64,000 nucleotides of DNA from Paramacrobiotus metropolitanus. Its lineage: Eukaryota; Tardigrada; Eutardigrada; Parachela; Macrobiotidae. Where the stretch lies: assembly GCF_019649055.1 (NCBI RefSeq), contig NW_026570237.1:1240001-1304000 (forward strand), in the 5' to 3' direction. Under the pieces are notes generated by a model. The model saw only the letters and a program-made list of their open reading frames with translations. It made no database searches and was not told where the DNA came from. A program made the position numbers and the translations under genes. How positions within the stretch are numbered: the stretch's first letter is position 1; the number at the start of each line of letters is the position of its first letter. Of this stretch, positions 1 through 64,000 are shown piece after piece.

Positions 1-2486
1 GTCTGGCATCCCGGCACACAGCACACATGACGGTAACTCTGGAGCGCTGATGTTTCCTCTGGGACATTACTACATAAGGGCAAGGCTTTTTGTGAAGGAA
101 TCGCGCCGCTTTTAAGAATAACCGTCCAGGGCTTACCGTCCAGGACGAAACTTGTCGTGAGTGCTGGACAAATCATCCGGCCGGAAATGGTTCTCACACA
201 AAAGCGTAGCATCTGTAAGGACAAAATCCGTTTTCCATTGGCAACAGATGGCTGTCCACAGGCTGCGCAGAGTAACATCGGTGGGAAAAGGGAAAAAAGT
301 CAATCGCTCAGATCGTGTCGTGTTGGCCACCAAACACGGTCGCCACCAGCCGCAAACACAGCATATGTTCGCATTATTTAGGCCAACGGATTCTGCCGGA
401 TTCCAGGGTGTGCGAAACTTCTGCATGCAATCTAACCGAGATGGCACAGCGGTGGCTTTTAGACGCCTGTATGGCGGGCCGTCGAAATCTTCGAGATTGA
501 AGTGCTGGCTGCAAACTCTATCGCTTAGCAAGGGCTCCCATGAGACCGCACAGCGGATACGGTTCAGCCACTCATTGCGCCGCGGACCGATGGTGGTTGG
601 TATAGAGTGACACCCCACAGCCTTCCAGTTTTGTCCAGGGGCACTTTTCCAATCCCGGCATCCTGGCACAGAACAGGGGATGTAACCTGCGCACAGAGGA
701 TTACTGGGAATCACAGCTAACCGTGGAGTATCGCCACAGCTTGGTGGAATGTATGGCGCCAAGGAACCAATATTAGCTGGTGGAATATTTCTCGGTTGCG
801 ATTTTCGGATCGCAATTCCTTGCGGCGTAGAGGAAACTGTTTGCGGTGCAGCGACAGAGACTGCTGATGCAGTTCGGTCCTGGCCTCTTGATCGAGCTGG
901 TGTCTCAGTCTCGCGCTGCAAAATTGGACTCGTCGTAGCAACGGTTCGCGGAGCACAGGAAACTACTATTTCTGATCCGGCGTTGAATGGTACTTCTGGT
1001 ATGGCTCGCCGCTCGCTTTCAATTGGAACCGAAAGACTGTTCTCCGGATGCGAAGATGGGATCAGAACAGCAGCCGTCTGAAGCGACGGTAGCGGTGGAC
1101 AGGCGGCCTGTTGTCCGTCGGGCACGTAATCTGTCCGTAGAGCGAACATCAGCGACGGAACAGCATCGCACTTCAGCTCCCCACCACGCCGGTTCGCTAC
1201 AAAGTCATCCGCTGCAAAATGATTCTGACAGATCAGCGACTGTCTGGTTACTTCTGAGAAGCAGTTCTTCCCCGCGAGAAATGTCTTCCATAACGCGTCC
1301 AGGTGGCTGTCGGTCGGAAAAGGATAGAACACCAAAGTCTCCGAAGGTTTCGTCCACCCCGGCTTCCGTTTGGCACCGCACACGAGGCAGGTCTGCATCC
1401 CCGCGACATTTAATTCTGCCGCTCCCTCCCGCAATCCCGAGTAATGAAAGGAACTAATGCAGGTCAGTCGACTGGGCACAGCAAGAGGGTTCAACGTTCG
1501 GTTGAACGGAGCGGATGACACACCGCTGAGCGGAACGTCGGAGGCGTCAAAATGCTGACTGCAGATGAACAAGGGCGGCTGCGGTTCCCATGATGTTGTA
1601 CAACGCAGTCGAGTCACCCAGACGTCGTACTGGAGAGACCGTGTAGGCGACACGAAGGGGAACAGCGTGGCTGAATTCCGTGCGGCATTCCACGATGTGA
1701 TCGGACAACCGGGAACGCAGCAGATCTTCATGGGATCAGCCACTTCGGTTACGCTCTCCAGTTGAATCGGGACATCAACGGGCGTTACCGTCGGGGCAGA
1801 AGGAAACGTCCTGACAGCAGGAGTAACAATTTCCGGAGGTCGTTGAATGGAGCGCAACTGGCTATCTGAATTGTGCAGATCCTGATGATCAACTGGTGTT
1901 ACGGCTGGAGTTAACGAGACGACAGGAGTACTCGTCGCAGGAATGCCCACAACTGGAGTAAAATGATTCGCACGCGATAGAACGGAGTACAAGTGACCAT
2001 CAGAGTTAAGCTGATTCTGGGAATTAAAAAGCGCCACCGAAGGAGTGATCGTCACAAAAGGAGCATTTGGTGGACGCGGCATGATAGAACGCAGCTGCCT
2101 CACAGAGACGGATTCATTATGGGATTTAACTGGCGCTGCCGCAGAAGACATCATCACCGAAGAAATCCCCACAGCGTCAGTCGCATTAGACGGACACGGT
2201 GGAATAAGGCACAGCTTCGGGGCGATGGCGCTGTCATTCCGGTCTGGACAGAAGAGGACATCCGGTGATGGGAAGGGAAATGCTGGTGCAGGAGGAACAA
2301 CCGTAACGCTGGGTAGCTGCGGAGCTTTGTCGGCGCTCGGTTCGGTGTTTTGGCTGTTCGGTTTGGCTAATTTTATGATCTTGGCGACAGGAGCTGGAGT
2401 CGCAGGAGTGCGTCGAGGAGGCAGGGATTTCCGTTTAAAAGAACAGGCGAGTGCATCCGCGTCATCCGCACCGCGCTTCCTCGCAT
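1..2486 (-). CDS. Gene A THAP-array exon (four THAP domains, a fifth starting at the edge)
   Basis: Acceptor CTCTGCAG near 2487, phase 1; open to 133. A Pro/Thr/Val-rich region (about residues 35-260 of the frame) precedes THAP a (266-351, CCVPGC...CSQH), b (377-455, CLVCGAK...CQNH), c (615-694, CSVPGC...CSQH) and d (719-794, CCVCGWW...CENH). A 10-bp direct repeat, ACCGTCCAGG at 121-130 and 135-144, adds 14 bp and ends the frame at 133 inside the last THAP. Beyond it the expected LKA continuation is legible, and a new CCVPGC motif begins at the window edge in another frame. Gene A may thus be damaged here, or the 14-bp repeat may be an assembly error. Long b-c spacer compared with B-E. Confidence 0.7.
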
Positions 2487-4255
2487 CTGCAGAGTTAGAT
2501 GTATGTACGTACGTCAAGTACTTGTACCGAAATCAGAAGAAAACCACGAAAACAGTATGCGGCAACTATTAAAATGAAATAACAAACCACGAATTGAAAC
2601 ATGCCCATTGAGGTGGGAACACAAACAATCCGTAAATTAAACATCAGTTTACTTACAATACAGTGAAAATTCAGCAAAACGTTACCAAAATGAGTGAAGT
2701 AAGAAGTTCATTTAGAACACGTGAAACCAAAGCGTTGCCGTTTGTTAAAAGCATACTGAATTAAGTTATCAATCTAAAAATTAAAAATAATAGTAGTGGT
2801 ACCTAGTAAGAGTGGTAATTAATTATTAAACTGATTTTACAATTTATTTAAAACTATGGAAAGTGTGGTTGGAAATTATGGTTCAAAATAATTAATAATG
2901 TCGTCGTAAACGATGCGATATGGCCGACAAAGCCAACTGCTGGGCTCATGTCATATTTCACCAGGTAATTACTGTTCATCCCTATAACGGTGATTGTTAA
3001 TTTGTTAAAGTGGATAAAGTGGACCACACCCGGGCTAGGAACATAAAACGCCATAACTGCGTTGGGCATTTCCATTGCGGGCGGTGTCCAAGCGGGCGGC
3101 GAGATCGACATCTTAGCGAACGAGGGCTGTATTGGACGGAGTGACAGGGATTTCGCAGGTTGACATGGACGCTTGGCAGGGACATCGGGCGTTGTGCCTG
3201 CAATTCTCTGCTCTCTGGAGCGTCGATTCTTGAACCACACCTGTATGCGCTTGTCGTCCTCGCCCGCGTCAATGATGTCGGCCAACTCCAGACGTTGTGT
3301 GTGGCTAGGATAGCGGCATTTCTGGAAGAACGCCTCCAACTGCTGAAGCTGGACTTTGCGGAAGTGATTACGGTGAGCAGTTTTACGGCGCGTTGCAGAA
3401 TTGGCGGTTGGACGCGGATGCAGATTAGGTGTGGTAGAATCCGTGGTGGTCGGCGTATTCACGGCATGATGAAAATTGTCCTTCTGCAGCGCTGAAGTCC
3501 TTGTGCTGGGTTCACTACTAGTAGTTGATGCTGATCCAGAGCTTTCACTGGAATCGTCGCTTTCACACAACATGACGCCGTAGCCATTCGAGTAAACTGA
3601 AACGGATCCAGGCGAATCGGCCGAGGGATTTTCTTCCGTTCCATCTTGAATAGGAACGATTCCCCCGCTAACTAACATTTTTAAGCTCAAAACCGAGTTT
3701 ACTGAAAAACAGAGGCAAGAAACCAAGTACTTTTAAAATACAGCCGCAATACTCACTGGAAGATCCGATGATCGAACCACCTGGACGAGAGCGAGACTCC
3801 CGCGGGGGATCCACACGCGCTGGCAGACCTTTGAAGAAACACGGCGACGTCAGAACAGATGCCTCGCGTACACTGCACTGAGTGAAATTTCACTACTCAC
3901 TGTTTGAGCCGATTTCCGGGCTGTCTGGTCGCGGAACAGACTCCACGGGCGGTTGCAGGCTGCGCGGGATGCCTTCGAAGAGACACGGCAGCGCATCGTG
4001 TTTGAGACGCTTCTCCGTCTTCTCGCAATCCACGGCTGACGGCACGGTTAGAATATCCGAGGAGCGAAAGTGTCGGCTGCAGATCTTGCTGGCTGCGGAA
4101 GGAGTCCAGTCTTTGGCACGCTGAGTGCGCTCAATCCAGACGGGGTACCGTGGATCACTCGCATGCGGGAAATTAAAGAAACACACGCTGCGCATCGAAC
4201 GCGAGGGTGCTGACAACGGACACTGCAACACACAGCACACGTCGCCATCCGCCAT
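1..4255 (-). CDS. Gene A: THAP-array gene with a homeobox exon in its intron (3' part outside window)
   Basis: Leftmost member of the tandem family, reading leftward off the window edge. Exon 1 (4255-3901) is a THAP domain; a cassette exon (3828-3757) follows. Two phase-1 acceptors are then available: a homeobox exon (3701-2854) with its own poly(A) signal, and a THAP-array exon starting near 2486. The PR/SET and zinc-finger exons expected from genes B-E would lie left of base 1. Predicted nuclear DNA-binding protein, possibly with two mutually exclusive C-terminal halves. Seen: exons, phases, domain signatures. Inferred: alternative splicing. The homeobox part could instead be an independent nested gene with a promoter of its own. 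Confidence 0.6.
2843..2848 (-). terminator. Poly(A) signal of the homeobox exon
   Basis: AATAAA on the minus strand, 6 nt after the homeobox stop codon. It supports the homeobox exon being a terminal exon. Confidence 0.5.
2854..3701 (-). CDS. Homeobox exon (K50-class atypical homeodomain), possibly fused to gene A's THAP
   Basis: The acceptor TTTTTCAG opens a phase-1 exon in frame with the upstream cassette. A first internal Met begins MLVSGGIVPIQDG. An acidic Ser-rich stretch is followed by a homeodomain: helix 1 with LQQLEAFF, helix 3 with IQVWFKNRRSREQR. Lys at position 50 is the bicoid/Otx/Pitx-type specificity residue, and Asn51 and Arg53 are present. Counting from Phe8 to Trp48 gives two residues more than the canonical 60-residue fold, placed in the turn before helix 3 (DAGEDDK). 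A stop at 2854 is followed within 6 nt by AATAAA. Transcription factor by family; no orthologue recognised. It is either the terminal exon of a THAP-homeobox fusion or a nested homeobox gene starting at MLVSGG. Confidence 0.75.
3757..3828 (-). CDS. Gene A cassette exon (24 codons, phase 1-1)
   Basis: A 72-nt exon between acceptor TTCAAAG and donor GTGAGT. It encodes SLPARVDPPRESRSRP and then GGSIIGSS, a diverged version of the cassette in genes B-E (PxxRPIExxxRPDSPEIG). Both ends are phase 1, so it can be included or skipped without changing frame. It is one residue longer than the 69-nt cassettes of B-E. Confidence 0.6.
3901..4255 (-). CDS. Gene A exon 1: N-terminal THAP domain
   Basis: Starts MADGDVCC with the ATG in a GAATGGCGGA context shared with gene E. 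The THAP zinc ligands are the Cys pair near residues 7-12 (C-x4-C) and C-S-R-H about 50 residues later. An invariant-type Trp (VWIERT) and the closing LKHDALPCLF, which corresponds to the AVPTIF box of THAP proteins, are present. The exon ends in phase 1 at A|GTGAGTAG. The intron to the next exon is 72 nt. Confidence 0.8.
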
Positions 4256-4599
4256 TCTTGAAATAATCTGTGGAATGCAGGCTATTTAGAAGACAAAGTC
4301 AAACAACGAAAGGTTTCCCGTTTCCCCATGAACAGATCCAGTTGAGCTGCCAAAATACGATTACGGCGTGCAGCGCTTTCAGACGACTTTCCACTCCGAA
4401 CAACTGTAGCCTGTAGTCGATGGGTCAAGAAATAATGAATATTTCAAAAACGACAGAATGACAGAATTCTCAACCAAAAAAATGAAGCACCATAAAAATA
4501 AGCTGCTGGAGCCATGACCATAAATATGTAACAAACGGATCACAAAACTGAAAAAGGCACAAAAATCAAAAACACCTTGCAGCAGTTTGCAGATGCATT

Positions 4600-4660
4600 T
4601 ACGACCGCAAGTGACGTAGGCGCGGAAGATGTTGCGCCACCCGTTGGGTGGTCATCGCAG
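4600..4660 (-). promoter_or_regulatory. Conserved upstream element of gene A (inverted relative to B-E)
   Basis: Contains CCACCCAACGGGTGG, then CTTCCGCGCCTACGTCA on the minus strand, about 370 bp upstream of the gene A ATG. The same block lies at similar distance upstream of E (plus strand) and, weaker, of B, C and D. TACGTCA resembles a CRE/ATF site. Regulatory role is inferred from position and recurrence only. Confidence 0.4.
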
Positions 4661-5103
4661 CGTAGGTACATCAGAAAAGCCGTGGTCATTGTGACCTACG
4701 AACATACCGCAATATGGTTTTTGTTTTTCAGAGTCCGTTCGAATTCTACTTTTTCTGACCTGTGAGAAGTTACGGTAGTTCAACTATTTTGTATTAATTT
4801 TCATTGGAATGTGAGGAAACCTTCGTCTTCTTCCGCTGGTTGATAGATCCTCGGAAATGGCAGGACAGCGACGGACGTCTGCTGTGTGCTGCAGTGCCCT
4901 TGTCTGAACCATCGCGTTCGATGTACGCCACTTAGCCTTTAGGCACTTACTTTATGCCAGGAGGTGATTTTGAAAAGCGCATTGGGCAAACCCGCAGCAG
5001 TAAGTGGCGTTCTTTCGATTCGCAGTGTGTGACACACTTTCGATTTAGACACCGCGGCGTACGCAGCGGTGTCCCCATTGCAATAAACCGTTCGACAGAA
5101 AAA
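4661..5103. other. Intergenic, nothing recognised
   Basis: No convincing ORF, repeat or RNA gene between the gene A upstream block and the MITE at 5104. Confidence 0.5.
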
Positions 5104-5445
5104 TACAATCTGACTAAATGAGGAGGCTACGGTCTATGTTAAAAAGCCAGCGAACAGCCTTTTATGCCCGCTGAGGCTGGTTGATCAATGCAGCCTCTCT
5201 GTTGTGACTATAAATAGACTGAAGACAGCGCATTCCGGTGCTGCCAAAAAGCGCAAGCGGAGTGCTGCCTTGCTGTAACGATCGATCGCGCACATGTGTG
5301 TGTGAGTGGGTAAATCCGCTCGCATTCACTTACACACGTATGAGTGTGGCTGTCTGTGCGCGTACTAGCTGAACAAACCGGTTTTCGCTGTCTTCGCTAC
5401 AACGCATACCCTAAACCCGTAGCTTCCTTTCTTGCTCGCATTGTA
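5104..5445 (+). mobile_element. TA-target MITE, copy 1 (~340 bp)
   Basis: Begins TACAATCTGACTAAATG and ends GCTCGCATTGTA, so the tips are short inverted repeats (CAAT/ATTG) flanked by TA. An inverted copy of nearly the same sequence is at 15460-15798. It carries an internal TATAAATAG and a CA/TG-rich tract (CACATGTGTGTGTGAGTG). No coding capacity. Mobility is supported by the empty site next to gene D (see copy 2). Confidence 0.65.
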
Positions 5446-7141
5446 TCTCTCTGACCAAGGCAGATCTCAATACAGGCAACCCCACTGAGGGCGGGATTTG
5501 CAATGACGAAAGCGCTAGAGTAACCCAAATTGCCGAAGAACACCGTAAAAGCCTGAGTTTTTTAAGCTTTTCAAAGCTTATTTGTGTTTCTTTACTCGTT
5601 TTCACTCTTTTATTGCAGTTGGGATTTTATTTCTAATATAAAATAAGCAATAGGAAGAGGCAACATGATTAAGTACGGTGCGGCAAGTTGCAAAGCGGCT
5701 GTTGGCAACTTGGTTTCTACCGGTATACGGCAAAATTATTACTGCACGAGTTGGTTTTGTTGATTTATTCCAACAAAACTTTTCAAAATCTAAGAAAAAA
5801 ATGAAGCAGATACTGAACTGAACAATTTGCAAAATTAAAGAACTAATTGGGACTAATTTACATGGAGAGTACCGAGATTGTATAATCACGCATCGGTGAT
5901 TTAATATGAACAGTTGCACACAGTACCGCACAGTGCACAACTGCACATTGCATTCGTATGGGGAAAATTATTAAAAAATAGTGAGAAATTGATTTTAAGT
6001 CATGCACGTTGCATATTTAAAGGTTTTTTATTTATAAAAATAGAGGAAGTTAATACGCATATTTTGCAGTTCGAATCCCATTCAACCGAAACAGAAAAAG
6101 GGGAGCAAACCGATTTTTCCCAGCATTTTACTATAGCCGCGCTAATATGCGAGCTACTGTACTGATGACGTAACGAGTCAGTGGTATTGCCTGTATTGAG
6201 ATCTGCCCTGCTCTGACGAACGAATTGTTGGCGGTGCATACTATGTATGTCAACGCGGGAACTATTATATTTTTGTGATAACTTGGAAGAAGCCATCCGT
6301 TTTTATTTCACAGCGTATTGATGTATCTACATCTGAATGTTAGTAATGCAAAAATAAGTAGAATGAAAAAGTTTTAGCCGTTTCAGACGTCAGGGTCAGT
6401 CCGCATTTCGCTGTACGCATGTCGGTGCACTTTCAGTTGCGGCAGCGCGTACTCCACGCTGCCACCCCCGCAGTGCGCGCTCCATGCGTCAGTCAGTCAG
6501 GTGCATTTCTGATCATTAACAGCTTTTTCGTAATGCGTGCCACTGCACTGCATTATCACTCTTCGCTTGTGTTGAGTTCAGTAGTAACCTGTTGCACTCT
6601 ATCGCGGCAAATTCACTGGCAATTCTTTTTTTCGCTTTAAAAATGTGCTTTTCGTATTATAAACTGATTGACTATGAGCCTAAAATTAACAAAGATCAAA
6701 GATGTCTATAAAATTGGCTGCAGTATGGGAATTGCAGGACGATAAGTAAAAATTAAATTGGATGCATGGGCGATAGTACAGTCAGGCTCAGTCAGCGTAC
6801 CAGTAGTACTCAAAATCTATTATTTCAGTAAAAGAACCCTGACAATCACATAACGATGATTTATTACTGTAAAAATAATAAGCACGGTTTTATCGCGAAC
6901 ATTGACAATCACAAAATTGCCTTTTGCATTCTGCAAGCTAAACCGATGTCACAGTAACGCGGTCATTCAATATCTCTGAGGCTGCTGTGATAAAAGACAT
7001 CAACAAAATACTGTACAGTTACGAAACAGTAAACAGAAAAATCCCCATTCTAAATAAACCTGTGCAACAGATTCTTTGGTCACAATGTAATTACAGCAAT
7101 AGCCGACACGAAATGAGTAAAAACGACGCCAGCACACCGAC
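5446..7141. other. 3' flank of gene B, nothing recognised
   Basis: AT-rich. Short ORFs look random. The part from about 6990 onward is alignable with the 3' flanks of C, D and E as part of the duplicated unit. Confidence 0.45.
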
Positions 7142-7230
7142 TCAAGAAGGCGCGGAAGTTCCGCTGAATGCATCACAGTCCGGAATGTACAACAACTCTG
7201 TGCAGCTACTCTGGTCCGATCCAGTCAAAC
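7142..7230 (-). other. Candidate acidic terminal exon, gene B flank
   Basis: After an acceptor TTTTGTAG a phase-1 frame reads GLTGSDQSS...LLYIPDCDAFSGTSAPS-stop. Counterparts at 34602-34693 (E), 24926-25018 (D) and about 15140-15260 (C) share the acceptor and the D-A-S/F-S-x-T-S motif. No donor in the preceding finger exon is certain, so use is unproven. Confidence 0.3.
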
Positions 7231-7522
7231 CTACAAAAGATTGCCTCGTCAAATACGCATCGTGTGAAAACAACATATACGAGGTAAAATAACGACCAAA
7301 GCAATAAAACACCGGTTAACCAAAATCATTCTCGCTGAACATTTTAATACTGCAAGCTGAACATTTTAATAAGCAAGCTGTGGTACTTCGTATAATTAAT
7401 TACCCTTGACGTCATGAGGCGCCGCAGTTTTCTTGTGTCCTACAGCGATGACTCCAATATCTCTGGCGAGGATTCCCGACAATCTTCAACATGCTTCTCC
7501 ATATCGCAGCCAACAGTCGCAG

Positions 7523-10021
7523 TCATTCCGACGTAGCCGGTGTGTTCTCTGGCATGCACCGCCAACAAGTTCCTGTCACAAACACAGCCCCGCAAATGCC
7601 ACACAGACACTTGTTGCTGATCTCGCCGTTGCTTTGATCCGACTGCTTCTGCGCATTCACACTGTCGGACACGACGGACAGTAATCCTGTGTGATGGCGT
7701 CGCATGTGGCCGGGTAGGTGGCCGAACCAACGATTACACGGCGAACATTTATCCGTCGTCCTCCCATGCTTGTCCACATGATCCACCAGCTTTTGCAACT
7801 TATCGAACGGTTTGTTACAATGGGGACATCGCTGCGTGCCCTGTTCGCGGCGCTTCCGTGATCCACTACTATCGGCGTTTCTGTGTTTCAATACATGCAA
7901 GCCATGGAGCGCTTCCGTTGTGAATCGCATTCCGCATTCGTCGCAAGTGAAGCTGTTAATGAACGTCAGATTCAGGTGTTTCTGCAACAATATAAACTAA
8001 ATACACTGCATTGTTGCAAAAAAAACTGAAAAAACAGGAAAAAATTTTCAGTCTGCAAAAAAATAATTTTTTATTAAACTTTCTTTAAAATTTAAAGCAA
8101 TTTATATACATCAGTAAAACAGGTGTTCATTTGCTGTACCGACTGATGCTCGGACAGCGCCGAGGGATGTTCAAACTCCTGCCCGCAGTCCTGACACCGA
8201 CAGTGTCTGCTGCCGTTTGAATTCACCCTGCTAGATGATCCCAACAAAGCAGTGTCGCCATTATCGCTACTGAAACATTCCAGCTGCAAAGATGATCCGC
8301 ACTGTCCACGCCGCAGATGTTCAGCCAGATTGTCGAACCACTGACAACAAACGCGGCATTTCTCCGTCGGTCGCCCATGTTCTTCCACGTGATCGAGCAG
8401 TCCTGCACAATTGTCAAAGGTGTCACCGCATTTCGGACAGGTTACGTCATTGCCCATAGCCGCGTCATTCGGGTCCGGAGTGTGCTTCAGGCGGTGCAGG
8501 CGGCTGACCATATACGATCGAAATCGCAGACCACATTCGTCGCAGGTTAGACTGTCGTACACCGGCGTTCTTGGCTGATGGGTCTGACAAAAATAGCAGA
8601 TCGTGTCAACCGAATCGCGCACTAACGTTGTGGTGTTACAAGTTACAACTAACGAACCTGTTCGTGTGCTTGCAAACCCGTCGGCGATGGAAATTTTTTA
8701 TTGCAAGCTGAACAGTGAAAGTTGTTCGTTTCCTGATCACCCGCACAAATGTCGGCGGTGGAAGGACGCCGCGGTAATGTCGTTTCGCGCACAGGCACCA
8801 CCGTTTGTGCTAGTGTTTGACTAGAGCGATTGCGCCTTATTCCATGGACTTGGCGGATGTGCGCCTCCACATCCCGTGGCGCAAAGCGTTTACCGCACAT
8901 TGGGCACTTCTCCGTCGCAACTCCATGGACCTCGATGTGAACCATCAATTCTTCTAGTTCCGCAAACTTTTCGCCACACTGCACACAGGCTCGACTGTTC
9001 CGGAAGTAGTCGAGTGATTTACTGTCTCCGTGTTGCATCTTATGCAATCGGCACAACACAGCTAAACTGAAGCGTCGGCCACACTGATCACACGTCAAGG
9101 CCTCCTTATTATGGATCTACAAATTAACATTTAGTCTTTAAAAGAAAACCAGTCGCATACCCGCCGAATCGAACAGCACCTTGATTTTATGGATTTTCAG
9201 ATGATCGGATATCCGAAATCTCTTCTCACACTGGCGACAGTGAAACGCCGCATCGGAAGTGACCGCAGCCTGGTTTCGCGGTTGATCATCGTAATCCCTG
9301 AGAGAAAGCCCAGGGTGATCGCGGCTGAAATGCTCCTCCAAGGACACAAACCACTGCTGACAGGCCGGACATTTTTGCGTCAATTTCCCGTGCTCCGCGA
9401 CATGCTTCACCAGCTGCTCGAATTCAGCGAATGTCTTCCCGCAAGGTGGGCATTTTCGTAGAATGCACAGGTTGGGAAAGGCGCAAGAGGGATCCCCCTC
9501 ATAGTAGGGGATCGCATCGCTGTTGTGTTTCATTTTATGAACAGCGCACAACAGAGTCGAAGCGAATTGCAGACCGCATTCGCTGCAAGTGACACTGTCA
9601 GTGAATGCCTGCCGCATTGATTGAGTGGCTTCAGTCCCATTCTCCTTCTAAAAGGAGAAAAAATCCCAAATAACATAAGATTTTTTTGAATAAATCAAAT
9701 CCTTATTGGCACCTTTTTTTCGGCGGCGTAGAATTTCGCATGATATCGCCGGATGTGATCCTTCAGTACAGTACATCGCTGATCACACAGTGGACACCGG
9801 CGTGTTAATTCCCCGTGTAAATCAACATGCTGTATCAGATCACGTAAATAATCGAATCTGGCGTCGCATCCAGGACATTCGTGCACACTGGGCTGAGTGT
9901 CGGCTGCAGTGGCCGGTTGATAACTGAGTTTGTGAATTTCCAGGACGGCCTTATTCGAAAACCGGAGACCGCACTCGTGGCAAGTGTATAAGTTGTACAG
10001 CACCTGGCCGGTCGACTGCGC
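7523..10021 (-). CDS. Gene B zinc-finger block, five exons
   Basis: Exons 10021-9713, 9647-9180, 9116-8658, 8583-8140 and 7981-7523, all phase 0. Each is a module of three or four fingers: TCxECGxRF...LHxxxH; CPxC...F...LxxHVxxHG; TxKCxxCxxWF...HxRxxH (degenerate); CxxCxxxF...LxxH. In most modules the final His pair is split by the intron (AHEQ|THQ, EHQS|KH, IHKIK|IH). No TGEKP linkers. In the last exon the frame leaves the final finger after GICGAVF and stops at 7523; the tail legible in C and D (YRESSPEIL) continues in another frame to 7440. Confidence 0.75.
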
Positions 10022-13000
10022 CTAAGCGTAAAGAAAAAATTCCTACAAAGTACAAACCACTCAGAAATCATGTAAACCGTAACTACATACAGCAGGCATG
10101 CGAACGTGATCACGTTTCGAAACAGGCGGCCATTTCTTCCGAGCACGGCCGTGACCTTTTCTCGGAGGAGGTGGCCAGTTCTTGTGTGGTCTCACTTTCA
10201 TCGACAGCGTAGTGGTATTCTTAGAAGAAGAGGAAATGCCATTCGGCAGAGCCGGTTCATTAACGATTTCTTCGTCTGAAGGGATACCGAACAGGTCTTC
10301 ATAAATATCCCCGCAACCTTTAAGATCTCCTCCAGATGCGCCTAGAAGTCCTCACAAATTACACTAGCAAAATTACCTTCATCATATCCAAAATTTCTCC
10401 TTATTACCCGGTGTCACAAAATCACAATCAGGATCCGGAGTCGGTGTCAAAGTACCGATGTGTTCCTGTAAGGATGCATCATCCAGCATTTCTTCATCCC
10501 AGTGATCAGGCAACGATTCTTCCTTAATAGCGCCGTCTAGCATTCCTCCCATTGCATCAGTGCCTGAAATCCATCAACCCTAGTTCTTGTGGCATCCAAT
10601 GTAATTTTCTATATCCCAAACTTAAAATGTGTTCCTACTGAACTGTACCGGTTGCTACGCCTTCCGAACCCATGTTATGAATGATTGCAGGAGTGATGAG
10701 ATCCAGATACTGTCTGGAATACCACACCCGCAGTTCTTCGTGCGGGGAGATGGTTCTGTTTGAGACGAAGACGATCTCGCATCCGCGCGCGAACACCAGC
10801 AGATTGCTCGCTTCCACGCTGTCCGCCAGTCGCACGTGCTTCATCCAGTTGCAGGCGTAATCCGAATCCAGCTGGTACTGCTTCCGCTTGACGTCCTCGC
10901 CCAAATCGGAAACATCCACGTATCGAGCTTTCTCTTCGTCGCTCCACACGCTTGGAGCGATCAACGGGCCGAATACTGTGTGCCGCTCCAGCATTTCTTT
11001 CACAAACACAGTCTTTCCTAAACACAACATAGTGTGCCAAGTTTTATACGTTTTATTGCCTTAATTACAGTCAGAACGTCCTCTTTGTGCAACAAATGTA
11101 AATACAACTCCTTACCGGTCGGCGATTCATCACAAACGTCCATATACAGAACTTTCGGTAAACTACCGACAGCTAACGGTATGACCGGTTCATCAGGGAT
11201 GCTCTCCGAATGTATCCAACAGGGCGTTTGCATCACTTTGAAACAGGATTCGCAATCTGAAAGTTTCAAAAATTAACGAATGAAATTGCCAATAACAGAC
11301 AGGGACATTTATCTACAAGATATTATTTTTTCCGTACATAGTAAGGCGTCATCCGGCTCAGGTATCGCCAGTGCAGTCCTAACGGCATTTCCGGCGCGCG
11401 TTCGAGGGAGCGCCGCAACTTCTGGTAACGCCGATGTGACAAGCGCTGCAAGAACAATTCCAAGTAATACTAAGCACTCTGCCGACGCATTAGTGCAATC
11501 AATCCACTTACCGGTAGCCACAGAATCTTCATCTCCCGGAAGACCGTTGTGAGATGCAATGTCAGGATTGGACAGGAAAGATGAGATACGAGCAGTAGAC
11601 ACCGGTTCCGAACAACTTTCCAACGGGACATTTTCGTTTATACCCGCGTCCATATGCTCCTGGATCGTTCCAGCTGTTTTGGCAATCTCCATATACTCAT
11701 CAGAAGATTCTAATGGAAGCCCGGCATCCGGTGCAGAACATTCATCAGCAGCATTATCATTGACAGACTGCTCCACCAATACAGTGCTCACATTATTGTC
11801 GATTCTATAAAGGTCAAAGGATTTCCTTGACGGCACCGCAGTGGCTTTTAACGTGATTACAGATTTTCCTCCCCTTCGAGGTACGACCACCATCAATTCC
11901 TCCGGATTAAAGTGATTTTCACACACCATCAATCTGTCAGAAAGGACAAAATCCGGATTCAGTTTTCGGCACACCGTCAACCACAGACTGTGCAGCGCAG
12001 TCGGTTTGGGGAAGGGAAAAAATGTCAGCTTTTCCGACCGCTTGCACGGCTCCGGCGATCGCCACCATCCGCATACACAGCAATACTGCACGCCTTTATG
12101 GGGAAGGTGTGGGTTGATCGGAGTTCGAAATTTCTCCACGCATTCCAGCCGTGAGGGCGTTGCATTCGGCCTAAGACTTGGTTGAGTCAGGCGCGGCTTC
12201 CTGACCGAGAAATCTTGTGCGCCAAAGTGTCGGCTGCACACCAAATCGTGTCCGGCACGGGGCGCCCAGGACACGGCACAGCGCATGCTGCGGATCCACT
12301 CATCCCGCCGCGTTTTGGCCACGGGGAAAGGGAAGTACCTGATCCTACCCGAGCCCAATTCCGCGGGAGGAACGTGACATCCCGGCACGCAGCACACCGG
12401 GCGACTCTCCATTAGCGGCTGTTTTTCCTGTTTTTCCGTTTGCTTTCGTTTGGAAGGAACCCCGAAAGGCATCATACGCGACGGAACAGCACTGGCCTTC
12501 AGTGTCGCGTCCGTCTCAAAGTCCTCCGGAGCAAAATGATTCTGACACAAGAGCGACTGCTCCGTCACCGGTTCATGTCGGCCCAGGTCCGAGAAAAATT
12601 TTGTCCACTTGGCCTTGAGATGGGTATCCGTCGGGAAAGGGTAAAACATCAGCATTTCCGAGGGCTTAGTCCAGCCTTTCCGTTTGGCACCGCACAACAA
12701 GCATGTCTGCATCCCGGCGACGTTCACCGCATTCTTAACCTCTCCGCCACGTAACCCTGAATAATGGAAAGCACTAGCACAAGCTAACCGACAGGGCAAC
12801 GCATCAGCCTTCAACCGGATGATAAACGGCGCTTTTCCGCTTTCTGCACGGTAGCCAAGCAAATCAGCATGGCCGAAATGCTGGCTGCAGATGAAGGAGG
12901 GCGGCAGCGGGTGCCAGGACGTTGAGCAGCGGATTCGCTGGACCCAGGCCTCGTACAGTTTGTGCTCGGGCAGCAGGAAGGGAAACAGCGTGTCCCCGGT

Positions 13001-14194
13001 TTTGGATGCGTTCCGCGACGTAACTGAACAACCAGGAACGCAGCAAATCTGCAACGTATCCACGTTCCCGGCGGCAACATCAACAAGCAACGCAACTTTT
13101 CCAACGTTCTCAGCTTGATTCGGACAGTCAGAAAGAGGAGCAACAGCCGCAGCCATCTCGTAATCGACACGAGCTGCCTTCGGGAGGGGAGCTTCCAGGT
13201 TCGGAGAGCGACTTTCCGCGCTACGCTTTTTCGTGCCTGCAGACATACAGGAAGAAAAAGACTCTCAAGGCTACATGTAAAAGCAACAATTGAATAAACT
13301 ATATCGTTCCGATTATGCACATGCAAAAAATGTTCATAAACATGCGACAGCATTGAAGAAATGTTTTTGTTATAAATCTCGTTTGTTCTAGTACTCAGTT
13401 TGTACTTACATGACGATACTTATTAAAGGCTATTATTAATCACAACATGCGATCCATCAAGATTTCGAAGTAATCCTACGTAATGCTGGTACAATTAACC
13501 GTCTGAATTATCTGAACCTTTACCGCTAAAATACTGAAAAACCGGGAAAAACGGATTCCATTTTTTGCTAAGATTTTTAAATGAATAAATTCAGCAATGT
13601 CTGCAAAGCTAGCCGAACACTTACTGCCGACACCAATTTCCGGGCTGTCTGGACGAGAGACACATTCGATTGGGCGATGCAGTGGCAAGACACCTTGAAA
13701 AACAAAGACAACTAAGGAAAATTATTCACTTCACAGACAGTTTCTGACCGTGAGAGATGACGAGAGGAAAGAATTTCACGTGAAAATACCACATCGACTA
13801 AAGGATTTCAAAGATAATGCTACCACAATGGAAGAGTACAATAATGTTTACTTGAGAATCCGATTTCCGGGCTGTCTGGTCGCGGAACAGACTCCACGGG
13901 CGGTTGCACGCTGTACAGGATACACGGCAGCGCGTCGTGTTTAAGACGCTTCTCCGTCTTCTCGCAGTCCTCAGCTGACGGCACGGCGAGAATGTCAGAC
14001 GAGCGAAAGTGCCTGCTGCAGATCTTGCTGGTGGTGGAAGGAATCCAGTCTTTTGGACGGAGGGTGCGCTCAATCCAGGCAGGATAGCGCGGATCGCTGG
14101 GATGCGGGAAAGAGAAGAAACACACGCTACGCATCGAACGCGATGGCTCTGACAACGGACACTGCAGAACGCAGCACACATAACCTTCGACCAT
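7523..14194 (-). CDS. Gene B: five-THAP / PR-SET / C2H2 zinc-finger protein
   Basis: Thirteen exons can be joined at GT-AG sites with consistent phases: 14194-13852, 13693-13625, 13236-11512, 11445-11338, 11256-11116, 11017-10649, 10563-10408, 10341-10091, 10021-9713, 9647-9180, 9116-8658, 8583-8140, 7981-7523. They total 5,301 nt, or 1,766 residues. Order: THAP, cassette, THAP x4, linker, zinc-knuckle pre-SET, PR/SET, two basic/acidic linkers, about 17 C2H2-like fingers in five exons. By family the PR/SET would methylate histone H3 on chromatin bound through the THAPs and fingers. No transposase (RNase H-like) domain accompanies the THAPs, so this is not a P-element relative. The last finger is cut by a frame change. 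The domain combination is one I do not know from described PRDM proteins. Confidence 0.75.
10091..10563 (-). CDS. Gene B post-SET linker exons
   Basis: 10563-10408 encodes an acidic stretch (IKEESLPDHWDEEMLDD). 10341-10091 changes phase from 1 to 0 and encodes an acidic start (YEDLFGIPSDEE), then a Pro/Lys/Arg-rich part (KNWPPPPRKGHGRARKKW) that looks like a nuclear localisation or minor-groove-binding segment. Counterparts exist in C, D and in part in E. Confidence 0.65.
10649..11445 (-). CDS. Gene B linker, zinc-knuckle pre-SET and PR/SET exons
   Basis: Linker 11445-11338; pre-SET 11256-11116 with YCESC...CWIH (C-x2-C...C-x2-H zinc knuckle) and VIPLAVGSLPKVLYMD, the form seen before PR domains of the PRDM4/9/10/11/15 kind. 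PR/SET 11017-10649: TVFGPLIAP, DYACNWMKHV (corresponds to ANWMRYV of PRDM9), NLLVFARGCEIVFV, and the C-terminal LRVWYSRQY with the catalytic-type Tyr of SET domains. All junctions are phase 1. Likely an active or recently active methyltransferase fold; target residue unknown. Confidence 0.8.
11512..13236 (-). CDS. Gene B THAP-array exon (four THAP domains)
   Basis: Phase-1 acceptor GTCTGCAG; first residues GTKKRSAES look like a nuclear localisation signal. THAP a about 68-154, b 182-256, c 285-367, d 389-475 (numbered from residue 1 of the 645-residue open frame). Types alternate: a and c are CCVPGC...CSxHF with RIRC/SMRC-x2-SW, b and d are C-x2-CG with FYPFP/FFPFP and C-x-NHF. The array is thus a duplicated doublet. 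An acidic tail follows d; the donor is ACCG|GTAAGT, phase 1. Confidence 0.8.
13625..13693 (-). CDS. Gene B cassette exon (69 nt, phase 1-1)
   Basis: Acceptor TTTTTCAAG, donor GTAAGT. Encodes SVLPLHRPIECVSRPDSPEI. It echoes the end of exon 1 (PPVESVPRPDSPEIG), so it probably arose by partial duplication of exon 1. Length and phase make it skippable. Confidence 0.65.
13852..14194 (-). CDS. Gene B exon 1: N-terminal THAP
   Basis: MVEGYVCCVLQC...CSRHF...LKHDALPCI. C-x4-C and C-x2-H ligands, Trp in AWIERT. Start chosen because the THAP fold classically begins within the first residues and the ATG is shared in position with A, D and E. Ends phase 1 (A|GTAAAC). Confidence 0.8.
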
Positions 14195-14559
14195 TCTGCG
14201 ATGGATCTGCAGAATGCAGGCTAATTATGCGCTGAAGAACAACTTAAGAGTTTGCCATGAAAAGGAGATCCAGTTAGGAGCAAAACAGAATTACGATGAA
14301 CAGCGCAAATGATAAGAGCATAATATGTCGTTCGACTGTTTTCCACTCCAAACGACTGCTTTCGAAGCTTTGCGAAATCCTAAATCAAAATCGTCGCCAA
14401 CACATGTCCGCAGAAAGAATGAATTTTGAATCATAGAGAAAATGAGTGATTTTCGTGGAGCCATGAACAGAAAGGGATCTCACAGAACTAGACATAAAAA
14501 TTTTATGATAAAATTTAGAAACAGCCTATGTACGGTACGACCTGAGAAGTTGCAATTAA

Positions 14560-14625
14560 TATCCATATCAACCACCCAACGAGCGACAGTATGCGCCCAC
14601 CGCGCTTTCGTATTTCCGGTCAGTC
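14560..14625 (+). promoter_or_regulatory. Conserved upstream element of gene B
   Basis: AACCACCCAACGAGCGACAG, then CCGCGCTTTCGTATTTCCGG, about 375 bp from the ATG. Same block as upstream of C, D and E; the CRE-like core is altered here, an ETS-like TTTCCGG follows. Confidence 0.4.
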
Positions 14626-15139
14626 CGAAAAGCGGTACTCTTTTGTATTACGAGCTTACTGGTACGAAACCAACTCAATTTTTCTGAAAGGATAAACCAT
14701 TTGCGAAACCGAACAAATATAAACTACCAAGTACCAACCGAGCAAGAGACTGTACGACTTACGAGTAGGAGAAAGGGCACCGCTGTCATATTATGAAGGC
14801 ACGAGTACTACATATAGTTCTCGCGTAGTAACTAAAAAAACCTGATTACCTGAAAACAAGGTTTTAATAATGCCATAAACTCAGTTTATCTAGAACATGA
14901 ACAATTTAACAAAATTCTCGTAGCTCTGCGAGCAAATTTATTTCTCTACCGTTTTTATACAAGTTTGATGCTAATTGTTATTCCTATGATATGATGATCC
15001 TAACAACAGTAACATGTACTCGCATCGCGAAGCAGTAAACAAAAGATTCTCAATAATCAACAAATCTTATGGAAGATATCTTTGGTCACAAGGTGTAGCA
15101 GCCATCGACAGGAATGATCAGAAGCGGCACCATAATACC

Positions 15140-15260
15140 GACTTAAGAGGACACAGGAGTCCCCGCTGGATGCATCGTTGTTAGGAACGTACACTGTACG
15201 TTGGCTCTGGCCTGTACGTTGGCCTTTGGCAGCTGCTTTCATGGCCAGACTCACCGAAAT
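15140..15260 (-). pseudogene. Candidate acidic terminal exon, decayed, gene C flank
   Basis: Acceptor TTTGTAG followed by FGESGHESS, matching the exon at 34602-34693, then disrupted by a short duplication (CCAACGTACAG twice). Confidence 0.3.
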
Positions 15261-15459
15261 CTACAAAGTTCTCTCATGAAATATGCGTCCTGAAAAACGG
15301 CAGGCAGAAATAACGGCCGAAGCGATTATTGTCAATCTACCACAACCAAAAAGTGCAGCAGTATGGAATACTAAATTGCGCACGACCACATATCATACGG
15401 TAACGCTAATTCAGGAAAAGTACTTATTTAGCTACTGCGAGTACAGAATAAGACTATAT

Positions 15460-15798
15460 TACAATGCGAGCAAGAAAGGAAGCTACGGGTTTGGGGTATG
15501 CGTTGTAGCGAAGACAGCGAAAACCGGTTTGTACAGCTAATACGCGCACAGACAGCCACACTCATACGTGTAAGTGAATGCGAGCGGATTTACCCACTCA
15601 CACACACATGTGCCGATCGATCGATACAGCAAGGCAGCACTCCGCTTGCGCTTTTTGGCAGCACTGGAATGCGCTGTCTTCGGTCTATTTATAGTCACAA
15701 CAGAGAGGCTGCATTGATCAACCAGCCTCAGCGGGCAAAAAAGGCTGTTCGCTGGCTTTTTAACATAGACCGTAGCCTCCTCATTTAGTCAGATTGTA
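15460..15798 (-). mobile_element. TA-target MITE, copy 2, with an empty site elsewhere
   Basis: Inverted relative to copy 1 at 5104-5445 and nearly identical. It interrupts duplicated 3'-flank sequence: near 25220 the gene D flank reads GACTATATCAG without the element, while here GACTATA and TATCAC flank it. This is direct evidence for insertion after the unit duplicated. Confidence 0.75.
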
Positions 15799-15911
15799 TA
15801 TCACTTGTGTTAGCGTGTTATCGAACGAAATTTCAAATACTACACGTCTCTATCCAACAATTTACTGTACTCCTTTTATTGGTCTTGCTATTACTTGCTT
15901 ATCTTTTTGCG

Positions 15912-18317
15912 TCACCAAACGCCCGATTTGTGTCGTGACGGAGCCTCCAGTATTTCCGGCGAAGATTCCCGGTAGAGCCTTCCATTATTCTCCAGAGTGG
16001 AGCGGGGAGTCTTACAAATTCCCATGCCGCTGTCATGCTCTTTCGCATGCGCCACCAACAGTTCTTTCGTCCAAAAGATGCCACCACATATGCCACACAA
16101 ACATTTGTCGTCGATGTCGTTGTTCTGGCCCAACTGATTCCATGCATCCTCACTGTATGACAGTGAGGCTGGGTGACTGCGTCGCATGTGTCCCGGCAAG
16201 TGGCCAAACCAGCGATTACAGTGCGAACACTTATCCGTCGTCCTCCCGTGTTCGTCCACGTGTTCTGCCAGCTCCCGCAGGGTTTTGAACGATTTGTTAC
16301 AATGGGGACATCGCCGTTCACGGGAATGCGGAATTCCGGCGCTTACGACCTTCCCGTGTTGTAAAGTATGCAACTGACGCAACGCTTCCGTTGTGAACCG
16401 CATTCCGCATTCCTCGCAAGTGAGGCTCTGAATGAACGTCAGATTCAAGTGCTTCTGCAATAATATAAAAGGCTTTTTTAAAATGGTTTACTGCATCTTT
16501 TTAGGTAAACAGTCAGGGTTAAAATGGGAAAGCATTGATATACGTACATTTTACACTAGTGTTATTATTGTTCCAATAATTATGCACCTTCTCATGATCG
16601 GACAGGCGAGACAGCTGCCCAAACTCTTTTCCGCAATCTTGACAATTACTGTAATGACTTGCAGTGTTGATACTATACGATTCCCGCAATCCAGCACCGC
16701 CAGTATTAGCGCTAATCGAACACTCCAGCTGCGAAGACGATCCGCACTGTCCCTGGCGCAGGTGTGCATCCAGACTGTCAAACCACTGACCACAAACGCG
16801 GCACTTTTCCGTTGGTCGGCCATGTTCCTCCACGTGATCCATCAGCTCCTTCCACTTGTCGAATGCATCACCGCATTTCGGACAGGTGAGCTCCTTATCC
16901 CCAATACTGCCACTAGGATTCCCCTGGTGTTTCAGACGGTGCAACCGACTCAACACGTGCGATCGAAAGCGTAGACCGCAGTCTTTGCAGGTTAGACTTT
17001 CGTGTGTGGCTGGCTGGTGAAGCTAGAACATCAGTCAGGTTTGTGAACTTTCATTGTAGTTTAGAATCAGTTTTAATCAAGAGCAACTGAACCTTTTCGT
17101 GAGCTTGCAAAGCACTCCGGAATGAAAAGCTTTTCTCGCACAGTGTACACGGAAGAGGTTTCTTTCCCTGACCACGGGAGGACGCATCGGCAGTGAAAGA
17201 GGGACGTCCCGGTGACGTCATTCTGCACACTTTTAACAACGTTCCGGCTAGAGGTTTTCCCGTGGGGCTGCTATCGTGTTGAAGGTCATGTCGCATAACC
17301 ACCGGCAGTTCCGGTACAGCGACGTTTTTACCGCACAGCCTGGTGTTCTGCGTTGGGACAGCGTGAACATCGATGTGCACCAGCAGTTTCTGCAAATCTG
17401 CAAACATTTCGCCGCATTGCACACAGGTTCGGCTATTCTGTAACCACTCTGCAGGATTATTGTCCCCGTGCTGCAGCTGGTGCAGCCGACACAAAGCAGC
17501 CAAACTGAATCGTCGGCAACACTGAGCACATGTCAAGGCCTCCGGATTATGAACCTATAGAAAACACTTAACAATGAATTCTGAAAACAAGTAGCTGCCA
17601 TCGGATGCACCTGTATCTTGTGGATTCTCAGAAAACCCGACGTTGAGAAGCCCTTCACACACTGACGACACTGAACTTGCGTATCGAATCCAACAGAATC
17701 TTCTTTACGCGCTGGCTTGTCACATTCCATAAAAGCAAACTGATTGATACTCTCAGACATTGCCTGTGGACATGATGCGCAGCAACTGCGTAGGTTGGGA
17801 GAAGCGCCCGAGGGATTCCTTTCCAAGTCGCGATCGGCGCTACCGTGTTTCGTCTTGTGGACACTGCACAGCAGTGCGGACGGAAACTGCAGACCACATT
17901 CACTGCAGGTGACACTGCGAACTGAGCGCGCGTTTTCGACCACCGACCCCGTCTAAAAAATCAAATAAATCTAACCAATGACATCATATGTATAATCGAA
18001 GCATCCTTCACCTTTTCGGCGGCGTAGAACTGAGGGTGACACCGCGCGATATGCTGCTTCAGATCAGGTACAGGACACCGCAGATCACACACCGGACACC
18101 GGTGCGTTATTTCCCCGTGTAAATCAACGTGCTGGATCAGATCTCCGAGATGGTGGAATGCAACGCCGCATTCCGGGCAATTCTGCACACTGTCTTGATT
18201 GCCGGCGGCACCGGCCGGTTGATAACCAAACCGGTGCACTTCCAAGACGGATTTATTCGTAAATCGTAGGCCACAGTCGCTGCAAGAGTAAAACTGCGCA
18301 ACTGCGGGTCGATGTCT
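15912..18317 (-). CDS. Gene C zinc-finger block, five open exons
   Basis: Same five-module plan as gene B, phase-0 junctions, histidine pairs split across introns (AHEK|LHQ, DHEK|KHL). The last exon is complete here: GICGGIFWTKELLVAHAKEH, then RESSPEILEAPSRHKSGVW and stop. Second module is shorter than in B (one finger lost). Coding frames preserved in spite of the broken upstream parts. Confidence 0.6.
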
Positions 18318-18489
18318 CTAAAATCACAGAGTCGACAATCAGTTTACATTCTACAATCGACAGACAAGTCAGTTAACTTTGTTAGTGTTTCAGATGTATA
18401 TTGCCGCTTCGTTTGGTACTTAGTTTGTACTCGCATTGTGACATTTATTATTGTTAAAGTCCAGTTAACTTTGAATCATAGTACGAGTA

Positions 18490-18916
18490 CGAACGCGAAA
18501 ATAAACTTTTTTTCGAGCAGGCGCATTCTTCCGTGGTTTCACTTTCGGCGACAGCAGCGACGAGTCAATGTTATTCGGCACAGGCGCATTGTCAACGATT
18601 TCGCCGTCCGAAATCGAACAGATACGAAACAATTCTTCACCAATTTCACCATCCAATGTACTATTCTTTCCATCTGCAACTGAAATTCATTATACACATT
18701 ACCGGTAAAAGTAGCATGAATTTTATTTTCTTAATGATCTCATAATAAAAAAACTCTTATTACCGGGTGTTTCAGTATCATCATCAGGATCTGAAGATGC
18801 TGCAGAAGTAACAAGGTCTCTTTTCAAGGATAAATGATACACTATTTCCTCATCCCAATGGTCAGGACACGACTCTTCCTTAATAACATTGTCCGACATT
18901 CTCTCTGCCTCGACAC
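18490..18916 (-). pseudogene. Gene C post-SET linker exons
   Basis: 18916-18764 (VIKEESCPDHWDEEIVYH...) and from 18673 (DGKNSTLDGEIGEELFRI, then PRKNAPARKK) match gene B and D linkers. The donor of the second is unclear. Confidence 0.5.
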
Positions 18917-18961
18917 CTGAAATTCATAAAATCCTGTGTTCAACGTGATACTTTCTAAAAC

Positions 18962-19857
18962 GAAATGTTGTTATTTGCCGACGACGTGATGGTGTACAAG
19001 ATTACTGACTCGGATGTAGATGCGATAGGTGTTCAACAAGAACTGGATGCCGTCAACGAATGGACGTACAACCATAACTTGATTTGCAATGCATGTATTC
19101 AGTTCTCGTTCAGAAAGAAAATGTCTCAGCCCTAACAAATAAACGGGGAAAGTGTTCCCACAGTTTATTCGGCTAAGTATTTAGGAATCAATGTAGAGCG
19201 CAGTTACAAATGGAAATTGCAGTCCGAAAATGTTTTGGGCAAAATTTTAAAGCGGTTGCGGTACCTTAGCACTTTATTTCGTTCCCGAGATTTGTCGGGA
19301 CGGTGTACACCGTTTACGAGTTTGTTCTGTCTGTCTCCGATTACTGTGCGCCTGTCACCTTTTCTACTCAAAAAGGGCTGATCGATAATGTGGAAAACGT
19401 TCAAGAAAGATTAGTTCAGTCGAAAGTGACCGAAAAGTCTATATCGGCAAACTGAAAGAGCTAGGGTGGGAACCAATCGTACGGCGCAGTCTGAAGTGCA
19501 GCCTTACAACTTAATCCCATATGATGAAAAGTTATTTCGTAAGGGTGCTGTGTGTTCTGGTGTTGCAGAATGCAGATGCTACGCGTCGTCAATCGATGAT
19601 GGCTGCACATCCGCGCCCGATTCCCCTATTGGATCTACGTTGTCCGCCACATACTCCCACCATCGGAACGATCATTTGCATATAGGATTTGGAATGATTT
19701 ACGGATTCCGGCATAATCTTAGCAGAGCCTTGGTAGATTTACTGCAGCTTTCAATTACGTTGACTGAAAGTGTGCAGTGTCTCCGAAGCAGTTTTACCAC
19801 GCTGAGCACGTGTTAGAAACTTTGAAATGTAAATATTTAAAAATTTGTTTAATTACG
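18962..19857 (+). mobile_element. Truncated LINE fragment in the SET exon of gene C
   Basis: Plus-strand frame begins LLFADDVMVYKIT, the F/YADD catalytic box of non-LTR reverse transcriptases, followed by QELDAVNEW and KYLGI-type thumb sequence. Several stops and frame changes; 5'-truncated. The flanks match gene D on the left (CAACGTRATACTTT) and the SET exon on the right (GGAGCGATTAGCGGG), so it replaced most of the SET domain. Confidence 0.75.
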
Positions 19858-20369
19858 ATGGGAGCGATTAGCGGGCCAAATACCGTGTGCCGCATTTGTG
19901 TTTCCCTCACGTAAATAGTCCTTCCTAAACACTACATAATTTGCCACGTTTTCTTGCCTTAAATACAGTTAGAGCGTTCTGGCCGTGCAACAACTGCGTT
20001 TGTAAATGTGAAAACAACTGCTTAATTACCGGTCGGCGACTCATCACATACGTCCATATACAAAACTCTGGGCAAACTACCGACTGCCAATGGAATGACC
20101 GGTTCGTCCGGGATACTGTCCGAATGCATCCAACACGGCGTCTGCATCACTTTGGAACATGACTCGCAGTCTGAAAGCTCAAAAATTAGCGACTAAAATG
20201 GCCAATAAGAGATAGGAAAACTTATCTACAAGATATTTTTCTTTCCGCGTACATAATAAGGCGTTGTCGGGGTCAGTTATCGCCAGTGCACTGAGTGCAG
20301 TCTTAACGGCATTTCCGGAGCGCGTCCGAGGGTCCACCGCCACTTCCGGTAACGCCGATTTGGCAAGCG
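19858..20369 (-). pseudogene. Gene C linker, pre-SET and truncated SET
   Basis: Linker 20369-20253. Pre-SET 20170-20030 (DCESCSKVMQTPCWMH, intact). SET exon from 19924: only the first ~65 nt remain, broken off where the LINE begins. Confidence 0.65.
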
Positions 20370-20430
20370 CTGCAAGTTTCAAGTATTACAGTACAAGCAT
20401 TCTGCTGACGCATTAGGGCAATCAACTTAC

Positions 20431-21354
20431 CGGTAACCACAGAATCTCCATCACCGGGAAGACCGTTGTGAGACGCATTGTCAGGATTAGACAGGAATGA
20501 TGAGATACGAGCAGCAGACACCGGTTTCCTTCTCTTGTCCGTTTCCTTCCCTTTGGACATCGGCCCAAAAGTCCACATGCGGGACGGAACTGCAGTGACC
20601 TTCAATGTCCCGCCGGTCTCAAACTCCTCCGGAGCAAAATGATTCTGGCACACCAGCGACTTCTCCGTAACCGGCTTCCGTCGTCCCTGGTCCGTCAGAA
20701 ATTGCATCCACAACGACTTGAGACGGGTATCCGTCGGGAAAGCGTAGAACATGAGCCTTTCCGAGGGTTTGGTCCATCTTTTCCGTTTTGCACCACACAC
20801 TTGACAAGCTCGCATCTCCAGTATACTCCGTGCGTCCTCCATCTCTCCGCCACGCAATCCTGAATGGTGGAAAACCCTGACACAGGCCAACCGACTGGGC
20901 GACGCGTCCGCCTTCAAAACCATCGCTTTGCCGCTTTGCGAACGGTAACCGACCATATCGGCGTGCTCGAAATGCTGGCTGCAGATGAAGGAGGCCGGCT
21001 GCGGTTGCCAGGAAGTGGTGCAGCGAATTCGTTCGACCCAGGTATCGTAGAGTTCGTGCTCCGGCAGCAAAAAGGGAAAGATAGTGTCCCCGGTTTGGGA
21101 TGCGTTCCGCGAAGTAATGGAACAGCCAGGAACGCAGCATATTCGCAGAGTATCGGCGTCCCCGGCGACGCTTACCAGCGAACGATGAGAAAAATCAACA
21201 AGTAGTGTGTTGCTTCCGACGTTCTCAGCATGGTTCAGGGAGTCAGATGAAGGAATAACCAACGGCGCAGCCACCTCGCAACCGACACGAGAGGTCTTCG
21301 TGGGTGGAGTTTCGGGACGCGGAGAGCAGCTGTCCGCGCTGCGCTTTCTCGTGC
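20431..21354 (-). CDS. Gene C THAP-array exon, two THAP domains only
   Basis: Acceptor CGTTACAG, open to the donor GTAAGT at 20430. THAP a (CCVPGCSITSRNAS...CSQHF) and b (CQVCGAKRKRW...CQNHF) are followed directly by KGKETDKRRKPVSAARISSF, which in gene B lies beyond THAP d. An in-frame internal deletion removed the c-d doublet. Confidence 0.7.
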
Positions 21355-21479
21355 CTGTAACGATGCCGGAAAGCGATAAATAAAGCAAACCACCGAAAAC
21401 ATGGTATCGTTCCAAATGTAAACATAATTTTATCCATTTCTAATCAGCAACAGGTGTTTAAACAACACCGAGCGCTTAC

Positions 21480-21548
21480 TGCTAACACCTATTTCCGAGA
21501 AGTCTGGACGAGGGAGACATTCGATTGGGCAAGGCACTGTCCAGACAC
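21480..21548 (-). CDS. Gene C cassette exon
   Basis: 69 nt, acceptor TTTTCAAG, donor GTAAGC, phase 1-1; encodes PCPIECLPRPDFSEIGVSS. Intact although exon 1 is not. Confidence 0.5.
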
Positions 21549-21674
21549 CTTGAAAACAAAAAGCAACAACAAAATTACTGACTGCCGTTACAGTTTCTGG
21601 CAAAGAATTCCACGTGAAAATACACGGATTCCAAAGATGAAAATGCTGCCATAATCGCAGATGACAAAGTTTAC

Positions 21675-22005
21675 CTGAACATCCGATTTCTGGGCTGTCC
21701 GGTCGCGCAGCAGACTCCACGGATGGTTGCATGCTGCGTGGAATGCCTTGGGCAAAACATGGCAGTGCACCGTATTTGATACGCTTGTCCATTTTCTCGC
21801 AATCCTCGGCTGATGGAAGGTGAGTAATCCGAGAAGCGACAGTGTCGGCTGCAGATCTTGCTGGAAGCGGAAAGAGCCCAGTCTGTGGCACGCCGAGTGC
21901 GCTCAGTCCAGACGGGATTGCGCGGATCGCTCGCATACGGGAAATTAAAAGAAACACACGCTACCAATCGAACGCGATGGCTCTGACAACGGACACTGCA
22001 ACAGC
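21675..22005 (-). pseudogene. Gene C exon 1 remnant (THAP)
   Basis: LLQCPLSEPSRS- and SAEDCEKMDKRIK-type sequence is recognisable in different frames; the GAATGGCGG start of the other copies is replaced by GGAATAAGTG. Donor GTAAAC is retained. Confidence 0.65.
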
Positions 22006-22560
22006 ACACTTATTCCGAGATAGATCAGCAGAATGCCGGCCAGTTATGCGCCGAAGATTAAGTAACTTCAACTGCAAAAGATTTTGTCATGAAAAAGAAG
22101 TCCGGTTTAGCCACACTCCGTGTAGCTAATGAATAGGCCTTCGGGCTTTGAAAGATAGCCTACATCGAGCGTGGTTTGGACTTAGAAGGGTGACTACTGG
22201 GTTCAGCTGCGAGTCCACGGCTCGTCAGGCCTGTGCGCGAAGGTCAGCACCAGCGCTGACCTGAGTAGCGTGTACGTTCTTCGATGCCTGTGGTTCATAC
22301 GGATTCCATTTGGGACAACTTCTATTCGGACCAGATTAACTACGAGTCTACGACGGATTGTACGCCAACCGGCCAGCGGCGGGCCGCCGCTGGCGGCCAA
22401 CGGTGTGATAGACCCGGTGGACGTACGAAGAGTGGACGTACGGACCTCTGACTCACCTTTGATACGGATGCGATTTAGAGTGATACTGCTTGTTGTTCTA
22501 TAGCTTTGTGCATCAGCATGACGCACTTTATGCCCGTTTATCTGTAGTGAAAGACTATAC

Positions 22561-23785
22561 TAAAGATGGCCGAAAGCCGGCTTAGCCGGCGATTAGCCAG
22601 CCGGCTGAAGATTTTTAGAAGCCACAGCCGATCCTAGGCCGGCTGCTTAAGCCGGTTGAGAGCTTCAGCCAGCTGCGGCTAAGCGGGCGGCCGACTCGGC
22701 TGAGCGGCTTAAGCGGCGGCATTGTCGTACCACTTTGGCGGCAATAACAGCGCCACCGAGTCACTTGGTGCTTCAGGTTTGCGCCTATTTCAGTCGCCTT
22801 CGTGCGTTCGTGTGCAGAACAGTTTTTAAACACGGCGATCAGGATAAAATCTCCGTTCTCTTCGCTTGACACTGTGGCCCACTGCAGCGCTGCTACACAT
22901 TTAGACAGGAATTCCCGGATAACGACTGATTATTCAGTTATTGGTGCATCGAAATCGCTTACAAAATAGTTTCTGGAAGTGGCAAAAAAACTTCTTTTTA
23001 ATTTTTTTGCCAACCTACGATGCTGCCTGTTAGCAGTTCAAACTTTTTTCAAAAAAATTCGTTTTTTTTGCCGAAATTGTTTGTAACCGGCTTACCCGGC
23101 GGCCAGCCGGCTGGGAAATTTTGTTAGCCGCTTTGGCCGTAGAGATGTCAACGGTTCGACCGGTTCGGTTCGGTTCCATAAGCGGTTCGACTCGACGTCG
23201 AAGTCACTTTGTTCCTAACGGTTCCAAGCACGAGTCACTTAAACCGGTTCGGTTACAGCGCCAAGTCACTTGTAACCGAACCGAACCGGTTGGAACCGAA
23301 ACCAAGAAATTATATTAGAGTGCCGGCTGTACAACTGTGCGACTGCGCACGCATGCGCTCAGAGTTTGAGCGTAGCGTGTACGAACCGATTTTACTTAAA
23401 GACAAGTACTGTACGCCGGTGCGCGTCTCCTTTATATTTATCAATTTATGGATTACGATTTGAGACAGCAGAAATTCGTCATACCACATCGTCATTCTCT
23501 CTAGTAACAAAGAACCGAAAACAACCGCGGTTAACCGGTTATTTTCGGTTCGACTTAACCTCTAACCGACTCAAGCGGTTCGGTTACAAGAAAAGTCGTG
23601 GTTTCAAAAACGCCCAACCGAACCGAACCGAACCGGTTGAACCGCGGTTCCAAACGGCTCGGTTCGGTTTTTGACATCTCTATTTGGCCGGCTGAGACTT
23701 CCAGCCGCAATACTTTAGCCGGCTAAGGAATTCAGCCGGCCGTCAACCGAAAGGTCAGCCGTTTAGCCGGCCGCTGCCATCTCTA
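22561..23785. mobile_element. Outer hAT-like non-autonomous element
   Basis: Termini TAAAGATGGC and GCCATCTCTA are inverted repeats. Flanked by GACTATAC (22553-22560) and GACTGTAC (23786-23793), a 7/8 match of the 8-bp duplication hAT elements make. Interior is full of GCCGGC/AGCCGGCT repeats and has no coding frame. Confidence 0.7.
23140..23682. mobile_element. Inner hAT-like element, perfect 8-bp target duplication
   Basis: Termini TAGAGATGTCAA and TTGACATCTCTA; flanked on both sides by TTTGGCCG (23132-23139, 23683-23690). Subterminal AACCGAACCG/CGGTTCGGTT repeats. It sits inside the outer element, so it is younger. Confidence 0.8.
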
Positions 23786-24149
23786 GACTGTACGTATTAA
23801 CGTACTGTTGTTTAGCGGAGTCTAGTGACTTGATCTCCGATGTTCTTCGTGAATATAATTTTTGCCCGGCTAGGCTACTCATAAAGAATCAAGCAGTCCA
23901 GTTAGCAGCCAAACACCGCCGTCAGACTACTTTCCACTCCGAACGACTGCTTTCGATGCTTTGCAAAATCATAATCAAAATCGTTGCAAACACTGAATTT
24001 TTCGAAAATCTTTTTACAGGAAGATTGAAACACAATTTTTAACCACAGAAAAAGAGTAATTTCGTGGAGCCATGAACCGAAAAAGAAGGCTCTGTATCCG
24101 ATACAACTTTCAAGTAAGGAGTGAGGATTTAAATCTGCAATCGTAAGGA

Positions 24150-24215
24150 TCCCTATCAGCAATCCCACGGACGACAGTATGCATCTCCGCGATTACGTAT
24201 TTCCGGTCATCCGAA
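24150..24215 (+). promoter_or_regulatory. Conserved upstream element of gene C
   Basis: CCCACGGACGACAGTATGC and CGCGATTACGTATTTCCGG, the B/D-type version of the block. Now about 2.1 kb from exon 1 because of the 1.8-kb insertion. Confidence 0.35.
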
Positions 24216-24925
24216 AAGCGGGACAACTTTGCATCTTGTACTTTGTTGTACGAATACAGGCAACCGCTTCCAGCTTTTTGAAAAAGAGCATGAATTTTGC
24301 CGCTAACCTTGTTGGAGTCTTGGAGATCTTTGAGTCAATAAAATATTACCGGTACGAAATATTTCTACACCAGTCAGCCTCAACTCAGTTTCTTCAGGAA
24401 AGATAAACGATTTGCGAAACAGAAGAAATGCAAGCTACCAACCGAGCGAGCGACTTTACGAGTAGGAGATTTATGAACACCGTTGTCATACAGATACGAA
24501 GGAACAATGTAACAAGATACCCTACACGTAAAAGCTATTGGCGGTATATAAAAGTAAATGTCGCACAGAACACACGCACAAGGGGCGAAACAAAGATACA
24601 GACTTAATAAGATCATGATAATCAATTATTAGAGTACAGCCTTTTTCTTCTCACAATCAGTACGAGTATATGACTGTTGAGACGAGCGTTGCTCACAAAA
24701 GCACATTCATTTATTATTACGAACATGGACATTTAAAAAAATTTTTTCTGATACTTCTGCGAGCAAAATTAATAACAAGTTGCTGTGATCTAAACAAGTT
24801 ACCACATCTCGAAGCAGGAAACAAAAGATTCTTAGCAATCCACAAATCTTGTGGAAAAAATTTTTGGTCACAAGTTGCAGCAGCCATCGACAGGAAATGA
24901 TCGGAAGCGGTGCCAGAATACCGAC

Positions 24926-25018
24926 TCAAGAGGACACAGAAGTCTCGCTGGATGCATCGCTGTCAGAAACGTACAATGACCTTTCGCAAGCTGCTTTCGT
25001 AGCCAGACTCCCCAAAGC
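24926..25018 (-). other. Candidate acidic terminal exon, gene D flank
   Basis: Acceptor ATTTTGCAG, then FGESGYESS; the Ser-rich end (SLYVSDSDASSETSVSS) is legible in another frame. Probably non-coding or 3'-UTR here. Confidence 0.3.
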
Positions 25019-25337
25019 CTGCAAAATTAGCTCATTAAATAATCGTATTGTAAAAACGGCAGGTGAAAATAACGGCCGAAGCCGATTACTACCAATCTAC
25101 CATCAACCAAAAAGTGCAACAGTTGTGGAATATCAAACTGTGCACAACCGCATATTATACGGTAACGCTAGCGGTACAAACACTTATTAAATTTTAGCTA
25201 TTCCGAGTACGGGATACGACTATATCAGTTGGTGGCGTGTTAACGATAGCAGTTCCAAATATTGTACGTTTTCGTCCAACAATTTGCTAATACAAAGTAT
25301 TATTGTTCAGGCTACTAAATGCTTACTTTTTGCGTCA

Positions 25338-27228
25338 TCAAGCGCCAGACTTTTGTCGTGACGGAGCCTCCGGTATTTCCGGCGAAGATTCCCGGCAGAC
25401 TGTTACATTATTCTCCAGGGTGGAATGGAGAGTCTTACAAATGTCCCTGTCGCTGTTATGCTCTTTCGCATGCGCCATCAACAATTCTTTAGTCAAAAAG
25501 ATGCCATCACAGACGTCGCAGAAACATTTCGCGCTGATGTCGCCGTTCTGGCCCGACTGATTCCGTCCATCCACACTGTTGGACAGTGAGGCTGGGTGAT
25601 TGAGTCGCATGTGGCCCGGCAAGTGGCCAAACCAGCGATTACAGTGCGAACATTTATCCGTCGTCCTTCCATGTTCGTCCACGTGAACCACCAGCTCTCT
25701 CAGGTTTTTGAACGATTTATTGCAATGTGGACATCGCCGTTCGCGGGGATGCTGATTTCCGATACTAACGATGTTCCCGTGTTGTAAAATATGCACCTGG
25801 CGCAGCGATTCCGTTGCAAACCGCATTCCGCATCCGTCGCAAGTGAAACTTTTATTGAACGTCAGATTGAGGTGCTTCTGTAACAGCACAAGAAGACAAA
25901 CCTCCTTTAAATTAGCACTGTGACTTTTTTGGATTAACGGTCTGGGTTGTAATGAGCAACTGCAATGCTATAAGTATAGGCCGGCCCATAAAACATTCTG
26001 GTTGTATCATGTATGTAACTTCACATATAAGCAAAACCACTTATAAGTATGTAGCTAGTTTACGCTAGTTTTATGCCCTATAAAAACGATACTATTTAAT
26101 GTACCTTCTGATGCTCGGCCAGACCGGACTGATGTTCAAACTCTTTTCCACAATCCTGGCAAAGATAGTGTTCGCTTGAGCTCTTATGGTTAGTGCTGGA
26201 AGATCTCATCAATCCAGCACGCCCAGCATCAAGGTCACTCGAACACTCCAGCTGTGAAAACGGTCCGCAATTTCCAAGCCGCAGGTGTGCATCCAGATTC
26301 TCAAACCGCTGATCACAAATGCGGCATTTTTCCGTCGGTCGCCCATGTTCCTCCACGTGGTCCATCAGCTCCTCCCACTTGTCAAACATGTCACCGCATT
26401 TCGGACAGGTCAGCTCTCTCTCTACATTGTTGCCACTGGGCTTCCAGCGGTGTCTCAGACCGTGTAGCTGGCTCAACATGTGCGATCGAAATCGCAGACC
26501 ACACTTTTCGCATGTCAGACTATCGCTCACCCACGCCGCTGGCTGATGAAGCTGAAACAGCCCTCGTAAATAAATAAAACGCGCACTAAGTGGTCGAAAA
26601 CTTTGATCGTCAAACGAGCGAACCTTTTCGTGAGCTCGCAAAGTACTCTGTAGGGAAAAGCTTTTATCGCATAGCGTGCACTGAAAAGGTTCCTTTCCCT
26701 GACCACGAGTAGACGCGGCGGCGGTGAAGGTATGTCTCGGTAACGTCATTCTGCATACTTTTACCAACGCTCCGGCTAGTGGTTTTTCCGGCTGACTTGT
26801 ACCGTGTCGAACTTTTTTCCGAGCAGGCGCATTCTTTGGTGGTTTTACTTGCGGCGTCAGCTGCGAAGAGCCACTGTTATTCGGCACAGGCGTATTATCA
26901 ACGATTTCGCCATCCGAAATTGAATAGATACGAAACAATTCTTCACAAATATCACCGTCAACTATGTCATTCTGTCCATCTGCAACTTAAATTCGCCACA
27001 CATTATGCCAAAAGTAAAAGCAACGTTAATTATAACTTTTAAACTTATAACCGAAACACCCATTCTTATTACCGTTTGCTTCACTATTGCTATCCTGATC
27101 CGAAGATGCTGTAGAAGTAACAAAGTCTCTTTGCAAGGATAAATGCTCCAGTATTTTCTCATCCCAATAGTCAGGACAAGGCTCTTCCATAATAATATTC
27201 TCCAACTTTCGCCTCTCGTCCTCGACAC
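25338..27228 (-). CDS. Gene D post-SET linkers and zinc-finger block (three finger exons)
   Basis: 27228-27073 is an acidic linker. 26979-26624 fuses the ARKK-rich linker to a finger (CTLCDKSFSLQSTLRAH). 26551-26105 is a four-finger module. 25877-25338 ends with a complete finger (DVCDGIFLTKELLMAHAKEH) and stop. Confidence 0.7.
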
Positions 27229-30200
27229 CTGAAATTTATGAAATCCGGTATCCAACGTAATACTTTTTAAAATGGTACGCAAAAAATTCAAGTACTGTAC
27301 CAGGTATTTCGCCATCCGAATCAACATTCTGAGATGCTGCGGGATTAAGAAGATCCAAATACTGTCTGGAATACCACACCCGCAGTTCTTCGTGCGGGGA
27401 GATGGTTCTGTTTGTGACGAAGACGATCTCGCATCCGCGCGCGAACACCAGCAGATTGCTCGCTTCCACGCTGTCCGCCAGTCGCACGTGCTTCATCCAG
27501 TTGCAGAGGTAATCCGAATCCAGCTGGTACTGCTTACGCTTGGCGTCCTCGCCAACATCGGAAACATCCACGTATCGGGCTTTCTCGTCGTCGCTTGACA
27601 CTGTCGGAGCGATCAACGGGCCAAATACCGTGTGGCGCACTAGTGTTTCCCTCGCAAAAACAGCCTTTCCTAAACAAAAATCCCATCGTTAGTATATCAT
27701 CGTTACTCAGTTAAATAATAAGAAAAATAATTTCTTACCAGTCGGCGATTCATCACAAACGTCCATATTCAAGACTTTGGGCAGGCTACCAACAGCGAGT
27801 GGTATGACCGGTTCATCAGGGACATTAACCGCATGTATCCAACACGGTGCTTGCATCAACTTGCAGCAAGGTTCGCAATCTGCAACGGCATAGAATAGTG
27901 AGTAAATTATTTAAAAAAGCAATTTCGTACAGATGGTTTTTCGTACAGATGGAGGTATCACTGGGCGCAGATGCGGTAATAATTGTCGGCGTCTCGATCA
28001 AGACCCGGCCCCTGATCGTAGACGGAACCTGAATATCCGGTAGCGGAGATGTCACGAGCACTACAACAGACAATCATTACATATATCATGACATAAATCT
28101 TACAAGGAATCTTACAATGATCGAAAGAATTTTCCTCGCCCTTATCTTCTGGAAGACCGTTCCGTGACGCTGCCGGCAAACACAACTGAAGAGATGCACT
28201 GGGGTCCTTATTTGCTGAAGGTGCGTCAGTTTCCATTGGGATATGATCGTTCTCATGTGACTGTACACGCAAATCACCCACGGTTTCCAAATTGTTCGTT
28301 TTGTCACCGACAGCGACAGGAAGTCCGGCATCTGTTGCAGCTACGTCACCGTTCGTAAACGCATGTTGTTCTTCGAAAATACCACTTTCAAGAACCGGGC
28401 TGGACAACTCGTTTGGCGTCCTAACGGAGGGCACCGCAGTGGGCTTTAAAATCAGCTTAGACTTGCCCCATGTCACGTCATCTGGTTTAAAGTGGTTTTC
28501 ACATACTAGCGACCCAACCGTGAAGACAAATTCCGGACTCAATTCACGGCACGCCGTTATCCACAGTTGCCTCTGCGCCACAAGTTTCGGGAAGGAGAAA
28601 AATGCCAACCTTTCCGACCGTTTAACTGGTTCCGGCAACCGCCACCAACGGCATAAACAGCAACACTGAACTCCTTTATGGAGAATTTTCGGATGTATTA
28701 GAGGAATTTTCGTACTGATTGGGGTTCGAAATTGTCCTACGCAATCCAACTTAGATGGAACAGCACTCTGCTTCAGGCGGGATGAAGTGATGCCCGTGAT
28801 TTTGTTGACAACACTGTGCGAGAAATCCTGAGCGGTGAAGTGCCGGCTGCACACCATATCGAATCCACGCCGTGGCGCCCAAGATACGGCACAACGGATG
28901 CAGCGTATCCATTCATCGCGACGCGCGGGATCCAGGGGAAAATGCATGTAGGTTATCCTGCCCGAGCCCAATTCCTCGGCAGGTATGCGGCATCCCGGCA
29001 CACAGCAAACCGTACCCTCCTTTGGCGCTTTGCTGTCCGCTTCCTTTCGCACCTTTCTGTCTGTCAACTTGTACCTGTCTTTAGCGCGAAAGATAAGCAT
29101 GTGTGCTGGAACTGCATTGGACTTCAATACTCCGCTTGTCTCGAAGTCCTCCGGGGCAAAATGATTTTGGCACACCACCGCCGGTTCGGTAGTCAGTTCC
29201 CGTCGGCCTTGGTCCGGCAGAAATCCCGTCCACAAAGAATTCAGATGCCTAGCGCTCGGAAAAGGATAGAACACGAGCATTTCCGCGGGCTTGGTCCAGC
29301 CGTTCCGTTTGGCGCCGCACGCTCGACAGGACTGCACTTCCGCTACACTCTGCGCATTTTCCGTCTCTCCGTCACGTACTCCGGAAAAGTGGAAAGCTGC
29401 AATACACGCTGACCGACAGGGCACGGCATTGTCCCTTAGGACGGTGGGAAACGGCGCTTTTTTGGCATTTGTACTGATTCTGCAGGTTTTTATATCGGAA
29501 CGGAGGAAATGCCGGCTGCAGATGAAGGAGGGCGGCTGCGGCTGCCAGGACGTCGTGCAGCGGATTCGCTTGACCCAGACATCGTACAGCTTGTGCTCGG
29601 GCAGCAGGAAGGGAAACAAAGTGTCCCCGGTTTGAGCTGCATTCTGCGATGTAATGGAGCAACCAGGAACGCAGCACATTTGCAGAGTGTCCGCATCATC
29701 GGCGGCGCTCACTGGTTGCGCCGGGGAACGATCAGGAAGATCAACAAGCGAGCCAACCTCCCCGCGGCTTTCAGGTTGCTTCGGTGAGTTCCGCGAAGGA
29801 AGAGCAGCCACAGCAGATTGAGGGAGAAGCGGAAGGGGTTCGGCAGCAACCGGTTTGTCGCTCGAATGTGGTCGAAAGAGGATATCGGGAGACGGAAAGT
29901 GCAACATCTGTGCAGTCGATGCAAGTGCAGCTGCACACGCTTCGGCCGCGCTCGGTGTAGCCTTTGGGCAGGCTGTGCGGCGTTCAGTCGTCTCCTCGTC
30001 AACACGTGCTACCTTCGTGGGCGGAGGTTGCAGAGTCGACAGACAGCTGTCTTTGCTGCGCTTTTTCGTACCTGCAATGACACCAAAAAGTAAATAACCC
30101 AAGCTAAAATATAAAGTAATAACGAACAGCTAATAAACGAACAGAAGTAAGAGAACAACCGACGATATTGAAGTCAACTATTTGATTTTAAAAAAGAATA

Positions 30201-30998
30201 CACGCAATTGAAATAAATCAGCAAATGCAACCCAACGCAAACTGACGCAACCCAGTTAGTGAAATGAATCGTCTCAATTACCCGACTTTGCTAACAAACT
30301 TTATCTGTCATTTCATTTATATTTTAAATTACAAATTATTAACAATTTACGTTATTTCTCAACGAACTCAATTAGTGTTCTCTGCTTTTCTACGCGAACA
30401 CTTACTGAGAACAGCGATTTCCGGGCTGTCTGGACGAGGGGCAGATTCGATCGGGCGATGCGCTTCCAAGACACCTTGACGAAACAAAGCAATGCAGAGA
30501 AAAATTATTCACCACACTGACAACGAGAACTTTTGCTAGTGCCACATGATGAGCGATAAGTATTCTAAGCACCAGCTCGGCTTAAGTATTTCAAAGACAA
30601 AAGTACGGCTACAATGAGTACAATCGAAGATTACTGTGCTTACTTGAAACTGCGATATCCGGGCTGTGTGATCGCGGAACAGACTCCACGGGCGGTTGCA
30701 TGCTGCGCGGGATGCCTTCGAAGAGACACGGCAGCGCGTCGTGTTTGAGACGCTTCTCCGGTTCCTCGCAATACTCGGCTGATGCCAGTATCACAATATC
30801 CGACGAGCGAAAGTGTCGACTGCAGATCCTGCTCGCTGCGGAAGGAGCCCGGTCTTTTGAATGGAGAGTGCGCTCAATCCAGACGGGATAGCGCGGATCG
30901 CTCGGATGCGGGAAAGCGAAGAAACACACGCTGCGCATCGAACGCGATGGCTCTGACAAGGGACACTGCAACACGCAGCACACATCGCTCTCTGCCAT
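25338..30998 (-). CDS. Gene D: five-THAP / PR-SET / C2H2 zinc-finger protein
   Basis: Exons: 30998-30644 (THAP), 30474-30406 (cassette), 30071-28116 (THAP x4), 28060-27947, 27879-27739 (pre-SET), 27669-27301 (PR/SET), 27228-27073, 26979-26624, 26551-26105, 25877-25338. Phases match gene B. The finger block is shorter: the second linker runs directly into the second half of the third finger module, removing the first two finger exons, with the frame kept. The 72-nt intron between 26624 and 26551 is a multiple of three and has no stop, so its retention would also be tolerated. Best intact copy beside B. Presumed nuclear chromatin regulator, as for B. Confidence 0.7.
27301..28060 (-). CDS. Gene D linker, pre-SET and PR/SET exons
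   Basis: Linker LLVTSPLPDIQVPS; pre-SET YCEPCCKLMQAPCWIH; PR/SET with TVFGPLIAPTV, DYLCNWMKHV and LRVWYSRQY. The linker's donor (ATCT|GTACGA) is next to a 16-bp tandem repeat that offers a second, in-phase-altering donor. Confidence 0.75.
28116..30071 (-). CDS. Gene D THAP-array exon (four THAP domains)
   Basis: Phase-1 acceptor CATTGCAG. After a 130-residue Pro/Ala-rich start come THAP a (143-233), b (258-335), c (365-454) and d (480-558), each with its C-x2/4-C and C-x2-H ligands and FPF/YPFP core. The acidic tail carries DAGLPVAVGDK as in B and E. The donor CATT|GTAAGA gives phase 1. Confidence 0.75.
30406..30474 (-). CDS. Gene D cassette exon
   Basis: 69 nt, acceptor GTCAAG, donor GTAAGT; encodes a HRPIESAPRPDSPEIAVL-type peptide, phase 1-1. 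Confidence 0.55.
30644..30998 (-). CDS. Gene D exon 1: N-terminal THAP
   Basis: MAESDVCCVLQC...VWIERTLHSKD...CSRHF...LKHDALPCLFEG. Ends phase 1 (A|GTAAGC). Confidence 0.8.
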
Positions 30999-31344
30999 TC
31001 TGCGATCGATCGGTAGACTGCAGGTTAATCACGCGACTAAGATCAAGTTATGCAGCGAAAGAGGTGAATGTTTCCTCATGAAAATGAGATTTGGCAACCA
31101 AAACTGAAAAAATAATCAGGATTCAGGATGGACAGCGTTCTCAATATCATCCGATTGTTTTCCATGCGTTTTAAAATACTGACATGAAATAAAATCGTCG
31201 CGAATGCCGAGTCTGTCAAAAAAAAATCTACAGAAAGAATAAGAACAGAAACTGCACAAATGAAAACCCAAATCATCATCCATGCTGCCATGCACAAAAG
31301 TGAATTCGTGGAGCCATGAACAGAAACGGATCACAAAACCACGT

Positions 31345-31425
31345 CAACCACCCAGCGAACGATAGTGTCAACCACCCAGCGGGCGAGAGTGTTTCTTGTC
31401 TCCGCGCTCAAGTATTTCCGGTCAA
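31345..31425 (+). promoter_or_regulatory. Conserved upstream element of gene D (half repeated)
   Basis: GTCAACCACCCAGCGAACGA and GTCAACCACCCAGCGGGCGA in tandem, then CCGCGCTCAAGTATTTCCGG, 350-420 bp from the ATG. Confidence 0.4.
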
Positions 31426-31740
31426 CCGGAAAAGCTGTATTCAAAAATTTAAATACAAAATTTACGCTGATTTTTTGCAATCTCTTATGAAGGCGTGAAT
31501 TTTCGTCAAGGTCGTACTGCAATTATACTGTCATGTAGAGCAGAAATACGCAACAGCGTTCCACGACTTTTATCGTTAACATTTTTTTTATAAATTTACG
31601 GAAATCGATAATGTGCGAAGCAGCACTGGTTGCGCTTAAGTCGCTGCGCTTGTATATGTACTCGCCACGCAGTTTTGGCAATCAGGATAGTCTTCTCCCC
31701 CGGCTCGAGAATGCCATTTGTCATCAAAGCGCTTGTCCGA

Positions 31741-33758
31741 GACCTAAACATCACGGCTGATCTAATCCTCCTGGAGGGATTGGATGGGCGCTATTCACGC
31801 AATTCGGTTCAATTTATGGACTTAAGCGTCGTGCTCAGTGGCAGCGTTTACACATCCAATCTGCCACAAAATCCATTGGAAGTTGTTGCTTTTCAGTGCC
31901 TAAGCGCAAGCCCAAACACGAAAATAATTAATACTACTGTATTTGAAATTAGAAATTTTAGCTTTTATCAAAAGGAGGGCTTAAAAGCAAAGCGCAGAGC
32001 GTATCGACCCTGATAACAGGTACCCGATTTTCTGTTATTATGGTTAAGATTTTATTATTGTTAGAATCTGACTAGCGTGTGAAACATTTTGTGAATTGTA
32101 AAAGGTACCACATATCGACATATGCCTCGTTTAAGAAGAAGAATTGAAGATGAATTTCTCTCGCTCGTACTAACTTTTATTTTGACCAAATAACAAATGA
32201 ACCTTTTTTCAGATACCTTTCCATATGTTACACTTTCAGACCAGCAATGGAAGCATTACAAAACTGTTTTTTGTTTAAAATGAAAAGTCAAGGACCGTTT
32301 TGTCCTACCGAAACATGCTTACAAAGAATTCTAAAATATCAATAAATTATCTCTTCCACTTAAGGAAAGCCTTTCGACAACACTAACATGAGCACTCGGG
32401 TTAAGACTATGGTTAAAACTAAGATCAACAATCAGGTTTTCACTTTGATCAGAACTAACGTTAGCACTCAGGTTATGGCTCCGGTCAAATTAAGAAGTGG
32501 GCCGGTACAAGGTACCAAATTCGTGTACATGCACGAAAAGTTAACTTTGCGCACTCCCAAACACATTTTAGTTTTATTTTATGACATTCTGTTGCCAGAT
32601 GATTTGTATACACGTTATGGCTGTTTGAAAATTCCAAAAGTTTACCTGCATTCCGGTGTACCAAAGTCTCATTATGGACCGATCTACTTCAAATTTTGCA
32701 CATAAATGCACACGGTCTTTCGTGTTTACAGCGATCTAGACTTTCATGATTTGCTTAAAATCTTAAAATGAATTTTAGAATTTTTGAAAGTCATTTTAAA
32801 ATTCGAAAAACATGCTAGATCAGTGGATCGGTGTAAAAACGATATTCATAGCCAGGTGCTCCCGAACCGGATGTTGCGCGCGCGGTTTTCACGCCCGTGT
32901 ATACAAGTCATCTGGCTACAGAATGTCATAAAATAAAACCAAAATGTGTTTGGGAGTGCGCAAAGTTAACTTTTCGTGCATGTACACGAATTTGGTACCT
33001 TGTACCGGCCCACTTCCTTAATTTGACCGGAGCGCAACCCGAGTGCTAACGTTAGTTCTGATCAAAGTAAACCTGATTGTTGATCTTAGTTTTAACCATA
33101 GTCTTAACCCGAGTGCTCATGTTAGTGTTGTCGAAGGCTTTCCTTAAGTGGAAGAGATAATTTATTGATATTTTAGAATTCTTTGTAAGCATGTTTCGGT
33201 AGGACAAAACGGTCCTTGACTTTTCATTTTAAACAAAAAACAGTTTTGTAATGCTTCCATTGCTGGTCTGAAAGTGTAACATATGGAAAGGTATCTGAAA
33301 AAGGTTCATTTGTTATTTGGTCAAAATAAAAGTTAGTACGAGCGAGAGAAATTCATCTTCAATTCTTCTTCTTAAACGAGGCATATGTCGATATGTGGTA
33401 CCTTTACAATTCACAAAATGTTTCACACGCTAGTCAGATTCTAACAATAATGAAATCTTAACCATAATAACAGAAAATCGGGTACCTGTTATCAGGGTCG
33501 ATACGCTCTTCGCTTTGCTGCCCTCCTTTGATAAAAACTAAAATTTCTAATTTCAAATACAGTAATATTAATTATTTTTGTGCTTGGGCTTGCGCTTAGG
33601 CACTGAAAAGCAACAACTTCCAATGGATTTTGTGGCAGATTGGATGTGTAAATGCTGCCACTGAGCACGACGCTAAAGTCCATAAAATGAACCGAATTGC
33701 GTGAATAGCGCCCATCCAATCCCTCCAGGAGGATTAGATCAGCCGTGATGTTTAGGTC
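31741..33758. repeat. 2-kb palindrome between genes D and E
   Basis: Bases 31741-32614 and 32895-33758 are near-identical inverted copies around a ~280-bp loop. The core (32494-33017) is a TTAA-target MITE; outside it the arms continue ~745 bp each, and the flank sequence GGTCAAA-TTAA-TTTGACC is symmetric about the insertion. The arms are not terminal repeats of the MITE: they hold an ORF fragment and other sequence. Confidence 0.8.
32494..33017. mobile_element. TTAA-target MITE (524 bp), piggyBac-type target
   Basis: Bounded by TTAA at 32490-32493 and 33018-33021. Inverted tips GAAGTGGGCCGGTACAAGG / CCTTGTACCGGCCCACTTCC, about 120 bp of terminal inverted repeat, no coding frame. Family inferred from the TTAA duplication only. 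Confidence 0.7.
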
Positions 33759-33887
33759 TTGTCCGAGTTGCCTGACTTGCCTCCCAATGCCGGCAATCTT
33801 GTCTCCACATCTTTTGCCTTCAGACGACAGCGGTGCTCTCATGATTTCGTCGTTTATTGTGAGTGCTGTTGTAAACTTGAACTGCAT
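33492..33887 (-). CDS. Unrecognised 131-residue ORF, partly copied in the opposite arm
   Basis: Reads MQFKFTTALTINDEIMRAP..., then GLDGRYSRNSVHFMDFSVV... The part from DLNITADLI onward is repeated on the plus strand at 31741-32013 in the other palindrome arm, with few amino-acid changes. The junction is abrupt (right: RQLGQ, left: IKALVR). The right-arm version has the longer unique start and may be the source. No family recognised; may be a decayed gene or transposon piece. Confidence 0.3.
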   Translation of the reverse strand: MQFKFTTALTINDEIMRAPLSSEGKRCGDKIAGIGRQVRQLGQDLNITADLILLEGLDGRYSRNSVHFMDFSVVLSGSIYTSNLPQNPLEVVAFQCLSASPSTKIINITVFEIRNFSFYQRRAAKRRAYRP

Positions 33888-33899
33888 TTCGCAATTGGA

Positions 33900-34601
33900 T
33901 TATCCTTCTGATGGTGAGAAAAAGTGAGCGGTTTGCAGTGCATGTTAGGTGGAAGCGGAAATCGGCAATGATCGTGTGCAGGTTAAGACGCGTAACCACT
34001 GACCATGGTGAGAAACTAACCGGTAAGTACTGATAATGCAGTCACTTGCAGTGCAGTGGCACACACTGCGAATGAGCTGTTAATGATGACAGATACAATC
34101 TGACTACAGCATGCAACTGGAGGTACATACGAGTGCTTTTAAAACAGCCAAAATTTTTGCTTCTGGAAACGATATCGGTAGATTGAGAAAAGAAAGCATT
34201 TGTCACATTTTTTCACGTCGTGCCGCTCGCCGATGTTCCATAAAGTAAATTTTCGCACGAAGTCTGATCCATCAGCTAACAATTGTAAGAGTACTAAGAC
34301 CGCCTGATGAGGCATCTGGAAACAATGATTTAATACTGCAGCAGACAACGTTTTATCACGAACATCGACAATGCAACAAAATTCTTTCTGCAATTCCGCA
34401 AGCAATATACCCGTAATTCAGTGCAACCGCATGTAGGCGTTTCTCGTGATGTGATCCATGCCGTATTGATAATACCTAATCTTCTAAAGCAGCAAACAAA
34501 ACTGTTAACAATCCAAAAACTCCTATAAAACAAACTCTTTGGTCAGCCGTTGCAGCAGCAGTCGGCAGGAAGTGAGCATAAAACGAAACCACCACACTGG
34601 C
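33900..34601. other. Intergenic, nothing recognised
   Basis: No convincing ORF; the right part aligns loosely with the 3' flanks of B-D. Confidence 0.4.
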
Positions 34602-34693
34602 TCAAGAGGACGCGGAAGTTTCGCTGGATGCGTCACTGTCAGGAGTGTACAGGGATTCGTCGCTGCTGCTTTCATGGCCAGACTCACCCACAT
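34602..34693 (-). other. Candidate acidic terminal exon, gene E flank (best preserved)
   Basis: Acceptor TTTTGTAG, phase 1, then VGESGHESSSDESLYTPDSD and ASSETSASS, stop. Low-complexity acidic Ser-rich tail typical of disordered activation regions. Position, acceptor and motif recur behind B, C and D. Confidence 0.4.
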
Positions 34694-34925
34694 CTACAAA
34701 ATTCTCCCGTGAAATATAAGTCTGGTAAAACATAACGGAAAAGAGCGACCGAAATAATTAATAACAAATTAACAATTAATCAAGTAGTAGTGAACGTCAA
34801 ACCGTTCACTGTCCCGTATAACATAATTATTTAACTTCAGTCGTAACTCGTACAGTAAACATGTTATCGATATGTTTCAGACTTATACATTGTGCAGTAT
34901 TATGCCTCTTTGTCTGTTAATTTAT

Positions 34926-36438
34926 TTACTTGTATTGCTCGTGACAAGCAAGCTGTGCTACAAAGCATAACCGACCTTTTGCTTCATCCAGTCCCCGATC
35001 TTTTTCGTGGGCAATGACGATGGACGGAGCCTGCAGTATTTCTGGCGAAGATTCCCGGTAGACTACTAAATTATCCTCCATAGCGGACGATGAGTGATTG
35101 CGTCGCACGTGGCCCGGCAGGTGACCAAACCAGCGATTACACTCTGAGCATTTATCCGTCGTCCTCCCGTGTTGGTCCACATGTTCCACCAGCTCCCTCA
35201 AGGTTTTGCACGATTTGTTACAATGTGGACATCTCCGTTCGCGGGGATGGCGCATTCCGACACCTACGATGCTCCCGTGTTGTAAAACGTGCAACTGATG
35301 CAGCGCTTCCGTTGTGAACCGCATTCCGCATTCGTGGCAAGTAAAGCTCTTAATGAACGTCAGATTGAGGTGCGTCTGTAACAGGACAAGATAACCTCTT
35401 TTAAAATTAGTATAGCAACTTTTTTGGATAAACAACCAGGGCTGTAATGTGCAAATTGCGGTGGTTCAAACATCCTGGTACTTTATGAAACTGTTTTTGC
35501 TTATAAGTACGAAGCTGATTTACGCCAGTTTTACGCCATATAAAAAAGCTACTATTTCATGTACCTTCTGGTGCTCGGACAGATCGGACTTATGTTCAAA
35601 CTCTTTTCCACAATCCTGACAAGGATAGTGTTCACTTGAACTCTTGTTGTTAGTGCTGGAAGATCTCAACAATCCAGCATCGGTGGTATCAGGGCTACTC
35701 GAACACTCCAGCTGTGCCGATGACCGGCAATTTCCAAGTCGCAGGTGTGCATCCAGATTGTCAAACCACTCATCACAAGAGCGACATTTTTCCGTGGGTC
35801 GCCCATGTTCCTCCACGTGGTCCATTAGCTCCTGCCACTCGTCAAATACGTCCCCGCATTTCGGACAGGTCAACTCTTTTTCTACATTGTTGCCACTAGG
35901 ATTCCCCTTGTGTTTCAGACGGTGCAGCTGGCTCAGCATGTGCGATCGAAATCGCAAACCACATTTTTCGCATGTCAGACTATCGTTCACCCGCGTCGCT
36001 GGCTGATGAAACTGAAATAGCCCTCGTGTAAACCAAATCCCACGCTAAGTGTTCAAATTTTTGAATGAAACTAACGAACCTTTTCGTGAGCCCGCAAAGC
36101 ACTCTGTAGTGGAAAGCTGCTATCACATAGTGGAAAGCCATCTTGCTGATGGTCTTGGCGAAGATGCGCCTTTAGTGCCGCAAAACGTTGACCGCACAAG
36201 GGACATTTGCGCGCCGCGACACCATGGACTTCAATGTGCATCAACAATTTCTCCAGTTTGGCAAACTGTTCACCACACTGCAGACAGGTTCGGAAATTCT
36301 GCACCCATCTTGCGGAATAACTGTCCCCGTGCTGCATCTTTGGAAGGATAAAGGATCCAGCATTTTCTCGCCGCAGTGGTCAGCAAAGGACTCTTCCTTA
36401 ATAACACTGTCAGGCATTCTTCTCTCAGCCTCGACACC
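34926..36438 (-). CDS. Gene E zinc-finger block (three exons, shortened)
   Basis: 36438-36080 joins the acidic linker to a finger module (QCGEQFAKLEKLLMHIEVHG...). 36011-35565 is a four-finger module. 35375-34926 lacks the final finger by an in-frame deletion and gains a new tail (APSIVIAHEKDRGLDEAKG...). Confidence 0.65.
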
Positions 36439-39400
36439 TGAAATTTATAAAATCCTGTATCCAACGTAAAACTTACCAAAATGCAGTTAAGCAAAAAATT
36501 TATTCACACAACACTGTACCAGACATTTCGCCATCCGAATCGACATCCTGAGGTGTTACGGGATTAAGAAGATCCAAATACTGTCTGGAGTACCACACGC
36601 GCAGTTCTTCGTGCGGGGAGATGGTTCGGCTTGTGACGAAGACGATCTCGCATCCGCGCGCGAACACCAGCAAATTGCTCGCTTCCACGCTGTCCGCCAG
36701 TCGCACGTGCTTCATCCAGTTGCAGAGGTAATCCGAATCCAGCTGGTACTGCTTTCGCTTGGCTTCCTCGCCCAAATCGGAAACATCCACATATCGGGCT
36801 TTCTCGTCGTCACTGAACACGGTTGGAGCGATCAACGGGCCGAATACCGTGTGCCGCATTACTGCTTCCCTCACGTAAACAGTTTTACCTAAATACAGCC
36901 CATCGTTAGTTTATCACCAATGCATAAGAAATAATCCGTAAAGTAATCTCTTACCAGTCGGCGATTCATCACAGACGTCCATATACAAGACTTTCGGCAA
37001 GCTGCTTGTAGCCATTGGTATGACCGGTTCATCAGGAATACTGTCGGAATGTATCCAACATGGCGTTTGCATCAACTTGCAACATGGTTCACAGTCTGCA
37101 ACGGCATAAAATAATGACAAAAATATTTACAAAAACAATAAGTTTGTCCATACAGATAAAGGTATCACAGGGCGGTGCAGATGCGGTACTAACTGTCGGC
37201 GTCTGGATGACGTCTCGGCTGCTGGCTGCGGGAAAAGTAACAGTCGGCAGCGAAGGTGTCACTAGCGCTACAAGAGAGAGAATATTCACCCGTAGCCCAA
37301 TTCATTATAACATGTATCTTACGAGGATCGAAAGAGAATTCTCTTCGTTTTCCTCTCCTGGCAGACCGTTGCACGACGCGATCGGTAAACTTGGCAGATA
37401 GGATGCATTAGCGTCCGTAGATCCTGAAGGTGCGTTAGTGTCCAGTGGGACATTATCGCTCACATGCAAGTGCCACCGCAAATCATCCATTTCAGTAGCG
37501 TTGGGGGCGTCATTGGCGTCTAAAGGAAGTCCGGCGTCTGGTGCAGCCACGTCACCCTCCTTGCATGCACGTTGTTCCTCGGAAATTTCAGGAGTCGGGC
37601 TGGAGAAAAAGCTTGGCGTTTTAATGGAGGGGCACCGCAGTGGGCTTTAAAATCAGTTTAGACGTGTTCCATGTCTGCCACCTCCAATCCTCTGGTTTAA
37701 AGTGATTTTCACACACCAGCAACCCAAAAGAGAACACAAACTCGGGATTCAATTCTCGGCAAGCCGCAATCCAAAGCTTCCACTGCACAGTCAGTTTGGG
37801 GAAGGGAAAAAATGTCAGCCTTTCCGACCGTTTACATAGTTCTGTCGACCGCCACCAACCGCATATACAGCAGCACTGTATTTCATCAAGGGGAATTGTT
37901 GGATTAATTGGGGTTCGGAATTTTTCCACACATTCCAGCTGTGATGGAACGGCACTCTGCTTTAGACCGGATGAGGCGAGGCGCCTTATTTTCGCTACAC
38001 TTTGTGGGAAATCTCGAGTGGTGAAGTGCCGGCTGCACACCATATCGTCTCCTCGACATGGCGCCCAGGAAACTGCACACTGCATGCAGCTTATCCATTT
38101 ATCCCGACGCGCCTCATCCACGGGAAAACGCGTGTACGTTATCCTACCCGAGCCCAGCTCCTCGGGAGGTATGCGGCATCCCGGCACACAGCAAACCTCG
38201 CTCTTTTTTCCCACTTTCCCTTCCCCTTTTTTGCGTCTAGATCTGGTGCCAAAACGCGGCCTGCGCTTTGGAACTGCACTGGCCTTTAATATCCCACAAC
38301 CCGAGCCCAGCTCAAAGTCCTCCGCATCAAAATGGTTCTGGCACACCAGCGACTGCTCCGTATCCATCTGGTGTCGGGTCAGATCCGGCAGACAGTTGAT
38401 CCACTTCGACCTGAGATGGATATCCTTCGGGAAAGGGTAGAACATGAGTATTTCCGACGGCTTTGTCCAGCCATTCCGTTTAGCACCACACGCAAGACAG
38501 GTCCGCACGTCGCAGACCTTCGTCTGCGCTTTCGCAGCCTCTCCGTCGCGTACTCCGGAAAAGTGGAATGCAGCAATACAGGCGGATCGAAACGGCACAA
38601 CACCATCCCTCAAGGTTGTTAACGGCGCTTTTCTGATATTTCCACTAATTCTGCAGACTTCCCAATCGGAGCGGTGGAAATGCTGGCTGCAGATGTAGGA
38701 GGGCGGCTGCGGCTGCCAGAACGCCGTGCAGCGGATTTGCTTGACCCAGGTGTCGTACAGCTCGTGATCAGGCAGCAGAAAGGGAAACAGGACGGTTCCG
38801 GAAGCGTTCCGCGATGTAATCAGGCAACCAGGAACGCAGCAAATTTGCACAGTATCCGCATCCACGACAGCGCTCGCCGGTTTCGCCGAGGAACATGGAG
38901 AAACCAAGGCAACCTTAACGCCGCGCTCAAGTTCGTTCGCGGAGTTAGAGGAAGGAGCAACCGCAGCAGATTGAGGCGGCAGCGGGAGAGGTTTGGCAGC
39001 AACCGCTTGGTCGCTCGATTGAGGTCGAAAAAGGATATCGGGAGACGGAAAGTACAACATCGGTGCAGGCGATGCAAGTGGAGCAACACACGCTTCAGCC
39101 ATGCGCGGTGTAGCCTTTGGGCTGGCTGTGCAGCGTTCGATTGTTTCCTTATCAACACGAGCTGCCTTCGTGGGCGGAAGTTCCAAAGTCGACAAACAGC
39201 TGTCCGCGCTGCGCTTCTTCGAACCTGCAATGATATCCGAAAGTAAAAAATTTTCTCTGAAATCTGTATCACTGCCAATACACGAACAGAACAAACCATG
39301 CTAGTTATGCCAGCTAAAGTTGAATTCGAAGTAAAAAGCGCTCACTGACTAAGTTGTGCTGGCATCGCTGAGTAACAAACGGAGCAGCAGACAAACTGCA

Positions 39401-40235
39401 TAAAAACTGGCCAGTGTCAAATATACGAGTACGCAATAAAAATAAATATTTAAAAAAATATACGAGTACGCAATAAAAATAAATCAGCATTTAGCAATGT
39501 TGCATACGAACTGAAGCATTATTTTAATTGTTTTAATTACCAAATTTTTGATTGATTAATAAACCAGAAAGACTTGATATTTTGAATCGCAATTTATTAA
39601 ATCTAAAGCGATTAATCCAAATAGCGCCGTCTGCTGTATTACACGAGCACTTACTGGCAACAGCGATTTCTGGGCTGTCTGGACGAGGAACGGATTCGAC
39701 TGGGCGATGCATCTTCAAGACACCTTGAGAGAAAAAGCAATACAGAAAAACTATTCACTAAACTGAGAGCTTTTAATGCAAATAATTCAAGCTAAAATTA
39801 CTAAATCAACTAAATTTCAAGTACATTACTACATTTCAAAGATAAAGCACTAGATCGAAGATCACAAGGTAAAAGATTACTCGAAGCGCCGATTTCCGGG
39901 CTGTCTGGTCGCGGAACAGACCCCACGGGCGGTTGCAAGCTGCGCGGGATGCCTTCGAAGAGACTCGGCAGCGCATCGTGTTTGAGACGTCTCTCCGTCT
40001 TCTCGCAGTCCTCGGCTGACGGCACGGTGAGGATATCCGCGGAGCAAAAGTGTCGGCTGCAGATCGTACTAGCTGCGGAAGGAGTCCAGCCTTTTGGACG
40101 GAGAGTGCGTTCAATCCAGACGGGATAGCGCGGGTCGCTCGGATGCGGGAAAGCGAAGAAACACACGCTGCGCATCGAACGCGATGGCTCTGACAAGGGA
40201 CACTGCAACACGCAACACACATCGCCGTCCGCCAT
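34926..40235 (-). CDS. Gene E: five-THAP / PR-SET / zinc-finger copy, frame-disturbed
   Basis: Exons: 40235-39881 (THAP), 39723-39655 (cassette), 39224-about 37300 (THAP x4), 37267-37154, 37095-36955 (pre-SET), 36888-36520 (PR/SET), 36438-36080, 36011-35565, 35375-34926. Compared with D, one extra C after THAP d (near 37630) ends the frame at 37621, and two extra bases near the exon end put its donor out of phase. The linker/finger exon at 36438-36080 is a deletion fusion with the two halves in different frames. A THAP-only protein of about 690 residues is still encoded by exon 1, cassette and array. Either a recent pseudogene or one that now makes shorter products. Confidence 0.6.
36520..37267 (-). 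CDS. Gene E linker, pre-SET and PR/SET exons
   Basis: Linker LVTPSLPTVTFPAASS; pre-SET DCEPCCKLMQTPCWIH; PR/SET with TVFGPLIAPTV, CNWMKHV and LRVWYSRQY, all catalytic-type positions kept. Phases 1 throughout. Confidence 0.7.
37621..39224 (-). CDS. Gene E THAP-array exon (four THAP domains)
   Basis: Acceptor CATTGCAG. Four THAPs in the usual a-b-c-d order: CCVPGCLITSRNAS, CLACGAKRNGW, CCVPGCRIPPEEL, CCICGWWRSTEL, with C-x2-H partners CSQH, CQNH, CSRH, CENH. The frame ends directly after THAP d; the acidic tail seen in D (DAGLP...) continues in another frame to about 37300. Confidence 0.75.
39655..39723 (-). CDS. Gene E cassette exon
   Basis: 69 nt, phase 1-1, acceptor TCTCAAG, donor GTAAGT; encodes VLKMHRPVESVPRPDSPEIA. 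Confidence 0.6.
39881..40235 (-). CDS. Gene E exon 1: N-terminal THAP
   Basis: MADGDVCCVLQC...VWIERTLRPKG...CSRHF...LKHDALPSLFEG; phase 1 end (A|GTAATC). Confidence 0.8.
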
Positions 40236-40604
40236 TCTGCGATGTTATCGGTAGAATGCAGGGTTAACCATATAAATGATGCAATGGAATCAAACAGCGC
40301 GAGAGGACGGAAATTTCTTCGTTCCGCTCGAAAGCCAGTGCAAGGGAACAGTGGCAGTCAACACGATCCCGATAAACAAATGTGCCGCCAGACGCCAGTC
40401 GCCGTGCGTGATAAACGGAAAACTACTGTAAATCTCACACAATCGTGAGAAGAGAAAGATTGAAAGAGTGATGAGATCCAACTTCAAAATACATAATAAT
40501 GCAGTGAATTTAAGTTTGCGATGAAACTTTTCAGAAAACCAGATCTGAGATTTCGAACGAACAACAAAATACGTTCGTTGCAGATCGCAGAATGTTCGTG
40601 GGTT

Positions 40605-40670
40605 ATAGAAACCACCCAACGGGTGGCAGCAAACAACTTCCGCGCATACGTCACTGCGGCAGTGCTTGCG
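40605..40670 (+). promoter_or_regulatory. Conserved upstream element of gene E
   Basis: ACCACCCAACGGGTGGCAG and CTTCCGCGCATACGTCACTG, about 375 bp upstream of the ATG; closest match to the gene A element, which is inverted. Confidence 0.45.
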
Positions 40671-41304
40671 AGACTAGGGTAGTCAGCACAAAACAAACAG
40701 TTCAAGTGAAACCGATGTGTTTAAATAAATTTCAATTCTAGTAATTACCGAATAAACCATAACTGAATATGTAAGAATATGTTGATCATAAATACCAAAA
40801 ATCAGACCTAATAACTACCTATGTGTATGGAAGCAGAAGTAGCAGCATCGGTACAGAAAATGTGCAGAGTGCCGGCATCAAACGGGGCAATTTTCGAGAA
40901 GGCACAATAATGACAATACTTTGATCGTGTCATTAGTCATGCTTCCCATCTGAGTATCTACAGTCTACAGATATATTTTTTTCTTTATAATTGTCTTTAG
41001 TCGATCATACCGTACACATAAAGCCTCAGCGCAGAATTCGGTATTCCGACTTGTGTGACGGTATAGTTGTACCGTATGCACTTGCAGACCGTTTTTTTGC
41101 TGATTCCTGTTTTCTCGACAGTTAGCTGTTAGTGTCAAAAACGAAAGTTGAAAGTTTATTAGAATCATACGCGTTATACTGACACATGAAGTGAAATACC
41201 GTGCATGCAGCATGCCTTGAAACGGCGTAATCTCGCGATCACTACACTGAAGCACATTCAACTCGTCCGAGAAAATCATCAAAGAGAGAGATTATTAGCT
41301 TCAG
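40671..41304. other. Intergenic between E and F, nothing recognised
   Basis: No ORF or repeat supported. Confidence 0.45.
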
Positions 41305-41862
41305 TTAACCGCTACCACCAGAAAAAGGTAGCGGCATTTCCGGATGAAATTTGTTTAAATGCCGCAGATACCGTCCCTCTCGCAGGAATCCCACTTGGCA
41401 CTTGTCGCACTTCAGCGGGAATTCCTCCAGCAACATGCGTTTGCGCGGCGCCACATAGTTCACTTTTTTCAGGTATTTCGTCTGTGACTGCTGCATTCTC
41501 TGTCGTCCGCCGACCGTATGCGCAAAGGCCACGTGATTACGCATGGTCTCGCGCAGCCGGAACTTCTTCCCACACACCGTGCATTCGTGAGAGAAGTCCC
41601 GTCGGGTGTGCTGAATCTGCATATGCTGATACAGATCGATTTTATTTCTAAAAATTTTACCACACACAGTACAGGTGCAGATAGATCGGACGTCGTGATG
41701 GTTACGGTAATGCCCGGTTAGTCGGCGAAAGGTGGCGAAGGTGGCATCACAACTAGGACAGTGAAACCCGTCCGCCTGTTTGTGGGTTAACGCGTGCCGG
41801 CCCAGAGGTATCCAGCCCTCAAAGATTTCCGCACAAATCAGGCATTTGGGAACTTTATGGAT
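41305..41862 (-). CDS. Gene F terminal zinc-finger exon
   Basis: Phase 0. Supplies the last His of the split finger (IHKVPK), then five C2H2 fingers and a closing motif APRKRMLLEEFPLKCDKC with a final finger and stop. The PR(K/Q)RM(R/L)xEEF motif recurs at the end of G and H. Confidence 0.75.
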   Translation of the reverse strand: MHKVPKCLICAEIFEGWIPLGRHALTHKQADGFHCPSCDATFATFRRLTGHYRNHHDVRSICTCTVCGKIFRNKIDLYQHMQIQHTRRDFSHECTVCGKKFRLRETMRNHVAFAHTVGGRQRMQQSQTKYLKKVNYVAPRKRMLLEEFPLKCDKCQVGFLREGRYLRHLNKFHPEMPLPFSGGSG

Positions 41863-44800
41863 CTGCAAAGGCGGGAATATAAGTTAGAATAGAATTGCTT
41901 GATGGATCTGCAAAGACCACAATTAGGTACGAAGGGGAAAAAAGGCAAAATGAATGTTACAAAATAAAACACCAAGAATGAAAAAGTAAAACTGTGTTGT
42001 CCTGTCATATCGCATCAGAATAATAACTACTCCGTCTACTCATACGAAAATACAGTAACAGCAAATTACATGATGGATCTGTGAAGACGAACAGTACCAG
42101 TACATATTATAAGTGAAATCGGTTAACCAGAAAAAACGGAAAAATAAAGAGAAACACATAAACTGAATAAACACAATACCAAAAATAAGGCGAATAAAAA
42201 TAAGTATCGCAGCATACCGGAACTGGAAGTGTGATAATGCAATGAGCGTGTTGTGTCACAAGTTTACAATCCCATCTCGTATTAAACAAATCGAGGGCAA
42301 ATTCTTCATTTGTATTTTACTGTGCGAAACTTTTTCACTATCTCGCATTCACGGCGCGAAAAATTCGTGGCATGAGGCATAAAATTGTTAATAGCGTGGT
42401 AAAATATTAAAAACAATAAGTACACCTTGCAAAGAGAAAACAGTACACTACCTGGATATGGGCTCGATGTTTAATTTCTGAGGGGAACACTTGCTGGCAA
42501 ACATCACAAGTATATTCCGCAGCATCGTCCATGTCGCCACTCGGGTGATTGCCCTTCATGTGGCGGCTCAGCAGATGGGCAACAATGAACTTTTTACATA
42601 CCGGACACTGTTCTTTCTTCGTATACGGCTTTCCGTGTCCCTCCACGTGCTTAAAGAGATCGGGAAGACTTTCGAACCGCTCTGAGCAATCAGGACAAAC
42701 ATTATCGCCAGTATCTTTATTTCCATCAGGTTCTGTCGCATCGTCATGAAAGCGCTGATGAAGCTGCATCAGAGCTTCCGTCTGGAAATGTTTGCGGCAA
42801 ATTTCACAGGGATACTTCACCAGTGCGGTCGGATCTCGAAAGAACTTGCTGACGACTTTTCCGGTTTCCGCCGATACCGGCTTCGGTCGTATTCGTTTTA
42901 ACGATTTTAGTTTCTCTAACGGTATGCCTAATTCCTTAGCTTGATCATTTAGATCAACGGCAGAGGGAGTCACTTTCATCCGTACAACTTTTACCAGCTT
43001 CGGTATTCCGAGTTCCGTTGTCGGATTAGGCTGATCAGCTGCGGAAGCAGTCGCTTCCGTACTGCAGTTTTGTGGTCTTTTTTCTTTGACCGCTTCCGCT
43101 CTGATTTCTTTCCGCTTACGCTTTCTGGAATTACCCTTTTCAGTCAAGTCAGTACAACAATCGTTTCCGCAAAATGTTTCCGCTTTAAAGAGGACCGCAT
43201 CTGACGTCCAGTATGGAACCACATCCGAGGAGGCTTCCACGGATATTGCGTGTTCATCTTCAGTATCCCCAGGTTCATGCAGTGCACTATCGATTTCTGG
43301 ACTGAGGGAACGATCAGGAATATCCGGTTCATCAGCACCGTCGCAAATGGGAACTGCATCCACAGCTACGCCACAAACCAAATTATTCTCGTGATCCACA
43401 ACGGGAATGTTAGAATTCTGCTCCAACAGCGCGGTGGGGGCGTTCTCAAGAACTTCTTGACTTATGGGGATATTTTGATCGCTAGTAATGGCGGGTGCAA
43501 CGTGGTGCACTAATTTTCCAAATAACGGATGCCTAGGCAGTGTACCAACAGTTTCTGCATATTTTTGCGAATAGCACAGCTTCAGCTCAGTTCCCGGCTT
43601 GATGTCCTTGGTTGTGACGAAGAAGATCTGATTGTCCCGGATAGCCACTGCCACATTCTGCTCCTTGGGATCGTCCGCAAAGTGAACGTATTTCATCCAG
43701 TTGCAGGCGTAGTCCGACTCCAGATGGTAGCACTGCCGGTAGTCTTTGCCGGGGACGATAAATTTACCGCCCATGCGACTGCAGAGCACACCGCGCATTG
43801 GTCCGAATACTGAGTGGGAATGAAGGAAGGAGCGCGCAGACACTCCAGTCGGTGCGTCTGTCGAATACACGAAATTAACGCACTTCACCTCCTTAATACG
43901 CCACATCGCCCATATCGATTAAATCAATCTGACATCTATCTGACAGATCTGACTACTGTCAGTTTTTGTCGTCCTATTTTTGCTGTTTTGATTTCCAGAT
44001 CACAGTATATTCTCAATGCGAAATTTGCATGCAAATAATGACGTAATTCCGTTAAACTGAAACGCCCGCATAATTTTGTAGTTTCCGCAAATTGCAATCA
44101 TTTTACTTCAACAAATCAGTGAAACAAGTATGCTGTGAGTAATGAAACTGTACCAGGATACTCATCCGCCGCAATGAATCGTAATACCGATGGAAGGCTA
44201 GCTTTTGCCAGCGGGACTGTTTGCCGGTCCTTATAGCGCTTCGTGTGCTGCCAACAAGGTTCCGGTCCAAAAATTTCACATTCTGGGCAGTCTACAAATA
44301 AACAATTCAAAAAATTTCCAACGCAGCTAAGCACCTTTAAATGTTTTGCACGTAAACAGTACGCCATAGACAGGCGACCGGAAAGAATAGTGTATCTCCG
44401 TAAGTACTACTTACATATGCTGCTACCGCAAAGGTTCTCCTTTTCTTCGGCGGAAGGCAACGTTTGACTAGGAATGACCAGACGCGAAGGTCCAAACGGG
44501 ACATCAACTGCAATAATCGTAACACTAGAAAGCTATAAAATCACACTACACCGCAGAGAAGTATCGGAAAATTCAAAATTAATTTTCTTTAAATACTTAA
44601 TTTCACATTGCAATAAGCCCAAATGGCATAATACAAATGCATCAAATAAAGCATGAGAGTTGTAGTGCAATGGTTATCTAACTTCATGGTATCCACGGAC
44701 CACTTCTATAGATAAATACATAATAAGATTTAACATTCTACAGTCGAAGTTTACTATCTTATCTCAGTTTCTTTTTAAAAACATTTTCCGGTCTACAGGT

Positions 44801-45564
44801 AGTGCATAGAGACTAATTAAAATGTTACAAAATTTAAATTTATTTAAATTTAAAAGTTAAATCACACTGATAAGTCGACTAACCCGCATTCGGCAGTCCG
44901 TTACTGTAGACTCGCATCTGCGCGTTGAGACATTCCATATCCTCATCACCAGCTTCACATTCCGCATCCGCTCCATCCTTCTCTTCCGCCGTGGCCACCG
45001 TTAACGACGGCACCGCAAACCACGTCAGCCGTTTCCTCTCCTTTCCATTCCGCAGCAACGGCAGACGGAAATACTGAGCTGCAAAATGCTGCTGGCACAC
45101 GAACGACGCGGAACGCAACTCAAAGTCCTCCTTTCCCTGGCGACACACATCCACCCATTTCTTCCGCCGCACAGCATCCTTAGGGAATTTGAAGACTGCG
45201 CGTTTTTTGTCCTTGGTGTCGGATAAGCGATACGTGCAGAGAACGCACTGATCATCCGCGGATGTTGAGGGTTGTGGGTTTTCACCAGTCAAATCCGTCA
45301 CAAGACTCACAACTTGGGACGAAACTGGTTGGAGAAGTTCGAGGATATTGGAAACTTCTGCGGGTGGAGCGGGGACGCTGGCACCAGGTTTGGGTTTGAT
45401 GGGAACGAACGAGGAGACTGGGGGTGGCGGGAGAGACGAAGGAGATGATGGATCCGAGGGTGCAGCTGAGCAGACGATAAAGTACTGCAGCTCTCCCGTC
45501 GGAGTCCGGTTGGCAATAACGCTTTGCAACATGCTGTGGTCTGGTCGCTGCGCGGATCGGGTGG
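41305..45564 (-). CDS. Gene F: single-THAP / PR-SET / C2H2 zinc-finger protein
   Basis: Exons 45564-44884 (ATG at 45532), 44507-44415, 44291-44154, 43857-42452, 41862-41305; coding length 2,844 nt, 947 residues, divisible by three. Order: Pro/Ser-rich start, one THAP, linker, zinc-knuckle pre-SET, PR/SET, acidic region, Lys-rich region, about nine C2H2 fingers. Most diverged THAP-PRDM gene here and the simplest, so it may resemble the ancestor. The weak point is the GTTAGT donor at 44883; if unused, the THAP part (stop at 44879) and the PR/SET part are two genes. Shares a short intergenic region with gene G. Confidence 0.65.
42452..44507 (-). CDS. Gene F linker, pre-SET, PR/SET and first finger exon
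   Basis: Linker VDVPFGPSRLVIPSQ; pre-SET YCPECEIFGPEPCWQH and VPLAKASLPSVLRF; PR/SET with SVFGPMRGV, DYACNWMKYV, NVAVAIRDNQIFFV and LKLCYSQKY (catalytic-type Tyr kept). The same exon continues through an acidic/Lys-rich stretch (RKRKRKEI) into four fingers and ends inside the fourth, AHIQ|IH. Confidence 0.8.
44884..45564 (-). CDS. Gene F THAP exon
   Basis: Acceptor TTTCGTACAG, first ATG at 45532 (MLQSVIANRTPTG). Pro-rich segment, then THAP: CVLCTYRLSD...VFKFPKDAVRRKKWVDVC...FVCQQHF...LTWFAVPSL, with C-x2-C and C-x2-H and the AVPSL box. Tail acidic. Either spliced at G|GTTAGT (phase 1) or terminated at 44879. Confidence 0.75.
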
Positions 45565-45952
45565 CTGTACGAAATAAAGACAGACAATTATTCAGTGGAC
45601 TTCTGCTATAAAAAACCAATCGAACGATTAAAGTGAAAGGCCAAGGGCGCTCAAAACGCTGAACTGAGAAGGAAATACTGTTGCTCCGTTTGAAACGATG
45701 GGCCGTAATGGCAGCCGCCTTCGAGCGCCTGTTTGTAAAGATTGTTGCGCGTTTGGTAGTTTTCCTGTTTCCAGTTTACTGTTTGCAGAACACTGAGAAC
45801 ACATTCTATTTTTTACTGCATCAGTTTCTCGTTTTTTCGTAAATTGAATGTTATAAATTTGTTATAAATTTCCGTTTTTTATGTGGATGGCTGTCTTAGC
45901 ACCCTTTAACAGATTTATCCACCATTTCATGTTGAAGTGTTAATGATTAATC
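45565..45952. promoter_or_regulatory. Head-to-head intergenic region of F and G
   Basis: Only ~390 bp separate the first recognisable F exon (minus) and the G start codon (plus). Contains GGCCGTAATGGCAGCCGCC, loosely like a YY1 site. A bidirectional promoter is inferred; upstream non-coding exons could also lie here. Confidence 0.4.
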
Positions 45953-46739
45953 ATGTCATCATCTGCAGAAGACCCTGAAAATTCCATCGATTTTGATGCA
46001 CGACAACCCGAATCAACATCACCTTCGCGAAAACCACGGCATATTTGGTCACACGCGGAATCTTTGATTGCGTTGCGTTCTTATCAGTCTCATGGTGGAT
46101 GCACTGCCAAGCCTCACGAGCGAGGGAACTTATGGCGCGATGTTTTCGCGGATCTGCGTAAACACAACAGACACGAGATCGTCTCGCCACGCGCTGTACG
46201 CGATCACATCACGCAGCTGTTGAAGGATTTCCGCGAGGGAACGTTGAAGCCGTCCGCTGATGAAGCTGCAGTGGAATTAAAAGCGAAATTAACTGAAGTA
46301 TGCCAGCGGCAAACGGAGCACCTGAAGACTCGTAAAATAAAAGTAAACTTGAATGATGCGGAGAAAAAGCAGTGCAAGACGTTGCATCGGTGGTCGGAAG
46401 AAGAAACACTGATAGCGCTGCGATCCTTCCGCGCGCGGAACGGATACACCGCCGTGAACCAACAACGGGGGATTTTATGGGGCAGCATCCTGCAGGATTT
46501 GCGGGAGAAGGGAATGCCGATTGTGTCAGCCCGTGCGGTGCGCGATTACGTTACTAAATTGCTTAGAGATTTTCGGAAGGAAAATCCGGGTTTGGAACGG
46601 AACACTGGTTCTAGGTGGAATGCAACCATGGAAGTTCTGTTGGAAATCTGCCAATTGGAGGAAGGACGAGGGGATGTTGCAGATGACATATGCGGGGATT
46701 CGACGGCTGTGGGAACGGGGGGTCGAAAAAGAAATCATG
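45953..46739 (+). CDS. Gene G exon 1: two Myb/SANT-like domains
   Basis: Repeat 1 HIWSHAESLIALRSYQSHGG...LWRDVFADLRK...SPRAVRDHITQLLKDFR; repeat 2 HRWSEEETLIALRSFRARNG...LWGSILQDLRE...SARAVRDYVTKLLRDFR. The W, W and helix pattern fit trihelix/Myb-type DNA binding. Splicing at CATG|GTATGG keeps phase 1; without it the frame stops at 46774. Confidence 0.7.
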
Positions 46740-49700
46740 GTATGGCTTCTTCTGACGGTTGGTTGAGCAGCTGAAGTTTTTTAATAGGGATTTTTTAATT
46801 CACCGTTTGCAATTAAGATACTTCTCGCAAATATTTGTGTATAGATAAGTATAAAGTGGATTTTTTTAGGGAAAATAATTCTTATGGCTAGGTTGTTGTT
46901 TGTAGACTATAAAGCTAGTGTCAGTCAAAATTTTAGACTGTTGTTTTGAAAACAATTAATTTCGCGCAACAACAGCAACATACAGGAAAAATGGCAAGAA
47001 ATTGACGGCAGTTGTGTGTGCACGTAAGTAATCAAGTTGGAGTTGAGTGACTTTGGTTTGATCGGTAGATTGATAACTGTAGTTCTGTAAATAATGTAAT
47101 AGGTTCCATTTCTCATTGTAGAAGCTCCTGTCCAACCGAAAACTATCGCTCGCGCTTTAAAAGAGCGAAATTTTTCCCGCTTATGTAAGTAAACATTATT
47201 TGTTTGTTTTCGGTAGTGATTTGGTGAAAAACTTCGCAGCGGAAACTTGTGTGAGTTACTATCGGGTATGGCAAACGATGCACTGTCTTCGGTACTCGCT
47301 TTCGTTGTTAAATTGCTAGAAAAGTAACTTTTTGCGCATAGTTTGCTGGGTAATATGCTGTACTTCATGTGCTTCGTAGATTGCCCCGACTGTGATGTGT
47401 TTTTGGATAAGGCATGTCCCGTGCATTCGCAGCGTGTCTGTGATGCGCCAGTGATTCCTCTCGCCATTGCTTCCTTGCCGAGCGTCTTGGAATTTATTTC
47501 TTTTGGTATTTCCGGTACGACGGCGTTTCTGTTACTTAATATCAGTGCATTACGTGTTTTGTTTTTTTCTCTGCTAAAATTTTACTTTGCGTCATAGCGA
47601 TTAATGTGTAATTGTATTTTATTCTTAGGGCTTCCGACAGGTGTTCAAGCTAAATCGGCCATCCCGAAGTTGACTGTTTTTGGACCGCTTCGTGGCGTTA
47701 TTGCTCATGATCTCGAGAAGAAAGACTCGCTGTCCACAACTTGGTCCGGCCAGGAAAATGAACCTGTATACGCTCTTCCTGATCTGAATGGAGACTGCGT
47801 CAGACGGATCAAGATGGACTCTGTTCACACGTGCAACTGGTTGAAATTTGTGCGGCGGGCTGCTGATGCACGGGAACATAACCTAGCGGTTTACGAAACC
47901 AATGGGGAAATTTATTTCCTTACCATTAGGCCCCTGGCTCCTGGCGAAGAATTAAAGTTTTGGTATTCGCAGAAATATGCACAGTCAATCGGGCTTTGTG
48001 ATTCTGTTCCAGACCCACGTAAGTGTTTGAAATTTTTTTAACGGTGCTAGGTAAATTTTAATTTTTCTATCTAGTAGCTTGTTTTCTGTGTATCAGATGA
48101 CAAAGCCAGAGTCGTTCCGCCGAAGTTCAAGAAAATATACAGTTTTGAATCGACATTACCGGCGAATCTGCCTGATGATGATGATAATTCTGGCGCGTTT
48201 GTGGAGGAATTTCTGGGAGATGGCGGTAGTGGAATCGAATCGTCCGATAGCGCGGATCTGGCGCCTACTACTTCACGAAATAGCGAATGGATCGATGAAA
48301 AAGACAAAGACGAAGATGTTTCCATGGGTATGTAAATTTATCCCTAAAATAACTAAATTATTAAATAAGAAAACAATTTGAATGAGTCATTTTTAAACTG
48401 CAAAATGGGTGATGTTTTGGCAGAGGCGGACCAAGAAGAGGAAAAGGATGTTCCCCACAACCCTCCGGGGGAGGGGGGTAGGCCGATCAAAAGCCGTCAC
48501 AAGTGGTCAAGAGAGGAAACCACGGCTGCGCTGAGGCTGTATATCGCTTACGGAGGTTGTGGTCTCGAATCGCGGGACACGGCCAATCGCGATACCCTGT
48601 GGCAGAATATCTACAATGACCTCATTGCTGCGCGTTTCAAGATAACCTCCGTTCGAGCTGTTCGTGAGCGTATGCTCAATGTGATGAAAAAATTTCAAAC
48701 GGACATGTCAAATGAAAAGGACATTGTGCTGGATTCCGTGGGTGAGTTGCTGCGGGAAATCTTCCAGTTGCGGAAAGAGAGTCGCCGACAACTGAAGATC
48801 AACAAAAATCCTGAAGCTGGGGAAGAAGCGGAAACTATAACTCAGCACTCTCCAGATCAGATTAACGTCAAGAAATGCCGGCATCGATGGTCGAAAGAGG
48901 AAACACTTGCAGCTTTGCAGTTGTATTGCACGCATGAAGGATATCGTGTGGGCGCGAACCGCGCAGGACTTTGGCAGAGAATTTATGATGGTCTGATCGG
49001 CGCGAATTTCAGAATAATTTCCCCGCGTGCTGTGCGCGAACATGTGTTTAAACTGATGGCCAGTTCCCAGACAGATGATGAAGGGACTGCGCTGGATGCA
49101 ACAGGTGAGATGTTACGAAAAATCCGCCAGCTGGAAAAAGACAGTGAAAATGAAGCTGCAAACAAGAAACAGCAGCGGCTCGAAAAGATGAATGCATCGG
49201 CAGCTGCATCGACGAGTGGTCCAAAAAAGCGGCGGTTTTATCCAAAGCCACGGACGATGTTGCCACCGACGGAAACGGTGTACCCTTGCCTCGAGTGTCT
49301 GGTCAGTTTTACGTCGGAAAAACTGCTGGAGATCCATAATCTGGGCCACAACACGGCCGATACTGCAAAGTGGGACCAGTCCGATGGGATTGTTTGTCCA
49401 GAATGTCAGAAAACATTTGAAAGCATCGTCAGCTTGATTGCACACATCATGGAGCATAAGAAAGTGTACGCGCCGCGGGTGCAGTGCGCTCAGTGTCACC
49501 GCTATATTGCAGCACAATTTTTGGCCAGACATATGAGGGAAATGCATCCGAGCGAGGCTGGCACAACATCGAATGTCTGCGACGAATGCGGCGAAGAGTT
49601 TCCGACACCACGGAGACTTGCTTTCCACATTAAGGTAAACGATAACAAAAATTTAAAATGCCGTTTTTCATTTAGAAAAAAAATTATGTAAATTTCAGTT

Positions 49701-50606
49701 TGGTAACTTCTACTGATAATTATTGCGTAAATTTTCGCGTAGTGCTACCTACACAAATGTATGTGCTACCTACACAGATGCCGCTTGGTAGAGTTAGCTC
49801 AAACCTTAATTAATTCATGTAATATATTGATGGTTCTGCTATAATTGATTTCCATGATCCACAGTTAGACCACATGATGAGGAAACGCAAAAAGCAATCC
49901 ATTAAAAATGTTCGGCATTACCTCTGCGTGCTTGTAGTGCAGAAATATTAATATTCTAGATTTCATCACGTAAATCAGATAAATTAATGGGTTACCATCT
50001 CGTGAAATAAATGAATTATTTCCGATCTCATCACTTTGAGATGCTTACTGTTTGCTCCTACAGGGAATGCATTCGGCGAAACCGTGTGCCATATGCGCCA
50101 AGATGTTTTACACCTGGGTAGAGTTGGGGCAACACGCCCTCTCCCACCAGCAGCCCGACGGCTACCACTGTCCGCAGTGCAGTTTTATCTGTCCCACCTA
50201 CACCAAACTAGCGCGCCACGTCGCTAACTACCACGATGTGCGCAATCTGACCTGTTGTCCGGTGTGCAACATGATGTTCACGTCCAGGAACCGGCTGAAC
50301 GGTCACATGCGCAACCACGCGGAAGGATTCCAGCATGACTGCGGATTGTGCGGTAAGAGCTTCCGGACGCGGAGCACACTGCAGTATCACAAGCGCTGGT
50401 CGCATGGCACGCAGCTCAAGGAGAAGTTCCGACGCCTGAAAGAAAAAGCCCCGGCCAGAGACTATACGGCTCCGCGGAAGCGCATGCGGTTCGAGGAGTT
50501 CACGTATAAATGCGAGGAGTGCCGGTTTGGGTTTATGACGGAAGGCCGTTGGCTCCGGCACAAAGAGAAGTTCCATTACGATGGGGCCGATGTTCCGTCT
50601 ACGTAG
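45953..50606 (+). CDS. Gene G: Myb/SANT-like x2 / PR-SET / Myb/SANT-like x2 / C2H2 protein
   Basis: Exons 45953-46739, 47122-47184, 47380-47514, 47629-48018, 48097-48327, 48424-49634, 50064-50606; sum 3,360 nt, 1,119 residues. Order: two Myb/SANT-like helical domains, short linker, zinc-knuckle pre-SET, PR/SET, acidic linker, two more Myb/SANT-like domains, about nine fingers. Same scaffold and phases as gene F, but SANT-like modules where F has a THAP. By family: DNA/chromatin binding plus histone methyltransferase. Alternative reading: 45953-46774 is a separate intronless gene ending at its own TGA, and the PR/SET gene starts downstream. Confidence 0.65.
47122..48327 (+). CDS. Gene G linker, pre-SET, PR/SET and acidic linker exons
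   Basis: 47122-47184 linker (APVQPKTIARALKERNFSRL). 47380-47514 pre-SET YCPDCDVFLDKACPVH, VIPLAIASLPSVLEF. 47629-48018 PR/SET: TVFGPLRGV, VHTCNWLKFV, NLAVYETNGEIYFL, LKFWYSQKY. 48097-48327 acidic linker (LPDDDDNSGAF...). All phase 1. Confidence 0.8.
48424..49634 (+). CDS. Gene G exon with second Myb/SANT-like pair and first fingers
   Basis: Repeat 3 HKWSREETTAALRLYIAYGG...LWQNIYNDLI...SVRAVRERMLNVM; repeat 4 HRWSKEETLAALQLYCTHEG...LWQRIYDGLI...SPRAVREHVFKLM. Then fingers YPCLECLVSFTS...HNLGH, CPECQKTFESIVSLIAHIMEH, CAQCHRYIAAQFLARHMREMH and CDECGEEFPTPRRLAFHIK|, the last split by the intron. Confidence 0.75.
50064..50606 (+). CDS. Gene G terminal zinc-finger exon
   Basis: Acceptor CTCCTACAG, phase 0 (GMHSAKPC). 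Five fingers, then TAPRKRMRFEEFTYKCEECR and a last finger before the stop. Clearly homologous to the last exons of F and H. Confidence 0.75.
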   Translation, partial: GMHSAKPCAICAKMFYTWVELGQHALSHQQPDGYHCPQCSFICPTYTKLARHVANYHDVRNLTCCPVCNMMFTSRNRLNGHMRNHAEGFQHDCGLCGKSFRTRSTLQYHKRWSHGTQLKEKFRRLKEKAPARDYTAPRKRMRFEEFTYKCEECRFGFMTEGRWLRHKEKFHYDGADVPST

Positions 50607-51145
50607 AAAGTGTTTTGTTTTGTCGCTGTTGGCGGTCGTTAAATTGATTTTAGCCTTTCTGTTGACCTTCTGCCTTCCAGAAAATTTATATATGGAATGC
50701 AGTTTTTAGTTTTGTAATCTGTACGACTATGCCATTTTATGGTTGTTGAGGCTGCTGGCTAATTCAATTTCTGTTCTACTGACATGGTTTCCTGCATCTC
50801 CCTACGATCTCTTGATTTTGCGGTTTTCGTTGAGAAAATAGAGGAAAATACGTTGGTTACGTAATAATGGTAATATTAGCTTTCCACCTTCGCAGCCGGC
50901 ATCGCATACCGTGCTGGTGAATCTGTCACAGTGTTTAATAAGTGTTTAGTGTAAGCAGCGACATAACCGAACTGCGAACTGCGAGCAAACTATTCATCAC
51001 AGAGTAGCTGCTCAAAATTCCCGCCAAAGCCGGGACATACTCTGTATTTGTCGGTTCACGATGCTATCCCGTGATTAAGAGAATAAAAGTGGCTGTTGGT
51101 CACAAACAGTACACGTCGCATATACAGTGTATATCATCATAATAT
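50607..51145. other. 3' flank of gene G
   Basis: No ORF; AT-rich. An AATAAA occurs near 51080, too far to assign with confidence. Confidence 0.4.
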
Positions 51146-51608
51146 TGACATGCTATGCGGAAGTCGCACCGCGACAACCGCACTAGATGACCAAACCTAC
51201 TCAATCGGTAGAGTGGGAATATGCTCTGGACTCCGTAAGTGGTACTACTGCCTACTTCCGCTAGGTACGAGCGGATTGCTGTGCCTAACGAAAGTTACCG
51301 AAACCCAAACACTCAGGAACTTCCCAAATGTTTAATCACCAAACCGAACGAACGAACAAACAGAACAGAACAGAACGAGATATGAACTTCCTTCTAACCT
51401 AGAGTCACACGACCTTTCAGCTAGAAACAAGCTCACAGATTTAGTTGAAGTTAGAAACTTCAGACTCATTAGTTAAACCAGAATCGTGAATCGCATTAGC
51501 GATCAAATCCGTTAGATAAGAACAGCAAATCGTACATAACGGAACAGACAACACGTACGTCATAACAGGGAAAGTACGTAATACGCGCAAACTACGCATA
51601 GCGCGTTA
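51146..51608 (-). repeat. LTR (3' LTR of the Gypsy element)
   Basis: Direct repeat of 55787-56245; begins TGACATGCTATGCGG and ends GCGCGTTA on the plus strand. Confidence 0.85.
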
Positions 51609-52507
51609 CCCCCACTGCTACAGAATTAACGTCCGCGTTAATCAAAGCAAACAAGCAACAGAAAATCAAAGAAAACTCATAATCCAGGAAAGTACCGTGA
51701 TCCTGGGGGATCCGTTTCATCATTCGCGTGTGGAATCCGCGGAGTGACGGGGTTCGAATGGAGGTCCAAGTTGATGAAGTTGGTGTTCCGTCCAAGTCCT
51801 CCGAAGTTCCTCGTTCCATGCGCGTCCAGTTTTATCGTCAGTCCATCCAAACGTTTCGTTTCCAGGTGAGGTTTTCATCCATCCTCTCCCTCCGAAGAGC
51901 TCGAGGATCCGCAAGCCGACAGGCCACAGCCAGTCAGTCAACAACACAGATTACAACGGATGGATACCGTTTATCCATCAGCATCTTCAGTGCACCAAAA
52001 AGTGGATACATAATTTCCACATTTCCACTAATAACTGCAATTACCCCCACTGCAAGTTTGCACTTGCAGTCAAACGATCAAACACGGTCAATCACAACCA
52101 GATCACAAGAACCGATACGATTGCATGGTTCTTCATAAAAATTAAACAAAACATAATCAGTATCATCCAAGAATAATTCCCGGATGATGGATTCAAATCT
52201 CAACTGGATTATAAACATCCAGTTATCAAAATCAAACGGTAATCGTAATTACTGCTCCAACTGCAGAATCAAAATGACTTTAAAATCATTTTTACAGAAA
52301 TCAAACACTGCACCGCAGCACAGCGTTTCGAACACGTAACTACCACACCGGCGGCTACGGCACATAACACAGTACTCGATTAATGAGTACTTATGTTTCC
52401 CACACAACCAGTTTTTGTAACTTCCTGCGGTTATGAGTAAAAGCAAGTTGCACTGTCAGTACACCACTGACAATAAAACAGCGGACTCACAACGTAGCAG
52501 TGAGGAT

Positions 52508-52954
52508 TTAAGCATGAGCAGAACATTGCTCACATTCTGATTCCATTTTCCACAATTCAGCATTCATTCCAGGCCAGTAATAGTTTCGCAAAACATACTT
52601 ACGAACTGACCAATAATCATGTAAATTACCAGCATGGAAACTTTTATGGCAATCTCGTAACAAGTCCTGACGGCTAGCTTCCGGTACAACCACGCGGTGT
52701 CTACCGTACCTACCGCCCTTGCTACGGTACACGATACCACGATAAACATGAAATCCTTTCACGATCTCTCTTTCATCCCGACTCATCTCTGCCTCAGGAT
52801 TCTCGATCAGAAACTTCAAGCGCTTTACATAAGCACTGCCACTTTGCTTCCGCCGCCAACCTACACGAGCTTGAGCACCCCACTGCAAAGCGAGTGCCCT
52901 GTCGGACGGCGTACCGAGCAGAACTGAACATGAGCGGCATCGCCCCCACTGCAA
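52508..52954 (-). other. Integrase H2C2 remnant of the Gypsy element
   Basis: HKSFHAGNLHDYWSVRKYV...YYWPGM...CEQC matches the H2C2 zinc-binding domain of Gypsy integrases. Fossil. Confidence 0.75.
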
Positions 52955-54942
52955 GTTTCCTTCCGTGCAGTAAACTCTTGTGCACGATTAAACTGCACAG
53001 TAAAAGAATTTACTTCCGGTTTGCGCATTAAAAACAATCCCAAACTATTACTTTCGGGATGCTTTCCCATCGACTTCTTCATCATGTAAGCTTTAGTCAC
53101 CTGATCCGGTGGTTCAGCTGTCACGGGCTTACGAGGTTCCGTACTGGTGCATTTCTTTCCCACATGCGCACCATGGCATTTAAAACAAATCGGTTGTCCG
53201 TCTGGGAAATACCACTTCGCGTAATTAATGGTCACCTGCTTACCATTATCAACTGCACTTCCTTCGGACTTCTTCGCCTCATTACTAGCAGCCTTAACTG
53301 CACTGCTATCTGTCTCACTTGGCTTCCTGCCAACGAACTGTTTCGAATCAGAGTAACCAGAAATAGGGTTACTATTACGCAGTTTATACTGCAGCTTCAG
53401 TTCTGACAAAAATTCTTCAACATCAGCCACTCTTTTCTCCTCCATGTACTTGAACCAAAAGAAACGGTTCTTCTTTAAACCCTGCTTCAGATAATACACC
53501 CGTTCAGATTCATTCAGATCCAACTTCTTGAACGACGTAGTGAACCAATCAACATACGAGTTTGGTGTATCATCATTACTGAAATGACGATCAGCAATCT
53601 TATCACGAACTGCCATTAAATCTTGCTCATCCGAGAAATGTTCCCGGATCATCTTCTTCCATTCAGACCACTTCAACTTCTTACTTGAATCGTACTTATC
53701 TAAGTACCAGGTAAGCGCCGTACCAGTGAGGCAGCGCGACAAGCACTTACGGATGACGTCACTGTCCGACCAACTGTTGTGGTTTTTACAGTTATCCACA
53801 CTCTGAATAAACTGTTCCACCTTATTCGTATCCGTTTTCCCATCAAACTTCTCAGGATACATTGTATCAGTCCTGAATGCACCTTTCATTGCATCAGTAA
53901 ACTTATCCATATCAAACGGAGCGGAAACAGTACTACCGCCCTTGGCTTCCTGTTCTTTTAAACGACGATCAAGTTCAGCAACCTTTGCTTCCATCTTGGC
54001 CAAAGCAATTGTGCTAACTTCTGAAATCGTTGGTGAGGGACTACGCGACTCACCCAAACATTCCTGCATATTATGAGCACGCTCACGCAAATCCAGAAAT
54101 TCTTCCAGTTTCTGGTTATCTTTAACCACAAAGACGGGCTTATGAACAGCACTGTACAGCTTTCGTACAGGTTCAGCCATATCCTGTACTACTACGCTGC
54201 GTCGACCTGTTTCAACATGCGGAACAAAAGTGACGTCATCATCGACTGCATGGCGTCTATTATTCCTATCAATTTTCCACTTATCAACAGCAACTTTAAA
54301 TGCTGTTTGTTCGGCCAAAAAACTCGCATACTTTTTATTCAAGGCAGCTGTGCCTTCTTGAAAACTTTTCTGCGCCTTCTGCTTCTCCAGCTGGAACTTC
54401 TGCTTTTCCAGTTGCAACTTCTCGCTTTCTTTATTCACATGCTCGAACGCATCCTGCATTAGCTTTGCGTCTCGAGTACGCATAATGCCAAGCAACTTCA
54501 CTTGATCAGCCAACTCATTACGACGATCAACCAAACAGTCGTATTTATCAACTAGATCATTATGCTTATCAACTAAACCATCATGCTTCAAAACCAATGC
54601 ATGATATCGGAACTTTTCTGCATCCAGTTCTTTGCGTAACTGATCAACCACGGCAGCGGCTGATGACTCATCGCTTTCTTTGCCAACTTTCTGACTGTAG
54701 TGAACATCAGCGTCTTCAATACGCTGATTATCTACAGCAGCCAGTTCCGTATCGTTATCATCGTTATCTTGAGTAACAACAGCTGAATAATCTGGAGCAT
54801 TATTAATTTGCTCCAAAACCTTATTCATTTCTGTCAAATCCAAATGTTGAGTTACCGCGGTATCCTTCGCAGTACCACTCAAACCACTAGCTGACAGTGC
54901 ATTGCCCTCAGTGACGGCAGCTTGCACACCGCTTTGCTGCAC
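52861..54942 (-). other. Gag-like region of the Gypsy element
   Basis: Coiled-coil rich start, then the Gypsy gag core (YPEKFDGKTD...VEQFIQSVD...ALTWYL) and a zinc knuckle CFKCHGAHVGKKC. Part of a broken element. Confidence 0.75.
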
Positions 54943-55786
54943 ATCCGACCCTGAACGAGCTTTACTGCTATCTGCTGCTGACTGAACAGGCTTTTTGTTG
55001 GCAAGATACTACATCCATTTTTCATGCAGTTCAGTGCCGTATTGCTGATCATAATCATGCAAGGTCAGATGGATCGTTCGACGGGCGGGAATCTTCCTTC
55101 CTGCCTGAATCCACTGATCATAACCTCCTGGTTTTTTACCACCATTAAGATCATATTCAACCCATTCTTGACTTAATTCTCCAGTACGTGGGAGAACAAT
55201 TTCCCACTTCTTACAGAAATCACCAACCTTTTCGTCTTCAGGTAGAAACCACTGCACAGTAGGCGGGGATAAGTAATCCGCCTTCTTTAACATGGCTTCA
55301 AACTCATCAACATTTATCATCCCTTTTCGACGGGACGGTTTACTTTTGCCAGTTGACGGCTCTTCTACACCGTCCTCCTGTCCAGCGGTTAATGCTGATG
55401 GTTCAATCACTGTACCATCCATTGCACCTGCTTGACAAACAACAGACAAGTAATCCAGGTCACCGAACCCGGATGTAAGTCTGCTACACGAATAACAGGG
55501 CTTACGCCACCACTTCTCAGTACAGTCAGTACTATTTACCAGTACGAGTACAGTACGGACTCCCGTCCAGCACCTGGCTCGCACTTAGGAACCGTGCCTC
55601 GCGCAACCCTCTAAGGTCACTGCGGTACACACTGCGGTCTAGCACCTGGTTCTCACTTAGGAACCTTGCCTCACGGGATTCTCTGAGAATCCACGTGGTC
55701 AACCAACACAACCACAAAACGCCAAAACCAATACCACTTACCAGACGATCCAGATTCCCAGGGTTGTTAAAATCCGTTGCGCGCCA

Positions 55787-56245
55787 TGACATGCTATGCG
55801 GAAGTCGCACCGCGACAACCGCACTAGATGACCAAACCTACTCAATCGGTAGAGTGGGAATATGCTCTGGACTCCGTAAGTGGTACTGCCTACTTCCGCT
55901 AGGTACGAGCGGATTGCTGTGCCTAACGAAAGTTACCGAAACCCAAACACTCAGGAACTTCCCAAATGTTTAATCGCCAAACCGAACGAACGAACAAACA
56001 GAACAGAACAGAACGAGATATGAACTTCCTTCTAACCTAGAGTCACACGACCTTTCAGCTAGAAACAAGCTCACAGATTTAGTTGAAGTTAGAAACTTCA
56101 GACTCATTAGTTAAACCAGAATCGTGAACGCATTAGCGATCAAATCCGTTAGATAAGAACAGCAAATCGTACATAACGGAACAGACAACACGTACGTCAT
56201 AACAGGGAAAGTACGTAATACGCGCAAACTACGCATAGCGCGTTA
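55787..56245 (-). repeat. LTR (5' LTR of the Gypsy element)
   Basis: Partner of the LTR at 51146-51608; differs only by a few small changes. Confidence 0.85.
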
Positions 56246-56948
56246 ATATTATGATATCGTCCGCTGATGCGATTCGAGACATCCATCTAAAACCGGCACA
56301 ATTTTGCAGCAGAAAAATTGTCTGACAAACGGTCACACAGCTGCAAAGTATTCTATATGCCCATCTAGAGTAGCATTTTCATGCTGTTTGGGCAGTTTGG
56401 AAAAAAACTTGTAAAGCGTTTTGCACACGTTCAGAGTAGAAGAAACATTCCGCATGCTAGCGGGCGGCTACAGGTGCACGGTGACGGTGTACTCGTATGT
56501 ATATACGTGTAAAATAAGAGGATTGATAATCTGGTTGAATAAATACGCCATTTTCATACAGCATGTCAAGCAATACGATGATGCCATTTTCAAGAAAAAC
56601 TATGAAGACCATATCCACTGGTGATTTGCATTTTAGTTCTTACTGAACTAGACCAACAAAAACAGTAAACGAACGCAACTAATAACAGCATAACAAGGGA
56701 CAAAATTACAGTCACAAAAAGAAATCCTGACAGTAAAAAATTTAAAAAGGCATTCAGAGCAGGAACGCAAATACAGATAATCACAGCATCGATTGTTTGT
56801 CGAAGATTTGTCCAAAGAAATTCATGCTTTCTTTCCCGCATTTTTACATTATGTGTACGAGAAATGTAGTGTGCAAAACTGGAAAAGCTATGTAACAATG
56901 TTTAAAACCCGATTATTTACGACAGCCAAGCAGTCGATTAAACTTCGG
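56246..56948. other. Between the LTR element and gene H, nothing recognised
   Basis: No supported gene or repeat. Confidence 0.45.
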
Positions 56949-57545
56949 TTAAACGTTTCCACTGGAAGAGGACACCGGCTGACTCGTGCCGGTGTCTTCA
57001 GATGCGACACTCTGGGAATGTTTCTTCCGTTGATGCTGCTGCAGATTGCCCAGCAGCATCCAGCCGAGCCGGCATTCCTCACATTTATACGGGAACTCTT
57101 CGAAGCGCATTCTCTGCCGCGGGCATTTGTACTTGCTGACCACTCCCTTCCGACGCATTTCTTCCCGTTTAGCTTTGCGTTGTTTCCGCACTTTATCCGT
57201 GTGAACGATCATTTTATGCTGCCACAGGTTGCTTGATCGCTTAAATGTCTTGTCGCACAAATCACATTTAAAGGAATAATCGGACCGGTGAACGGGCTCA
57301 TGCTGAACTAGATAATACTTAGAGCGGAATACCGCGCCACAGATGTTGCAAACATGGACCTCCTTGTGGGTTTTTGAGTGCTGTTGTAAATTAAGGTACT
57401 TTGAATAGCTTTTCTGGCAAATCATACATGTCAAACCCGTTGTGTGCTCCTTTTTTATATGTGCATGCAGCAGAAGGGACGACGGGAACTGTTGAGCACA
57501 AACCAGACATCCTAGCACTTCTAAACTTCGGTGTTCTGGTGCACA
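56949..57545 (-). CDS. Gene H terminal zinc-finger exon
   Basis: Phase-0 acceptor TTTTTAG, start CAPEHRSLEVLGC. Five fingers, a Lys/Arg-rich stretch (RKQRKAKREEMRRK), then CPRQRMRFEEFPYKCEECR and a last finger; Ser/Thr tail and stop. Homologous to F and G last exons. Confidence 0.75.
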   Translation of the reverse strand, partial: CAPEHRSLEVLGCLVCAQQFPSSLLLHAHIKKEHTTGLTCMICQKSYSKYLNLQQHSKTHKEVHVCNICGAVFRSKYYLVQHEPVHRSDYSFKCDLCDKTFKRSSNLWQHKMIVHTDKVRKQRKAKREEMRRKGVVSKYKCPRQRMRFEEFPYKCEECRLGWMLLGNLQQHQRKKHSQSVASEDTGTSQPVSSSSGNV

Positions 57546-60500
57546 CTAAAAACAGACAAAAATATATGTAAAAACCAAGTGCTGATAAACATGGTGTGAG
57601 CAGTTTTGCTCGAGAGATACATAAATGTGCTGCAAAAGTTAACTACGGTATCGCAATGATTAACTGCGGGAAAGACGGCCTGGATCTGCCCCAGCGTAGG
57701 GGCCTTTCCCATGCTTGTGTACAGCCACACTTCGACTACGGGTCGGATACGTGGTCACCGGCATCTTTGGCTTTGCGCGGCAAACTGGCTAAAGCACAGC
57801 GGAAAGCACTGCGGGCGATTTCTGATTACAAGGAGCGGGTAACCCCCGAGCTGTACTAGAAACTGCCCATCCTGCCGGTGTACGACTGTTGGAAGCAGTC
57901 CGAGGCAGTATGGTTGTACAAGATCTACAACCACGAAGCGTACCATCCTCCACAGTACCTGGTCGACATGATTGACTTCACGGATGTTACAGCGCGGTAC
58001 AACCTCCGAAAGCCAAAGAGAATCGAAGCCAAAGCGAAGAAGAAGATCGTGGAAGGCCCGTTGGCCATGCGTTTAAGGGACATTTTCGAGCGCATACAAA
58101 ACGTTAATATGCAGATACTCAGCGTTGATGGTGTTGGTTTTTTTCAAATTTGCTCTCCGAATGGTGGATCTGTCGTAATCTCAACGTTGTTTTTGTAGCG
58201 ACCAGACGTTGAAGTCCCGTTAAACGGGTTGTCTGCTCTTGATGTAATAATAATAATAATAATAAATATTCAGCAACAACAAGCGAAAAGATTAGAAAGC
58301 ATCTGGAAACACTTACTGCTTTATGGGTGGCGAGATGTATAGGTGTCCGAAATCGTTTCTCGCACTGGTCGCAAAAAAGAGTCAAACGCGCTTCGTACTG
58401 CAGATAGTGTTCCTTGTGCACGGATCGGACGTGTTCGACCATAAGCTCCACAAAATCCCCACACACACGACATAGTTTGCGATCGTTCGCCTTCGCTGCA
58501 TGCCGACCGACATGCTTTAACAAGTCCCCCGCATTTGCAGCTACGTAGTTGCATCCGGCACAGACAGTATCGCCTTGATAATCATCCGGCAAGTTGTGAC
58601 TCAGCTGGTGCAAATCAGCCATCGCCTCCGTGCAAAATCGGAGTCCGCAGTTATTCAATCCGCAGCTGTACATGAAACACAATTCATGCCCGTCATGACT
58701 CTGCGCCAGCACATCCATCGGAGCGGCCGATTTGGATGCGAAACACATGATGCTGGGATCAGCAGTTGGGATGAAATGCGTTATCTGCGCGGCTTTCACG
58801 CTGTGGTCCAGAACATGCATTAATAAATTTTGCAGTTTGCCAAATATTCGGTCACACACTGGACAATCGTGCGAGCCGGCAGCTTCACCGGATGTCTCAG
58901 CATGCTGCAATTTATGCAGTTTCAATAAATTTTCGTCCTTGAAATGCACAGAGCACTCCCAGCACACGAAGCGATACGTGTAACTGGGGAAAAATTTGTC
59001 ATGTTGATAGCCCTTTTTATTTGGACGCGGTCTCGTAAGGGGAAGATTTTTGCGCGTTGCGCCGTTTGCAGCAATTGCCTCCCCATTTTTCTGCTCGGTT
59101 AAGATATCCAAATTACCACTGCCATCCTTCCCCGCCAATTTCGCAATCTCCTGCATGAGCCCCATATATTCGCGCTCATTATCATCGGCGGAATCGTGGT
59201 TGTAGCGATCCAGCAGTCTGGGATAACCATCCAAATGAATCTGCACATACTGCTGCAGGTGTACCGGTTTTGACCGGCTTTTCTGTTTTTTGCAGCAGCA
59301 CGAGCCCTCCTCATCTAGATACGACTGCCGCGCCGCTTTCCAAGCGGCTTGACGTTCAGCAGGTGAACAAAACTGGAAGGGATTAGTTTGTATAACCGCT
59401 CTTAATTTTCGTATCTTTTTCTGGCCTCTCAAACCTCCGCGTCCGCTTTCTGGCGTTCTTTCGTCGCACGTACAATCTTGGCGTCCTCTGTCGCTTAAAT
59501 CAGCTAGCTCCTTCATGAGGTCAAAGTGTTCTGGAGTCATCCTACTTAACCGATTATAGCTTTCGGCTATTTTGAACCGATGCAGTCGGCTTTCCGTGTT
59601 TTTTCGCAATGTCTGCCCGTCGACCGGCAGCTTTTCTTGGACAGCACGTCTGCCGACAGCAGGGCCGCAGCGGCAGAATAAGCTTCCCATCGTTGCTCTC
59701 CGCTAGGATACTGGAAGGGATTCACCGCAACCACGGCCCTCACCTGACGAATTCTGGCTTCCAGGAATTTGTCAGATCGACAGTAACCCGTTCGCCTCTT
59801 TGACAGTAACCCTGAATGGAAAAAGTATTTATTTGCTCCTTTGAACATCCGAATATTATCATATACATTTACATATATAAAGCCATAAATACCGGGCCCG
59901 TGTTCTTCGAGTATGCATGGTACAGGTGTATCAGCGCGCTTATGGCCATCTTGAGATTATTTTGCACGTAATGGACCGATCATTAACACACGAAGAACGT
60001 TTTACACCGATCCACTGCTATAACATTTTTTTCAAATTTCAAAATGAATTTCAAAAATTTTAAAATTCATTTTAAAATTTGAAAAAAAAATCATGGAAGT
60101 CTGGATCAGTGTAAAAACAATCTTCATGGCCATTTGCATTTACGTGCAAAATTTTAAGGAGATCGGTCCATAAGAGACTTTTGGTACACCGGAATGCTTT
60201 TAAACTTTTTGGAATTTTCTTACAGTCATAAGACTCATAACCCCCGAACCGGACGTTGCGCGCGCAAACGGTTTTCAGGCCAGTGTACACAAATCATCTG
60301 GCTACAGAATGTCATAAACCGAAACAAAAATGAGCGTGGGAGTGCGCGAAAGTGAAACTTTCCGTGCATGTACACGAATTTGGTACAATGTACCGGGCCA
60401 CTTCCCTTAAGGGAAGTGACGCTAGGTGGGTATGCAGTAACATCATTTTGAAGTCTAGTGTATTTTGAGAACGAAAGGTTTCATTACTAGTATTACCCGA

Positions 60501-63017
60501 TCTTCGACACCGAATCTACACCAAACTCAGATTCAATGATTTTCGAAAATTCTAAAATGCAATTGAAAAAAATAGTGGTGCAGCTGTCCGCGTACTAACT
60601 TTTTGGAATTTCATTGCTAGCATAACCACTCAACAAGAAGTTGCGCGCAAACATGTTTTGCACACCAGTGCAGACAAACCAATGTCTTCAGTCTTTACAA
60701 AATAGCAGATCCAGTGTTGCCGTATTGTCTGTAGTATTTCTAACCTGACTTCAGTTTTTGGTAATTTCAACTGGACGTTCTAATTACGTACGTCTGCGCA
60801 CAGCGATTCTGATAATCGTAATCCAACATACTCGTAATCAAGCATAACAGTCGTCTGTTCCCTCGATGCATTGAATAAGCAATTCCAGCTGAAATGCTTT
60901 AAGACCGCCGTTACACGTATCTGACCTTTTGCTTTGTTTTCCGCCGTTCCGGCCAAACCTGCTTCAAATTCACTGCAACCATCAGATGCGGAAGAGGACA
61001 ATGCTACAACACACAAGAGCGGTAGAATTAATTCTATACCACATGAAGCGCTTTGTGTCATCGTACAGTCATCCGAAGGCACATGAAAATCTTCATCGGC
61101 TTCACCATCGAAGGCATCCGCGCCGTTGGAGGCTATGCTGACGCGTTGCACATTGCGTGAGCGGAAGGAATAGACGCGTGGAGAAAACTCTTTCGACAGA
61201 ACACGTTCCGCAACCTCATCAGTTTTCTTCTGCTGAAGGGCAACGTTTTCCTTGAAAGCATCTACAGGTGGAGCCCGTGGAGATAAAGCGGGAGGAAACG
61301 GATACTCGGGTGACTCTTCTCTCTGAAAAGGGCGCAACGACAACTGCGTTGCAGAGAGATTATGTTCATGCGATTCAAGGGGCAGCGGCTGGGACTGTGG
61401 AAGGAGAAGGAGTGGGTCATACGGTACAGGCTGCACGGAAGCTGAGAAGCAGGAAGCCGGCAAACTGAGCGGAATGTCCAGCGACGTTATTTCCGCAGTG
61501 CCCTCGCATTCTGCCGTGCAGATATCGTCACTATCGACAGCCCCGTCGATTACACAATCTGAACAGGCGAAATACCATCTAAGTGCAATATCGGCCTCGA
61601 AAATAAGTACATGTACGTAATAAATGACCCGGTAAGTGTCGAAATAACAAACTTCAATTATTACCCAATATTATTATAATTAGTTAGTTACCCATAGGTG
61701 CACATTGCACATTAGTGTCGTGAATTGTTCTCCAGTCACGCTGGGGCAGCGCCAGCTTAAGCTCTTCGCCGGGCAGGATGACCTTGACAGTGACAAAAAG
61801 GACCTTCCGTTCTCGGATGAAGACACAGAGGTTGTGCTGGCCGTGGTCCACAGCCCTGACGAACTTCATCCAGTTGCACCAACGATCGTTCTCCACATCG
61901 AACGTCACACATTGCCCGTCTGAAGACGAGAATGTCCGCGAATGAGCTCCGGTCGGACTGCCCAGCGGCGCAATCAACGGTCCGAACACTGTCTGCGTAA
62001 GGATGTTCGTTCTTGCAACGACCGACGGAACTATAAAAGACACATCAATGGAAGTGACTCGGTCCATGATACCACATTCTTGCACAGCCGGAATCCTTCG
62101 CTTTCGCGCAGTCCCAAACATTGTTGCACTGTTTTTTGACATTCTGTAGCCAAATGATTCGTAATAATCCTGTATACATATTGGCGTGAAACCTGTTTGT
62201 CCGCTCAACTTCCCGGCTATGGGTGGACTTACTGACTCACTTACATATACCAAAAATCTATTTAGATTTACCCGTAAACGCACATGAGTAAGAAGATAAT
62301 TTTTACACCCAAACAAAAGATTCGAGCATTTTTTCAAATTTCGAAATGAATCTGAAAAATCGTTAATTCCATTTTAAAAATATTTGAAAAAACACTGTAA
62401 TCGAATGCTGATCAGTAAAAATTACCTGGTCCCTGTTTAACAAATTCATAAGTTTTGTTAAGCTATGCATACTTGTGGCTTGTGTTCTGCTCTCCAAAGA
62501 GTGCCCGACGTTGTGCAGTGCGTTTTCGTTGTGGAACGACAAGACATCTGGCAAACTGGCGATGGCCAACGGACGACTGAATGCGTCCTCAACAACGACT
62601 GCGTGCTGCCAGCACGGATACCGTAGGAAACACTGACAGTTCTCGCAGTCTGCAAGTTCAACACATCGGAAATGGCATCAGTGGAAAGCGACACACGCAA
62701 GCATGCACCATGCAAGTTCGAGCATGCTGTATGTAAAGTCTTGTTCCATCGGATCAAATCTACTAGATGCATCGCATACTGAACAACGAACGATAATCTG
62801 CTGGAAGGTACGCCAACCACTGATTTAAGCCAGTAGTCCCAGTACCAAACACTGTTGCAATATGGCTACCAAAAAAGCATCATACACTCACACAGACTGT
62901 CGTGAAAGCTGTCCCCGTCGGGCAGGAATGGCACTGCTTGTGAACTGACTTCCATTATTCCATGGGTATACGTAGTCATCTGGAGATTCAGTGGAGCGCT
63001 AAACGGATATGGAACTG
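56949..63017 (-). CDS. Gene H: PR-SET / unknown repeat domain / C2H2 zinc-finger protein (5' end not found)
   Basis: Exons recognised: linker 63017-62892, pre-SET from about 62649, SET 62030-61692, Ser/Pro-rich linker from 61558, large exon 59812-58317, terminal finger exon 57545-56949. Linker phases match F and G, so an N-terminal module is expected upstream, right of 63017 or outside the window. The SET domain is diverged and lacks the usual C-terminal Tyr. The large exon holds two copies of an unrecognised domain, with a frame change in the first, and then fingers. Whether H makes one intact protein is open. Confidence 0.55.
57600..58268 (+). mobile_element. LINE 3' end in the last intron of gene H
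   Basis: Plus-strand frame HACVQPHFDYGSDTWSPAS...KLAKAQRKALRAI, then RYNLRKPKRIEAK: the C-terminal part of a non-LTR reverse-transcriptase ORF, with one in-frame stop (near 57857). It ends in a (TAA)n tail (58245-58265), as CR1/Jockey-like LINEs do. 5'-truncated, antisense to gene H. Confidence 0.75.
58317..59812 (-). CDS. Gene H exon with two copies of an unrecognised domain and five or six fingers
   Basis: Acceptor CCATTCAG, phase 1. Copy 1: IRQVRAVVAVNPFQYPSGEQ..., completed after a frame change as RLHRFKIAESYNRL...EHFDLMKELADL. Copy 2, in one frame: IRKLRAVIQTNPFQFCSPAE...RLLDRYNHDS...EYMGLMQEIAKL. Then fingers FVCWECSVHFK, CPVCDRIFGKL, NNCGLRFCTEA, CAGCNYVAANA, CRVCGDFVEL and FCDQCEKRFRTPIHLATHKA|. 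The domain is unknown to me. Confidence 0.6.
59890..60406. mobile_element. TTAA-target MITE, second copy
   Basis: Right tip GTACCGGGCCACTTCCC followed by TTAA (60407-60410). Shares with 32494-33017 the internal strings ATCTGGCTACAGAATGTCAT and GTACACGAATTTGGTAC. Left end diverged. Lies in an intron of gene H. Confidence 0.6.
60411..60700. mobile_element. TTAA-target MITE, degenerate third copy
   Basis: Begins GGGAAGTGAC directly after the TTAA that closes the previous copy; inner sequence (AACTTTTTGGAATTTC, AGTTGCGCGCAAAC) matches the family. End uncertain. Confidence 0.45.
60780..61558 (-). CDS. Gene H post-SET linker exon(s)
   Basis: Acceptor CCTGTTCAG, phase 1. Acidic start (DGAVDSDDICTAECEG), then Pro/Ser-rich sequence. 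The 3' end is unclear: a phase-1 donor occurs near 61035 (G|GTATAG) and the frame remains open to 60780. Confidence 0.45.
61692..62030 (-). CDS. Gene H PR/SET exon
   Basis: Acceptor CTTTTATAG, phase 1: PSVVARTNILTQTVFGPLIAP...RWCNWMKFV...NLCVFIRERKVLFV...EELKLALPQRDW. Aligns with F and G throughout, but the W/CYSxxY of the catalytic end reads ALPQRD. Probably an inactive or altered PR domain. Confidence 0.7.
62049..62425. mobile_element. TTAA-target MITE, old copy in the pre-SET/SET intron of gene H
   Basis: GGAAGTGACTCGGTCCATGA, GCGCAGTCCCAAACA and GACATTCTGTAGCCAAATG align with the tip and inner repeat of 32494-33017. Diverged, so older. Confidence 0.45.
62425..63017 (-). CDS. Gene H linker and pre-SET exons
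   Basis: Linker 63017-62892 (VPYPFSAPLNLQMTTYTHG..., phase 1-1). Pre-SET from 62649: YCENCQCFLRYPCWQH, PLAIASLPDVLSF. The exon's 3' end is uncertain: a phase-1 donor (A|GTATGC near 62454) fits the next exon, the stronger CAG|GTAATT near 62426 does not. Confidence 0.65.
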
Positions 63018-63922
63018 CTAATGAAAAAATAATCAAAACTTATTACACCATTAACTGCGCGGGAACTTTTATTTTTCTCATACGAGAAACTCGAAATTAC
63101 AATGAACCTGAAATTCTTAAAAATATGTTTTGCAGAGTTGCAGACAAATGCAGTTGTTGTTTTCGCTATGCAACTTCCTTTTCGGGGAGGTGGCGTGCTA
63201 GATCGAATTTTCATGTGACAGTAAACAGTTTTCAAAACAGGAATAGGTGCATTGACATTCGCATTTCGCCGGGCACTATTTGCAAGTTGCAAAGTTATGC
63301 AAACGATTCAAATTTAAATGTCACAAAAAATAGACAAAACTCGTAATAAATGAAATGAACACTGTGGTGGCGTTGTTAAAAAACGTGAAAATAAATTGCT
63401 GCGTTTTTACTGGAAAATTATTCAACGAAGCGAAATAAATACAACATTGCCAGAGAGAAGAACTAAACAAGCAGGATAACGACAAAAACATCCAGTACTT
63501 CATATTCGAAAGACTTTTATTTGGCCAACGACGTTAAGCCACAGCCACTAACAATAAGTACATACATTTGTAAACAGAGATCAACGGAAGGAGTGAGCAA
63601 ACCACCAGAAAAGCACCCATCATAAACTAGCGCATAACCACAAAAGATAAATGAAATCATATACAGCAACTACAAAAAAGAATTCACAGATCACGTTATA
63701 ATAAGAGAAGTATTGCAACCACGCAACAGTCCAATTTCTACGGCAGGATTCCATTTCCTGATTTCCAGCTAGAAAACATGGAACAGATTCGATTCTCAAT
63801 TGCTTCCAGCAGAAGTGTGGCGACTTTTGCATGCGTTAAAAAAGGGTAGCAGCCAACGTTTCCGTTGTCTTTAAATGGCAAGCATAATACACTACACGGT
63901 ACGTTATTAAAAGATCACGTGA
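63018..63922. other. Upstream of gene H, nothing recognised
   Basis: No THAP, SANT or homeobox signature; short ORFs look random. Confidence 0.4.
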
Positions 63923-64000
63923 TTATAATGCATCCTCATTCGGCAATTCAGACATAATTTCTCGCCAACATTTCCGGTTCATCTCCTCATCCGAACCGTT
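63923..64000 (-). CDS. Possible C-terminal end of another gene (edge)
   Basis: An open frame enters from the right edge and ends SDEEMNRKCWREIMSELP, NEDAL, stop. Acidic, 25 codons; too short to identify and may be chance. Confidence 0.2.
   Translation of the reverse strand, partial: NGSDEEMNRKCWREIMSELPNEDAL

Follow-up and report, generated by a model that had tools for sequence, protein, structure and literature searches.

Tandem tardigrade genes predicted to join THAP domains, a PRDM-type PR domain and C2H2 zinc fingers in one protein

A 64,000-nucleotide stretch of a Paramacrobiotus metropolitanus contig (NW_026570237.1; hereafter the window) carries a tandem family of genes in which THAP domains precede a PR domain and C2H2 zinc fingers. 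On balance, the intact copies (B, D and F) each appear to be one protein-coding gene for a nuclear DNA-binding regulator with a non-catalytic, docking PR domain. Each such protein would be translated from one mRNA and would have its THAP domain or domains at the N-terminus, followed by a zinc knuckle and PR domain of the PRDM type and then by the C2H2 fingers.

Structure of gene B

Gene B was modelled from splice sites conserved between aligned copies, which we used for the gene models in place of a generic gene-finding script that was rejected because it skipped short exons. The gene lies on the minus strand (14194-7523) and its 13 exons sum to 5,301 nt, or 1,766 codons plus a stop codon, with no internal stops and with introns of 63-388 nt. 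Its domains run in the order five THAP domains, zinc knuckle, PR domain and C2H2 fingers, and are distributed over the exons as follows.

13852..14194, minus strand: exon 1, start codon and THAP domain 1 (Pfam PF05485, 2.4e-12)
13625..13693, minus strand: exon 2, 69 nt, phase 1-1 (splice sites in the alignment of A-E)
11512..13236, minus strand: exon 3, four-THAP array, phase 1-1 (PF05485, 5e-38, four stretches)
11338..11445, minus strand: exon 4, 108-nt bridge, phase 1-1 (splice sites common to B, C, D and E; equivalent exon in F)
11116..11256, minus strand: exon 5, zinc knuckle C-x2-C-x7-C-x2-H (C, C, C and H invariant in six paralogues)
10649..11017, minus strand: exon 6, PR domain (PF21549, PRDM2_PR, 1.2e-18)
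10563-10408 and 10341-10091, minus strand: exons 7-8, linker (splice-site model)
10021-9713, 9647-9180, 9116-8658, 8583-8140 and 7981-7523, minus strand: exons 9-13, C2H2 fingers and stop codon (Pfam C2H2)

Exons 2-7 are symmetric (phase 1-1), and the frame that splicing requires is free of stops in all 13 exons and is the sole stop-free frame in 10 of them; exons 1 and 4 each have one other open frame, and no frame of the 69-nt exon 2 contains a stop. The least certain junction is that of exon 8, for which five frame-compatible donors are present. The donor judged best, GTATGT after position 10091, gives the 1,766 codons counted in an earlier sequence-only reading of this DNA, and the other four give fewer. 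The C2CH THAP domain is recognised by Pfam, and B and D have five C2CH signatures each, those of B exon 3 being at residues 202, 316, 419 and 523. The PR exon of B also has weak SET similarity (Pfam SET, 1.1e-4), and a C2H2 regular expression matched the gene 13 times. Compared with C and D, the last exon of B lacks 1 nt, and the C-terminus of B therefore differs from those of the other two.

Further members of the family

The family reaches past positions 7142-40235, with copy A extending from 4285 to the left edge of the window and gene F lying at 45532-41308. Besides gene B, the following members were delimited.

25338..30998, minus strand: gene D, 10 exons, 1,502 codons (splice model; five THAP signatures, knuckle, PR domain, seven C2H2 matches)
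15912..22043, minus strand: copy C, decayed (start codon gone; PR exon cut short)
35046..40244, minus strand: copy E, decayed (array exon interrupted by stops; part of the finger region lost, leaving it shortened)
3..4285, minus strand: copy A, truncated by the window edge (THAP exon, mini exon, homeodomain ORF, THAP array)
41308..45532, minus strand: gene F, 947 aa (THAP, small exon, knuckle, PR plus fingers, fingers)
Gene F exons, minus strand: THAP 45532-44884; small exon 44507-44415; knuckle 44291-44154; PR plus fingers 43857-42452; fingers 41862-41308

Gene D sums to 4,509 nt, or 1,502 codons plus a stop codon, again with no internal stops. Its first seven exon phases are identical to those of B, and its exon 8 continues into sequence matching the end of B exon 11, so that B exons 9, 10 and most of 11 (the first finger exons of B) have no counterpart in D. 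With B (13 exons) and D (10 exons) rebuilt as open genes, the earlier description of THAP, THAP-array, knuckle, PR/SET and finger exons on one strand, joined by GT-AG introns of matching phase, stands, as does its view of C and E as decayed, from the losses listed above. Copy C is close to B in sequence and its PR-exon match spans 47 residues only. The PR exon of E is still open, and any PR part of copy A falls outside the window. Of the five B-type copies, three are either truncated at the window edge (A) or decayed (C and E).

All five exons of the diverged gene F are open in the required frame, which is the sole open frame in three, and the joined 947-residue protein matches Pfam THAP (1.2e-10) and PRDM2_PR (3.3e-18). 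The order and phases of its parts are the same as in B, its small exon and knuckle exon are divisible by three, and an NGLP motif lies near the end of its THAP exon, as it does in B, C, D and E. The knuckle-PR region of F, in a provisional join, is 41% identical to that of B. F has a single THAP domain, versus the arrays of B and D. Given the same part order in F, the THAP-PR join is probably older than the tandem copies. Among the PR domains of the window, PF21549 was matched by those of B (1.2e-18), F (1.7e-18, as a single ORF) and two further neighbours, G (4.6e-25) and H (5.8e-13); those of D and E were assigned by homology.

Probable continuity from the THAP array to the PR domain

The THAP array, knuckle, PR domain and fingers very probably form a single gene, judging from the three introns that lie between the array and the PR exon. 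In B, D and E these introns have retained both their phase and their GT and AG ends; they have done so in C as well, which adds less because C is close to B. In the interiors of the same introns, identity between pairs of B, D and E never rose above the best of 200 shuffles (nine of nine comparisons), being slightly above the shuffled mean in seven of the nine. The lengths of exon 4 differ by multiples of three (108 nt in B, 114 in D, 114 in E and 93 in F). From the end of the array to the start of the PR exon in B there are 495 nt, of which 249 are coding, so that a 3' end followed by another promoter would have little space. The earlier claim that the THAP, PR and finger parts belong to one gene, present in tandem copies, is borne out at the level of splice sites, phases and open frames, with gene F showing the same order.

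We consider it very unlikely that a THAP-array gene and an adjoining PRDM zinc-finger gene were co-duplicated and are transcribed separately. Such an arrangement could draw on the AATAAA at 11057, one of three within gene B (the others being at 8702 and 8075), which sits between the knuckle and the PR domain; in the alignment, neither C nor D nor E has it. Separate transcription would, however, leave the GT-AG sites and phases kept at three introns whose interiors lie within the shuffled range, would have to fit into the 495 nt just described, and would have to be reconciled with the repetition of order and phases in the diverged gene F. PRDM genes are said to yield forms from different promoters in the available part of a review (PMC4009873), and PR-only isoforms may therefore exist besides.

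Relatives and predicted catalytic state of the PR domain

Against solved PR domains, the knuckle-PR region of B matched those of PRDM10 (3ihx, 7e-16), PRDM11 (3ray, 5e-10) and PRDM4 (3db5, 3e-9), with PRDM9 weaker (3e-4). A profile of six PR domains from the window again gave these top three, in a changed order, and PRDM9 at 8e-17. Residues C2, C5, C13 and H16 of the zinc knuckle before the PR domain are invariant in the six and the knuckle aligns with that of PRDM11; a knuckle before the PR domain is a feature of a subset of PRDM proteins. C2H2 fingers lie C-terminal to the PR domain within the same gene in the models of B, D and F, as they do in PRDM4 and PRDM10. We know of no THAP domain in PRDM10, PRDM4 or PRDM11; B, by contrast, has five at its N-terminus.

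Asn320 of PRDM9, within 320NCARDDEEQN, binds AdoMet, and Tyr276, Tyr341 and Tyr357 are also named, in the portion of PMC9861158 on which we drew. When the PRDM9 positions were mapped onto B by gapless counting from this motif, positions 320, 341 and 357 fell on Arg, Phe and Tyr. Of the six PR domains, five have Arg at position 320 (B, D, E, G and H, with an adjacent gap in H) and that of F has His, and position 341 (Tyr in PRDM9) is Phe in all six. Tyr357 is retained in five of the six (B, D, E, F and G) and lost in H. Position 276 is apparently Leu in B, where FGPL stands versus FGPY in PRDM11, a motif whose tyrosine we take to be PRDM9 Tyr276. No Pfam match to KRAB or SSXRD was found in the 30 ORFs and one protein scanned.

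The sequence-only reading had called this a histone-modifying domain. We do not uphold that label: the Asn320 and Tyr341 positions are changed, and the nearest relatives are PRDM10, PRDM11 and PRDM4. Judged from these residues, the PR domain looks catalytically dead, with docking a likelier role than methylation, a conclusion that we hold with about as much doubt as belief. An active histone methyltransferase steered by two DNA-reading arrays would accord with the Tyr357 position kept in five of the six domains and with the strong conservation of the PR core, and the loss of such residues does not prove inactivity, as stated in the section available from PMC5519329. Moreover, PRDM15, which keeps only Tyr357 of the three tyrosines, has been proposed to carry out one methylation step (PMC9861158, in the same portion), and this led us to raise the odds of methyltransferase activity slightly. 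Such activity nonetheless seems unlikely, given the replacement of Asn320 by Arg or His, that of Tyr341 by Phe in six of six domains, the lack of a KRAB or SSXRD match in the scanned ORFs and a PR sequence nearer to PRDM10, 11 and 4 than to PRDM9. In the excerpted table of PMC4009873, the row for PRDM10 reads 'no' where those for PRDM8 and PRDM9 read H3K9 and H3K4me3, and the same excerpts describe some PRDM proteins as methylating and others as recruiting enzymes, with a generally repressive action. Structure predictions were too poor for use (pLDDT 47.5 for the PR exon, six sequences, and 47.8 for the THAP-array exon, four sequences).

Homogenised PR exon and selection on coding sequence

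The PR core is the most alike between copies among the exons compared. A 210-nt stretch of it is 94-96% identical (201/210 for B-D, 198/210 for B-E and 202/210 for D-E), and the neighbouring exons have diverged much more. In 100-nt windows, identity between B and D is 96-99% at starts 10900-10800 and 54-58% at starts 10700-10600, with values of 63-74% in the upstream intron and 77-83% in the knuckle exon. Synonymous divergence between B and D is 0.27 in the PR exon versus 0.99 in the array and 1.03 in the knuckle, and Fisher tests of PR against array, on rounded Nei-Gojobori counts, gave p values of 4e-8 (B-D), 5e-5 (B-E) and 5e-6 (D-E). At fourfold sites, codons 25-90 of the PR exon differ at 2/25 (B-D), 2/24 (B-E) and 1/27 (D-E), and the rest of the exon at 7/20, 5/20 and 5/21, respectively. 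Gene conversion appears the likeliest cause of this homogeneity; selection on synonymous sites might also lie behind the likeness of the PR cores, and is not in our judgement the likeliest cause.

Nei-Gojobori dN/dS values for B-D were 0.30 in exon 1, 0.37 in the array, 0.10 in the knuckle and 0.41 in the PR exon. The ratio was below 1 in 19 of the 20 rows kept, the exception being the 22-codon exon 2 (B-D, 1.2). The row 'A-B THAP1' was excluded as out of register, with a wrong start for A and 17% identity, and the rows for the array of E include codons beyond its first stop and so overstate divergence. With these ratios, and with B, D and F open over 1,766, 1,502 and 947 codons, it is highly improbable that the entire cluster is a pseudogene graveyard without present function, even though C and E are broken and the frame of B shifts, late in the gene, against that of C and D.

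Proposed function and comparison with known families

In known families both THAP and C2H2 domains are DNA-binding, and the THAP array and finger array of these proteins would each bind DNA and together recognise a site that is long or made of two parts. As in several PRDM proteins, the PR domain would dock a chromatin partner, most likely to repress, without histone methylation. Tandem duplication would have given rise to the B-type copies, some having decayed and the PR exon having been homogenised, probably by gene conversion. We rejected the idea that the whole unit derives from a transposon, there being no transposase match in the scanned ORFs (no THAP9 or P-element transposase domain in 30 ORFs and one protein).

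The sequence-only reading knew of no described THAP-PRDM fusion. Our search agrees, none being named among the matches listed in CC-licensed PMC text, and 'THAP domain' occurred in none of the best 25 of the 89 matches of a literature search. In the parts available from two papers (PMC13228809, PMC10027918), the partners of THAP domains include transposase and BTB, multi-THAP proteins are mentioned, and no PR or SET partner is given; 'PR domain' and 'methyltransferase' are absent from the text of PMC13228809, and 'SET domain' and 'PRDM' occur zero times in PMC10027918. Multi-THAP proteins of flies, worms and some echinoderms resemble the family here in having several THAP domains per protein but differ in that no PR/SET partner is mentioned among 12 of the 35 relevant places in PMC13228809. 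The spliced genes of the window mark it as eukaryotic, and its THAP and PRDM domains point to an animal; PRDM genes are found only in metazoans according to an extract of PMC2082429. A comparison with Rfam gave 0 matches. A scan with the PR alignment gave 50 pattern matches in viral_contigs and 13 in genome_contigs, with no confirmed relatives; animal genes are not expected in either.

PRDM9 (KRAB-SSXRD-PR-C2H2) has a similar layout, in which a further module stands N-terminal to a PR-finger core, but it has KRAB and SSXRD where the family here has THAP domains, and the positions of its Asn320 and Tyr341 are changed here. KRAB zinc-finger gene clusters consist of tandem copies with decay, and the earlier comparison of the present expansion with theirs holds for tandem layout and decay. 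The family here differs in having no KRAB match in the scanned ORFs.

PRDM proteins are described as a PR domain plus fingers, with KRAB added in PRDM9. A THAP-array PRDM protein, if true, would be another independent way to place a module before the PR core, and the comparison of B, F and G offers a concrete exon-phase route for such an addition. The combination of a THAP array, a PR domain and C2H2 fingers in one protein, which we did not find described, suggests that this animal makes new gene regulators by exchanging the DNA-reading modules attached to a shared core. A conserved yet apparently dead PR domain would also make the family a test of what PR domains are for. More tentatively, and with considerable doubt, we picture a module-swapping family built on a knuckle-PR-finger core like that of PRDM10. 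The phase-1 introns upstream of this core would have accepted DNA-binding modules of several kinds: one THAP domain in F, arrays of THAP domains in B and D, such an array together with a homeodomain in A, and Myb/SANT-like domains in G. The set of regulators so produced would be growing, its members having a homogenised, non-catalytic PR core flanked by two independent arrays that read DNA, and they may be directed against transposons, as KRAB zinc-finger proteins are.

Two front modules were seen beside the THAP types. Gene G, on the plus strand and read as separate ORFs with no full spliced model, has Myb/SANT-like domains in place of THAP: the ORF before its knuckle has no Pfam match of its own and resembles (2e-23) the Myb/SANT part (PF13837, 3e-8) of the ORF after the PR domain, and C2H2 fingers follow. 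In copy A, a homeodomain ORF (PF00046, 1.4e-14) can be fitted in as an exon of 672 nt, phase 1-1, with the mini exon on one side and the THAP array on the other. The frame is likewise preserved when this exon is skipped and an AATAAA follows the ORF, and for these reasons the homeodomain ORF may possibly be a separate or nested gene.

Sequence variation among the tandem copies

Comparison of the tandem minus-strand THAP-PR-finger genes, copy to copy, gave an island at the core of the exon encoding the PR domain, where likeness between copies is far above that of the flanks, a pattern that in sequence resembles gene conversion.

10699-10986 (-), 36570-36857 and about 27351-27638: PR exon core island

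The last exon of gene B (7523-7981, minus strand) carries a one-base deletion relative to copies C and D, and hence the C-terminus of gene B is shifted. Within the THAP gene of copy A, which is cut by the left window edge, lies a homeodomain ORF. By splice-frame joining, 3701-3030 fits as a phase 1-1 homeodomain exon between THAP modules; the ORF could also be a gene of its own rather than an exon of the THAP gene.

2857-3732 (-): homeodomain ORF

Neighboring genes and repeats

45947-50603 (+): gene G; Myb/SANT-like ORF and zinc knuckle ahead of the PR domain, then an ORF with both Myb/SANT and C2H2 parts, and further fingers
58122-62662 (-): gene H; zinc knuckle followed by the PR domain, then a C2H2 ORF
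51146-51608 and 55787-56245: 463-bp direct repeats, 98.9% alike
52864-55008 (-): ORF between these repeats, Ty3 capsid similarity under the Pfam cut-off
31740-33759: inverted repeat, arms 31740-32614 and 33759-32896 (about 870 bp), 96.8% alike

Gene G and the diverged neighbor gene F are on opposite strands with their first ATGs ~420 bp apart, and a common promoter is possible. No N-terminal part of gene H was recognized within the 64-kb window. With its direct repeats on either side of the ORF with sub-threshold Ty3 capsid similarity, 51146-56245 looks like an LTR retrotransposon. Sequence resembling the spacer and part of one arm of the inverted repeat occurs a second time at 60000-60410.
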